Assembly (NCBI GenBank): GCA_022376925.1
Contig: JAIOJX010000031.1
Location: 142,928,854-142,992,853, forward strand
DNA: 64,000 nucleotides
Source of the DNA: Tragulus kanchil
Taxonomy: Eukaryota; Chordata; Mammalia; Artiodactyla; Tragulidae
Direction of reading: 5' to 3'
Positions within the stretch are counted from its first letter, which is position 1, and each line of letters opens with the position of its first letter. Position numbers and translations under genes: made by a program. The notes under the pieces were generated by a model. The model was not told the DNA's origin. It did no database searches and saw only the letters and a list, made by a program, of their open reading frames with translations. This document shows, piece by piece, positions 1 to 64,000 of the stretch.

Positions 1-406
1 CGAAAACATTTTCAAAGTAGATTTTTTTTAAAAGGTTACACATCTTTGGAGAAGTAACTGATTTATAGGATTGGGGTAAGAGACTTACAAAATGAGCCTA
101 AAGCATCTCTTAATAGCAGAAAGTAAGGATGTACTAAAAAACTAAAAAAGCATAGCAAACCAAAAATTGATGTGGGCCTACCAAAGGGACAAAGGAGTCA
201 ACTGACAGAAGCTCCCAGTGAGAGTGCTGGAACAACCTGGGCAACAATATAAATAAAATAATATTAGATTGTAACTTAAAATATGATATAAATATCATGA
301 GTTCATATGAACATAAATAGTCAAGCAAATAACTAAGATAGGGAAGAAGCGATACATTTCTCATTCAGAAGAAATGCAAATATTTTTGTATTACTCTCCT
401 CAAGGG
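1..406. other. Unique AT-rich DNA, nothing recognised
   Basis: No repeat family, RNA gene or convincing reading frame was recognised. Short open frames on both strands are unsupported. Confidence 0.5.
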
Positions 407-425
407 GTGTGTGTGTGTGTGTGTG
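407..425. repeat. (GT)n microsatellite
   Basis: An uninterrupted GT dinucleotide run of about nine units directly abuts the 3' end of the following antisense Bov-tA SINE. Simple repeats at the tail end are common for this SINE class. Confidence 0.9.
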
Positions 426-623
426 CTGAGTCATGTCTGACTTTGTGCAGGCCCATAGACTGTAGCCTGCCAGGCTGTTCTGCCCATGGAATTCCCTAGG
501 CACGAGTACTGGAATGGGGTGCCATTTGCTACTGAATCTTCCTGACATAGGGATTGAACTCTCATCTCTTGTGTCTCCTGCACTGGCAGGTGGGTATTTT
601 TCCTCTAGCACCGCCTGGGAAGC
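425..623 (-). mobile_element. Bov-tA/Bov-A2 SINE, antisense
   Basis: The segment reads as the reverse complement of a composite bovid SINE. The Bov-A part comes first (gctgagtcatgtctgac, gtagcctgccaggct, actggaatgggg), followed by the tRNA-derived end with the complement of the B box (gggattgaactctcatctc) and the terminal cctgggaagc. It is moderately diverged. It has no coding capacity. Confidence 0.85.
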
Positions 624-944
624 ACTCTGTCCTCAAGGAAGTGAAGCACAACTTCCCATCCTTACGTCCAGGGCATGCACAGTAACCTCCTTCTAAAGTG
701 GTCAGGAAAAAAAGAGGGGTGGGGGAGAGTAACCTCACCTTGGAGACACCTGACACACACTTCCTTAGCCAGTCAATCAGGTCAAATGCAACAGTGACGA
801 GTCACCTGGACAGTGTATATCCTTGATGAAAATGGTACTTATTTTTGTGGTGGTCTTCCCCTCAACTCACAACTCTGGTATAATCATGAGAAAAAAGCAG
901 ACAAATTCCAATAGCGTGGCATTTTGAAAAGATGTCTCTTACTT
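624..944. other. Unique DNA, nothing recognised
   Basis: No interspersed repeat, RNA gene or supported coding region was recognised between the SINE and the L1 fragment. Confidence 0.4.
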
Positions 945-1376
945 TTTCCATACCTCTCACCGGTGCACTCTTCCCTCCCTCCAACATTCATAAATCTGTT
1001 CTCTATGTCCTTTTATCCATCGATGCTCTGCGTGTGTATTTATCAGTACCATCTTACTAGATTCCCTATATATGTGCTAGTATACTGTATTTAGCTTTCT
1101 CTTTTTGACTTACTTCACTTAGTATAATAAGTTCTAGATTCATCCAGCAACATGGAAACTTATACTATCATATGTAAAAGAGATAACTATTGTCAATGCG
1201 CTGTAGGACTAAGGGATCTTACACGGAGGTTATGCGATGGCCTGGAGGGGTGGGATGGGAGAGACTGGGAGAGGGGCACGGGAGGGAGGGGTCAGGGATA
1301 TACCCATGACTGATCTGTAATTATACATATCTGTGAACAACAAAACTCTGTAAAAGCAAAATAAAAATAATTAAGT
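945..1376. mobile_element. 5'-inverted L1 3'-end fragment
   Basis: Positions ~945-1148 read as antisense L1 near the ORF2 end, with the complement of the tail 'atggaatctag' and of 'gaagtaag' (cttacttcacttagtataa). From ~1150 the strand switches and the sense L1 3'UTR follows (catggaaacttatac, gaggggtgggatgggag, tctgtaaaagcaa) to an A-rich tail near 1376. The two parts are adjacent in a normal L1 but head-to-head here, the arrangement made by twin priming during retrotransposition. No intact reading frame. Confidence 0.65.
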
Positions 1377-1732
1377 AATAAAAAATATATATATATTCAA
1401 AAACACACACACATATATAAAAAAGAGATGTCTGACCAGTACTCCTTCAAACTGTCTAGGTCATCTAAAATGAGAAGTCTGAGAAAGCATCACTATCATG
1501 AGGAACTTGAAGAGACACAAAAATTAAACGTAATGAAATACTGGATCTGAGAGGGGACATTAGGTACAACAAAGGAATTTATGGACTTTAGTTTATAATA
1601 ATGGGTTAACATTGGTTCAATAATTGTAACAAATTCATGAAAGATACCAACAACAGAAGTAAGCAGGTATAGGAATTCTCTGTACTATCTTCTCAAAGAA
1701 AATCCAAAAAAGAGGGAATATATGTATACATA

Positions 1733-1858
1733 TTGGAGAAGGGAATGGCAACCCACTTCAGCATACTTGCCTGGAGAATCCCATGGACAGAAGAGCCTGG
1801 AGGGCTACAGTCCACAGGATCACAAAGAGACACAACTGAAGTGACTTAGCACGCACAT
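1733..1858 (+). mobile_element. Bov-A/Bov-tA SINE tail, sense
   Basis: The sequence runs from ggagaagggaatggcaaccc through cctggagaatcccatggac to gtgacttagcacgcac, the Bov-A part of the composite ruminant SINE. It lacks the tRNA head. It is flanked by near-identical copies of atgtatacatat (about 1722 and 1860), consistent with a target-site duplication. Confidence 0.85.
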
Positions 1859-2809
1859 ATGTATACATATAGACTATTCACTTTGCTGTACTGTAAAAAC
1901 TAGCACAGCATTGTAAAGCAACTATATGTCAATAAAAAAAGAACTTCAAATTTTTTCTGTAAATTTAAAATTTCTAAAAAATAAAGGTGATATTTAAGAA
2001 AAGATACAAACACAGATGTGTGAATAATAAGATTTAGGACTTACTTCAGTGAACAACCTCAAAATGAAAAGTAAAACCAATCTAGTATCTAGTATTTCCA
2101 GTCTTTTTAGTACCTGAACTGCATCCCTGAAAGTCAATCCAGTTGCCTCCAAATCAATTAAGAAAATAGCTCTAGATGTTACGCAGTCCCACCTCCAGCT
2201 CAATCCTTGGGTGTGAAGGCAATTAAAACGTGAGGGTTTTTCCTCCTTGTGAATAGTAATTGCATGGACCTGCATCTCATATTACAGATTTCTGCTACTG
2301 AGCAAACCTATTCATTATTCAGCTCCTTCACAAATACTTATCGACACCTTTGTGTTACAGGAACTATTCTGGGCAATAGACACCTAGCTGAAAATAAGAG
2401 AGGCAATCTCTCACGGACCTCACATTCTGGTGGTTGGGGGAGTAAGCAACAAGCCAGTCAATTAGTTTCCAGTCACTCCCACTAGTCAATGACACCAGAC
2501 CTTTTCAGATGCAACCTCCATCCACTTCCAAGCCTTCTTAATTTTCTATTCTATGATTCTGTTTCTTGGACTTAATGAATATGATCTTCTGCTCTATCTC
2601 TAGGCAGCTTGAGGAGAGAACATTTCTTCTGACAGCAAACTAAAGCAAAGTTGAATTCATAATTCAATTTCCTTATTTTTTTAGATGAAGAAAGTGAAGC
2701 TCGTGCCATTAGACAACCAACATAAAGGCCAACAGTCTCCAATTCAGAGTTCCTTATAGGATTCCCCCCTAAGTGCAAATTTGTTACATTTAGAATATGT
2801 ATACATATT

Positions 2810-2933
2810 GGAGAAGGGGATGGCAACCCACTTCAGCATACTTGCCTGGAGAATCCCATGGACAGAAGAGCCTGGAGGGCTACAGTCCACAGGATCACAA
2901 AGAGACACAACTGAAGTGACTTAGCACGCACAT
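2810..2933 (+). mobile_element. Bov-A/Bov-tA SINE tail, second copy
   Basis: Duplicate of the element at 1733-1858, carried in copy B of duplication 1. It is not an independent insertion: its flanks are the same too. Confidence 0.85.
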
Positions 2934-3458
2934 ATGTATACATATAGACTATTCACTTTGCTGTACTGTAAAAACTAGCACAGCATTGTAAAGCAACTAT
3001 ATGTCAATAAAAAAAGAACTTCAAATTTTTCCTGTAAATTTAAAATTTCTAAAAAATAAAGGTGATATTTAAGAAAAGATACAAACACAGATGTGTGAAT
3101 AATAAGATTTAGGACTTACTTCAGTGAACAACCTCAAAATGAAAAGTAAAACCAATCTAGTATCTAGTATTTCCAGTCTTTTTAGTACCTGAACTGCATC
3201 CCTGAAAGTCAATCCAGTTGCCTCCAAATCAATTAAGAAAATAGCTCTAGATGTTACGCAGTCCCACCTCCAGCTCAATCCTTGGGTGTGAAGGCAATTA
3301 AAACGTGAGGGTTTTTCCTCCTTGTGAATAGTAATTGCATGGACCTGCATCTCATATTACAGATTTCTGCTACTGAGCAAACCTATTCATTATTCAGCTC
3401 CTTCACAAATACTTATCGACACCTTTGTGTTACAGGAACTATTCTGGGCAATAGACAC

Positions 3459-5678
3459 CTAGCTGAAAATAAGAGAGGCAATCTCTCACGGACCTCACAT
3501 TCTGGTGGTTGGGGGAGTAAGCAACAAGCCAGTCAATTAGTTTCCAGTCACTCCCACTAGTCAATGACACCAGACCTTTTCAGATGCAACCTCCATCCAC
3601 TTCCAAGCCTTCTTAATTTTCTATTCTATGATTCTGTTTCTTGGACTTAATGAATATGATCTTCTGCTCTATCTCTAGGCAGCTTGAGGAGAGAACATTT
3701 CTTCTGACAGCAAACTAACGCAAAGTTGAATTCATAATTCAATTTCCTTATTTTTTTAGATGAAGAAAGTGAAGCTCGGTGCCATTAGACAACCAACATA
3801 GCCAGGAAATGGGACCCTAAAACTAACAGTCTCCAATTCAGAGTTCCTTATAGGATTCCCAGAGCACCCACTATAATGCTGCAAAATCTACGGAGTCTTG
3901 AAAAGGTTTCCTCACTCTGATATTCTATATAAATATCCAGATATTCTGTCTCTAAAAACCTCCTGGGAAACATATCAGCTCTACCTACACATTCAAGTAC
4001 TGTGCAATTGACACCCCAGAGAAATCTGATTCTTTTCTGCCTGTTAGCAAAGTGGTGAGGACTCCGCCAGTGAACAAAGGATCAAAACGAGACAGAAAAT
4101 GTGCAAGTTGTGAAAGAAGCATCTTGGGTTTTTTTTCTTTAAAATATTGTGACATCGTACCCATGGCAGACGTTATTTTCCCTATGATTGCCAGTAATCT
4201 AATTATTTCAGCGTGTTTTACAGCAGCAAGTAAATGCAGCACCTAACGAGAAGCAACGCGGTGACACACTCAGCAAAATATTACCCAGTGATGCTTTAAT
4301 CAATTAGAACATTGACGGCTGGTAAAGTTGGCAGGGCCCTTAAACCTCTGGCCTCCTGGTCCCTGTTAATACCTGATGATATTTCATCTGAGAATCTCAT
4401 TTGAGTTTGTCAGTAATTAAAATGCATGAAACTCAGTCCACTGTTAACCCCAGGTCTACCCTTCTGGATCCCAAATCTCTTATGAAAAGCTCTTCACCTC
4501 AACAAAACACCAATGGCTGTCTTGGCTATTTAGATGTATACGGATTTGGCAATATACAGAAGAGGTATACCTAGCTGAAAATAAGAGAGGCAATCTCTCA
4601 CGGACCTCACATTCTGGTGGTTGGGGGAGTAAGCAACAAGCCAGTCAATTAGTTTCCAGTCACTCCCACTAGTCAATGACACCAGACCTTTTCAGATGCA
4701 ACCTCCATCCACTTCCAAGCCTTCTTAATTTTCTATTCTATGATTCTGTTTCTTGGACTTAATGAATATGATCTTCTGCTCTATCTCTAGGCAGCTTGAG
4801 GAGAGAACATTTCTTCTGACAGCAAACTAAAGCAAAGTTGAATTCATAATTCAATTTCCTTATTTTTTTAGATGAAGAAAGTGAAGCTCGGTGCCATTAG
4901 ACAACCAACATAGCCAGGAAATGGGACCCTAAAACTAACAGTCTCCAATTCAGAGTTCCTTATAGGATTCCCAGAGCACCCACTATAATGCTGTAAAATC
5001 TACGGAGTCTTGAAAAGGTTTCCTCACTCTGATATTCTATATAAATATCCAGATATTCTGTCTCTAAAAACCTCCTGGGAAACATATCAGCTCTACCTAC
5101 ACATTCAAGTACTGTGCAATTGACACCCCAGAGAAATCTGATTCTTTTCTGCCTGTTAGCAAAGTGGTGAGGACTCCGCCAGTGAACAAAGGATCAAAAC
5201 AAGACAGAAAATGTGCAAGTTGTGAAAGAAGCATCTTGGGTTTTTTCTTTAAAATATTGTGACATCGTACCCATGGCAGACGTTATTTTCCCTATGATTG
5301 CCAGTAATCTAATTATTTCAGCGTGTTTTACAGCAGCAAGTAAATGCAGCACCTAACGAGAAGCAACGCGGTGACACACTCAGCAAAATATTACCCAGTG
5401 ATGCTTTAATCAATTAGAACATTGACGGCTGGTAAAGTTGGCAGGGCCCTTAAACCTCTGGCCTCCTGGTCCCTGTTAATACCTGATGATATTTCATCTG
5501 AGAATCTCATTTGAGTTTGTCAGTAATTAAAATGCATGAAACTCAGTCCACTGTTAACCCCAGGTCTACCCTTCTGGATCCCAAATCTCTTATGAAAAGC
5601 TCTTCACCTCAACAAAACACCAATGGCTGTCTTGGCTATTTAGATGTATACGGATTTGGCAATATACAGAAGAGGTAT
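3459..5678. repeat. Tandem direct duplication 2, period ~1.11 kb
   Basis: Copy A is about 3459-4568 and copy B about 4571-5678. The junction reads agaggtat followed by acctagctgaaaataag. Copies differ by rare substitutions and a T-run length (eight T at ~4131, six at ~5241). Because duplication 1 overlaps it, the block at 3461-3840 also occurs at 2386-2760, so it is present three times. Confidence 0.94.
4140..4420. promoter_or_regulatory. Candidate conserved non-coding element
   Basis: The stretch is free of recognisable repeats and has a composition typical of developmental enhancers: ccagtaatctaattatttca and caattagaacattga are homeodomain-like motifs, with mixed GC and AT blocks. Several short frames cross it on both strands, none recognisable. 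Conservation is inferred from appearance only. A duplicate lies at about 5251-5530. Confidence 0.3.
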
Positions 5679-6125
5679 GGAAAAGACCAGTCAGCTAACA
5701 GCTACTTGAGGAACAGTCACAAAACTATCATTACTTCTTTCTCAAACAAGAGCAATGGAGAAGAAAATGGATAATCCGCTTAAGCAAAATCTAAATAACA
5801 TACTTTGTAGGCATTAAAGAGATATTTGTGAAGATTGTGAAGTAAGACTGAAGATACAAAATTACATACAGGCTAGTCAACCATATTCAAAAGAAGACTG
5901 GAAAGAGATACATGGCACAAGAGTGACTATACCAGGGTATGAGCAATTTTTTCTGCTTTCAAACTAGTTTTGAATTGTCAAATTTGTCCCAACAGTAAAG
6001 AAAGCAAAACCTGAAAAAGTATTTTTAAACCATCAAAAAAGGTAACCACAAAATCTTAGGAGATGGCCCCAGCCTTCTCTGTTCTTTTTTTTCCCCCCGA
6101 CTCAAGGCACCAGAAGAATCACTGT
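5679..6125. other. Unique AT-rich DNA between duplications
   Basis: Single-copy stretch between duplication 2 and duplication 3. No repeat family, RNA gene or supported reading frame was recognised. Confidence 0.4.
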
Positions 6126-6254
6126 GGCCTCCCTTCCTCCACTCTGTTGGTTAAGAGGAGAACCTGTCATAAATCTGGTAACACTTGAGATGATCCACAT
6201 CTATGCTATGTGTTCCAGCCTGAGGCCTTATGATGAAAATAAAGCTGCCGCCTC

Positions 6255-6500
6255 CCTTCCCACTTGCCACCAGATTGCTGAGTGGTGGTGTTCAGCACAC
6301 TTTTCCTGAGGCACTTATTGCATGAGTGATATCCATGATGGAGCCCATAAATTTATACGACAAATCGAGGAAATGCTTTCTCACAAAGCCTTAAGAGGCA
6401 ATATTAATTAAATATGTCTTTTCACAAGGGATCATATAATATCTACTGCTGAGGTAATTAAGAATGAAGACATAAACTCATTAGATGTATACCAGAAAGA
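6255..6500. promoter_or_regulatory. Candidate conserved non-coding element
   Basis: Repeat-free, AT-rich DNA with homeodomain-like cores (gcaatattaattaaatatg, gaggtaattaagaatg). No coding frame is convincing. Its duplicate is at about 7371-7616. Function is inferred only from composition and motifs. Confidence 0.25.
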
Positions 6501-6796
6501 TGAAAATGCTCAGAAATTATAGACTGTTCATATACTACCCCCTCAGCCATATAGAGAAAGTCATGTGCCAGAGAGCTGAATGAGAATAAAAATTAAGTAC
6601 GTGTTTCTTTTTTCTTTGTGCAAATTCATTAACTAGCCAACTCAGGAAGTCCTCTAAGAAAGCCATTTCTTTTTTTTTTCTAATTAGATGAGTAGGTCTG
6701 ACGTTTCTGTTTCTCATCCAATCTTCACAAGATACTTCAATAGGACCTTCATGAAGTATGGTATCTAAATGGTCATTACAAGTCTGAAAACATGCC

Positions 6797-7130
6797 CCCC
6801 TTTTTTTTTAATTAAAGGATAATAGCTTTACAGAGTTGTATTGTTTACTGCCAAATATCAGCCTGTATTGGTCACAACTATACATACATTCCTTCCCTCC
6901 TGAAGTTTCCTCGAGACTCCCTCTCCATCTCACCTCTCTAGATTGTTAGAGAGCCCCTATTTGAATTCCCTTAGTCTTAAAGCAGATGCCCATTGCTCTT
7001 GCATATGGTAAAGTAAGTTTCCATGTTACTCTTTCCACATCTCACTCCCCCCTCCCCACAATGTCCGTAAGTCTGTTCTCTATGTCTGTTTCTCCATTGC
7101 TGCTGTGCATATACATTCATCGGTACCATC
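6797..7130 (-). mobile_element. L1 3'-end fragment, antisense
   Basis: The segment begins with a T-run (complement of the poly(A) tail) and continues with antisense ruminant L1 3' sequence, for example gtctgttctctatgtctg and cattcatcggtaccatc. It is truncated and non-coding, and ends where the old LTR-like repeat begins. Confidence 0.7.
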
Positions 7131-7238
7131 AACTTAGGATGTGGTTTTACTGGAGTAGGAGTGGCCCTAAATCCATAAGGACTGGGTCCTTACCAGAGAA
7201 CGAGAGACAGGGAGACGGGAAGAAGGCCATGGGAAGGG
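7130..7238 (-). mobile_element. Old LTR-like repeat, antisense, first partial copy
   Basis: The motifs gtggccctaaatccataagg, ggactgggtccttacc and gagagacagggagacgggaag match the complement orientation of a common ancient mammalian repeat whose other end reads tattagttccctaatactgctgtaaca (compare 53056). This copy is cut by the junction of duplication 3. Confidence 0.5.
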
Positions 7239-7911
7239 CCCCTCCTTCCCCTCCACTCTGTTTTGGTTAAGAGGAGAACCTGTCATAAATCTGGTAACAC
7301 TTGAGATGATCCACATCTATGCTATGTGTTCCAGCCTGAGGCCTTATGATGAAAATAAAGCTGCCGCCTCCCTTCCCACTTGCCACCAGATTGCTGAGTG
7401 GTGGTGTTCAGCACACTTTTCCTGAGGCACTTATTGCATGAGTGATATCCATGATGGAGCCCATAAATTTATACGACAAATCGAGGAAATGCTTCCTCAC
7501 AAAGCCTTAAGAGGCAATATTAATTAAATATGTCTTTTCACAAGGGATCATATAATATCTACTGCTGAGGTAATTAAGAATGAAGACATAAACTCATTAG
7601 ATGTATACCAGAAAGATGAAAATGCTCAGAAATTATAGACTGTTCATATACTACCCCCTCAGCCATACAGAGAAAGTCATGTGCCAGAGAGCTGAATGAG
7701 AATAAAAATTAAGTACGTGTTTCTTTTTTCTTTGTGCAAATTCATTAACTAGCCAACTCAGGAAGTCCTCTAAGAAAGCCATTTCTTTTTTTTTTTAATT
7801 AGATGAGTAGGTCTGACGTTTCTGTTTCTCATCCAATCTTCACAAGATACTTCAATAGGACCTTCATGAAGTATGGTATCTAAATGGTCATTACAAGTCT
7901 GAAAACATGCC

Positions 7912-8245
7912 CCCCTTTTTTTTTAATTAAAGGATAATAGCTTTACAGAGTTGTATTGTTTACTGCCAAATATCAGCCTGTATTGGTCACAACTATACAT
8001 ACATTCCTTCCCTCCTGAAGTTTCCTCGAGACTCCCTCTCCATCTCACCTCTCTAGATTGTTAGAGAGCCCCTATTTGAATTCCCTTAGTCTTAAAGCAG
8101 ATGCCCATTGCTCTTGCATATGGTAAAGTAAGTTTCCATGTTACTCTTTCCACACATCTCACTCCCTTCCCCCTCCCCACAATGTCCGTAAGTCTGTTCT
8201 CTATGTCTGTTTCTCCATTGCTGCTGTGCATATACATTCATCGGT
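7912..8245 (-). mobile_element. L1 3'-end fragment, antisense, second copy
   Basis: Duplicate of 6797-7130, produced by tandem duplication 3. It differs by a small pyrimidine-run expansion near 8160-8175. Confidence 0.7.
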
Positions 8246-9300
8246 ACCATCAACTTAGGATGTGGTTTTACTGGAGTAGGAGTGGCCCTAAATCCATAAG
8301 GACTGGGTCCTTACCAGAGAACGAGAGACAGGGAGACGGGAAGAAGGCCATGGGAAGGCTGAGAAAGACACTGGAGTGATGCTATCACAAACCAAGGGAC
8401 AGCTGGGGCTACCAGGAGCTGAAAGAGGCAAAAATGGGTCCTTTCCTGGGAGACCCCTTGCACTGTCGGTGGAAAATGGTTTGGAGAGTCCTTAAAAAGC
8501 TAGGAATATATCTACCATATGACCCAGCAACCCCACTACTGTGTATGTACCCTGAGAAAACCATGATTTAAAAGGATACACATACCCCAGTATTCACTGC
8601 AGCACTATTTACAATAGCCAGGACATGGAAGTAACCTAGACGTCCACTGACAGATAAAGGATAAAGAAGTTGTGGTACACACATACAAAGAAATATTACT
8701 CAGTAATAAAAAGGAACGAATTTGAGTTGGTGAAACTGAGGCCCAGAGCCTGTTATACAGCATGAAGTTAAGTTAGAAAGAGAAAAATAAATATTGTATA
8801 CTAGCGTCTATATATGGAATCTAGAAAAAGGGTACTGATTAATCTATTTACTGGGCAGGAATAGAGACAGAGACACAGAAAATGGACTTGTGGACAGAGC
8901 AGGGTGGGAAGAAGAGAGCGGGACAAATTGAGAGGGTAGCTTAGAAATGCATACATTATCATGTGTAAAACAGATAGCTAGTGGGAAGTCAGCATATGAC
9001 ACAGGAAGCTGAGCCTCGTGGTCTGTGACAGCCTAGGGAGGGTGGGATGGGAGGGTGGAAGGGAGGCTCTAGAAAGAGGGGCTAACTCACATGGTTGTAT
9101 GGCAGAAAACCAAGACAATACTGTAAAGCAATTATCATCCAATTTAAGACAATGTTTTAATGGGCCTAGAGGTTTCCGTGAGAACATGGACCTTGATCTT
9201 AGACTTCTAGCGGCAATAACAGGAAAATAACAAATTCATGATTTTTTTTAGACATTCAGTTTGTAGTACTTTATTACAGCAGTCCTATATAATAAACTCA
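8246..9300 (-). mobile_element. Old LTR-like repeat split by an L1
   Basis: The left part (8246-8456: gtggccctaaatccataag, gctatcacaaaccaaggg, gctaccaggagctgaaagagg) and the right part (9164-9300: ggaccttgatcttagacttc, tattacagcagtcc) form one ancient repeat in antisense orientation. It is interrupted by the sense L1 at 8457-9163. The family name is not certain. Confidence 0.5.
8457..9163 (+). mobile_element. L1 3' end, sense, 5'-truncated
   Basis: The order of motifs is that of a ruminant L1 3' end: ccatatgacccagcaacccc, ttcactgcagcactattta, atattactcagtaataaaaa, then the 3'UTR with gaggggtgggatggg-like sequence and gtaaagcaattatcatcc. The ORF2 portion has stops. It is inserted in the old LTR-like repeat. 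Confidence 0.85.
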
Positions 9301-9542
9301 CTAAATTGCTGCGTATATACATTCATCGGTACCATCAACTTAGGATGTGGTTTTACTGGAGTAGGAGTGGCCCTAAATCCATAAGGACTGGGTCCTTACC
9401 AGAGAACGAGAGACAGGGAGACGGGAAGAAGGCCATGGGAAGGCTGAGAAAGACACTGGAGTGATGCTATCACAAACCAAGGGACAGCTGGGGCTACCAG
9501 GAGCTGAAAGAGGCAAAAATGGGTCCTTTCCTGGGAGACCCC

Positions 9543-10248
9543 TTGCACTGTCGGTGGAAAATGGTTTGGAGAGTCCTTAAAAAGCTAGGAATATATCTAC
9601 CATATGACCCAGCAACCCCACTACTGTGTATGTACCCTGAGAAAACCATGATTTAAAAGGATACACATACCCCAGTATTCACTGCAGCACTATTTACAAT
9701 AGCCAGGACATGGAAGTAACCTAGACGTCCACTGACAGATAAAGGATAAAGAAGTTGTGGTACACACATACAAAGAAATATTACTCAGTAATAAAAAGGA
9801 ACGAATTTGAGTTGGTGAAACTGAGGCCCAGAGCCTGTTATACAGCATGAAGTTAAGTTAGAAAGAGAAAAATAAATATTGTATACTAGCGTCTATATAT
9901 GGAATCTAGAAAAAGGGTACTGATTAATCTATTTACTGGGCAGGAATAGAGACAGAGACACAGAAAATGGACTTGTGGACAGAGCAGGGTGGGAAGAAGA
10001 GAGCGGGACAAATTGAGAGGGTAGCTTAGAAATGCATACATTATCATGTGTAAAACAGATAGCTAGTGGGAAGTCAGCATATGACACAGGAAGCTGAGCC
10101 TCGTGGTCTGTGACAGCCTAGGGAGGGTGGGATGGGAGGGTGGAAGGGAGGCTCTAGAAAGAGGGGCTAACTCACATGGTTGTATGGCAGAAAACCAAGA
10201 CAATACTGTAAAGCAATTATCATCCAATTTAAGACAATGTTTTAATGG
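9543..10248 (+). mobile_element. L1 3' end, second copy
   Basis: Duplicate of 8457-9163, carried by tandem duplication 4. It shows no sign of independent insertion. Confidence 0.85.
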
Positions 10249-10659
10249 GCCTAGAGGTTTCCGTGAGAACATGGACCTTGATCTTAGACTTCTAGCGGCA
10301 ATAACAGGAAAATAACAAATTCATGATTTTTTTTAGCCATTCAGTTTGTAGTACTTTATTACAGCAGTCCTATATAATAAACTCACTAAATTAAGCTAGA
10401 AAGGTAACTGAAAATAAATTCAAAGGAAGGGTAAGCGAAGAATAAAACAAACAAGTAACAAAATAATAATAAAGTTACTGGTAATGAATAAGGAATGAAC
10501 AATCAGACAAGAGGAACAGAAACAATAATAAAAAAGCTGAATTTGTTAGGGAGGGGATACAACTATAAAAACAACTTATAAACTAAGTAAGAAAAGAGAA
10601 AAGTCACTCAACAATATTAGGGATAAAAATCTATCAAACTGAAAAAAAAAAAAACTACG

Positions 10660-11470
10660 AAACATCAGATATAATACATTTCTAATTACTTTAAAATATT
10701 TTAAATTTTTTAGAATAATTTCAGAATTTTAAAAATTTTGAAAAATTATATTCTGGTATAATCCTCACCCACGTTTTCTTAAATGTTAATGTCTTTTCCA
10801 GTGTTAATACAGTATAATGATTCTGAACAAAAAAAATTAACATTAATACAATGTTATTAACTAATCTACAGATCTAATTTGAATTTCACCAACTGTCCAA
10901 CTAATACCTTTTAACTAGACCACGATCTAATTCAAATTCATAAGGCTCAATTCGTTGTCATTGTCTCTTTAGTATTTCCATTCTGAGACAGTTCCACTGT
11001 GTCCTTTCTCTCTTATGACTGATATACTAAAGAGGTATTTTACAAACTATTCTTTAGGGTTTATCTTATGTGTTCTCACAATCAAACTCAGGTTGTGCAT
11101 TTTTGGCAACAAAATCACAGAAGTGATGTTGTGTCCTTAACAGTGCAACATATCAGGAATATGTGATATCAGTGTGTCTTACACTGGTGATGCCAACCAT
11201 AACCATGGGGTTAAAATAGTTAAGATAGCTTCTCCACTGAAAAGTAAACTTTTTCCCTTTGCAGTTTATGAATATCTTATGGGGAAATACATACAGGCAA
11301 TACCAAGACCCTGCTTAGCATAATAATTTCTCTGACTAATTTCAATGTCTACTGACAATTCTTATCTGCAACAATTATTACTATGATGCTTGTAAACTGA
11401 TGATTTTCTCTATCATTATCCATTCTACCTTTAATAATTGAAATCCTCCTTAAGGAAAAACTGTTCTTTC
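10660..11470 (-). mobile_element. Ancient L1M-type fragment
   Basis: Diverged old mammalian L1 3' region. Recognisable pieces in order are taatctacagatctaatttg, ggttgtgcatttttggcaac, cacagaagtgatgttgtgtc, acactggtgatgccaacc, ctgcaacaattattactatg and the ctccatttatttattta end. It leads directly into the AT-rich array. The strand is from memory of the usual orientation and is less certain. Confidence 0.6.
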
Positions 11471-12626
11471 TCCATTTATTTATTTAATAATATGTATTAT
11501 ATAATATCTAGAGTATACATATATGTGATATATATACTATATAATACATAATATATAAAATATATCATAATATATATAATACATATATTTAATGAATAAT
11601 TATAATATATATCATATGAAGTATTTATGTGTTGTGTATTATAAATATTATATATACTATAAGTATTATGTATATACTATATATAATATGTAAGATATAT
11701 AACATATATATTATAATATATTCCCTATATGATATATATCACATAATGATTAATTAAACATAGCATATATTATGCTTATATATTATATACATTACATAAT
11801 ATATATCATAATATATGATATATAATATATAACATACAAAACATGACATAAGATATATACTCTATATAATGTATAATTTATAATATATACTATATGTTAG
11901 ATACTATATAATGTATATACAATATTGATATATACTGCTAGATTTAATAATATGTATTATATAATATCTAGAGTATACATATATGTGATATATATACTAT
12001 ATAATACATAATATATAAAATATATCATAATATATATAATACATATATTTAATGAATAATTATAATATATATCATATGAAGTATTTATGTGTTGTGTATT
12101 ATAAATATTATATATACTATAAGTATTATGTATATACTATATATAATATGTAAGATATATAACATATATATTATGATATATTCCCTATATGATATATATC
12201 ACATAATGATTAATTAAACATAGCATATATTATGCTTATATATTATATACATTACATAATATATATCATAATATATGATATATAATATATAACATACAAA
12301 ACATGACATAAGATATATACTCTATATAATGTATAATTTATAATATATACTATATGTTAGATACTATATAATGTATATACAATATTGATATATACTGCTA
12401 GATGTACTAATATGTAATGATACATGTTACAAATATTAATATATTACATAGAAAATATATATTTATATAAGTATATATTAATAGTAATATATATAAATAT
12501 ATAATATTATGTGTGTATATGTAATATATTATATACTATATAATATACATTATTTAGTATATGCTATATACCATATATTATATACTATATCATAATATAT
12601 ATAATATACATATTATATAAATTATT
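11471..12626. repeat. AT-rich array with a 460-bp tandem duplication
   Basis: The block is almost pure A/T with motifs such as tatataatatat, tatatactatata and catatatg. Within it, 11483-11942 and 11943-12402 are tandem copies with a 460-base period. I saw one difference, attataatatatt versus attatgatatatt. This period differs from the ~1.1 kb of the other duplications, so it may be a real minisatellite-type expansion. Confidence 0.9.
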
Positions 12627-12740
12627 TAGAATAATTTCAGAATTTTTTAAAATTTGAAAAATTAAATGAGATCCTGGTGCAATCCTCACCTAAGTTTCCT
12701 TAAATGTTAGTGTCTTTTCCAATGTTAATACAGTATACAT
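12627..12740 (-). mobile_element. Second, diverged piece of the L1M fragment
   Basis: The sequence from tttagaataatttcagaatt to gttaatacagtata matches 10707-10820 with several substitutions and indels, far more than the ~1.1-kb duplications show. It is therefore an older repeat of part of the same L1M fragment, now lying between two AT-rich blocks. Confidence 0.7.
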
Positions 12741-12828
12741 ATGTACATATTTTATATATTATATGTTACATATTATGTATTATATATATTATATATATAT
12801 ACACTATATATTATATATAACATACATC

Positions 12829-13097
12829 TTTTTTAAATTTTGGCCTCTTTCATTGGTCCTTCACTTATTTATTTTCATCCAGCTTAATTCTTTGGCCTGT
12901 ATGGGCCTCCCATCACAGTGGCCTCTCTTGTTGCAGAGCACTAGCTCTGGATGCATGGGCTCTGGAGTGCTGGCTCGTAATTGGACACACTGGTCCAGCC
13001 GCTTCGAGGCACATGGGATTTTCCGGGTCAGGGATCGAACCGGCACCCCTTGTACTGCAAGGCAGACTTTTTTCCCATTGGACCACCAGGGAAGCCC
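12829..13097 (-). mobile_element. CHR-type tRNA SINE, antisense, in AT array
   Basis: It is a reverse-complement tRNA-derived SINE: T-rich tail, ggcctgtatgggcctccc, ccagccgcttcgaggcac, cagggatcgaaccggcaccc (B-box complement) and the head complement ggaccaccagggaagccc. It is flanked by a 13-base target-site duplication, tataacatacatc at 12816 and tataacatatatc at 13098, with one mismatch. Confidence 0.9.
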
Positions 13098-13110
13098 TAT
13101 AACATATATC

Positions 13111-13575
13111 ATTAAACAAATAAATGTAGAAAGGACAGATTTTCCTTATGGAGGATTTCAATTACTAATTTATACTGATATATATTATATATCATTTATT
13201 ATGTGTTATGTAATATATAAGTACATATTATATAATATATAGTATGTAATATATATTAGTATTTAATATATAAAATATATATTTGTATATAATATAATGT
13301 ATAATATATATAATATACTATATCTGTAATAAATTAATATATTAATATATATTAACATATAATACCTAATATGTAATAGTAATATATTAATATATAACAT
13401 GTATAACATGTTATAATATATCATATATATCACTATTATATATGATATATTATATCACATACATAATATATATTATATATTACAAATTATATTATACTAT
13501 ATATATATTATTATATATAATATATATTTATATATATATTATATATGCTTTTTCCATGTATATATATATTGTAAC
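13111..13575. repeat. AT-rich array, right part
   Basis: Almost pure A/T simple sequence (atatattaatatat, tataacatgtta and similar) continues the array interrupted by the SINE. Many short inverted repeats could form cruciforms. Its duplicate is at about 14212-14673. Confidence 0.9.
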
Positions 13576-13849
13576 AACTCTGGATACTGGTGCCCTGTCT
13601 CTTGAGACTTCTTATTGTTGTCTGTTAATTTTGTTAGTGAATGGCTGGACTATTTTAAATCTATTCCTCACCAATGTGCCCCTTGGTCTGTAGCCTTTGA
13701 TGATGTTCTTCTGGAGTCATGGCTTTGGGTTTGCCCACAGTCACCCTGGGATGACAGTGGTCTGAGCAAGACTCCTTCTGACTGTATCTTTCCATGATCA
13801 CACCCAGGTATCAGGCTCCATTTATCACCAGACAAACGCTGTGCTGGGT
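13576..13849. other. Unique DNA after the AT array
   Basis: Mixed-composition DNA (actctggatactggtgccc to gacaaacgctgtgctgggtc). No family was recognised. Short open frames on both strands recur in the duplicate at 14675-14949, but this repeats the same DNA and is not conservation. Confidence 0.4.
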
Positions 13850-13929
13850 CTTTTTTTTTTTTTTTTTTGGCCACTTCTATTGGTCTTTCATATATATAAA
13901 AACACTATATATTATATATAACATACATC

Positions 13930-14198
13930 TTTTTTAAATTTTGGCCTCTTTCATTGGTCCTTCACTTATTTATTTTCATCCAGCTTAATTCTTTGGCCTG
14001 TATGGGCCTCCCATCACAGTGGCCTCTCTTGTTGCAGAGCACTAGCTCTGGATGCATGGGCTCTGGAGTGCTGGCTCGTAATTGGACACACTGGTCCAGC
14101 CGCTTCGAGGCACATGGGATTTTCCGGGTCAGGGATCGAACCGGCACCCCTTGTACTGCAAGGCAGACTTTTTTCCCATTGGACCACCAGGGAAGCCC
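13930..14198 (-). mobile_element. CHR-type tRNA SINE, antisense, second copy
   Basis: Duplicate of 12829-13097 with the same flanking target-site duplication, made by tandem duplication 6. Confidence 0.9.
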
Positions 14199-14949
14199 TA
14201 TAACATATATCATTAAACAAATAAATGTAGAAAGGACAGATTTTCCTTATGGAGGATTTCAATTACTAATGTATACTGATATATATTATATATCATTTAT
14301 TATGTGTTATGTAATATATAATTACATATTATATAATATATAGTATGTAATATATATTAGTATTTAATATATAAAATATATATTTGTATATAATATAATG
14401 TATAATATATATAATATACTATATCTGTAATAAATTAATATATTAATATATATTAACATATAATACCTAATATGTAATAGTAATATATTAATATATAACA
14501 TGTATAACATGTTATAATATATCATATATATCACTATTATATATGATATATTATATCACATACATAATATATATTATATATTACAAATTATATTATACTA
14601 TATATATTATTATATATAATATATATTTATATATATATTATATATGTTTTTTCCATGTATATATATATTGTAACAACTCTGGATACTGGTGCCCTGTCTC
14701 TTGAGACTTCTTATTGTTGTCTGTTAATTTTGTTAGTGAATGGCTGGACTATTTTAAATCTATTCCTCACCAATGTGCCCCTTGGTCTGTAGCCTTTGAT
14801 GATGTTCTTCTGGAGTCATGGCTTTGGGTTTGCCCACAGTCACCCTGGGATGACAATGGTCTGAGCAAGACTCCTTCTGACTGTATCTTTCCATGATCAC
14901 ACCCAGGTATCAGGCTCCATTTATCACCAGACAAACGCTGTGCTGGGTC

Positions 14950-15225
14950 TTTTTTTTTTTTTTTTTGGCCACTTCTATTGGTCTTTCATTTATTTATTTC
15001 CATCCATCTTTGTTTTTTGGCCTGTGTGGGCCTCCCATCACAGTGGGCTCTCTCGTTGCTGAGCACCGGCTCTGGGCTCATGTGCTCCAGAGCACTGGCT
15101 CGGTAATTTGGACACATTGGTCCAGCCACTCTGCAGCAAGTGGAATCCTCCCAGGCCAGGGATCAAACTGGCACCCTTTGCACTGCAAGGTGGTATCTTT
15201 ACCCACTGGACCACCAGGGAAGCCC
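14950..15225 (-). mobile_element. CHR-type tRNA SINE, antisense
   Basis: T-run tail at 14950, then ggccacttctattggtctttc, ggcctgtgtgggcctccc, gagcaccggctctgggctc, the B-box complement cagggatcaaactggcac and the head complement ggaccaccagggaagccc. A short target-site duplication, cgctgtgctg before and cgctgtgttg after, flanks it. Confidence 0.9.
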
Positions 15226-16080
15226 GCTGTGTTGTTTTTGACAATACCCTGGATTATAAAACGTTCCACAGTCTCCTCCAAGTAAATCTGGATCCCTTTT
15301 GCATGGGTAGTTTTGGAGGTCATTGTTTGGAGTTTATTATGATCAAAGGAGAGATCTTAGATGTATTCTTTCCATGGTTACCTTTGGCAAATACTAAGTG
15401 GCTTAGTATTTACTTTTGGCTTTACCTCCAAGACCTTTGTATCTTTGAGAGCACTTGTAGGTTTGAACTTCCCCCACACAGTTTGAAATAAAGTAATTTC
15501 CTTGGGGAAGACCTTTAAAGTTGTCAGTTATTAAGGCCTGCCTCGCTCTCTCTGGATAAAATTTCTGAGCCACCAGCTCCAGAACTGGAAACAAAGATAG
15601 GAGGCTTGTTTATCTCTAAACAACTCTCTGTGCTTTAAGAGCAGGTTATTATTTAGGACAGTGTCCTGTATGTTCTTATTTGCCTGTCTTTCCCGGCACA
15701 GAACCTCCACTCTATGAGTAAGCTAGAAGAGAGGATGAGAGCGGACCTGGATTTCCAGCATGTCGTAACTGAAGCAGAGCCTCCACCTGATTAGTCGGGG
15801 CTGGGTGAAAGAAAGGAGCCCTCAACCTTCAGCCACATTCACCTCTGAAACTGTAGCTGGCAAAGACTAGGAAATGCAAGTAGCCTGCCCTTCCAAGAAA
15901 TATAACTTAGATCTCAACTTACAGCTGGCAGGATAAGGAGTCTTATGTTCTTGTCTGTATCTTCCTTGAGTACGGTTTCAATATCAAGCTGAGAAGGAGA
16001 GAGAGGGAACAGATCACAACTGAAATGCCAAAAATTCCCACTGCTCTTACTAAGTTTTAGTATATTTTCTTAAATGTTTC
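15226..16080. other. Unique DNA, nothing recognised
   Basis: Mixed-composition single-locus DNA with no family recognised. An open frame crosses from the SINE into this DNA (15108-15491) but has no recognisable protein. The duplicate is at 16299-17158. Confidence 0.4.
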
Positions 16081-16082
16081 TT

Positions 16083-16298
16083 CATCTTTGTTTTTGGCCT
16101 GTGTGGGCCTCCCATCACAGTGGGCTCGTTGCTGAGCACCGGCTCTGGGCTCATGTGCTCCAGAGCACTGGCTCGGTAATTTGGACACATTGGTCCAGCC
16201 ACTCTGCAGCAAGTGGAATCCTCCCAGGCCAGGGATCAAACTGGCACCCTTTGCACTGCAAGGTGGTATCTTTACCCACTGGACCACCAGGGAAGCCC
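16083..16298 (-). mobile_element. CHR-type SINE, truncated duplicate
   Basis: Copy of 15005-15225, cut at the junction of duplication 7, so its T-rich tail is missing. Confidence 0.88.
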
Positions 16299-17158
16299 GC
16301 TGTGTTGTTTTTGACAATACCCTGGATTATAAAACGTTCCACAGTCTCCTCCAAGTAAATCTGGATCCCTTTTGCATGGGTAGTTTTGGAGGTCATTGTT
16401 TGGAGTTTATTATGATCAAAGGAGAGATCTTAGATGTATTCTTTCCATGGTTACCTTTGGCAAATACTAAGTGGCTTAGTATTTACTTTTGGCTTTACCT
16501 CCAAGACCTTTGTATCTTTGAGAGCACTTGTAGGTTTGAACTTCCCCCACACAGTTTGAAATAAAGTAATTTCCTTGGGGAAGACCTTTAAAGTTGTCAG
16601 TTATTAAGGCCTGCCTCGCTCTCTCTGGATAAAATTTCTGAGCCACCAGCTCCAGAACTGGAAACAAAGATAGGAGGCTTGTTTATCTCTAAACAACTCT
16701 CTGTGCTTTAAGAGCAGGTTATTATTTAGGACAGTGTCCTGTATGTTCTTATTTGCCTGTCTTTCCCGGCACAGAACCTCCACTCTATGAGTAAGCTACA
16801 AGAGAGGATGAGAGCGGACCTGGATTTCCAGCATGTCGTAACTGAAGCAGAGCCTCCACCTGATTAGTCGGGGCTGGGTGAAAGAAAGGAGCCCTCAACC
16901 TTCAGCCACATTCACCTCTGAAACTGTAGCTGGCAAAGACTAGGAAATGCAAGTAGCCTGCCCTTCCAAGAAATATAACTTAGATCTCAACTTACAGCTG
17001 GCAGGATAAGGAGTCTTATGTTCTTGTCTGTATCTTCCTTGAGTACGGTTTCAATATCAAGCTGAGAAGGAGAGAGAGGGAACAGATCACAACTGAAATG
17101 CCAAAAATTCCCACTGCTCTTACTAAGTTTTAGTATATTTTCTTAAATGTTTCTTCAT

Positions 17159-17940
17159 TTACTATATGCCCTTAGAAAAATTTCCAGAGACTTTAAATGA
17201 CTGGTTTTTTTTTTTCAATATATTTCCACAATTATGTTTGTTTTGCTGAAAAGCAGGTTCATGGAACTAATCACATTGCCATTCCTACAATGAAATGCCA
17301 CTAATTCATTTTTATAAGCTCCTGAAACCAAAATGCATAAGCAAGCAAGGTTAGTCAGGAAAAGTAAACTATAGACCCACCTTAAGTAAAAGTCCCCATA
17401 AATTGTTAATAAAATGAAATTGGCAGTTTATTTGTTAAAAATAATAATCTTACTTGGACATGATACATCATACTAGGAATTCAAGGATGTTTCAAGACCA
17501 TACCTACTCATCGTAAAAGATAAAACTAAGTTACCGAACAAAACATACCATATGGTCCTTTCATACACATTTGGAAAGTACAAAAAATTCTGTTTTAATG
17601 AATGTGGCATATATGTAGCAATGTAGCAGCAGAAGAAATAAACTGTACACATAAATTTCATGATAATATCTATCTCTGGGAAGGAAGGAAAGAGAATGTA
17701 ATAGTAGAAGTGAACCTAAGAGATTTCAAATTGATCTGATGGATATTTATTAAGGTAGAAAGAATATTTTTTCTATTTGCATATGCTAAAATTGAAAGAA
17801 AGGAGGAGGAAGGAATACAAAACAACTAACCCAAAATGCAACTCAACCTGTGCCAATATTTGCAAAATTTAGTCACAGTATAAAGTATGGGACATACATA
17901 TTGAAAAATCCAGGGTTTATATTATGCATTTGACAAACTT
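17159..17940. other. Unique AT-rich DNA, nothing recognised
   Basis: Single-copy DNA outside any duplication. I saw no interspersed repeat, RNA gene or supported coding region. Confidence 0.4.
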
Positions 17941-17944
17941 TTAA

Positions 17945-18140
17945 GACAAAAGAAATCCTTTTTTCTGTCTGTGTACACACTATATGACTTTGAGCAAGGT
18001 ATTTTTTTCCTGAACCTCAATTTCCACATATCTAAGATATGCTTAAGAAATACTACTTCTGAAAATTTTTATGATATCTGAAGTATTTCGTATGTGTACA
18101 GTGCTCCATTCAACTTCCCAAGTAATAGATGTTCAGCAAA
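17945..18140 (+). mobile_element. MIR SINE, diverged
   Basis: The order actatatgactttgagcaag, cctgaacctcaatttccac, acagtgctcc and taatagatgttcagca follows the MIR core and tail (tgaccttgggcaag, ctcagtttcc, cacatagtaagcgctca). It is strongly diverged. Confidence 0.5.
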
Positions 18141-18339
18141 TCCAAGCCTTGCCTTTGGGCTCTTCCCCTGCACATCTGCAGAAAACATAACTGAGACCTC
18201 CTGGGTGAACAAAGTTAGAGCCAAAACGTCTGATTTACACCACACTTCCTGGTACAAGCAGAATGGCAGCTCTGGCATTTCCAATGCCCCCACAACTCCC
18301 TGGACCATGTTCTTCTTGAACCATTTGCCTCCTGGTGGA

Positions 18340-18575
18340 AGGCAGGTTCAGAGTCTTGAGTTAAGCTCTCAGCTCTGTCACTTATCATCTAGGCGACCTT
18401 GAGCAAATCATTTAACTTCTCTCTACCTCAGTCTCCTAATATGTAAAATGAAGTTGGTAATCCCTACCTTTATCAATCATTGTGAGAAATGGAAATCACA
18501 TATTCAAGTACTCGGCACATAGTAGATACTCAATATATTAGAATCACCATTATTATTATCATGGCTATCATTTTT
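18340..18575 (+). mobile_element. MIR SINE
   Basis: ctcagctctgtcacttatca, cgaccttgagcaaatcattt, ctacctcagtctcctaatat, gtaaaatgaag and cggcacatagtagatactca follow MIR order closely. A partial duplicate of its end is at 19570-19645. Confidence 0.8.
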
Positions 18576-18919
18576 ATTATTATTACAGAAGTACCTTCTT
18601 TATATGTATTAAAAAAATCACCATTGAAGTATATATTCTATTCAGCACTATATCATATCCATTAAAAGATCATTTATAAAATATGGCCACAACATTGATT
18701 ACCACAACACAGATACAGACTGAGTTTTCAAATTGACATGCAACATTAATCTTTCCTTAATGGCTATCTCCTCCTCCCAGTGTAAGCTTCACTCTACAAG
18801 AGTGAAGCATTTAATGTCCTACGGCCAGTGGAACTTAATAAACACAAAGCTTTTACTGGGTTCAGCTGCCTAAACTCACCTCCAAAGATAGAATGTTCCT
18901 CAAGTTAAGAGTTAGCCAT

Positions 18920-19268
18920 GGGGCTTCCCCTGGGGCTTCCCCTGGTAGTCCAGTGGGTAAGGACACCGCCTTGCAGTGCAAGGGGAGGCCGGTTCGATCC
19001 CTGGCCTGGGAAGATCCCACGTACCGCGGAGCGGCTGGACTGATGTGTCCAATCACCAAGCCGGAGCTCTGGAGCGCATGCGCCCAGAGCTGGAGCTCTG
19101 CAGCAACAGACGCCACCGCGATGGGAGGCTCACAGGAGCCAAAGAACAAAGATGGATGAAAAATAGAGAAATGAAAGACCAATGGAAGTGGCCCGCCCAC
19201 CCCCCTCCCTCCCCAACCCGACCTCCACCCAAAATAAATAAATAAATCTTTAAAAAAAAAAAAAAAAA
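18920..19268 (+). mobile_element. CHR-type tRNA SINE with C-rich tail
   Basis: Head gggcttcccctggtagtcc, B box ggttcgatccctggcctggg, body gatgtgtccaatcacc and gagcgcatgcgcccagagc, then a C-rich stretch, aataaataaataaatc and poly(A). The target-site duplication is agagttagccat at 18908 and agagttacccat at 19269. The first 11 bases of the head are doubled (gggcttcccct twice). Confidence 0.92.
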
Positions 19269-19327
19269 AGAGTTACCCATAGAAGAAAGATTTACTTTTA
19301 TCAGATTGTCTCACAAGACAGCAACAA

Positions 19328-19505
19328 ACCTTGGCTCTAAACCTGTCTCATCTTTGCTCCAATTGCCTTCTGAATTATTGACAGGCCTAATTAACCTAGC
19401 AATTTCTTAGTGCTAATTACCATCTTTTCTTAGGCAACAGATCAGATCCCCAAGCCCAGATTTGCTAAGAAATCTAAAAGAGATAGCCAAATAGTCATAT
19501 CGAAG
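19328..19505. promoter_or_regulatory. Candidate conserved non-coding element
   Basis: Repeat-free DNA rich in homeodomain-like sites (gaattattgacaggcctaat, taattaacctagcaatttc, gtgctaattaccatc). Its duplicate is at about 20396-20573. Regulatory function is an inference from motif density only. Confidence 0.3.
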
Positions 19506-19987
19506 CCAAAAACTCTATCTAAACATTCTGTCATTTAAAATCTTTTCTCCCACATAATTGTAAAATAACACATATTCAAGTACTCGCACATAGTAGATAC
19601 TCAATATATTAGAATCACCATTATTATTATCATGGCTATCATTTTATTATTATTACAGAAGTACCTTCTTTATATGTATTAAAAATCACCATTGAAGTAT
19701 ATATTCTATTCAGCACTATATCATATCCATTAAAAGATCATTTATAAAATATGGCCACAACATTGATTACCACAACACAGATACAGACTGAGTTTTCAAA
19801 TTGACATGCAACATTAATCTTTCCTTAATGGCTATCTCCTCCTCCCAGTGTAAGCTTCACTCTACAAGAGTGAAGCATTTAATGTCCTACGGCCAGTGGA
19901 ACTTAATAAACACAAAGCTTTTACTGGGTTCAGCTGCCTAAACTCACCTCCAAAGATAGAATGTTCCTCAAGTTAAGAGTTAGCCAT

Positions 19988-20332
19988 GGGGCTTCCCCTG
20001 GGGCTTCCCCTGGTAGTCCAGTGGGTAAGGACACCGCCTTGCAGTGCAAGGGGCGGCCGGTTCGATCCCTGGCCTGGGAAGATCCCACGTACCGCGGAGC
20101 GGCTGGACTGATGTGTCCAATCACCGAGCCGGAGCTCTGGAGCGCATGCGCCCAGAGCCGGAGCTCTGCAGCAACAGACGCCACCGCGATGGGAGGCTCA
20201 CAGGAGCCAAAGAACAAAGATGGATGAAAAACAGAGAAATGAAAGACCAATGGAAGTGGCCCGCCCGCCCCCCCCCTCCCCAACCCGACCTCCACCCAAA
20301 ATAAATAAATAAATCTTTAAAAAAAAAAAAAA
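19988..20332 (+). mobile_element. CHR-type tRNA SINE, second copy
   Basis: Duplicate of 18920-19268, with the same doubled head and flanks. It has a few G/A substitutions and a different C-run and A-run length. Confidence 0.92.
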
Positions 20333-20618
20333 AGAGTTACCCATAGAAGAAAGATTTACTTTTATCAGATTGTCTCACAAGACAGCAACAAACCTTGGCT
20401 CTAAACCTGTCTCATCTTTGCTCCAATTGCCTTCTGAATTATTGACAGGCCTAATTAACCTAGCAATTTCTTAGTGCTAATTACCATCTTTTCTTAGGCA
20501 ACAGATCAGATCCCCAAGCCCAGATTTGCTAAGAAATCTAAAAGAGATAGCCAAATAGTCATATCGAAGCCAAAAACTCTATCTAAACATTCTGTCATTT
20601 AAAATCTTTTCTCCCTCA

Positions 20619-21272
20619 TAAAGGATCCATGTCAATTTTGAACAAGAATTAACCTTTTCATTCTTATTTTTCTTTTGAAGCTTAAGGTTAAAAATGTAGA
20701 GAAACTGATAAAGGAGACACTCAGGAACCACTTCTTTGGGGTCCTGGAAACCTTTAAAACACTCCCAGAAATACATAGATACATCTTTTGATGAAATACT
20801 TCCAGTTCTTTAGAGGCATTTCGAGCAAACACAAATGTTTATCCCAGTGTGATTCCAGTTCTGTCAGCACAAGCTTGGCAGGTTCATAATGCAGTCTGCC
20901 TCAAGCTCAAGCCCAAAATCTGGGCAGTTTTCAAGAGAAGGCACCCAGAAACCCTATTGTCTGCATTATTCACAATGCTGGAAGCAAGATCAATAGCTGC
21001 AGTTCACCAACGAAGCTCCCAAGCCCAGCAAGGAGTCGTTTTTGACACAGTGAATTTAGTGAGAATGATGTGCTCCTTTGCCGAACCCAAAGGGAGGTAT
21101 TCTCAGGTTAACAAAGACGATAATGAAGCAGAAGCCTTCGAGCCAGAGAATACCACCTGGGAACCATTCTTACTGGGAAAGAACTGTGTGCAAATACAAT
21201 ATTCAAAAGCAGAAAAATCGCAATGGAGTCAGTGCATGCATCAGCGTATATTCCAGTGGAGGAAAAGTGTCC
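20619..21272. other. Unique DNA with a 162-codon open frame
   Basis: Repeat-free DNA. The plus strand is open from ATG at 20849 to a stop at 21337 (162 codons), but I recognise no protein. A frame of this length is expected by chance a few times in 64 kb. A good splice-donor-like site (aaaggtaaga) lies near 21397-21406. It could be a non-coding RNA exon or nothing. Confidence 0.25.
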
Positions 21273-21774
21273 ACAACAGAGCGCAGCCTAGGGAGCGGTC
21301 CATTACCCTCTCCATTCCCATCTGCCGGCCAATCTGAAGACCACTGGGTCTTACACAAACTCAGGTCCTGGGAGCTCTTGCTTCTGTCACCAGAAAGGTA
21401 AGACTTATGGAGTTCTTCTCAGAAAAAAAGGTCAGGTAAGGACCACAATGCATTTATCAGACACAATTGGGGGATTGTGTGCAAGGAGTCACTTGTTAAC
21501 CACTGGGCATGTATACAGGTGATCTAGAAAACTTGAACGAGGCGTGTCTCCGACATGAACATCACTGTGAACAGAGGATGAGTTCAGTCCTTTTGAGAGA
21601 GGTCAACACAAATTTAACCACGGTCAGAAGTGATTCTTTAAGTAGCAAGACACTTTAAGTAGGAAGATGTTAAGTGAGAAAAATCTAAACAATATGACAT
21701 GCAAACTATCTAATGATTAAATAGGTACCAAACTTAAACATACTACTATTAGGAACAATAGAAGGAAACCATCA

Positions 21775-21895
21775 TTTCTTGATGGTCCACTACATGCCAA
21801 ACATCATTTAAGTGTATTATCTTATTGATCTTCCAGTGGACCAAAAGATGGAGGATATATATGCCTATTTTAGTGATAAGAACTTAAGCCCTGAG
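21775..21895 (-). mobile_element. MIR SINE, antisense
   Basis: ccactacatgccaaacatca, gtgtattatcttattgatct and gcctattttagtgataagaa are diverged antisense MIR. The duplicate is at 22910-23030. Confidence 0.6.
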
Positions 21896-21923
21896 GGCAG
21901 GACCAGCAGTAGCCTCACCTAGC

Positions 21924-22080
21924 AAAAGGAGAAGGGGGTGGCAGAGGATGAGATGATTAAACAGCATTGCCAACTCAATGGACCTGAACCTGAGCAAGCT
22001 CTGGGAGACAGTCAAGGACAGGTGTGCTGCAGTTCAGGGGGTTGCAGAGAGTTAAACATGACCTAGCAGCTAAACAACAA
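21924..22080 (+). mobile_element. ART2A/BovB 3'-type element, sense
   Basis: The order aaggagaagggggtggcaga, gattaaacagcattgccaac, gggagacagtcaaggacagg, gctgcagttcagggggttgc and agcagctaaacaacaa is that of the BovB-derived ART2A tail. It sits between MIR and MER5-like sequence. The duplicate is at 23058-23215. Confidence 0.85.
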
Positions 22081-22082
22081 GG

Positions 22083-22375
22083 AACTTGTCAGAAATGCAA
22101 ATTTTCAGGCCCAACACCAGACCTATTGAATCAGAAACTTTGAGGCTGGGATCACAAAGTTAAGTTTTGACAAACCCTCCAGGTAATTTTTATGGCTGCA
22201 AAACTTGAGAACCTTGGAACAATGGTTCTCAGCCTTAGCTCCACACTGAAATCTGAAGAGTTTTCAAAACTACTGATGCTTGGGTCTCATCCCTATAGAT
22301 GATTTAACTGATCTGGGTGCAACCTGGGCTTAGGATTTTTAACCCAGGAGACTTCCAATGTGCAACCAACAATAA
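22083..22375. mobile_element. MER5-like hAT DNA-transposon fragment
   Basis: cttgtcagaaatgcaaattt, ttgaatcagaaactttgagg, caatggttctcagccttagc and gatttaactgatctgggtgc are typical of MER5-group non-autonomous hAT elements. There may be two adjacent copies. Duplicates lie at 23217-23512 and, in part, at 24444-24665. Confidence 0.65.
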
Positions 22376-23057
22376 AAGCTACCACACTGGAGACTAATTT
22401 TCCCAAATGAAGACAACAGAGCGCAGCCTAGGAGCGGTCCATTACCCTCCATTCCCATCTGCCGGCCAATCTGAAGACCACTGGGTCTTACACAAACTCA
22501 GGTCCTGGGAGCTCTTGCTTCTGTCACCAGAAAGGTAAGACTTATGGAGTTCTTCTCAGAAAAAGGTCAGGTAAGGACCACAATGCATTTATCAGACACA
22601 ATTGGGGGATTGTGTGCAAGGAGTCACTTGTTAACCACTGGGCATGTATACAGGTGATCTAGAAAACTTGAACGAGGCGTGTCTCCGACATGAACATCAC
22701 TGTGAACAGAGGATGAGTTCAGTCCTTTTGAGAGAGGTCAACACAAATTTAACCACAGTCAGAAGTGATTCTTTAAGTAGCAAGACACTTTAAGTAGGAA
22801 GATGTTAAGTGAGAAAAATCTAAACAATATGACATGCAAACTATCTAATGATTAAATAGGTACCAAACTTAAACATACTACTATTAGGAACAATAGAAGG
22901 AAACCATCATTTCTTGATGGTCCACTACATGCCAAACATCATTTAAGTGTATTATCTTATTGATCTTCCAGTGGACCAAAAGATGGAGGATACATATGCC
23001 TATTTTAGTGATAAGAACTTAAGCCCTGAGGGCAGGACCAGCAGTAGCCTCACCTAG

Positions 23058-23215
23058 CAAAAGGAGAAGGGGGTGGCAGAGGATGAGATGATTAAACAGC
23101 ATTGCCAACTCAATGGACCTGAACCTGAGCAAGCTCTGGGAGACAGTCAAGGACAGGTGTGCTGCAGTTCAGGGGGTTGCAGAGAGTTAAACATGACCTA
23201 GCAGCTAAACAACAA
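23058..23215 (+). mobile_element. ART2A/BovB 3'-type element, second copy
   Basis: Duplicate of 21924-22080, carried by tandem duplication 9. Confidence 0.85.
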
Positions 23216-23599
23216 GGAACTTGTCAGAAATGCAAATTTTCAGGCCCAACACCAGACCTATTGAATCAGAAACTTTGAGGCTGGGATCACAAAGTTAAGT
23301 TTTGACAAACCCTCCAGGTAATTTTTATGGCTGCAAAACTTGAGAACCTTGGAACAATGGTTCTCAGCCTTAGCTCCACACTGAAATCTGAAGAGTTTTC
23401 AAAACTACTGATGCTTGGGTCTCATCCCTATAGATGATTTAACTGATCTGGGTGCAACCTGGGCTTAGGATTTTTAACCCAGGAGACTTCCAATGTGCAA
23501 CCAACAATAAAAGCTACCACACTGGAGACTAATTTTCCCAAATGAAGCCAAGATTTAAACTCAGGTCTAATTCAAATGTGTGCTCTGTCCATACACCTA

Positions 23600-23715
23600 T
23601 GCAAACTCAAAGCCTGGGCCAGAGTCAGTGGCACCTGTATCACCTGGGAGCTTGACAGGAATGCAGAATCTAGCTCACACCCCAGTATGGTATCAGAATC
23701 TACACACTCACAAGA
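23600..23715. mobile_element. MER5-like fragment
   Basis: gtggcacctgtatcacctgg, gagcttgacaggaatgcaga and gtatcagaatctacac resemble the centre of MER5-group elements. The duplicate is at 24753-24868. Confidence 0.55.
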
Positions 23716-24103
23716 TCCCTAGAGGACAGACATATTTAATGGAGCTTGACAGGCAGGGGGCTACTCAGTGCTAATGGAGCAGTATTGGCTAGATATAGAG
23801 TCATACAGTCATCAGTGCCAATTTAATTGTCCCTTACAGAATGGCAGATATTATTTTACGATATTGACTGAGCTTTCTTTTCCCATTCAGTCCCCTTTTC
23901 CCATTTCCTTGTATCCATTACGCATCTGATTCCATTCATCAACAGACAGTTGGTTAGTGGGAGAATGAGGAAGCTGACACAGTCTGGAACAAAGAAGTGA
24001 ACTGAACAACTCATGTTTTAAATGTACACTTGAGGAAGAAAAGCAATCATGTCTTGCCTTAATATACCTTATATTATTTAGGAGTTTACATGTTTACAGT
24101 TAA

Positions 24104-24308
24104 GTGTTAGTAACTCAGTCACATTTGACTCTTTGAGGACCCATGGACCACAGCCTACCAGGCTCCTCTGTCCGTGGAATTCTCTAGGCAAGAATACTGG
24201 AGCGGGTAGCCATGCCCTCTTCCAGGGAATCTTCCAGACACAGGGATCAAACGTGGGTCTCCTGCATTGCAGGCAGATTCTTTACCACCTGAATCACCAG
24301 GGAACCCC
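24104..24308 (-). mobile_element. Bov-tA/Bov-A2 SINE, antisense
   Basis: gtgttagtaactcagtcaca, cctaccaggctcctctgtcc, aagaatactggagcgggtag, the B-box complement gggatcaaacgtgggtctcc and the head complement gaatcaccagggaacccc. Two further copies at 25257 and 26386 are block duplicates. Confidence 0.92.
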
Positions 24309-24384
24309 AAAGAACAACCCAAATGAACATGGCAGATACTAAACTCTGAATAGTGATTGCCTCTTCTGAAAAAGAAGAGAGATA

Positions 24385-24443
24385 GGGCTTCCCTGGTGGT
24401 CCAGTGGGTAAGGACACCATCTTGCAGTGCAAGGCACCAGTTC
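24385..24443 (+). mobile_element. CHR-type SINE, truncated at a junction
   Basis: Only the head (gggcttccctggtggtcc to aaggcaccagttca) is present, because the block ends here. The full version is at 25538. Confidence 0.9.
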
Positions 24444-25256
24444 AAAGTTAAGTTTTGACAAACCCTCCAGGTAATTTTTATGGCTGCAAAACTTGAGAAC
24501 CTTGGAACAATGGTTCTCAGCCTTAGCTCCACACTGAAATCTGAAGAGTTTTCAAAACTACTTATGCTTGGGTCTCATCCCTATAGATGATTTAACTGAT
24601 CTGGGTGCAACCTGGGCTTAGGATTTTTAACCCAGGAGACTTCCAATGTGCAACCAACAATAAAAGCTACCACACTGGAGACTAATTTTCCCAAATGAAG
24701 CCAAGATTTAAACTCAGGTCTAATTCAAATGTGTGCTCTGTCCATACACCTATGCAAACTCAAAGCCTGGGCCAGAGTCAGTGGCACCTGTATCACCTGG
24801 GAGCTTGACAGGAATGCAGAATCTAGCTCACACCCCAGTATGGTATCAGAATCTACACACTCACAAGATCCCTAGAGGACAGACATATTTAATGGAGCTT
24901 GACAGGCAGGGGGCTACTCAGTGCTAATGGAGCAGTATTGGCTAGATATAGAGTCATACAGTCATCAGTGCCAATTTAATTGTCCCTTACAGAATGGCAG
25001 ATATTATTTTACGATATTGACTGAGCTTTCTTTTCCCATTCAGTCCCCTTTTCCCATTTCCTTGTATCCATTACGCATCTGATTCCATTCATCAACAGAC
25101 AGTTGGTTAGTGGGAGAATGAGGAAGCTGACACAGTCTGGAACAAAGAAGTGAACTGAACAACTCATGTTTTAAATGTACACTTGAGGAAGAAAAGCAAT
25201 CATGTCTTGCCTTAATATACCTTATATTATTTAGGAGTTTACATGTTTACAGTTAA

Positions 25257-25461
25257 GTGTTAGTAACTCAGTCACATTTGACTCTTTGAGGACCCATGGA
25301 CCACAGCCTACCAGGCTCCTCTGTCCGTGGAATTCTCTAGGCAAGAATACTGGAGCGGGTAGCCATGCCCTCTTCCAGGGAATCTTCCAGACACAGGGAT
25401 CAAACGTGGGTCTCCTGCATTGCAGGCAGATTCTTTACCACCTGAATCACCAGGGAACCCC
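25257..25461 (-). mobile_element. Bov-tA/Bov-A2 SINE, antisense, second copy
   Basis: Duplicate of 24104-24308 through duplication 10. Confidence 0.92.
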
Positions 25462-25537
25462 AAAGAACAACCCAAATGAACATGGCAGATACTAAACTCT
25501 GAATAGTGATTGCCTCTTCTGAAAAAGAAGAGAGATA

Positions 25538-25809
25538 GGGCTTCCCTGGTGGTCCAGTGGGTAAGGACACCATCTTGCAGTGCAAGGGGCACCAGTTCAA
25601 TCCCTGGCCTGGGAAGATCCCACGTGCCACGGAGCAGCTGGACTGATGTGTCCAACTACCGAGCCGGCGCTCTGGAGTGTGTGTGCCCAGAGCCAGTGCT
25701 CTGCAACGAGAGAGGCCACTGCAATGGGAGGCCCACACTGGCCAAAGAACAAAGATGGAAATAAATGAAAAACCAATAGAAGTAGCTGAAAAAAGAAAAA
25801 AAAAAAAAA
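25538..25809 (+). mobile_element. CHR-type tRNA SINE, full length
   Basis: Head gggcttccctggtggtcc, A-box region gtgggtaaggacaccatc, B box agttcaatccctggcctggg, body gagccggcgctctggagtg and ggccaaagaacaaagatgg, then an A-rich tail. It lacks the C-rich stretch of the 18920 copy. Imperfect flanking repeats gaagagagata and gaggaaggagata suggest the insertion site. Confidence 0.92.
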
Positions 25810-25811
25810 GA

Positions 25812-26300
25812 AGAAGAGGAAGGAGATAGTCATACAAGATGCTTTTAAGTAATTGACACTGTTTCTTTCAGTGGGAGGTGGGTTTATGGGTCTTTGTTAC
25901 ATTAGTGTTTCGTAATGGAAAAGGAATAACAATTCTGTCTTCTACTTCTTGGGGTTTGGGATAGAAATTTCCAAGCTTAATATGAAACCACAATAACTTA
26001 CATCCAAAATACTGTGTTCCTAGAAGAAAAGTGCTTTCCCACATTCAGAATGGTTTATTAATTTCTATCTGCACACAATAATATTAGGCAGATCGAATGG
26101 CACAGACCTATAGCAACACTCACCATCAGGATGCAGAGGTTGGAAAAACTGGTGAAATGCTAGAAGGAACAAATCTAACTTTTGTCTGAGCAGTGTTTTA
26201 TAAGTCTATTAACATCCTGTCTATTAATACCTCAGACTGGGAAATGAAATAGGATTAAGGTCAAACTGATTTACATGACCTGCAAGTGTTTACTCCACAT
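25812..26300. other. Unique DNA, nothing recognised
   Basis: No family, RNA gene or coding frame was recognised. The duplicate is at about 26935-27395. Confidence 0.4.
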
Positions 26301-26385
26301 ATTATGTACACTTGAGGAAGAAAAGCACTCATGTCTTGCCTTAATATACCTTATATTATTTAGGAGTTTACATGTTTACAGTTAA

Positions 26386-26590
26386 GTGTTAGTAACTCAG
26401 TCACATTTGACTCTTTGAGGACCCATGGACCACAGCCTACCAGGCTCCTCTGTCCGTGGAATTCTCTAGGCAAGAATACTGGAGCGGGTAGCCATGCCCT
26501 CTTCCAGGGAATCTTCCAGACACAGGGATCAAACGTGGGTCTCCTGCATTGCAGGCAGATTCTTTACCACCTGAATCACCAGGGAACCCC
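26386..26590 (-). mobile_element. Bov-tA/Bov-A2 SINE, antisense, third copy
   Basis: Duplicate of 25257-25461 through duplication 11, differing by rare substitutions nearby. Confidence 0.92.
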
Positions 26591-26666
26591 AAAGAATAAC
26601 CCAAATGAACATGACAGATACTAAACTCTGAATAGTGATTGCCTCTTCTGAAAAAGAAGAGAGATA

Positions 26667-26932
26667 GGGCTTCCCTGGTGGTCCAGTGGGTAAGGACACC
26701 ATCTTGCAGTGCAAGGGGCACCAGTTCAATCCCTGGCCTGGGAAGATCCCACGTGCCACGGAGCAGCTGGACTGATGTGTCCAACTACCGAGCCGGCGCT
26801 CTGGAGTGTGTGTGCCCAGAGCCAGTGCTCTGCAACGAGAGAGGCCACTGCAATGGGAGGCCCACACTGGCCAAAGAACAAAGATGGAAATAAATGAAAA
26901 ACCAATAGAAGTAGCTGAAAAAAGAGAAAAAA
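26667..26932 (+). mobile_element. CHR-type tRNA SINE, duplicate
   Basis: Duplicate of 25538-25809, with a shorter and more interrupted A-rich tail. Confidence 0.92.
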
Positions 26933-27431
26933 AGAAGAAGAGGAAGGAGATAGTCATACAAGATGCTTTTAAGTAATTGACACTGTTTCTTTCAGTGGGA
27001 GGTGGGTTTATGGGTCTTTGTTACATTAGTGTTTCGTAATAGAAAAGGAATAACAATTCTGTCTTCTACTTCTTGGGGTTTGGGATAGAAATTTCCAAGC
27101 TTAATATGAAACCACAATAACTTACATCCAAAATACTGTGTTCCTAGAAGAAAAGTGCTTTCCCACATTCAGAATGGTTTATTAATTTCTATCTGCACAC
27201 AATAATATTAGGCAGATCGAATGGCACAGACCTATAGCAACACTCACCATCAGGATGCAGAGGTTGGAAAAACTGGTGAAATGCTAGAAGGAACAAATCT
27301 AACTTTTGTCTGAGCAGTGTTTTATAAGTCTATTAACATCCTGTCTATTAATACCTCAGACTGGGAAATGAAATAGGATTAAGGTCAAACTGATTCTGCC
27401 TGAAGTGCAGCTGCACCAATAACAAAATGCT

Positions 27432-27650
27432 TGTAAGTGTTTACTCCATGCCAAGCATTGTTCTAATCTTACTGCATCAGACGATGGATTAATGCTATTA
27501 TGAATTTACAGTAATCCTATGAGGTTGCTGCTATTATCACCCTATTTTAAAGATACAAGAAGGCAATATATTTAATCAAAATCACAGAGCTTGTATAAGT
27601 CTGAGCCAAGATCAAAATCAGGTCATCCGTCTCCAGAGCACATAATACCT
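27432..27650 (-). mobile_element. MIR SINE, antisense
   Basis: gtttactccatgccaagcat, gtaatcctatgaggttgctg, caccctattttaaagataca, aaatcacagagcttgtataa and gtctccagagcacata follow antisense MIR order. Confidence 0.75.
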
Positions 27651-27829
27651 TCTAGAATTTATCAATATAGAGATTTTGACTTAATAAAAAGAAAGATCTT
27701 ACTAATAATGAAGCTTCTCTCACATAGTAGGAATTGCTTTCTTGTTGGGAGTTCCATATCTCTAGGAGAATTCAAATAGGACTGCAAAAGAGCCTCAATG
27801 GTTAAAAGTTTCTAAGTCCTTGCAACTAG

Positions 27830-27965
27830 AAGGATGTTCTCTGAACCATAAGCATCACTGGGGCACATATTAGAAACACAGACTCTTGGGCCTCATCCCA
27901 GGTGTCCTAAAACAGTCTTCATTTTAACAAGCTCTCAGGGAGAAGCACTAATCTAGATCCAGGTT
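27830..27965. mobile_element. MER5-like hAT fragment
   Basis: gcatcactggggcacatatt, gaaacacagactcttgggcc, tcatcccaggtgtcc and aacaagctctcagggagaag match the MER5-group pattern. Confidence 0.6.
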
Positions 27966-28082
27966 TTGAATCAACAGCTTGAAGGTTTTTGAAGACGTCA
28001 CATCTGAAACCCATTAAATCAGTATTTCTAGATAGTCTTTAAATCTGTTTTTAAATTCTGTAACGTATTTATTTAAACTGGA

Positions 28083-28600
28083 GCATAATTACAAAATATT
28101 GTGATGGATTTTGCCATTACATCAACACTGGCCACAGGCCATACACGTGTCCCCTCCATCCTGAACCCCCTTCCCGCCTCTTCTCCCCAACGCATCCCTC
28201 CAGGTTGTCTCAGAGCACCAGCTTTGGGAGCCCTGTATCATACATCAAAGTCACACTGGTCATCTGTTTTACATATGGCAATGTACATATCGCAATACTA
28301 TTCTTTCTAAACATCCCAACCATCTCCTTCTCCCACTGATCCAAAACTCTCTTTATGTCTGTATCTCCTCTGCTGCCCAGCACACAGGGCTGTTGATACC
28401 ATCTTTCTAGATTCCATATATGTGCAGTAATATATGGCATCTGTCTTTCTCTATCTGATTTACTTCACTCTGTATCATAGGCTCTGGATTCATCCACTTC
28501 ATTAGAACTAACTCAAATGCATTCCTTTTTATAGCTGAGTAATCTTCCATTGTGTATATGGACCACAACTTCCTTCACAAATGCTTTCAATAGTTTTGGA
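28083..28600 (-). mobile_element. L1 3' region, antisense
   Basis: The antisense L1 3'UTR (ccccttcccgcctcttctcc, tccaggttgtctcagagcac, gggagccctgtatcatacat) continues into the ORF2 end complement (ctagattccatatatgtgc, gatttacttcactctgtatc, gctgagtaatcttccattgt). It is truncated and non-coding. The part from 28167 is duplicated at 29211-29640. Confidence 0.85.
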
Positions 28601-29170
28601 TGAGCAATCCGATTTGGGAAATCAATAGTCAGAGCCCCTCCATCTCTGAGACTGGATGATTCTGGGTCACCCTTTTACCTCTTCCAGGTAGGGTCCAAGA
28701 CTGAGTGGGCAGAGGAGTAATTTCTCAGTCATCTACTGCTAACAGGAGCATTATGCACAGAGGAGGCTCCTGCACAGTTGGTATACCCCATTACTTGCAG
28801 GGCTTAGACCATGAAGCACAGATCTGACGATGAAACACACATGCTTACAGCGCACCCTCATCTGACAAGGCAGGGACAGGGAGCCCTCATGTAATAACAG
28901 ACTCGCTATGACTACATCTGGGTTCAGAGCTGCACTCTCCTACCTGCTCCCTGAGGTGGAGATGCTACCCACAAACCATAGGCACAAATGGACTGCTGTT
29001 TCTCCTTCCGAACGTGAAGGGGTGCTTCAGTGCTTCCCAAGCTCCCCCCATTAGACCGAAGCTAAAGGCTATCTGTGGCCTGCCTCTTATTCCCAGATGA
29101 AAGAGTCAATCCATACATCTGACGCCATGTCAGATTAGACCCTCCTGGCACTAGAAACTCCTCTCTTCCA
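28601..29170. other. Unique DNA, nothing recognised
   Basis: Single-locus DNA with mixed composition. No repeat family or coding frame was recognised. It is repeated at 29645-30240 and in part at 31031-31300. Confidence 0.4.
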
Positions 29171-29210
29171 ATGCTCCACTCCCCATCTGTTTACATATGG
29201 CACATGTACA

Positions 29211-29640
29211 CCCCTTCCCGCCTCTTCTCCCCAACGCATCCCTCCAGGTTGTCTCAGAGCACCAGCTTTGGGAGCCCTGTATCATACATCAAAGTCACAC
29301 TGGTCATCTGTTTTACATATGGCAATGTACATATCGCAATACTATTCTTTCTAAACATCCCAACCATCTCCTTCTCCCACTGATCCAAAACTCTCTTTAT
29401 GTCTGTATCTCCTCTGCTGCCCAGCACACAGGGCTGTTGATACCATCTTTCTAGATTCCATATATGTGCAGTAATATATGGCATCTGTCTTTCTCTATCT
29501 GATTTACTTCACTCTGTATCATAGGCTCTGGATTCATCCACTTCATTAGAACTAACTCAAATGCATTCCTTTTTATAGCTGAGTAATCTTCCATTGTGTA
29601 TATGGACCACAACTTCCTTCACAAATGCTTTCAATAGTTT
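29211..29640 (-). mobile_element. L1 3' region, antisense, second copy
   Basis: Duplicate of 28167-28600 through duplication 12. Confidence 0.85.
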
Positions 29641-30559
29641 TGGATGAGCAATCCGATTTGGAAGTCAATAGTCAGAGCCCCTCCATCTCTGAGACTGGAT
29701 GATTCTGGGTCACCCTTTTACCTCTTCCAGGTAGGGTCCAAGACTGAGTGGGCAGAGGAGTAATTTCTCAGTCATCTACTGCTAACAGGAGCATTATGCA
29801 CAGAGGAGGCTCCTGCACAGTTGGTATACCCCATTACTTGCAGGGCTTAGACCATGAAGCACAGATCTGACGATGAAACACACATGTTTACAGCGCACCC
29901 TCATCTGACAAGGCAGGGACAGGGAGCCCTCATGTAATAACAGACTCGCTATGACTACATCTGGGTTCAGAGCTGCACTCTCCTACCTGCTCCCTGAGGT
30001 GGAGATGCTACCCACAAACCATAGGCACAAATGGACTGCTGTTTCTCCTTCCGAACGTGAAGGGGTGCTTCAGTGCTTCCCAAGCTCCCCCCATTAGACC
30101 GAAGCTAAAGGCTATCTGTGGCCTGCCTCTTATTCCCAGATGAAAGAGTCAATCCATACATCTGACGCCATGTCAGATTAGACCCTCCTGGCACTAGAAA
30201 CTCCTCTCTACTTTCAAGTAAGGCTGAAATGCTCCACTCCACATTTTCCCTGTTCCTTTCATTATATAAATAAAATTTTAAGATTTACTCAGAATTGTCC
30301 ATTGTTAGCACCTAGTCATCCTTGCTTCCAGCATTCTTGAGTGAAAAAAACTCATGCCATATCTCAGAACCCAGCCACCCCTCTGGCCTTGCTTCTCTCA
30401 CCCAGGCTCCTGCACAACAGTCTCCCTTTCATCCAGTTCTTGCCCTCTTTTCATACGCTACCCATGAATCTCTTCACACCCTTCCACTGTTCTGATCAGT
30501 AGGTATTAAATATAATGGTATTAAATGTAACTAGAAATTATAAACAGCCAGTTAATCCT

Positions 30560-30735
30560 ATAATTACTTGCTTGTCTGGCTCCCCTGCTAGACTGTACAC
30601 TCCCAGGCAGACCTGTAGCCATAGCATTTCAGAGATGCAGTTCCAGGATCTAGCATAGAGTGGGACATGCTTGGTGCCAAGTAAATAGTTTTTGAATAGA
30701 TGACTGTGTGAATAATTGAGTGAATAAGTTAATAG
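30560..30735 (+). mobile_element. L2 3' end
   Basis: ctcccctgctagactgtaca, ttccaggatctagcatagag, ggacatgcttggtgccaagt and agtttttgaatagatgactg resemble the L2 3' end (ctccctagactgtaag, cagtgcctggcaca, gctcaataaatatttgttgaatg). The duplicate is at 31648-31823. Confidence 0.65.
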
Positions 30736-30848
30736 CAATGGATGAATAACCCAAGTGGAATTACAAAGAGAAACCCATTTGGGAAGAGAACCATGAAATA
30801 TTTTGAAGAGCCAAGTAGGAACACTGAAAATACAACAGGACCATATTC

Positions 30849-30964
30849 TGAAGCCAGACATCCTAGGTTTGAATCTGGGTTTTTCTAGTTATCAACTACG
30901 TAATTTGGGGCAAGTTTCTTAAATTCGTTTTGCCCCAATTTCCTCTTATAAAAAATTGGTGATA
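30849..30964 (+). mobile_element. MIR SINE, left part
   Basis: cctaggtttgaatctgggtt, gttatcaactacgtaatttg, gggcaagtttcttaaattcg and gccccaatttcctcttataa follow MIR. The duplicate is at 31937-32052, where the rest of the MIR can be traced beyond a SINE insertion. Confidence 0.75.
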
Positions 30965-32052
30965 GGGAACTTCCCAGGTGGTCCAGTGGCTAAGATTTTG
31001 TGCTCCCCAATGTAGGGAACTGTCCCAGGTGACTCGCTATGACTACATCTGGGTTCAGAGCTGCACTCTCCTACCTGCTCCCTGAGGTGGAGATGCTACC
31101 CACAAACCATAGGCACAAATGGACTGCTGTTTCTCCTTCCGAACGTGAAGGGGTGCTTCAGTGCTTCCCAAGCTCCCCCCATTAGACCGAAGCTAAAGGC
31201 TATCTGTGGCCTGCCTCTTATTCCCAGATGAAAGAGTCAATCCATACATCTGACGCCATGTCAGATTAGACCCTCCTGGCACTAGAAACTCCTCTCTACT
31301 TTCAAGTAAGGCTGAAATGCTCCACTCCACATTTTCCCTGTTCCTTTCATTATATAAATAAAATTTTAAGATTTACTCAGAATTGTCCATTGTTAGCACC
31401 TAGTCATCCTTGCTTCCAGCATTCTTGAGTGAAAAAAACTCATGCCATATCTCAGAACCCAGCCACCCCTCTGGCCTTGCTTCTCTCACCCAGGCTCCTG
31501 CACAACAGTCTCCCTTTCATCCAGTTCTTGCCCTCTTTTCATACGCTACCCATGAATCTCTTCACACCCTTCCACTGTTCTGATCAGTAGGTATTAAATA
31601 TAATGGTATTAAATGTAACTAGAAATTATAAACAGCCAGTTAATCCTATAATTACTTGCTTGTCTGGCTCCCCTGCTAGACTGTACACTCCCAGGCAGAC
31701 CTGTAGCCATAGCATTTCAGAGATGCAGTTCCAGGATCTAGCATAGAGTGGGACATGCTTGGTGCCAAGTAAATAGTTTTTGAATAGATGACTGTGTGAA
31801 TAATTGAGTGAATAAGTTAATAGCAATGGATGAATAACCCAAGTGGAATTACAAAGAGAAACCCATTTGGGAAGAGAACCATGAAATATTTTGAAGAGCC
31901 AAGTAGGAACACTGAAAATACAACAGGACCATATTCTGAAGCCAGACATCCTAGGTTTGAATCTGGGTTTTTCTAGTTATCAACTACGTAATTTGGGGCA
32001 AGTTTCTTAAATTCGTTTTGCCCCAATTTCCTCTTATAAAAAATTGGTGATA

Positions 32053-32244
32053 GGGAACTTCCCAGGTGGTCCAGTGGCTAAGATTTTGTGCTCCCCAATG
32101 TAGGGGGCCCGGGTTCAATCTCTGGTCAGGGAACTAGATCCCACTTGCTGCAACTAAAGATTCCATGTGCCTCAATGAAGACTGAAGATCCCACATGACT
32201 CAGCTAAGACCCAGTGCAGCCAAATTAATTAATTAAATTTTTAA
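32053..32244 (+). mobile_element. CHR-type tRNA SINE inserted in a MIR
   Basis: Head gggaacttcccaggtggtcc, B box gggttcaatctctggtcagg, body gatcccacttgctgcaacta and gacccagtgcagccaaatta, and an AT-rich tail. It is flanked by gtgata at 32047-32052 and 32245-32250, a target-site duplication. MIR sequence continues afterwards (aataatagtactttcctcag). A truncated copy of the head is at 30965-31020. Confidence 0.9.
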
Positions 32245-32250
32245 GTGATA

Positions 32251-32300
32251 ATAATAGTACTTTCCTCAGAGGACTTCTATAACAATTAAATGAGTTTTAA
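32251..32300 (+). mobile_element. MIR SINE, right part
   Basis: aataatagtactttcctcag, aggacttctataacaattaa and atgagttttaatatataa continue the MIR interrupted by the SINE at 32053. The duplicate is at 33384-33433. Confidence 0.7.
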
Positions 32301-32438
32301 TATATAAGGACTTGATATCTTCTGTGTGCTTATCATTGTGTATATATATGTTATCTGTGCAGCTCTTATTTGTGGAATATTGAGCCCTGAGCCCATATCA
32401 AACTCTCCCAGGTCACTATTGCACTTGAGGATCACAGA

Positions 32439-32757
32439 GGGTTTCCCTGGTGGTTCAGATGGTAAAGAATCCATCTACAATGCAGGAGACCTGGGTGAGA
32501 TCCCTGGGCTGGGAATATGCCCTGGAGAAGGGATAGGCTACCCACTCCAGTATTCTTGGATTTCCCTGGTGGCCAAGAATCTGCCTGGAATGCAGGAGAC
32601 CTGAGCTCAGCCCCTGGGTTGGGAAGATCCCCTAGAGGAGGGCATGGCAACCCACACCAGTATCTTTGCCTGTAGAATTCCCATGGACAGAGGAGCCTGG
32701 CAGGCTACAGTCCATGGAGTTGCAAAGAAGTGGGCACAACTGGGCAACTAAACACAG
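32439..32757 (+). mobile_element. Bov-tA composite SINE (two heads), sense
   Basis: A first tRNA-derived head (tttccctggtggttcagatg, gatccctgggctgggaatat) and short Bov-A part are followed at about 32560 by a second head (atttccctggtggccaagaa, cccctgggttgggaagatcc) and a full Bov-A tail ending gggcaactaaacacagcac. The duplicate is at 33572-33893. Confidence 0.9.
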
Positions 32758-32790
32758 CACAGGATGCTGACTGTCAAATTCAATCTGGGT

Positions 32791-33072
32791 TTGTTTTTTT
32801 TTTTTTTGGCTCTTCTGGGTTTTTACTGCTGCTGCTGGCTCCTCTCTAGTTGCAGGGAGTGGGGGCTACTCTCTAGTTGAGGCGAGAAGGCTTCTGGTTG
32901 CAGTGACTTCTCTTGCTGTGAAACTCAGGCTCTAGGGCACATGGGCTCAATAGTTGTGGCTCACAGGCTTAGTTGCTCCACAGCATGTGGGATCTTCCCA
33001 GATCACGGATTGAACCCATGTTTCCTACACTGGCAGGCAAACTCTTTACTACTGAGTTACCAGGAAAGCCCC
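32791..33072 (-). mobile_element. CHR-2-type tRNA SINE, antisense
   Basis: T-run, then ctcctctctagttgcaggga, ggcttctggttgcagtgact, gcttagttgctccacagcat, the B-box complement cacggattgaacccatgttt and the head complement gagttaccaggaaagccc. The duplicate is at 33925-34213, and a remnant sits at 35341-35368. Confidence 0.9.
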
Positions 33073-33571
33073 CAACATGGGTCTTAAGAAAACAGCAGCA
33101 ATTTGGCAAATGCACATACTGCAGGTACTTTGGCAGTTGGGAAAGAGAGAAGAAATTCTAGAGAGAAAAAAAAGACAAGCTATATAATAATTATGTGAAA
33201 TCAAATAGGTGAATTAAAAGAAAATCTGCTCAGGGGCAATGAGAAGACAATGACCAAAAAGTCACATGAGTTTTATTTGGTTTTCAGCTTTTTTTTCTTT
33301 TTTTTAGGGCAATGTAGAAATTCCCACATGACTCAGCTAAGACCCAGTGCAGCCAAATTAATTAATTAAATTTTTAAGTGATAATAATAGTACTTTCCTC
33401 AGAGGACTTCTATAACAATTAAATGAGTTTTAATATATAAGGACTTGATATCTTCTGTGTGCTTATCATTGTGTATATATATGTTATCTGTGCAGCTCTT
33501 ATTTGTGGAATATTGAGCCCTGAGCCCATATCAAACTCTCCCAGGTCACTATTGCACTTGAGGATCACAGA

Positions 33572-33893
33572 GGGTTTCCCTGGTGGTTCAGATGGTAAAG
33601 AATCCATCTACAATGCAGGAGACCTGGGTTAGATCCCTGGGCTGGGAATATGCCCTGGAGAAGGGATAGGCTACCCACTCCAGTATTCTTGGATTTCCCT
33701 GGTGGCCAAGAATCTGCCTGGAATGCAGGAGACCTGAGCTCAGCCCCTGGGTTGGGAAGATCCCCTAGAGGAGGGCATGGCAACCCACACCAGTATCCTT
33801 GCCTGTAGAATTCCCATGGACAGAGAAGCCTGGCAGGCTACAGTCCATGGAGTTGCAAAGAAGTGGGCACAACTGGGCAACTAAACACAGCAC
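33572..33893 (+). mobile_element. Bov-tA composite SINE, second copy
   Basis: Duplicate of 32439-32757 with a few substitutions (gggtgagatcc becomes gggttagatcc; tatctttgcc becomes tatccttgcc). Confidence 0.9.
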
Positions 33894-33924
33894 AGGATGC
33901 TGACTGTCAAATTCAATCTGGGTT

Positions 33925-34213
33925 TGTTTTTTTTTTTTTTTTTTTTTTGGCTCTTCTGGGTTTTTACTGCTGCTGCTGGCTCCTCTCTAGTTGCAGGGAG
34001 TGGGGGCTACTCTCTAGTTGAGGCGAGAAGGCTTCTGGTTGCAGTGACTTCTCTTGCTGTGAAACTCAGGCTCTAGGGCACATGGGCTCAATAGTTGTGG
34101 CTCACAGGCTTAGTTGCTCCACAGCATGTGGGATCTTCCCAGATCACGGATTGAACCCATGTTTCCTACACTGGCAGGCAAACTCTTTACTACTGAGTTA
34201 CCAGGAAAGCCCC
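33925..34213 (-). mobile_element. CHR-2-type tRNA SINE, second copy
   Basis: Duplicate of 32791-33072 with a longer T-run. Confidence 0.9.
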
Positions 34214-34520
34214 CAACATGGGTCTTAAGAAAACAGCAGCAATTTGGCAAATGCACATACTGCAGGTACTTTGGCAGTTGGGAAAGAGAGAAGAAATTCT
34301 AGAGAGAAAAAAAAGACAAGCTATATAATAATTATGTGAAATCAAATAGGTGAATTAAAAGAAAATCTGCTCAGGGGCAATGAGAAGACAATGACCAAAA
34401 AGTCACATGAGTTTTATTTGGTTTTCAGCTTTGTTAATGTTCTTTTCTTTAATGATTCTTTTTTGATGTGGAACATTTTTTTAATCGTTACTGAATTTTT
34501 TATTATAATATTGCATCTGT

Positions 34521-34553
<33 letters not shown>
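34521..34553. repeat. (TA)n microsatellite
   Basis: TA run interrupted once by CA, at the tail of the following antisense SINE. The duplicate at 35659-35690 is a few bases shorter. Confidence 0.9.
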
Positions 34554-34658
34554 TTGGCCATGTGGCATGTGGGATCTTAGTTCCCCAACCAGGGGTCAAA
34601 CCCTTACCCCTGCATTGGAAGGCAAAGTCCTAACCACTGGACTACCAGGGAAGTCCCT
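34553..34658 (-). mobile_element. CHR-type SINE, short, antisense
   Basis: tggccatgtggcatgtggga, cagggg-tcaaaccc type B-box complement (ccaaccaggggtcaaaccc) and head complement ggactaccagggaagtccct. The duplicate is at 35690-35794. Confidence 0.85.
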
Positions 34659-34659
34659 A

Positions 34660-35340
34660 TTAAAGTTCTTCTAAGGCAAATCTGAGCTCCCTGATTCCAG
34701 AAAACTTGCACAGCCCTGAGTCAGGCCTCCTGAGGTTGAGGTGGGGGATGCGGGATTCTAACACTGAGGCTCGTAGCTTCCTCTTCACCCAAGGCACTCC
34801 TTCATCTCTACAGGAAGGTCTGGGCAAATGGGTCTTGCATCACTCAATTATGACTTCTTCAAAGATTTCAGTTTCTACCTTATGTGTTTTTCTGGGGCTA
34901 GATTCCATGATCAATGTGAGGAACGAGTGACTGAAAAAGAGGTGTTTACTGGTAAAACTTACGAGAGAATAAGCAGCTGTCAAGGGCCAGTCGTCCCCTA
35001 GCTAAAATGAACTGGAATCAATTCTCTAACTGGACTCAGATAAATGAGCAAAGGTATCCCCACAGACACAGTATCTCCCATCAGGAAACCATCTTAAGCA
35101 ATGAAAAAAAGATTAATTTTATTGCCAAGGGAAATAGCCTCAAACTCCAGCATGACAACTGTATTTTCACCAGGGGACACGTAATTTTTTTCTATTAGCT
35201 GAAGCTCTTCCAATACAATATTCTGCTATTGCCTTTGAAGGGAAATGAATATATTCTCATTAAATTTCTGTTTACTTGGAATGTAAGATGCAGGCAGAGA
35301 GAAAGGATTTTTAGTCAGGTGTTCACCATAGGAAAATCTC
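34660..35340. other. Unique DNA, nothing recognised
   Basis: No repeat family, RNA gene or recognisable protein frame. The duplicate is at 35796-36476. Confidence 0.4.
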
Positions 35341-35658
35341 TTTACTACTGAGTTACCAGGAAAGCCCCAACATGGGTCTTAAAAAGAGAAAATGCACATA
35401 CTGCAGGTACTTTGGCAGTTGGGAAAGAGAGAAGAAATTCTAGAGAGAAAAAGACAAGCTATATAATAATTATGTGAAATCAAATAGGTGAATTAAAAGA
35501 AAATCTGCTCAGGGGCAATGAGAAGACAATGACCAAAAAGTCACATGAGTTTTATTTGGTTTTCAGCTTTGTTAATGTTCTTTTCTTTAATGATTCTTTT
35601 TTGATGTGGAACATTTTTTTAATCGTTACTGAATTTTTTATTATAATACTGCATCTGT

Positions 35659-35689
<31 letters not shown>

Positions 35690-36476
35690 TTGGCCATGTG
35701 GCATGTGGGATCTTAGTTCCCCAACCAGGGGTCAAACCCTTACCCCTGCATTGGAAGGCAAAGTCCTAACCACTGGACTACCAGGGAAGTCCCTATTAAA
35801 GTTCTTCGAAGGCAAATCTGAGCTCCCTGATTCCAGAAAACTTGCACAGCCCTGAGTCAGGCCTCCTGAGGTTGAGGTGGGGGATGCGGGATTCTAACAC
35901 TGAGGCTCGTAGCTTCCTCTTCACCCAAGGCACTCCTTCATCTCTACAGGAAGGTCTGGGCAAATGGGTCTTGCATCACTCAATTATGACTTCTTCAAAG
36001 ATTTCAGTTTCTACCTTATGTGTTTTTCTGGGGCTAGATTCCATGATCAATGTGAGGAACGAGTGACTGAAAAAGAGGTGTTTACTGGTAAAACTTACGA
36101 GAGAATAAGCAGCTGTCAAGGGCCAGTCGTCCCCTAGCTAAAATGAACTGGAATCAATTCTCTAACTGGACTCAGATAAATGAGCAAAGGTATCCCCACA
36201 GACACAGTATCTCCCATCAGGAAACCATCTTAAGCAATGAAAAAAAGATTAATTTTATTGCCAAGGGAAATAGCCTCAAACTCCAGCATGACAACTGTAT
36301 TTTCACCAGGGGACACGTAATTTTTTTCTATTAGCTGAAGCTCTTCCAATACAATATTCTGCTATTGCCTTTGAAGGGAAATGAATATATTCTCATTAAA
36401 TTTCTGTTTACTTGGAATGTAAGATGCAGGCAGAGAGAAAGGATTTTTAGTCAGGTGTTCACCATAGGAAAATCTC

Positions 36477-36742
36477 AGTCTTGTTCCCCCATGACTATTC
36501 CAAGCTCCCATGGCCAATAATGCCTTTAGTTAAATGCATTCTTAGAAAATGGCTATGGAAACACATGAGCAGAGTAAGTAGTTGGTTCCCTCTCCACCAT
36601 TTTGAAGGAGCCACAGAGAATCATGTCTGCCTCCCTAAATTGTTCCTACCTCTTTTGCTCATGCAGTGATACCTAGTAAATTCCTACTAGGTATTTCAAA
36701 CAATAAAAGATTTTACCTGCAAGTAAAACTTGGCTCCAAGTT
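36477..36742. other. Unique DNA between duplications
   Basis: Single-copy stretch with no recognised family. The part ttagttaaatgcattcttag has octamer-like and AT-rich motifs, but no call is made. Confidence 0.35.
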
Positions 36743-37205
36743 GGTATAAAAGTCTTAGCGCCACCTTGCTAGGTCTATCTTGTTTTGTTTTGTTCCTGTT
36801 TCGGTCATGTTGGGCTGTTTCCCTTGGTAGGGGCACCACGGCGTCTCTGCCCTACCATAGAGGCCTGAAGCAGGGGCATACCCAAATGGAAGGAAATTTA
36901 GCAGATCCTGAAGTGGTTGAAGGGAACTGGTCCAGTAAAAACTCCCCACAACTGCTGGGAGGGCACCCGCTCAAGGAGATGATCACTATGGAGAGTGAGA
37001 ACGCAGGGTAAACAAAGAAGATGGTAGGGTACTTGGCTTAGTTCTTACCCTTAAGGAAGATAATGGCTCTGGGGTGGTACTTTCGAAGGCTTCCACGTGG
37101 GGTGAAACAGAGCCTAGCATGTTAGTGTAACGAACACGAACCTCTGGGACAGACTCTCGTTTGGCCTGGAATCTTTAGGATCCTTGCAATAAACTTCCCA
37201 TCGCT
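36743..37205 (+). other. TATA-to-AATAAA unit, unidentified (possible old LTR)
   Basis: A strong TATA-like ggtataaaag at 36743-36752 is followed about 435 bases later by gcaataaacttccc (AATAAA at 37188-37193), the spacing and order of a transcription unit or LTR U3/R region. A short open frame (36730-37011) crosses it, with no recognisable protein. The family is not identified. The duplicate in 37850-38302 has a damaged TATA. Confidence 0.25.
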
Positions 37206-37319
37206 CTCAGGCAACTGACCTAGGTTTGGCCCTCACATTCGAAGAAACCTGCTTGGCTGACCACCATATGACTACCTCTGACAGGGAGAGACTTAAAACC
37301 CAAGAAAACCCTAGCAAGT

Positions 37320-37550
37320 GTATGAGCCAGGCCCTGAGGCCCACGCTTTACACGCATTGTCTCACAGGAACTCCAGAACAATTCTACGAGACAGGCTGGC
37401 AATATTCTCATTTCTTAATGAGGATATGGAAGGAGATGGAAGGATACAGACTTTGCCTCCAGTCATCCAAGGAGCAAGTGCTAGAGCTGGGCACAAATGC
37501 AGACCGTCTGATTCCCGAGGTCATGGTCTTAGCTTTGTGATCTAATGCAC
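37320..37550 (-). mobile_element. MIR SINE, antisense
   Basis: tatgagccaggccctgaggc, acacgcattgtctcacagga, tctcatttcttaatgagg, gctagagctgggcacaaatg and gtctgattcccgagg follow antisense MIR order. The duplicate is at 38417-38647. Confidence 0.75.
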
Positions 37551-37570
37551 CTCATACCTGCATACTTTAT

Positions 37571-37711
37571 TTCAGTTCAGTCGCTCAGTCATGTCCAATT
37601 CTTTGTCACCCCACAAAATGCAGCACATCGGTCACCGTCTCCCCAAACTTGCTCAAACTCATATCCATTGATTTAGTGATGCCATCCAACCTCTGTTGTC
37701 CCCTTCTCCTG
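37571..37711 (-). mobile_element. ART2A/BovB-type element, antisense
   Basis: ttcagttcagtcgctcagtc, atgtccaattctttgtcacc, ccattgatttagtgatgcca and tgttgtccccttctcctg are the reverse of the ART2A tail also seen at 21924. The duplicate is at 38668-38808. Confidence 0.92.
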
Positions 37712-39224
37712 TAAAATGCATATGATCACCTCTCCTTGAGATCAGAAGAAAAGTGATAAACTTGTCTGTATGACATTGCTGATGCCAGGTTTCCTGTGTT
37801 GGGAGCCCAAACATGTAACCATCAAAAAGACAGAAGAGGTTCTCCTAGTGGTATAAATCGCGCCACCTTGCTAGGTCTAGTTTGTTTTGTTCCTGTTTCG
37901 GTCATGTTGGGCTGTTTCCCTTGGTAGGGGCACCATGGCGTCTCTGCCCTACCACAGAGGCCTGAAGCAGGGGCATACCCAAATGGAAGGAAATTTAGCA
38001 GATCCTGAAGTGGTTGAAGGGAACTGGTCCAGTAAAAACTCCCCACAACTGCTGGGAGGGCACCCGCTCAAGGAGATGATCACTATGGAGAGTGAGAACG
38101 CAGGGTAAACAAAGAAGATGGTAGGGTACTTGGCTTAGTTCTTACCCTTAAGGAAGATAATGGCTCTGGGGTGGTACTTTCGAAGGCTTCCACGTGGGGT
38201 GAAACAGAGCCTAGCATGTTAGTGTAACGAACACGAACCTCTGGGACAGACTCTCGTTTGGCCTGGAATCTTTAGGATCCTTGCAATAAACTTCCCATCG
38301 CTCTCAGGCAACTGACCTAGGTTTGGCCCTCACATTCGAAGAAACCTGCTTGGCTGACCACCATATGACTACCTCTGACAGGGAGAGACTTAAAACCCAA
38401 GAAAACCCTAGCAAGTGTATGAGCCAGGCCCTGAGGCCCACGCTTTACACGCATTGTCTCACAGGAACTCCAGAACAATTCTACGAGACAGGCTGGCAAT
38501 ATTCTCATTTCTTAATGAGGGTATGGAAGGAGATGGAAGGATACAGACTTTGCCTCCAGTCATCCAAGGAGCAAGTGCTAGAGCTGGGCACAAATGCAGA
38601 CCGTCTGATTCCCGAGGTCATGGTCTTAGCTTTGTGATCTAATGCACCTCATACCTGCATACTTTATTTCAGTTCAGTCGCTCAGTCATGTCCAATTCTT
38701 TGTCACCCCACAAAATGCAGCACATCGGTCACCATCTCCCCAAACTTGCTCAAACTCATATCCATTGATTTAGTGATGCCATCCAACCTCTGTTGTCCCC
38801 TTCTCCTGTAAAATGCATATGATCACCTCTCCTTGAGATCAGAAGAAAAGTGATAAACTTGTCTGTATGACATTGCTGATGCCAGGTTTCCCTGTGTTGG
38901 GAGCCCAAACATGTAACCACTATGCTTAAAGAAGACAGAAGAGGTTCTCCTCAACAGCCCACAGCTCAGTTCTGTTAGGACACATCTTTACCAAGAAAAC
39001 TGCTGGTGGAGGGCAGTCTGTGTCTTTTAAGCAGAACAGAGGGTGCCTGCAGCACACAGTATTTGTGTTTCCTGCCCACGTAATCAGATGTTTCCCACAG
39101 GATTCTACTGGTCTGTCTTCTGAATGTATTCCCTAAAAATAGTCACCCATCCTGGGGGACACTTAGTCGGCACAAACACAACCCTCCTGATGTTTTAAGG
39201 TTTGCTTCTTTTTATTATTATTTT

Positions 39225-39560
39225 AACTAATAATTTGCCTTGGCTATTCCTCATTTAACAGCTGTTCAGCTGATGGAGAAAGACACTTAGAAGAAAGAAT
39301 GACCCGGCTAGCAGACAGACCATTGTATCTGAAATAAAAATCAATTGGCCACCATGCAGATTGCAGAAGAAGCTGCAAATAAAATTACTGTAAATTTAAT
39401 TAAAACATTCCAGCCAAGTCCATACATTTGGTATCGATTACCTGGCCTGAAATTTCAGGGAGCTAATTAACACAGCCTGCTCCTGGACAACAAGCAAAAG
39501 CCGGAGCAGGCACTGGTTGTCCTAGCAACAGGTAGGCAAAAGCCACTCACAGATTAAATG
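39225..39560. promoter_or_regulatory. Candidate enhancer with RFX X-box
   Basis: Repeat-free stretch with homeodomain-like cores (taaatttaattaaaacattc, gagctaattaacacagc) and, at 39516-39529, gttgtcctagcaac, a near-palindromic match to the RFX X-box consensus (GTTGCCATGGCAAC type). The mixed AT/GC texture resembles deeply conserved developmental enhancers. The part from 39438 is repeated at 40532-40655, with the X-box at 40609-40622. Confidence 0.4.
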
Positions 39561-41616
39561 GAAGGAAATACAGAATCTGAGTGAATTAGACTTAAATGCA
39601 GTGATTTAAAAATATGAAGAGGCAACTTAAAGTTCAAAACCCACTTTATGAACACGACTCACTGTGTGTTTCTAATTGGGCCAGAATGGAGTGCTTGGAC
39701 TAAAGGACAGAAAGATGGAGCAGGAAGGGTGGAGATGGCCATCATTTCAGATAATCCAGTATGAGAGCATCTCAGCACTGCTGGCTCCGGGTACTGACTC
39801 CTGCAAGAATTCGTTTTTTTAAAAAAAGGAAAAAAGGCCATTATGAATAATCTCTTAGACTCATAAATAGAATGGATCCATTAATTCCCTTCTCCACAAC
39901 AAGGCATCCTATAGGAAGAAAGCACACTCAAGGGGACTGGTTAATAGGGTGACCACCGTGGAAACTGGTTCCGTACCCTGTGTTAACACACATGCCCTCG
40001 ACCGTGGCCTGGGGGTGCACCCAGGGCTGTCTCCTTTACTTTGCTGTGTGCCAGAGGTTTTATTTATCAAACAAGAGATAGATCTCTGAATCTGGTGGCT
40101 TCCACAGAGGATAATGGATGACTCTGGCCCCTTACAAAAATTAGGGACAGTGCACTTACAAAGAAACGACCTCACTTAAGCACAGTAAGAATTAAGCCCC
40201 ACCTCTATCATTCACACTCTCTCCCCACCCACCCTCGAACACACCTACGCCCAGGTGCCTGAATGTCCCTGACTGAGTCTAGTAGTCTAGCTTAAAGTTC
40301 TGCACCCTCATAACATAGGAACAACTCTGGGAAAGGATGATGATGATGATGAATTTAAAATTTCCTAATTATCTTCTGCCACATGCCAGGAAGGACGCTA
40401 GGTGCTTTCCCATATGTTGTTTCATTTGACATTTATAACAAACTCTAAGAAACAGGGGGTTTAACTCTGACACTGAAGAAACTGAGGTACACAAAGGTCA
40501 ATTACCTCACTCCGGATCACACTTTGGGTTGTTACCTGGCCTGAAATTTCAGGGAGCTAATTAACACAGCCTGCTCCTGGACAACAAGCAAAGCCGGAGC
40601 AGGCACTGGTTGTCCTAGCAACAGGTAGGCAAAAGCCACTCACAGATTAAATGGAAGGAAATACAGAATCTGAGTGAATTAGACTTAAATGCAGTGATTT
40701 AAAAATATGAAGAGGCAACTTAAAGTTCAAAACCCACTTTATGAACACGACTCACTGTGTGTTTCTAATTGGGCCAGAATGGAGTGCTTGGACTAAAGGA
40801 CAGAAAGATGGAGCAGGAAGGGTGGAGATGGCCATCATTTCAGATAATCCAGTATGAGAGCATCTCAGCACTGCTGGCTCCGGGTACTGACTCCTGCAAG
40901 AATTCGTTTTTTTAAAAAAAGGAAAAAAGGCCATTATGAATAATCTCTTAGACCCATAAATAGAATGGATCCATTAATTCCCTTCTCCACAACAAGGCAT
41001 CCTATAGGAAGAAAGCACACTCGAGGGGACTGGTTAATAGGGTGACCACCGTGGAAACTGGTTCCGTACCCTGTGTTAACACACATGCCCTCGACCGTGG
41101 CCTGGGGGTGCACCCAGGGCTGTCTCCTTTACTTTGCTGTGTGCCAGAGGTTTTATTTATCAAACAAGAGATAGATCTCTGAATCTGGTGGCTTCCACAG
41201 AGGATAATGGATGACTCTGGCCCCTTACAAAAATTAGGGACAGTGCACTTACAAAGAAACGACCTCACTTAAGCACAGTAGGAATTAAGCCCCACCTCTA
41301 TCATTCACACTCTCTCCCCACCCACCCTCGAACACACCTACGCCCAGGTGCCTGAATGTCCCTGACTGAGTCTAGTAGTCTAGCTTAAAGTTCTGCACCC
41401 TCATAACATAGGAACAACTCTGGGAAAGGATGATGATGATGATGAATTTAAAATTTCCTAATTATCTTCTGCCACATGCCAGGAAGGACGCTAGGTGCTT
41501 TCCCATATGTTGTTTCATTTGACATTTATAACAAACTCTAAGAAACAGGGGGTTTAACTCTGACACTGAAGAAACTGAGGTACACAAAGGTCAATTACCT
41601 TACTCCGGATCACACT
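39438..41616. repeat. Tandem direct duplication 17, period ~1.094 kb
   Basis: Copy A is 39438-40531 and copy B 40532-41616. The junction is ctttgggttg followed by ttacctggcctg. Copies differ by rare transitions (tagactcat versus tagacccat; cactcaagg versus cactcgagg). Confidence 0.96.
40340..40520 (-). mobile_element. MIR SINE, antisense, with (GAT)n
   Basis: After a short GAT run come tctgccacatgccaggaagg, tttcatttgacatttataac, ctgaagaaactgaggtacac and tccggatcacac, antisense MIR order. The duplicate is at 41430-41612. Confidence 0.7.
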
Positions 41617-42845
41617 GCTTGTGTACGGCACAGCTTTCTCCAAAGTCTTAAGGCATCTCCACTATACAAGCCCTTTTCCAGCTTTGGCTAAGCAACCCCT
41701 CACCCATCCCCCTTTTAACAACATGAAATGGAATCCTGTGTGGCACAACTATGTAAACAGAGAGATGGTTTGGCGACAAAGCTCACTTAATTCAGCTACC
41801 CGTACACAAACCCAGTCTCACAGGGGCTCCTAAGACTCTTGTACAGAGGCGTGGCTTTGAGGACAAGGTGGTGACAGCCCTGGACCCCTTCCTGACCTCC
41901 CTATTCAGCAAAGAGCAGCCCTGATGGGTGAACTCACCACCTGCCTCCCTGCTCCCTCATATAACTGCTGTGGAATCCCAGCTGGGGCGGTAGGTCTTAG
42001 CTTTTTCCTCATTAGGGATCATCCATAAACAGACACTTGATCAAAAGAAAGAGACAGAGACTTAAGTCCAAAATGTATTTTAGCTGACCTTGAGAGCATT
42101 TTTAGGAATTTGGTTTACTTTGCTAATCTCATTTAACTTGAGTCGACATTAACCGGCTCTCCCTCCACATATCACTGTAACAAGGTTGTGTTTAATACCT
42201 GTACTATTATATTTTTTAGCCAAGACATTTAACAGAGAATCTTATATGGTTACCATAAATTCAAAGAACTAAAGTTCTTCTCTAAGACGCATTCACATAA
42301 CTACAGTATCATTATAATGAAAAATAGAGTATCAGACGATTACCACTTAAACAAATGGCAGTACCACCAGTGGTTTGCGTACTAGGCTTTGAGAAATGCT
42401 GGAAACATTAGAAACTTTCATTTCTAGATGATTTTAAGAGCCTCTTCCACTCTGCCCTCCTGGGATCTAAACTTCTACTGTAATTGGGGAAGGGAGATGT
42501 CTGAGCAGCATGCAAGGCGACAGAGGGATGTCCAAGAAAGCTGAAGGGAGACAAGTAGGCCACAGCTAGACATGGTGGAGACAGTCAGAGGCAAAGGAGG
42601 TCTGCTCAGTGGGTACACAACTGCCCAAGTTCTATCAACCACCTGTCCAACTACTTGAAGTCCCCATCTGTCCCTGGGATTCATCCCACCCCAGAGAGCT
42701 GAATAATAAGCAAACACACAGATCATGAGACCCATCCCTACCACAAAGGCTCCCATGGTAGACACAGGAGTCACGCAAATTCCACACAAGGTCCTCCACT
42801 GCTCCAGTGCTCACCATTAACTTCTACATAAGGCTGTTCTTCTTT
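41617..42845. other. Single-copy DNA, nothing recognised
   Basis: One of the few long stretches outside the tandem duplications. Frames of 70-104 codons occur (for example 42475-42789 minus), with no recognisable protein. No repeat family was recognised. Confidence 0.4.
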
Positions 42846-42849
42846 TCAC

Positions 42850-42985
42850 AAGGGTTCTTCTTTTCATAAAGTATGCTCACATATGCTATCACTTCTATGA
42901 GATAAGGAGGTGTCTCATGCTCATTTTGCAGATGAAGAAACCAAGACTCATAAAAGGAAATGAGCCACACTGGACACGCTGACCT
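42850..42985 (-). mobile_element. MIR SINE fragment, antisense
   Basis: gctatcacttctatgagata, ctcattttgcagatgaagaa and accaagactcataaaaggaa match antisense MIR. It is short and diverged. Confidence 0.6.
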
Positions 42986-43102
42986 TCAACCTCAGCCCTG
43001 TTTTCCTCTAGGCTGCCTCTACACGTAGAATGCTCCATGCAAAGCAAAATTCAATGACCTGAACTCAACGACCACCTTTCACAAACATTATTAAAAAAAA
43101 GA

Positions 43103-43420
43103 GGGCTTCCCTTGGTGGTCCAGTGGGTAAGGATACCGCCTTGCAGTGCAAGGGGCGCCGGTTCAATCCCTGGCCTGGGAAGATCCCACGTGCCACGGAG
43201 CAGCTGGACCGTTGTGTCCAATTACCAAGCTGGAGCTCTGGGGCACATGCGCCCAGAGCCAGCACTCAGAAGCAACAGACGCCACCGTGATGGGAGGCCC
43301 ACAGGAGCCAAAGAACAAAGACAGATGAAAATATAGAAAAGAAAGACCAAGAGAAGTGGCAAACCCGCTCCCCTCCCCTCAACCTGATCCCTGCCCAAAA
43401 AAGAAAAAAAAAAAGAAAAA
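43103..43420 (+). mobile_element. CHR-type tRNA SINE with C-rich tail
   Basis: Head gggcttcccttggtggtcc, B box ggttcaatccctggcctggg, body ttgtgtccaattaccaagc and gcgcccagagccagcactc, a C-rich stretch (gctcccctcccctcaacc) and an A-rich tail. It is single-copy in this window. Confidence 0.92.
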
Positions 43421-43944
43421 ACTTTCTCTAGGGAGTTCGACTGAGATGCAGGAATTTTCCAGTTCCTGAGGACAGGGATGTACAGAAGGTGCAGCTCCCC
43501 CACTGCTGAGGGGGTTTGGATCCATACGGCCAGTGACCCACTCACTGAGTGTCACTGTTCTACAGCGTCTAGAATGAGGAAGGAGCGTGGGGTCCTGGGA
43601 GTCCAGACAGCAGATCTGTACTGTCCTCTCCCAGGCTGTTTCCTTCTCTGCAGCTGAGCCTATCACACTGGAAACTGAGAGTCTCCCAGTCTCAGTTTCA
43701 GGATTCTCTTCCTTCTCTGCAGTTGAGCCCATCATGCTGGGACCTAAGAGAGTCTTCTAGACTCAGTTTCAGGATTCTACAGCCTACCCTGTGCCTCAAG
43801 CGGACTGTCAAGCACACAAATTGGCAGTGTAAACACCTCCTCTCTTTCCCTTCACATGCACATAGAGTATGCATATTTATTTGGCCTATAAATATATATG
43901 TATGTTTGTGGGTCAGGGTGGGTGAAGTGTGTGGGAAAAGGTCC
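43421..43944. other. Unique DNA with a ~70-bp two-copy repeat
   Basis: Within it, 43640-43708 and 43709-43779 are diverged tandem copies (ttccttctctgcagctgag versus ttccttctctgcagttgag, both ending ctcagtttcaggattct). No coding frame was recognised. Confidence 0.6.
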
Positions 43945-44155
43945 TCTGGAATCAAAGTGCCTTCACTTAAATCTGGACCTCACCTTTATTAACTCTGTGA
44001 ATACAGGCAAGTGAGTTAAGATGAACTGTTCTAAGTCTGTTTCTTCAACTATAAGATAGGAAAAATAGCATTCCAATGACAGAAGAGTGAATGAGATTAA
44101 CTATAAGAGAATTAATACAATACTTGGCATGTAATGAATGCTCAAAAATGACCTA
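43945..44155 (+). mobile_element. MIR SINE
   Basis: cttcacttaaatctggacct, ttaactctgtgaatacaggc, gtctgtttcttcaactataa, gagaattaatacaatacttg and gcatgtaatgaatgctcaa follow MIR order. Its end is repeated at 45238-45312. Confidence 0.75.
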
Positions 44156-44875
44156 TTATGAGGATGACTAAGATATTTTTGCTCTCTGCTCCAACCCTGC
44201 CTAATTCTCTCTGCAGTTTAGAAAAGAAGAAAGAACAGGCAGAACAGCCTCTAAGGAATAGGCCATATGTTGAGACAGATCCCTACACACACAGGTGTTC
44301 AGTTCCATCTTTCCTAGTAAGACAGCCATTAGACTTGAGATTGGGTGGAAGTTGTGTGTTTCAGGAGAGAGGGAAGAGGAGTCCAGAGGCACTCGGCTCT
44401 AAGTCTCTAGCCCAAGGTCACCGTTCAGCCACCAGTGTGCCTTCCCTACCTGGGTGTTTCATCGGCCTATAAAATGGCATGAAGTTTCTCAAGCTGCAGT
44501 TAGGAGAGTGCATATAGACCAGTATCTCTGCGTGGAACCTCATTAAAGTGAGTGATAAAGTGAAGGTCGACTGTTTTTATAAGGACAAGAAGTGAAGAAC
44601 CTAATACTCAGAAAGCCGGAAGGCTAATGAGAAGCAGGAAGCATTTTTAGCACTAGAGATGAAAAGAGGGAATCTATCTGGGGGGCATGTACTTGTCATA
44701 AGTGTGCCAAATTCACTAAAAAGGATTCATAAAATACAAATGTTTATAGAAAGATCTTAATTTCAGAGGCTTCCAAAGATGAAAGAAACACAACAAAACT
44801 TTGTATACTACTCAACCAAAGCAGAGAGCCTGCCTCTCACTATACACATTTTTCTAAGCATCTACTGTGTTCCAA
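44156..44875. other. Unique DNA, nothing recognised
   Basis: No repeat family or recognisable frame. The 104-codon frame at 44158-44472 has no known similarity that I can see. The duplicate is at 45313-46034. Confidence 0.4.
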
Positions 44876-44876
44876 C

Positions 44877-45063
44877 CCAGGCTGGTGGCTCAATGTTAAA
44901 GGATCTGCCTGCAGTGCGAAGATCCAGGTTCAATCCCTGGGTCAAAAAGATCCCTTGGAGGAAATGGCAACCCACTCCAATATTCCTGCCAGAAGAATCC
45001 CATAAACAGAGGAGCCTGGCGGGCTACAGTGCACGGAGTCGCAAAGTCGGACATGACTAACAC
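44877..45063 (+). mobile_element. Bov-tA SINE, sense
   Basis: ggctggtggctcaatgttaa, B box ggttcaatccctgggtcaaa, ggaaatggcaacccactcca and gtcgcaaagtcggacatgac. The duplicate is at 46035-46222. Confidence 0.9.
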
Positions 45064-46241
45064 ATCATATTCCAAGACTGTCAGAAGAGAAGAAACATAC
45101 TCTTCAATTACAAACGATCCCAGTCCTGGTACCATTCATTTTCCTAGGCCTCATTGTTCCATTTATCTAGTGACTACTGACTAAGTGTCTCCAAGCTTCT
45201 CAATGCTCACATCAGAGGTGTGGAAGTGATAAAATTAACAGAAGAGTGAATGAGATTAACTATAAGAGAATTAATACAATACCTGGCATGTAATGAATGC
45301 TCAAAAATGACCTATTATGAGGATGACTAAGATATTTTTGCTCTCTGCTCCAACCCTGCCTAATTCTCTCTGCAGTTTAGAAAAGAAGAAAGAACAGGCA
45401 GAACAGCCTCTAAGGAATAGGCCATATGTTGAGACAGATCCCTACACACACAGGTGTTCAGTTCCATCTTTCCTAATAAGACAACCATTAGACTTGAGAT
45501 TGGGTGGAAGTTGTGTGTTTCAGGAGAGAGGGAAGAGGAGTCCAGAGGCACTCGGCTCTAATTCTCTAGCCCAAGGTCACTGTTCAGCCACCAGTTTGCC
45601 TTCCCCACCTGGGTGTTTCATCGGCCTATAAAATGGCATGAAGTTTCTCAAGCTGCAGTTAGGAGAGTGCATACAGACCAGTATCTCTGTGTGGAACCTC
45701 ATTAAAGTGAGTGATAAAGTGAAGGTCGACTGTTTTTATAAGGACAAGAAGTGAAGAACCTAATACTCAGAAAGCCGGAAGGCTAATGAGAAGCAGGAAG
45801 CATTTTTAGCACTAGAGATGAAAAGAGGGAATCTATCTGGGGGCATGTACTTGTCATAAGTGTGCCAAATTCACTAAAAAGGGTTTATAAAATACAAATG
45901 TTTATAGAAAGATCTTAAGTTCAGAGGCTTCCAAAGATGAAAGAAACACAACTAAACTTTGTATACTACTCAACCAAAGCAGAGAGCCTGCCTCTCACTA
46001 TACACATTTTTCTAAGCATCTACTATGTTCCAACCCAGGCTGGTGGCTCAATGTTAAAGGATCTGCCTGCAGTGCAAAGATCCGGGTTCAATCCCTGGGT
46101 CAAAAAGATCCCTTGGAGGAAATGGCAACCCACTCCAATATTCTTGCCAGAAGAATCCCATAAACAGAGGAGCCTGGCGGGCTACAGTCCACGGAGTCGC
46201 AAAGTCGGACATGACTAACACATCATATTCCAAGACTGTCA

Positions 46242-48437
46242 AAAGAGAAGAAACATACTCTTCAATTACAAACGATCCCAGTCCTGGTACCATTCATTAT
46301 CCTAGGCCTCATTGTTCCATTTATCTAGTGACTACTGACTAAGTGTCTCCAAGCTTCTCAATGCTCACATCAGAGGTGTGGAAGTGATGGGGTGCTGTTT
46401 TGACTGCCACTGCGTACTTCCTTCTGATGAAACAGCACGTGCCCGTGGCCAGGAGACCACGGGAGTACATCCAGTCCCTACACGCACAGGAATGGTCTAG
46501 GCTGGGCTGTGTGCATTTGCGTCCAGTGCGACCCTATAACACGTAGCCCACCAAGTTCCTCCATCCATGGGATTCCCCAGGCAAGATTACTGGAGGTTGC
46601 CATTTCCTCCTCCAGGGGATCTGCCTGATCCAAGGATCAAACCCGTGTCTCCCAGGCTTCTTGCATTGCAGGCAGATTCCCTGCCATGGAGTCATCAGGA
46701 AGCTTGGAACAGCCTGTGATGGGCACATAAACACAGGCTGATCAGAGCCCTGCTCTGGGGCTTTCTCCCTGGAGGTGATGACCTGACATCTCTTTACTCA
46801 GTGGCCAGGGAGATGAAGAACTCTGTCTCTGTGGCTGTCACAGGGTCACATCTCCCAGCTGGTAGAGGAGCTGACTACAAAAGAAGAAATGAGGTGACAC
46901 CCAAAGAGAGGCAAAAGAATGTGCATGACGTGTGTACACACGCATGTTTATATGTGCACCTGTGTGTATGTGCATATGAGAGAAAGCCATTAATGTAGAG
47001 TGCTTCCAGAGTATTTGACTCCCAGGATCTGTAATACCCAAAGCCAAGTTTACTTTTGCTCTGTTCTTGTGTGGTTATGAAAGCCAAGAAATTACCTAAA
47101 GTTTGGTTCCCATCACTTGCAGAAAGAGAAGGGGACATCAAATAGAAAATAGGCTATTTTCTCAACTCTCAAGGAGCATTAACACCTAGTTAAAAAGGTA
47201 AGTACAGCTATTTGAACCCCCTAGCCAGCATGAATCTCCACTTATAAAATCACACAAGAATACAAGAGACCATAAAACAGAGGGCTCTTGTCTCTAATGG
47301 TGGTGTTCTGTGGCACTAAACAATCTATTACCATTCCTCCCGGGTCAAAGAGAAGAAACATACTCTTCAATTACAAACGATCCCAATTTCCATTGTTCCA
47401 TTTATCTAGTGACTACTGACTAAGTGTCTCCAAGCTTCTCAATGCTCACATCAGAGGTGTGGAAGTGATGGGGTGCTGTTTCGACTGCCACTGCGTACTT
47501 CCTTCTGATGAAACAGCACTTGCCCGTGGCCAGGAGACCATGGGAGTGCATCCAGTCCCCACACGCACAGAAATGGTCTAGGCTGGGCTGTGTGCATTCG
47601 CGTCCAGTGCTTTGTGACCCTATAACACGTAGCCCATCAAGTTCCTCCATCCATGGGATTCCCCAGGCAAGAATACTGGAGGTTGCCATTTCCTCTTCCA
47701 GGGGATCTGCCTGATCCAAGGATCAAACCCATGTCTCCCAGGCTTCTTGCGTTGCAGACAGATTCCCTGCCATGGAGTCATCAGGGAAGCTTGGAACAGC
47801 CTGTGATGGGCACATAAACACAGGCTGATCAGAGCTCTGCTCTGGGGCTTTCTCCCTGGAGGTGATGACCTGACATCTCTTTACTCAGTGGCCAGGGAGA
47901 TGGAGAACTCTGTCTCTGTGGCTGTCACAGGGTCACATCTCCCAGCTGGTAGAGGAGCTGACTACAAAAGAAGAAATGAGGTGACACCCAAAGAGAGGCA
48001 AAAGAATGTGCATGACGTGTGTACACATGCATGTTTATATGTGCACCTGTGTGTATGTGCATATGAGAGAAAGCCATTAATGTAGAGTGCTTCCAGAGTA
48101 TTTGACTCCCAGGATCTGTAATACCCAAAGCCAAGTTTACTTTTGCTCTGTCCTTGTGTGGTTATGAAAGCCAAGACATTACCTCAAGTTTGGTTCCCAT
48201 CACTTGCAGAAAGAGAAGGGGACATCAAATAGAAAATAGGCTATTTTCTCAACTCTCAAGGAGCATTAACACCTAGTTAAAAAGGTAAGTACAGCTATTT
48301 GAACCCCCTAGCCAGCATGAATCTCCACTTATAAAATCACACAAGAATACAAGAGACCATAAAACAGAGGGCTCTTGTCTCTAATGGTGGTGTTCTGTGG
48401 CACTAAACAATATATTACCATTCCCTCCCGGGTCAAG
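46242..48437. repeat. Tandem direct duplication 19, period ~1.09 kb
   Basis: Copy A is 46242-47346 and copy B 47347-48437. Near its start copy B lacks about 17 bases (copy A: cccagtcctggtaccattca; copy B: cccaatttccattgttcc). The block acaaacgatccca is present three times (45110, 46267, 47371). Confidence 0.95.
46508..46705 (-). mobile_element. Bov-tA SINE, antisense
   Basis: accaagttcctccatccatg, caggcaagattactggaggt, B-box complement aaggatcaaacccgtgtctc and head end gagtcatcaggaagctt. The duplicate is at 47588-47792, which carries extra bases (gtgctttgtgacc versus gtgcgacc). Confidence 0.88.
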
Positions 48438-48562
48438 AAAATCCCCTGGAGAAGGGAATGGCAACCCACTCTAGTATTCTTGCCTGGAGTATTCCACAGA
48501 GACAGGAGATGGGCAGGTCCATGGAGTCACAAAGAGTTGGGCACAACTGAAAGACAAACAAT
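48431..48562 (+). mobile_element. Bov-A SINE tail, sense
   Basis: cccctggagaagggaatggc, aacccactctagtattcttg, cctggagtattccacagaga and cacaaagagttgggcacaac. The duplicate is at 49607-49738. Confidence 0.88.
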
Positions 48563-48773
48563 TCACTCCTTCAAACTGCTTTGTCTCGGTTCATAAATCA
48601 GTTCTTGAGAACAAGAAGATTAGGACGCAAACCCTTGTAAGAACTGATTATTTCTAGGTAAATACAGTGGGCCAGGGTCACATTTCCCAGAAAGTTCCTT
48701 GAAACATTAATCTTGGGAATCTGCTCTTCTCAAAATGGCACACCCTGTGCCTAGCAGAGAGCCATGTGTGTGT

Positions 48774-48840
48774 GTGTGTGTGTCTCTCTCTGTGTGTGTG
48801 TGTGTCTCTCTGTGTGTGTGTGTGTGTCTCTGTCTGTGTG
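48774..48840. repeat. TG/TC compound microsatellite
   Basis: TG runs are interrupted by tctctctc, tctctc and tctctgtc. The duplicate at about 49941-50011 has a different arrangement of TG and TC units, as expected for alleles or for slippage. Confidence 0.92.
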
Positions 48841-49332
48841 AACTACCAAGTACAAATACACATTTGTTAAGTGAGGAAATAAACCTGCCATGAAAAACCA
48901 GTCTATTATCAAATAAGTTTGAGAAATGTTACATGCTTTATCCTCTCTGAGATCCCCAGCACAAATAAGGAAAATTAAAGGCTCCAAGAAGTTCTGCAGG
49001 GAAGAAGCATATTTCATTTTGTTTAGTTCACTGTTTCTCCAAGTTGTTTATGGCTAAGAAACCTGTTTTGCTTTGTAACACTAATCAGCACCCATACCTC
49101 TCGGATCTAATACATGGACCACACGTGGACGACAGAGACAAGTGCCGTTGGTCAGTGAGTAACCCACTGCCTGGCCTGGGCATGGCTACAGCATTGGTAA
49201 GTGGGAAGCCCAGAGCTTCCCAATAGCACCTGCTCCAGGGTCCCAGCACATTTCCATTTTGGCATGTCTGCTTTCCAGAAGGGTAGGAGGAAGGGGTGTA
49301 CCCTCTTAACCCAGACCTCCTGCCTCTCACAC
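48841..49332. other. Unique DNA, nothing recognised
   Basis: No repeat family or recognisable coding frame. The duplicate is at about 50012-50512. Confidence 0.4.
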
Positions 49333-50869
49333 ATCAATGTAGGCTATTTTCTCAACTCTCAAGGAAAAAGTTCCATCCCTTGCAGAAAGAGAAGGGGACA
49401 TCAAATAGAAAATAGGCTATTTTCTCAACTCTCAAGGAGCATTAACACCTAGTTAAAAAGGTAAGTACAGCTATTTGAACCCCCTAGCCAGCATGAATCT
49501 CCACTTATAAAATCACACAAGAATACAAGAGACCATAAAACAGAGGGCTCTTGTCTCTAATGGTGGTGTTCTGTGGCACTAAACAATATATTACCATTCC
49601 CTCCCGGGTCAAGAAAATCCCCTGGAGAAGGGAATGGCAACCCACTCTAGTATTCTTGCCTGGAGTATTCCACAGAGACAGGAGATGGGCAGGTCCATGG
49701 AGTCACAAAGAGTTGGGCACAACTGAAAGACAAACAATTCACTCCTTCAAACTGCTTTGTCTCGGTTCATAAATCAGTTCTTGAGAACAAGAAGATTAGG
49801 ATGCAAACCCTTGTAAGAACTGATTATTTCTAGGCAAATACAGTGGGCCAGGGTCACATTTCCCAGAAGGTTCCTTGAAACATTAATCTTAGGAATCTGC
49901 TCTTCTCAAAATGGCACACCCTGTGCCTAGCAGAGAGCCATGTGTGTGTGTGTGTGTGTGTCTCTGTGTGTGTGTGTCTCTCTGTGTGTGTGTGTGTGTC
50001 TCTGTCTGTGTGAACTACCAAGTACAAATACACATTTGTTAAGTGAGGAAATAAACCTGCCATGAAAAACCAGTCTATTATCAAATAAGTTTGAGAAATG
50101 TTACATGCTTTATCCTCTCTGAGATCCCCAGCACAAATAAGGAAAATTAAAGGCTCCAAGAAGTTCTGCAGGGAAGAAGCATATTTCATTTTGTTTAGTT
50201 CACTGTTTCTCCAAGTTGTTTATGGCTAAGAAACCTGTTTTGCTTTGTAACACTAATCAGCACCCATACCTCTCGGATCTAATACATGGACCACACGTGG
50301 ACGACAGAGACAAGTGCCGTTGGTCAGTGAGTAACCCACTGCCTGGCCTGGGCATGGCTACAGCATTGGTAAGTGGGAAGCCCAGAGCTTCCCAATAGCA
50401 CCTGCTCCAGGGTCCCAGCACATTTCCATTTTGGCATGTCTGCTTTCCAGAAGGGTAGGAGGAAGGGGTGTACCCTCTTAACCCAGACCTCCCTGCCTCT
50501 CACACACACATCCTCAGAAGCCCAAAACACAAGCACTGGAAGGTGAGCTGAACCAGGAGCATTTAAATATCAAGGCAAGGAGAAAAGCTTTCAATCTGAA
50601 TGTAACAGGCTGGCACATATTAGGAAAGATTAATAGAGTCAGACACACACTTTGAGTCATTTTTAGATAATCAGCAGGTTCTCACTGGCATTATTCTAGT
50701 CCAGCAAGACAGTGGAAGAAAATTCACTCGATGGCTCTCATGGTCAACTCCACAGGAACCAAATAAGCTATACTAATGTGCAGAAAAGATCAGGGCCGGG
50801 GCAGAAGGGGCAGAGAGCTAATTCCAGGTATGAAATGCTGCCAGAACTCAGGAGCATTGCTTCTTTAGG

Positions 50870-51700
50870 AAAGACTGACATTCTCTGTAAGAAAATTAAA
50901 TAGTTACCACGATTAATTACATCCACTTGAGTCAGCCTCTGCCAAGGGGGCTTCAAGTGCTAGGCTCAGGAGTTGATTGTCAGAGGTTCTTAGCCCAGAA
51001 TATAACAGGGCAAATGGCAAAATGGGGAGCCAAGATAACCCTGACCTTTTCAGTCACAGTTGTTTTTCTTTTAAGTAGTAGAAATTGAAATTGGAGATAC
51101 AGTCATTCATTTAACAACAACAACAACAACAACAAAGTAAGGAGAGGGGTGACGGTGACCAGGCAGTCCCGATTTAGGTAGGTCCCTTTGGCCAGGCACT
51201 TAAAACTTTTATTATCAACAGCTTCATACAGTCTTTCCTAACTTTAATGGCCATATCAAGAGTTGATCTGCCCAGTGTTCTTTTTCTTTCTTCTGAAAAG
51301 AAATTCTCCACTTGACCTGAGAAACTCCTCATCCTGTACTCCATGTAATTCTGATGGGGCAGCTATTACTACAACCTGTCCCAACCCACAGGTGTTCACA
51401 CATGCCCATACTACATGACTCCCACGGTTGAAAGATTGGTCAAGGGAATTAGCATGTGACCCTCAACCACTCAATCAGAATACTTTGCATGGTTGTCCTG
51501 AAAACTTAGGAAGAAGAACATTCTCCCTACTCAATAAGGACTCGATTTTTTCTAAGGTTGCTGGCAGCCATCTTTCTACATGAAGTAAGACAGTAAGATT
51601 AACAGGGAGATGCTCAGAACAAGGAGATGGAAGTGGTGAAGCAGGAATAATAGCTAAATAAAGACTTGATGATATGTTTGAGCATCTCATGTTAAGACTG
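50870..51700. other. Unique DNA, nothing recognised
   Basis: Apart from the CAA run, no repeat family, RNA gene or coding frame was recognised. The duplicate is at about 51985-52811. Confidence 0.4.
51110..51135. repeat. (CAA)n microsatellite
   Basis: About seven CAA units (acaacaacaacaacaacaac). The duplicate is at about 52227-52252. Confidence 0.9.
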
Positions 51701-52811
51701 GAAGGTGTAACAGGCTGGCAGGTTTCATCTGATTAGGAAAAAAATTAATAGAGTCAGACACACACTTTGAGTCATTTTTAGATAATCAGCAGGTTCTCAC
51801 TGGCATTATTCTAGTCCAGCAAGACAGTGGAAGAAAATTCACTCGATGGCTCTCATGGTCAACTCCACAGGAACCAAATAAGCTATACTAATGTGCAGAA
51901 AAGATCAGGGCCGGGGTAGAAGGGGCAGAGAGCTAATTCCAGGTATGAAATGCTGCCAGAACTCAGGAGCATTGCTTCTTTAGGAAAGACTGACATTCTC
52001 TGTAAGAAAATTAAATAGTTACCACGATTAATTACATCCACTTGAGTCGGTCTCTGCCAAGGGGGCTTCAAGTGCTAGGCTCAGGAGTTGATTGTCAGAG
52101 GTTCTTAGCCCAGAATATAACAGGGCAAATGGCAAAATGGGGAGCCAAGATAACCCTGACCTTTTCAGTCACAGTTGTTTTTCTTTTAAGTAGTAGAAAT
52201 TGAAATTGGAGATACAGTCATTCATTTAACAACAACAACAACAACAACAAAGTAAGGAGAGGGGTGACGGTGACCAGGCAGTCCCGATTTAGGTAGGTCC
52301 CTTTGGCCAGGCACTTAAAACTTTTATTATCAACAGCTTCATACAGTCTTTCCTAACTTTAATGGCCATATCAAGAGTTGATCTGCCCAGTGTTCTTTTT
52401 CTTTCTTCTGAAAAGAAATCCTCCACTTGACCTGAGAAACTCCTCATCCTGTACTCCATGTAATTCTGATGGGGCAGCTATTACCACGACCTGTCCCAAC
52501 CCACAGGTGTTCACACATGCCCATACTACATGACTCCCACGGTTGAAAGATTGGTCAAGGGAATTAGCATGTGACCCTCAACCACTCAATCAGAATACTT
52601 TGCATGGTTGTCCTGAAAACTTAGGAAGAAGAACATTCTCCCTACTCAATAAGGACTCGATTTTTTCTAAGGTTGCTGGCAGCCATCTTTCTACATGAAG
52701 TAAGACAGTAAGATTAACAGGGAGATGCTCAGAACAAGGAGATGGAAGTGGTGAAGCAGGAATAATAGCTAAATAAAGACTTGATGATATGTTTGAGCAT
52801 CTCATGTTAAG

Positions 52812-53045
52812 CAGGCCTGAAATGCCACTAAAATCACTTTTTTTTGACTGAAGCTATTATTTGCTGGATTACCTGTCACAACTGAAAGAATAACCCCATC
52901 CTCAAAACTGGATTAGTTTATCTTCTCTGAAAATGGCACTAATTGCAACAGATTTTTAATTGTCCATTTGGATGAACAGTGAGCTCAAAGAGCACTTCCA
53001 GGGCACAGGAACCATTCATTTTTCATCAGCTCCTCAACCTATAAA
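52812..53045. promoter_or_regulatory. Candidate conserved non-coding element
   Basis: Repeat-free stretch with homeodomain-like cores (ggcactaattgcaacagatt, tttttaattgtccatttgg) and no coding frame. The duplicate is at about 53901-54134. Function is inferred from texture only. Confidence 0.3.
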
Positions 53046-53055
53046 TGATAATAGT

Positions 53056-53515
53056 CTGGTGTATTAGTTCCCTAATACTGCTGTAACAAACTGCCATAAA
53101 CTATGTACTAAACACAAAACACATTTATGGTTCTACAGTGCTGGAAGTCAGAAATCTAAAATAAGCCTCACTCAACTGAAGTCAAGGTGCTGGGAGGGCT
53201 GGTTCCTTTGGGAGTTTCTGAGAGGAGAATCTGTTTCCTTGCCTGCTTCAGCTCCTGGGGCCACCTGCCCTCCTTGGCTTGTGGCTGCTTCTTCAGAACA
53301 CTGCAGCCTCTTGCTTTTATTGTCACATCTCCTACTCCTCATTCTGTTCCTCCTGCCTTCCTTTTCTCAGAACACTTGAAAACCCTTAGGCCCATCTAGA
53401 TAACCCAGAATAATCTCCCCATCTCAAGATCTTTAACTTAACTACATCTGCAAAGTCCCATTTACCATGGAAGGTAACATCTTCACAGGTTCCAGGGGTT
53501 AGGATGCTGTAGAAA
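53056..53515 (+). mobile_element. Old LTR-like mammalian repeat
   Basis: It opens tgtattagttccctaatact and gctgtaacaaactgccataa, continues ggttctacagtgctggaagt, ctccttggcttgtggctgc and actacatctgcaaagtccca, and ends acaggttccaggggttagga. This is the sense orientation of the repeat seen antisense at 7130-9300. I do not assign a family name. The duplicate is at 54145-54600. Confidence 0.65.
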
Positions 53516-54662
53516 ACCTTTATGATGTATTTGCATCTTTCCAAAGCCCAGTGTTGTAAGACGATCTTCAGCAGGTTCCAGGGGTTAAAACGATTGTCTA
53601 ATTGGGGTTGACCTGCCAAAGTTCACACATGCCATCTTGATCTAAAAAAGGGAATTAGCATGTGACCCTCAACCACTCAATCAGAATACTTTGCATGGTT
53701 GTCCTGAAAACTTAGGAAGAAGAACATTCTCCTACTCAATAAGGACTCGATTTTTCTAAGGTTGCTGGCAGCCATCTTTCTACATGAAGTAAGACAGTAA
53801 GATTAACAGGGAGATGCTCAGAACAAGGAGATGGAAGTGGTGAAGCAGGAATAATAGCTAAATAAAGACTTGATGATATGTTTGAGCATCTCATGTTAAG
53901 CAGGCCTGAAATGCCACTAAAATCACTTTTTTTTGACTGAAGCTATTATTTGCTGGATTACCTGTCACAACTGAAAGAATAACCCCATCCTCAAAACTGG
54001 ATTAGTTTATCTTCTCTGAAAATGGCACTAATTGCAACAGATTTTTAATTGTCCATTTGGATGAACAGTGAGCTCAAAGAGCACTTCCAGGGCACAGGAA
54101 CCATTCATTTTTCATCAGCTCCTCAACCTATAAATGATAATAGTCTGGTGTATTAGTTCCCTAATACTGCTGTAACAAACTGCCATAAACTATGTACTAA
54201 ACACAAAACACATTTATGGTTCTACAGTGCTGGAAGTCAGAAATCTAAAATAAGCCTCACTCAACTGAAGTCAAGGTGCTGGGAGGGCTGGTTCCTTTGG
54301 GAGTTTCTGAGAGGAGAATCTGTTTCCTTGCCTGCTTCAGCTCCTGGGGCCACCTGCCCTCCTTGGCTTGTGGCTGCTTCTTCAGAACACTGCAGCCTCT
54401 TGCTTTTATTGTCACATCTCCTACTCCTCATTCTGTTCCTCCTGCCTTCCTTTTCTCAGAACACTTGAAAACCCTTAGGCCCATCTAGATAACCCAGAAT
54501 AATCTCCCCATCTCAAGATCTTTAACTTAACTACATCTGCAAAGTCCCATTTACCATGGAAGGTAACATCTTCACAGGTTCCAGGGGTTAGGATGCTGTA
54601 GAAAAAAAACCTTTATGATGTATTTGCATCTTTCCAAAGCCCAGTGTTGTAAGCATCTTCAG

Positions 54663-55260
54663 TATCAGGGAAGGCAGAAGATTACAGCTGAGGAGAGAGA
54701 AGAGTATAGCGACCAGGTCCTCACTGTGGGCTTGAGGAGGAGTCCTCACTGTCAATTCACAATGTCTGGACTCCTATCTGAAGTACTGCCTTGGTCCAGT
54801 GCACAGTGTTTGCAGTTCTCTACATCAATGTGAAAGTCTAGCATTTGACACAAAAGAAACTTAGGGACCCAAAGGGCCTTCCCCTTACATCATGCTCTTT
54901 CCTTGGATCTAAGCATAGATCTGGGCTTGCCCTTGAGGGAGGACATCAGATTCTAGTTACAGCTGAGGAAAATCTATGCTCTAGGGCAGTCATGGCACCT
55001 AGCTTTTGAGACGCTGGATGGGGCTAAAAAAACTGTTCCTGGATGTCTGACATAAGCTGATGCTGACTCATCCATCAAATTTTATGACTTAGAAACATGT
55101 TGTAATACATGTCAGTCAGCTCAGTTCACATTTCTTCCCCTACCTGATCTCCAGTTGTCTGTGAGGTTAAGAAAACTGAGACAAGATTCACCAATAGTAA
55201 GAGTATTATCCCTCATCTGCTGATGGCTGCTGTATGCCAGGTGCACTGTTACGTGTATGC
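54663..55260. other. Unique DNA, nothing recognised
   Basis: No repeat family or recognisable reading frame was seen. Confidence 0.4.
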
Positions 55261-55264
55261 GGTA

Positions 55265-55600
55265 GGTAGCTAGCTGCTGTAACAGATGAACTCCCACATC
55301 TCAGTGGCTTAACATAATAAAAACTCATTTTTTCACTCACAGAAAGTGCAGTCAGTAGTGGCAGAGTAGAGAGGCTGATTGTGCAACATGCAGCCAAACA
55401 GACACACCATCAATGGATCCTCTCATATGGATCCTTCATTCCCTAGAGCCTCAGAGACCTTCCCAACAGTTGGCCAGTGGAGAAAGATCACAGAGGTTTG
55501 CCTCTAAATAGGCTTTTATGGATCTGATACACATGACTTTCACTCACATTCCATTAGCTAGAACAAAGTCATTGGACTTCACTTCACTGCAGGGGAGGCT
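55265..55600. mobile_element. Ancient interspersed repeat, family uncertain
   Basis: gctgctgtaacagatgaact, cccacatctcagtggcttaa, cataataaaaactcattttt, cctagagcctcagagacctt and tcactcacattccattagct form a pattern I know from old mammalian repeats, but cannot name. The duplicate is at 56350-56685. Confidence 0.5.
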
Positions 55601-55699
55601 AGGAAACGTAGGCTGGCTTTGGGTCCATGAAGAGGGAAAAGCTATCAGGAAACACACAGGAATCTCTACCAACACAGGTTTTTCACAGAGTCTCAGCTG

Positions 55700-55834
55700 G
55701 GTATGAGGTGGGCACCATCTTCACCTCCATGATACAGTCGAGTTACAGAGAACTAAGGTACCTCCCTAAGTTCACACAGCCCAGACTGTACTCAGAATGC
55801 AAGTCGTTTTGACTTCTAAACTGACTCTCTTAAC
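55700..55834 (-). mobile_element. MIR SINE, antisense
   Basis: aggtgggcaccatcttcacc, cctccctaagttcacacagc, ccagactgtactcagaatgc and gactctcttaacca follow antisense MIR order. The duplicate is at 56785-56916, where the hAT element interrupts it. Confidence 0.65.
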
Positions 55835-56916
55835 CAGTGGTTCTCAAGTAGGGAGAACTTTGCCTGGTTGCTCCCCCCACCTCATTCCCTATAGAGATAT
55901 CTGGCAATGCCTCTAGACATTCTAAGTGTCCTGGCTAGGGGCATTGGGAGAGAGGCTTCAGTACGGACTAAAACTCATGCTCTTTCCTTGGATCTAAGCA
56001 TACATCCGGGCTTGCCCTTGGGGGAGGGCAGCAGACTGTAGGTACAGCTGGGGAAAAGCTATGCTCGAGGTCAGGCATGGCACCTAGCTTTTGAGACGCT
56101 GGATGGGGCTAAAAAAACTGTTCCTGGATGTCTGACATAAGCTGATGCTGACTCATCCATCAAATTTTATGACTTAGAAACATGTTGTAATACATGTCAG
56201 TCAGCTCAGTCCACATTTCTTCCCCTACCTGATCTCCAGTTGTCTGGGAGGTTAAGAAAACTGAGACAAGATTCACCAATAGTAAGAGTATTATCCCTCA
56301 TCTGCTGATGGCTGCTGTATGCCAGGTGCACTGTTACGTGTATGCGGTAGGTAGCTAGCTGCTGTAACAGATGAACTCCCACATCTCAGTGGCTTAACAT
56401 AATAAAAACTCATTTTTTCACTCACAGAAAGTGCAGTCAGTAGTGGCAGAGTAGAGAGGCTGATTGTGCAACATGCAGCCAAACAGACACACCATCAATG
56501 GATCCTCTCATATGGATCCTTCATTCCCTAGAGCCTCAGAGACCTTCCCAACAGTTGGCCAGTGGAGAAAGATCACAGAGGTTTGCCTCTAAATAGGCTT
56601 TTATGGATCTGATACACATGACTTTCACTCACATTCCATTAGCTAGAACAAAGTCATTGGACTTCACCTCACTGCAGGGGAGGCTAGGAAATGTAGGCTG
56701 GCTTTGGGTCCATGAAGAGGGAAAAGCTATCAGGAAACACACAGGAATCTCTAACACAGGTTTTTCACAGAGTCTCAGCTGGGTATGAGGTGGGCACCAT
56801 CTTCACCTCCATGATACAGTCGAGTTACAGAGAACTAAGGTACCTCCCTAAGTTCACACAGCCCAGACTATACTCAGAATGCAAGTCATTTTGACTTCTA
56901 AACTGACTCTCTTAAC

Positions 56917-57166
56917 CAGTGGTTCTCAAGTAGGGAGAACTTTGCCTGGTTGCTTCCCCCACCTCATTCCCTATAGAGATATCTGGCAATGCCTCTAGAC
57001 ATTCTAAGTGTCCTGGCTAGGGGCATTGGGAGAGAGGGGCTTGCAGTACGGACTCAGTGGGAAGAGGCCAAAGACGCTGCTACCCATCCTACAATGCACA
57101 GAAAAGCCTGCACAGCAAAAGGTCATCTGGTCAAAATGTCAGTAGTGCCCTGATTGAGAAACACTG
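56917..57166. mobile_element. Non-autonomous hAT DNA transposon
   Basis: The left terminal inverted repeat cagtggttctcaa (56917-56929) and the right one ttgagaaacactg (57154-57166) match except for one base. The flanking 8-base duplications ctcttaac (56909-56916) and ttcttaac (57167-57174) differ at one base; 8 bp is the hAT signature. Internal sequence includes tatctggcaatgcctctaga and catcctacaatgcacag. There is no transposase. A partial duplicate is at 55832-55970. Confidence 0.85.
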
Positions 57167-57186
57167 TTCTTAACATGTGCTGAGCT

Positions 57187-57522
57187 GGGCTTCCCCTGGT
57201 GGTCCAGTGGGTAAGGACACCGCCTTGCAGTGCAAGGGGCACCGGTTTGAGCCCTGGCCTGGGAAGATTCCACGTGCCACGGAGCGGCTGGACTGATGTG
57301 TCCAATTACCGAGCCAGAGCTCTGGAGCGCATGCGCCCAGAGCCAGCGCTCTGCAACAACAGACGCCACCATGATGGGAGGCCCACAGGAGCCAAAGAAC
57401 AAAGACGAACGAACACAGAGAAACGAAAGACCAATAGAAGTGGCCTGCCTGCTCCCCTCCCTCCCCAACCCGACTCCCGCCCAAAATAAATAAATAAATA
57501 AATCTTAAAAAAAAAAAAAAAA
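57187..57522 (+). mobile_element. CHR-type tRNA SINE with C-rich tail
   Basis: Head gggcttcccctggtggtcc, B-box region ccggtttgagccctggcctg, body gagcgcatgcgcccagagcc and ggagccaaagaacaaagac, a C-rich stretch, (aaat)n and poly(A). The target-site duplication is catgtgctgagctg before and catgagtgctgagctg after, with a 2-base difference. Confidence 0.92.
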
Positions 57523-57534
57523 CACATGAGTGCT

Positions 57535-57865
57535 GAGCTGAGCTTACTTGCTCAGTCATGTCCAACTCTCTGCAATCCTATGGACTGGAGCCCACCAGGC
57601 TCCTCTGTGCATGGGGGTTCTCCAGGCAAGAACAGTGGAGTGGGTTGCCATGCCCTCCTCTATGGGATCTTTCCAACCCAGGCATTGAACCCTGGTCTCC
57701 CCTACTGTGGGTGGATTCTTTACCAACTGAGCCACCCTGGAAGCCCATGAATACAGGACTGGTTAGGCTACCCCTTCTCCAAAGGATCCTCCCAACTCAG
57801 GAATCAGTCCGGGATCTCCTGCACTGCAGGCGGATTATTTACCACCTGAGCTACCAGGGAAGCCC
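57535..57865 (-). mobile_element. Bov-tA composite SINE, antisense
   Basis: A Bov-A part and tRNA head (gctcagtcatgtccaactct, ggagtgggttgccatgccc, gagccaccctggaagccc) are followed by a second short unit (ctactccttctc-type ccccttctccaaaggatcc, gagctaccagggaagccc). The second unit is repeated at 58886-58993. Confidence 0.9.
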
Positions 57866-58337
57866 TCTTAACATTCTACAGTTACAAGGATGAGAGACCA
57901 GGCTCCAGAAGTTGCCCCACTAGAAAAGCTCCTGACACTGACATGAAACTGTTAAATGTAAGTGATACAGGGACTTTTTCCTCTAATGGAAAAAGCAAAG
58001 TGCCAAATTATTTAACTTATGATGGAAATTATTGCTCCAATAAAAATATATCCTTTGGAAATATGACTGCAAATAACCAGAGACACGAGCCAACTAGAAA
58101 GTCTGCTCCAACCAGAACAGCAAGGGGAAGTAGGGGGAGGGGTGCCAAATAAAAGCAGACAGATGATTTGTGTTATTAATCTTAGTTTGTTTATCACCTA
58201 ATCTTGCCTCATGAGCTGGAATGAACATTTATCCAAAGCCGTCTTGGCAAAAAGGTTGCTCTTCACAACTCTGAACGTATCTTGTGACAATACAGGTAAA
58301 GACCTGTGCTGTTTCTTGCATTAAGAGAAGTACTTTT

Positions 58338-58644
58338 GGACTTCCCTGGTGGTCCAGTGGGTAAGGACACCGCCTTGCAGTGCAGGGGGCGCCAGTTCGA
58401 TCCCTGGTGTGGGAAGATCCCATGTGCTGTGGAACAGCTAGACAGATGTGTCCAATTACCGAGCCGGAGCTCTGGAGCGCATGCGCCCAGAGCCGGTGCT
58501 CTGCGACAACAGAGGCCACTGCATGGGAGGCCCACGTGGGCCAAAGAACAAAGATGGATGCAAATAGATAAATGAAAGACCAATAAAAGCGGCCCGCCTG
58601 GCCCCTCCCCCTCCCCAACCCGCCCTCCACCCCACCCCCAAACA
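58338..58644 (+). mobile_element. CHR-type tRNA SINE with perfect target duplication
   Basis: It carries the head gacttccctggtggtcc, the B box agttcgatccctggtgtggg, the body gagcgcatgcgcccagagcc and a C-rich tail without a long poly(A). It is bounded by identical 15-base copies of aagagaagtactttt at 58323-58337 and 58645-58659. The duplicate is at 59465-59771 with the same flanks. Confidence 0.95.
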
Positions 58645-58744
58645 AAGAGAAGTACTTTTCTTCTCTGTGCAAAGCCCCAAAGCTTTTCCTCCAAGAATGA
58701 GGGAGACAGTCAAGTGGAACTTTGTAAAACTCTAGATCAAGAAA

Positions 58745-58866
58745 ACCAGTTTAAACTTTGGTCTCCACTTTCTAGCTGTGATCTTGGGAAAATTACTCTG
58801 AGTCATTTTTCTCACCTGTAAAATGGGGATAATGATGGTTTATATTTCACAGGGTAGTGAAGATTA
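58745..58866 (+). mobile_element. MIR SINE, left part
   Basis: ccactttctagctgtgatct, tgggaaaattactctgagtc and tctcacctgtaaaatgggga match MIR closely. The fuller copy is at 59872-60040. Confidence 0.85.
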
Positions 58867-59464
58867 GGAGAAACAAGATGATACAACTGGTTAGGCTACC
58901 CCTTCTCCAAAGGATCCTCCCAACTCAGGAATCAGTCCGGGATCTCCTGCACTGCAGGCGGATTATTTACCACCTGAGCTACCAGGAAGCCCTCTTAACA
59001 TTCTACAGTTACAAGGATGAGAGACCAGGCTCCAGAAGTTGCCCCACTAGAAAAGCTCCTGACACTGACATGAAACTGTTAAATGTAAGTGATACAGGGA
59101 CTTTTTCCTCTAATGGAAAAAGCAAAGTGCCAAATTATTTAACTTATGATGGAAATTATTGCTCCAATAAAAATATATCCTTTGGAAATATGACTGCAAA
59201 TAACCAGAGACACAAGCCAACTAGAAAGTCTGCTCCAACCAGAACAGCAAGGGGAAGTAGGGGGAGGGGTGCCAAATAAAAGCAGACAGATGATTTGTGT
59301 TATTAATCTTAGTTTGTTCATCACCTAATCTTGCCTCATGTGCTGGAATGAACATTTATCCAAAGCCGTCTTGGCAAAAAGGTTGCTCTTCACAACTCTG
59401 AATGTATCTTGTGACAATACAGGTAAAGACCTGTGCTGTTTCTTGCATTAAGAGAAGTACTTTT

Positions 59465-59771
59465 GGACTTCCCTGGTGGTCCAGTGGGTAAGGACACCGC
59501 CTTGCAGTGCAGGGGGCGCCAGTTCGATCCCTGGTGTGGGAAGATCCCATGTGCTGTGGAACAGCTAGACAGATGTGTCCAATTACCGAGCCGGAGCTCT
59601 GGAGCGCATGCGCCCAGAGCCGGTGCTCTGCGACAACAGAGGCCACTGCATGGGAGGCCCACGTGGGCCAAAGAACAAAGATGGATGCAAATAGATAAAT
59701 GAAAGACCAATAAAAGCGGCCCGCCTGGCCCCTCCCTCCCACCCTCCCTCCACCCCCACCCCCCCCAAACA
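59465..59771 (+). mobile_element. CHR-type tRNA SINE, second copy
   Basis: Duplicate of 58338-58644 with a different C-rich tract. Confidence 0.95.
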
Positions 59772-59871
59772 AAGAGAAGTACTTTTCTTCTCTGTGCAAA
59801 GCCCCAAAGCTTTTCCTCCAAGAATGAGGGAGACAGTCAAGTGGAACTTTGTAAAACTCTAGATCAAGAAA

Positions 59872-60045
59872 ACCAGTTTAAACTTTGGTCTCCACTTTCT
59901 AGCTGTGATCTTGGGAAAATTACTCTGAGTCATTTTTCTCACCTGTAAAATGGGGATAATGATGGTTTATATTTCACAGGGTAGTGAAGATTAAGGGAGA
60001 TCATCATGCAAAGTGACTGGCTCAGAGCCTGGCACACAGGATTAG
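59872..60045 (+). mobile_element. MIR SINE, fuller copy
   Basis: As at 58745, continuing with gggtagtgaagattaaggga and ctggctcagagcctggcaca, the usual MIR 3' half. Confidence 0.85.
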
Positions 60046-60369
60046 AAAGCCAGCCCTTAGCCACATCTCTATCCTCATTACTAGGAGTACTGCAGGGCAG
60101 TATCAGTCTAAACCCTGGAGGCAGAAAACTACCATGAAAAGACTTAACTGTTTCTACATATTGGTGGCAGGACTTCAGCTTTCCTCCTCCTATTACTGTG
60201 AACCTGGCCACATCAACGAAGAGCCTCTGAGCCTCAGTTTACCACCAGTGAAAGGAAGATAAGACCAGCCTCTGGTGTCCTGTCTCCAGGCCAGCCATGA
60301 GAAAGCAGAAATGTGGCATGAGGATGGCATGGGCGCTGGGGCCAGGCTGCCAGGGTTCAGGCACAGGTC

Positions 60370-60600
60370 ACGCTAGTCACTGCCCAAACGACCTTGGATG
60401 AGACTCACCTCATCTGAGCCTTTAGTTCACCTCCTGTAAAGTTGGAATAATAATGGTGATCATTAGGAAGTAAGAAACATAAGGCAGGGATCCTTGTTTA
60501 TTTTCTTTACTATCTGTGCCCCCAGCACCTAGGACTGCTACACTGTTGACACTCCACAAGTATTTTTTGAATGAATGAGCAAGTGAATAAATGAAAAATG
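60370..60600 (+). mobile_element. MIR then L2-like 3' end
   Basis: gaccttggatgagactcacc and cacctcctgtaaagttggaa are MIR-like. They are followed by tgcccccagcacctaggact, cacaagtattttttgaatga and atgagcaagtgaataaatga, like the L2 3' end. Confidence 0.65.
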
Positions 60601-60690
60601 GTCCCTATCACAGAGGCTACAGTGTGACTAAAATGAGATTATATCCATGAAGGTCATAGAACGGTACCTGGCCTATGATATGTGTACAAG

Positions 60691-61000
60691 AAGTGAAGTG
60701 AAGTGAAAATTGCTCAATCAAGTCTGGCTCTTTGTGACCCATGGAGGAGCCATGGAATTTTCCAGGAAAGAATACTGGAGTGGGTAGCCTTGCCCTTCTC
60801 CAGGGTATCTTCCCAACCCAGGCATCAAACCCAGGTTTCCTGCATTGCAGTTGGATTCTTTACCATCTGAGCCTCCAGAGAAGCCCAAGAACACTGGAGT
60901 GGGTACCTATCCCTTCTCCAGGGGATCTTCCCAACCCAGGAATAGAACCGGTGTCACACTGAAGGCAGATTCTTTACCAGCTGAGCCACAAGTGAAGCCC
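60691..61000 (-). mobile_element. Bov-tA composite SINE, antisense
   Basis: gaagtgaagtgaagtgaaaa, agaatactggagtgggtagc, B-box complement aggcatcaaacccaggtttc and head end cctccagagaagccc, then a second unit (aacactggagtgggtaccta to gagccacaagtgaagccc). Single-copy here. Confidence 0.92.
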
Positions 61001-61628
61001 ATGTATATAAGGAACACTGGTTGCTATAACACTGCCAGTAAGTTGTGTCCAAGGATTACTGTAAATACACAAAGCAACAGCCTCATCTCGGAGTCATCAG
61101 AGCCGGAATGGCCCTGACTATACAGTCAAGGTGGCCATCAGGAGTGATGACCCTGCTCCCAGCAAGATATTATGTGAATGGTCTCTCCATGTTAATATCC
61201 CTGGCTTTCTTCTCCCAGCTGGGTGTGCACATGTAGACCCCTTGCTGAGCATCCATGGTAGTTCATGAGTGACTCTCTTGCGGTGTGTCAGTCCCTCCAT
61301 GGGTCTCTGCAGGTTTGTCTCAGCAACATGGATCCATCTGGGAGAAGCTCTGAGCATGTAGACTGCCTGCAAGGGGCCTAATGGATGGTCCAAATCCTGA
61401 CTGCAGCAGACATGCCTAACTGGCCCTTCATGCACTGATGGAGGTGATCATTCCAACTACCATTTTACCCTCTCTCTAGTAACTGCAGGTGTTGTAAAGC
61501 TAAAGACGACTTCTCAGACTCCCCAGGGTTCAGGAGTCATTTGGCTTTTGGCCTCTAAGAGGCACAAGACTTGGAAGGCAGCAATGAGGCAGAGCCCAGG
61601 CCTCTGCTGCTACTTACAGTAAGAGCTG

Positions 61629-62066
61629 TCATAACAAAACTTGATTTTTATTCAGCAAGGTCAGGAAAGGTCCAGGAAGAGACTCAATAGCTTCATAGGT
61701 GCCAAGAGGCAGGATGCAGGGCACTATTTTGCTGGTGTGGATCCAGAATGGCACAGTTCTGGAGCCAACGGTCCTGACGACAAACGTCCTGATCCTTGGC
61801 TTGCAGGAAGGTGGCATGACCAGTATGACAGGGCAGCTTCTCAGTTCTCTACTCCCTGAGCTTAACAGAGTCACTCCCAATGTGGACCAATTCTGTATTG
61901 CTCTTGAAAGGGGTACATAGGCAGATTTGATAAACAGGCTAGCCTGTCTCAAGGACAAGGAGGAGAAGAGGAAGGACAAGGAGAAACAAAGGCAAAGATC
62001 TTCAATGGTGAAACTAAAAACTTCTAGTCTTATGTTAATCTGGGCATTTACAATAGAATGTCTCAC
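61629..62066 (-). pseudogene. Possible endogenous retrovirus pol remnant
   Basis: A 145-codon minus-strand frame contains, around residues 98-112, a Val-Gly...Phe-Trp-Ile-His-Thr-Ser-Lys stretch that resembles the C-terminal integrase region of gamma-type retroviruses. Only this short signature is visible. It may be chance. The copy at 62749-63000 carries the same motif. The nearby LTR-like signal is on the opposite strand, which weakens the call. Confidence 0.2.
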
Positions 62067-62074
62067 GTAGCCCT

Positions 62075-62312
62075 GAGGCCTGGAGATTGGGTAATCTCAG
62101 CTAATCTCACGTTAATGTTGTTGGTGTGGGCCTACAGGGCCTTTACAACCTTAAGATATTCTTTTGATATACTGTTTTTGTAACTGACTGAAAGATACAT
62201 ATTGTCATGCTTCAACTGGCAAAGGGGGATACTCTTCTATCCCCCCTCCAGTGTCTATGCTGAAAGCTCTTCCCTATCCTTTCTTACTTTAATAAACTTT
62301 TCAACTCATTGC
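62075..62312 (+). mobile_element. LTR-like segment, first partial copy
   Basis: U3/R-like sequence ending cttactttaataaacttttc (AATAAA at 62291-62296), cut by the junction of duplication 25. The fuller copy is at 63190-63530. Confidence 0.45.
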
Positions 62313-63189
62313 TAATATCCCTGGCTTTCTTCTCCCAGCTGGGTGTGCACATGTAGACCCCTTGCTGAGCATCCATGGTAGTTCATGAGTGACTCTCTTG
62401 CGGTGTGTCAGTCCCTCCATGGGTCTCTGCAGGTTTGTCTCAGCAACATGGATCCATCTGGGAGAAGCTCTGAGCATGCAGACTGCCTGCAAGGGGCCTA
62501 ATGGACTGTCCAAATCCTGACTGCAGTAGACATGCCTAACTGGCCCTTCATGCACTGATGGAGGTGATCATTCCAACTACCATTTTACCCTCTCTCTAGT
62601 AACTGCAGGTGTTGTAAAGCTAAAGACGACTTCTCAGACTCCCCAGGGTTCAGGAGTCATTTGGGTTTTGGCCTCTAAGAGGCACAAGACTTGGAAGGCA
62701 GCAATGAGGCAGAGCCCAGGCCTCTGCTGCTACTTACAGGAAGAGCTGTCATAACAAAACTTGATTTTTATTCAGCAAGGTCAGGAAAGGTCCAGGAAGA
62801 GACTCAATAGCTTCATAGGTGCCAAGAGGCAGGATGCAGGGCACTATTTTGCTGGTGTGGATCCAGAATGGCACAGTTCTGGAGCCAACGGTCCTGACGA
62901 CAAACGACCTGATCCTTGGCTTGCAGGAAGGTGGCATGACCAGTATGACAGGGAAGCTCCTCAGTTCTCTACTCCCTGAGCTTAACAGAGCCACTCCCAA
63001 TGTGGACCAATTCTGTATTGCTCTTGAAAGGGGTACATAGGCAGATCTGATAAAGAGGCTAGCCTATCTCAAGGACAAGGAGGAGAAGAGGAAGGACAAG
63101 GAGAAACAAAGGCAAAGATCTTCAATGGTGAAACTAAAAACTTCTAGTCTTATGTTAATCTGTGCATTTACATTAGAATGTCTCACCTA

Positions 63190-63530
63190 GCCCTGAGGCC
63201 TGGAGATTGTGCTAGCTAATCTCATGTTAATGTTGTTGGTGTGGGCCTACAGGGCCTTTACAACCTTAAGATATTCTTTTGATATACTGTTTTTGTAACT
63301 GACTGAAAGATACATATTGTCATGCTTCAACTGGCAAAGGGGGATACTCTTCTATCCCGCCTCCAGTGTCTATGCTGAAAGCTCTTCCCTATCCTTTCTT
63401 ACTTTAATAAACTTTTCACTACATGAAACTCTGAGTGACCATTGCTGAGTCTTCTGATCCCAATGTGAACTCTCCTCCAACAGAGATTAAGAATCCAGCA
63501 CAGTTCACATTAACTTACCATCGTCTATCA
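63190..63530 (+). mobile_element. Endogenous retrovirus LTR-like segment
   Basis: A polyadenylation signal within actttaataaacttttcac (AATAAA at 63406-63411) is followed by actctgagtgaccattgctg and gaactctcctccaacagag. These resemble the R-U5 part of bovine-type ERV LTRs (ctctgagtgatcaag, cctctcctcc). The U3 start is not defined. No intact retroviral gene is present. Confidence 0.5.
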
Positions 63531-64000
63531 CCTATCACTCTCCCGGATGTCATTCCTGTAGCCAACCCCAGCTCCTCCGACCATTTGCAAAGCACTGAAT
63601 ATCCTGCAAATTGCTTTCTTCTGAAGAGAACAATTTGTGTGTTCCATTATTGAGCCATGACTATCAGATCCTCCTTTCCACTATCAGTCCTGACTTCCAG
63701 CTGAAGGTCCATCCAGTCTTACCTTAGTCTTCCTAGACCTTCCAGGGTAAAATATACAACCAAGGCCTAAGCCAGTGCAAGGCCCCAGCCCTCTTCAGGA
63801 AGTCACTCCTTCCTTCTGGGGCCAGAGCATGTGAACCAAGTCTCCTTAGTCAGAGCGAATCTCAGGGTCGTTTTCTGGGAACGCTAAGAATAAAGAGTAA
63901 CTCATTTCTGTCATACTCACAGCTAGCAGGATGGGACCCTGAAAACTGGAAGCAGGCACCTTGCATTCACTGAAAGAAAAAAAATAAAAAAATCTGAGGA
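63531..64000. other. Unique DNA to window end, nothing recognised
   Basis: Mixed-composition DNA. An A-rich run at 63975-63991 might be a SINE or L1 tail that continues outside the window. Confidence 0.35.

Follow-up and report, generated by a model that had tools for sequence, protein, structure and literature searches.

Structure of the window

The 64,000-nt window, by which we mean the whole stretch of DNA analyzed, contains no N and is occupied almost from end to end by a single series of 24 head-to-tail direct duplications. Self-comparison places the start of the first copy at 1720 and the end of the last second copy at 63418 (Table 1). A first-pass annotation had described 24 direct duplications of about 1.1 kb tiling the window between 1721 and 63419, with a jump back of 1.04-1.18 kb every 1.8-4.7 kb, and our comparison reproduces that description closely. 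The offset between copies is 1,043-1,176 bp (mean 1,110, CV 2.8%, n=24); measured on the 5' side it spans 1,044-1,176 (mean 1,110.6, SD 31.8) and on the 3' side 1,043-1,173. Junctions delimit 23 complete blocks, whose lengths run from 1,788 to 4,706 bp with a CV of 31%, so the proposal that the duplicated length is nearly constant while block length varies freely also holds. Together the offsets sum to 26,654 bp, or 41.6% of the window, and subtracting them leaves an underlying stretch of ~37.3 kb.

Table 1. The 24 overlaps, with positions counted from the first letter of the window
Overlap	Extent	First copy	Second copy	Strand	Identity	Remarks
1	1720..3860	1720-2766	2795-3860	.	97.94%	28 unaligned junction bases
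2	3457..5678	3457-4568	4569-5678	.	99.55%	triple with overlap 1 (404 columns)
3	6136..8358	6136-7237	7250-8358	.	99.01%	
4	8217..10392	8217-9307	9305-10392	.	99.63%	triple with overlap 3
5	12790..14993	12790-13895	13891-14993	.	99.10%	partly AT-rich
6	15005..17158	15005-16085	16083-17158	.	99.44%	
7	18497..20621	18497-19557	19569-20621	.	98.68%	
8	21273..23551	21273-22416	22413-23551	.	99.30%	
9	23290..25600	23290-24445	24443-25600	.	99.74%	triple with overlap 8
10	25175..27395	25175-26271	26304-27395	.	99.09%	triple with overlap 9; 32-base junction tail matching right-block continuation
11	28167..30209	28167-29166	29211-30209	.	99.70%	
12	29943..32105	29943-31017	31031-32105	.	100%	identical over 1,075 bp; triple with overlap 11
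13	32189..34451	32189-33306	33322-34451	.	98.50%	
14	34176..36476	34176-35340	35330-36476	.	97.94%	triple with overlap 13; right-block start degraded
15	36734..38951	36734-37846	37842-38951	.	97.77%	both ends gapped
16	39438..41616	39438-40523	40532-41616	.	99.54%	
17	44079..46388	44079-45230	45238-46388	.	98.18%	20 mismatches
18	46242..48436	46242-47348	47347-48436	.	95.42%	20 mismatches; triple with overlap 17
19	48197..50506	48197-49333	49373-50506	.	99.03%	triple with overlap 18
20	50601..52811	50601-51696	51706-52811	.	98.46%	
21	52557..54662	52557-53571	53648-54662	.	99.21%	triple with overlap 20; 76 unaligned junction bases
22	54890..57054	54890-55969	55975-57054	.	97.60%	20 mismatches
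23	57751..60000	57751-58871	58881-60000	.	98.40%	
24	61193..63418	61193-62303	62313-63418	.	97.84%	19 mismatches

Could such a series arise by chance? Repeated 60-mers account for 18,453 of the 63,941 in the window and repeated 24-mers number 22,708, while none of either length appeared in any of 20 first-order Markov resamplings. The absence of repeated 60-mers from the resamplings excludes a chance origin. The copies of a pair are 95.42-100% identical; the 26,454 aligned columns hold 150 mismatches and 74 gaps, and only one pair, that of overlap 12, is identical throughout. All 24 pairs share the same orientation: the second copy follows the first in direct repeat, separated from it by 0-76 unaligned bases. 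The self-comparison found no inverted repeats of at least 150 bp and at least 88% identity in the window. Nine triples occur where neighboring overlaps lie close together: one stretch then closes the left block, recurs in the interior of the middle block and opens the right block.

The duplicated stretches are of mixed content, as had been claimed: their GC ranges from 30.6 to 47.6%, and overlap length shows no correlation with it (r -0.04). Translations of some stretches carry a pattern that resembles a ruminant SINE. No Rfam family matched the window at the gathering threshold, and no Pfam family was found in the 10 ORFs searched of the 32 of at least 110 aa.

The self-comparison gave 34 rows, of which 24 form the series and ten were left out. 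Seven of the latter align the two outer copies of a triple with each other, and two represent a diverged repeat (18933-19266 and 20001-20333, each against 57187-57522, 88-90%). The last is an AT-rich tandem of period 460 at 11482-12416, rejected as a member of the series because of its length and because it lies within a single block; its two 460-bp copies match at 99% and could reflect either a genuine local repeat or a further consensus fault. Away from the overlaps, 43640-43778 holds two tandem copies of a 69-bp unit that match at 84% and have the appearance of an ordinary old repeat. Within overlap 19, a TG-rich microsatellite spans 76 bases in one copy (48765-48840) and 72 in the other (49941-50012), a length difference expected of separate consensus calls.

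Position of the differences between copies

The copies differ most at the ends of blocks. In the outer 25 nt there are 34.0 differences/kb at the right-block start and 30.3/kb at the left-block end, compared with 2.5-9.2/kb in the twelve classes more than 100 nt from the end. Counted over all 24 overlaps, gaps occur at 9.8/kb in the terminal 100 nt and at 1.2/kb inside (Wilcoxon p 1e-4), and all differences taken together at 16.9/kb and 6.5/kb, respectively (p 0.004). Overlap limits were taken from local alignments, which are trimmed where copies disagree, a bias that works against this enrichment. The differences are also directional. Up to 150 nt from block ends, 43 of 51 gaps (27/32 and 16/19) shorten the copy on the junction side, and among the 22 of 48 junction ends with a net length difference it is the shorter in 19 (p 4e-4).

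The triples allow the altered copy to be identified. Polarizing them by majority, merging adjoining gap columns into one event and leaving three-state columns uncounted, we find 13 private events at the left-block end, one in the middle-block interior and 28 at the right-block start across the nine triples. Eight triples are informative, the ninth being without any difference, and the sole middle-block event sits in the first triple, itself divided 5 : 1 : 0. Equal sharing of the 42 private events has a probability of 9e-7 if they are independent; since events cluster, the true figure is weaker.

Consensus errors at block ends, in the copy that touches the junction, are what would be expected if the blocks had been computed separately and then joined. 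Real duplication of chromosomal DNA would have no reason to protect the copy inside a block, and so the end pattern counts against it. True tandem duplication should leave differences without regard to block ends, and those observed are densest at the ends.

Origin of the duplications

Are these duplications present in the animal or only in its assembly? They are almost certainly an assembly artefact, real as text and not as biological duplication. The first-pass annotation had favored overlapping contigs or reads concatenated untrimmed. This reading is supported by the density of differences at block ends and the degradation of the junction-side copy, because pieces computed independently predict degraded junction-side ends and real duplication does not. 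The window would then consist of 25 consensus pieces in a row, each computed separately (23 of them complete and two cut by the window ends) and all derived from one ordinary stretch of ~37 kb. Successive pieces would have ~1.1 kb in common and would have been written end to end with the shared part left unmerged. Tiling, near-constant overlap, variable block length and degradation towards piece ends are all observed. By this account we infer that the two copies of each pair are the same locus, and an assembler would have been the maker of the pieces.

The opposing reading, real serial tandem duplication, supposes a cellular process that repeatedly copied segments of ~1.1 kb along the chromosome. 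Some observations are in keeping with it: the copies are directly adjacent, they abut without unaligned bases at nine of the 24 junctions, and the differences in their interiors are enriched for CpG-type changes, as in natural mutation. Against it stand the concentration of differences at block ends, in the junction-touching copy, and the single private event among 42 in the middle copy of triples. Moreover, every pair has the same orientation and is 95.4-100% identical, and the duplicated length stays constant while GC spans 30.6-47.6%. We also detected no older, diverged member of the series. Of the direct pairs reaching 150 bp, 155 in all, 125 fell below 95% identity; the AT-rich region at 11.5-14.7 kb holds all of the 12 longest among them. 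We know of no process that produces serial duplication of fixed length in this way. The reading would require recent, repeated, fixed-length tandem duplication spread over no less than 37 kb of mammalian chromosome, with an additional reason for the differences at block ends, and we regard both the process and this history as exceedingly improbable.

The interior mismatches fit the artefact less neatly. More than 150 nt from the ends, 79 of 109 mismatches are transitions, and 26 of these 79 lie in CpG-type context (counted as CpG, TpG or CpA) against a background of 16.4% (p 2e-4). They look like natural variants, not random errors. Overlaps 17, 18, 22 and 24 (44079-48436, 54890-57054 and 61193-63418) carry 79 of the 150 mismatches, 19-20 each, and the other 20 overlaps carry 0-7 each. 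We read the interior mismatches as the result of two haplotypes, or two repeat copies, feeding neighboring blocks; mutation after duplication would look alike.

At the 15 junctions where the matched copies do not abut, 5-76 bases lie between them. Nine of these tails, of at least 11 bases, were compared with the flanks: that of junction 10 matches the right-block continuation well above random, that of junction 11 stands at the random 99% limit, and the remaining seven match neither flank above that limit. The longest tail, the 76 bases at 53572-53647 in the junction of overlap 21, belongs to the last group, with no match to the expected upstream or downstream flank. Poor consensus at block ends is a plausible cause of the tails.

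Could the overlaps have been introduced by the pipeline behind the window, stitching it from overlapping slices? Apart from the overlaps themselves nothing speaks for this. Slices of one sequence should agree at 100% identity, and only one of the 24 pairs does so; the differences, furthermore, are densest at slice ends. Of all the explanations considered we find this the least credible.

Possible source of the overlapping pieces

What kind of program writes such pieces? An agreement of 95.4-100% between copies marks the pieces as consensus blocks and not raw noisy reads. The near-constancy of the overlap suggests a unit of fixed length common to neighboring blocks, not overlaps that had only to pass some minimum. 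The latter possibility, in which corrected reads or short contigs were chained untrimmed through overlaps just above a minimum of ~1 kb, would give the same tiling and the same degradation of ends, and it takes an appreciable minority share of our confidence in an artefact. Raw noisy reads are excluded from it by the agreement between copies. It should also skew overlap lengths towards 1,000, and it is disfavored because the smallest overlap stands well off that value: if the excess over 1,000 were exponential with its mean as observed, the smallest overlap would lie this far out with p 8e-5. The minimum of 1,000 is assumed, and the argument is weaker under another minimum.

A second variant, chunked polishing, would cut a finished contig into chunks of fixed overlap, polish them and rejoin them untrimmed. 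Both a fixed overlap and degraded chunk ends would follow. Chunks should, however, be of near-constant length, and the blocks run from 1,788 to 4,706 bp (CV 31%). As the shared unit is near-constant while the blocks vary, processing in fixed chunks is out as far as this pattern goes, and we hold the variant to be very unlikely.

A fixed node held in common by adjacent graph edges is the best fit. Given an artefact, we put the chance that the source program belongs to the wtdbg/wtdbg2 family of long-read assemblers at about even; the verdict of artefact is independent of this identification. In wtdbg2 the default node is 1,024 read bases, or four bins of 256. Neighboring graph edges share a node of fixed length, a consensus is made for each edge, and adjoining edges are normally merged over the node. 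In the present window the merge over the shared node may have failed or been skipped. A fixed shared unit together with variable blocks, as wtdbg2 would give, is what we observe (CV 2.8% against 31%). The mean overlap of 1,110 is 8% longer than 1,024. For PacBio reads a node of 1,024 bases would become shorter, not longer, than 1,024 after consensus, which counts against the simple 1,024-base reading for such data.

Compared with a limit of at most 256 bases for the overlap of neighboring nodes, four of the nine node-to-node overlaps fall within and five above; with the limit scaled by 8% to ~277, seven fall within and two (404 and 426 bp) above. A search for periodicity of block length near 256-310 bp gave no significant result (best period 280, R 0.39, equaled by 80.5% of random sets); with 23 blocks and a read-to-consensus ratio that varies, the test has little power. 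An overlap constant in homopolymer-compressed space was considered and rejected, the CV being 3.5% compared with 2.8% uncompressed. Passages of PMC9915519 describe wtdbg2 as producing a layout in which contigs consist of overlapping reads, with the consensus left to a separate program, wtpoa-cns; node or bin sizes are not given in those passages or in those of PMC7483855. Passages of two deer papers describe the use of wtdbg programs with PacBio reads for sika deer (PMC10372904) and mule deer (PMC9650288).

Relation to known assembly errors

The Vertebrate Genomes Project, in passages of its reports, gives the name homotype false duplication to false duplication arising from overlapping sequence at contig boundaries (PMC8081667; PMC9516828). 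The present window would be alike in that one locus is written twice in tandem because the overlapping ends of neighboring pieces were left unmerged. The lower consensus quality at piece ends to be expected of such duplication is found here as well, in the end enrichment and in the 13 : 1 : 28 division of private events. The copies described in those passages are often about read length, lie at contig boundaries and become tandem through scaffolding (PMC8081667; PMC9516828), whereas here the copies keep a constant length of 1.1 kb and return at intervals of 1.8-4.7 kb within uninterrupted sequence that contains no N. The present case is an extreme, serial form of homotype false duplication, and we make no claim that the serial form is unreported.

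Two further cases bear comparison. In a hummingbird assembly, homotype duplication made by FALCON is attributed to a software fault, likewise the probable cause here; that case concerns another program, and the passages of the source do not describe a regular series of short overlaps (PMC8081667). False segmental duplication derived from divergent haplotypes, as treated by Kelley and Salzberg 2010 (PMC2864568), resembles the present case in that false copies mimic recent segmental duplication, and the four overlaps that hold 79 of the 150 mismatches (17, 18, 22 and 24) are like a meeting of haplotypes. Unlike in that case, the other 20 overlaps here carry 0-7 mismatches each and all are of set length, and for these reasons haplotype divergence is unlikely to be the main cause.

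Implications

Nothing in the content examined suggests a function for the duplications. They have no biological significance, and their value is that of a warning. A constant overlap, variable blocks, differences at junction-side ends and clean middle copies in triples constitute a signature by which assemblies could be screened for this fault without recourse to reads. With ~42% of the window spurious, analyses of repeats, gene counts, exon duplication and copy number that used this record would be wrong.
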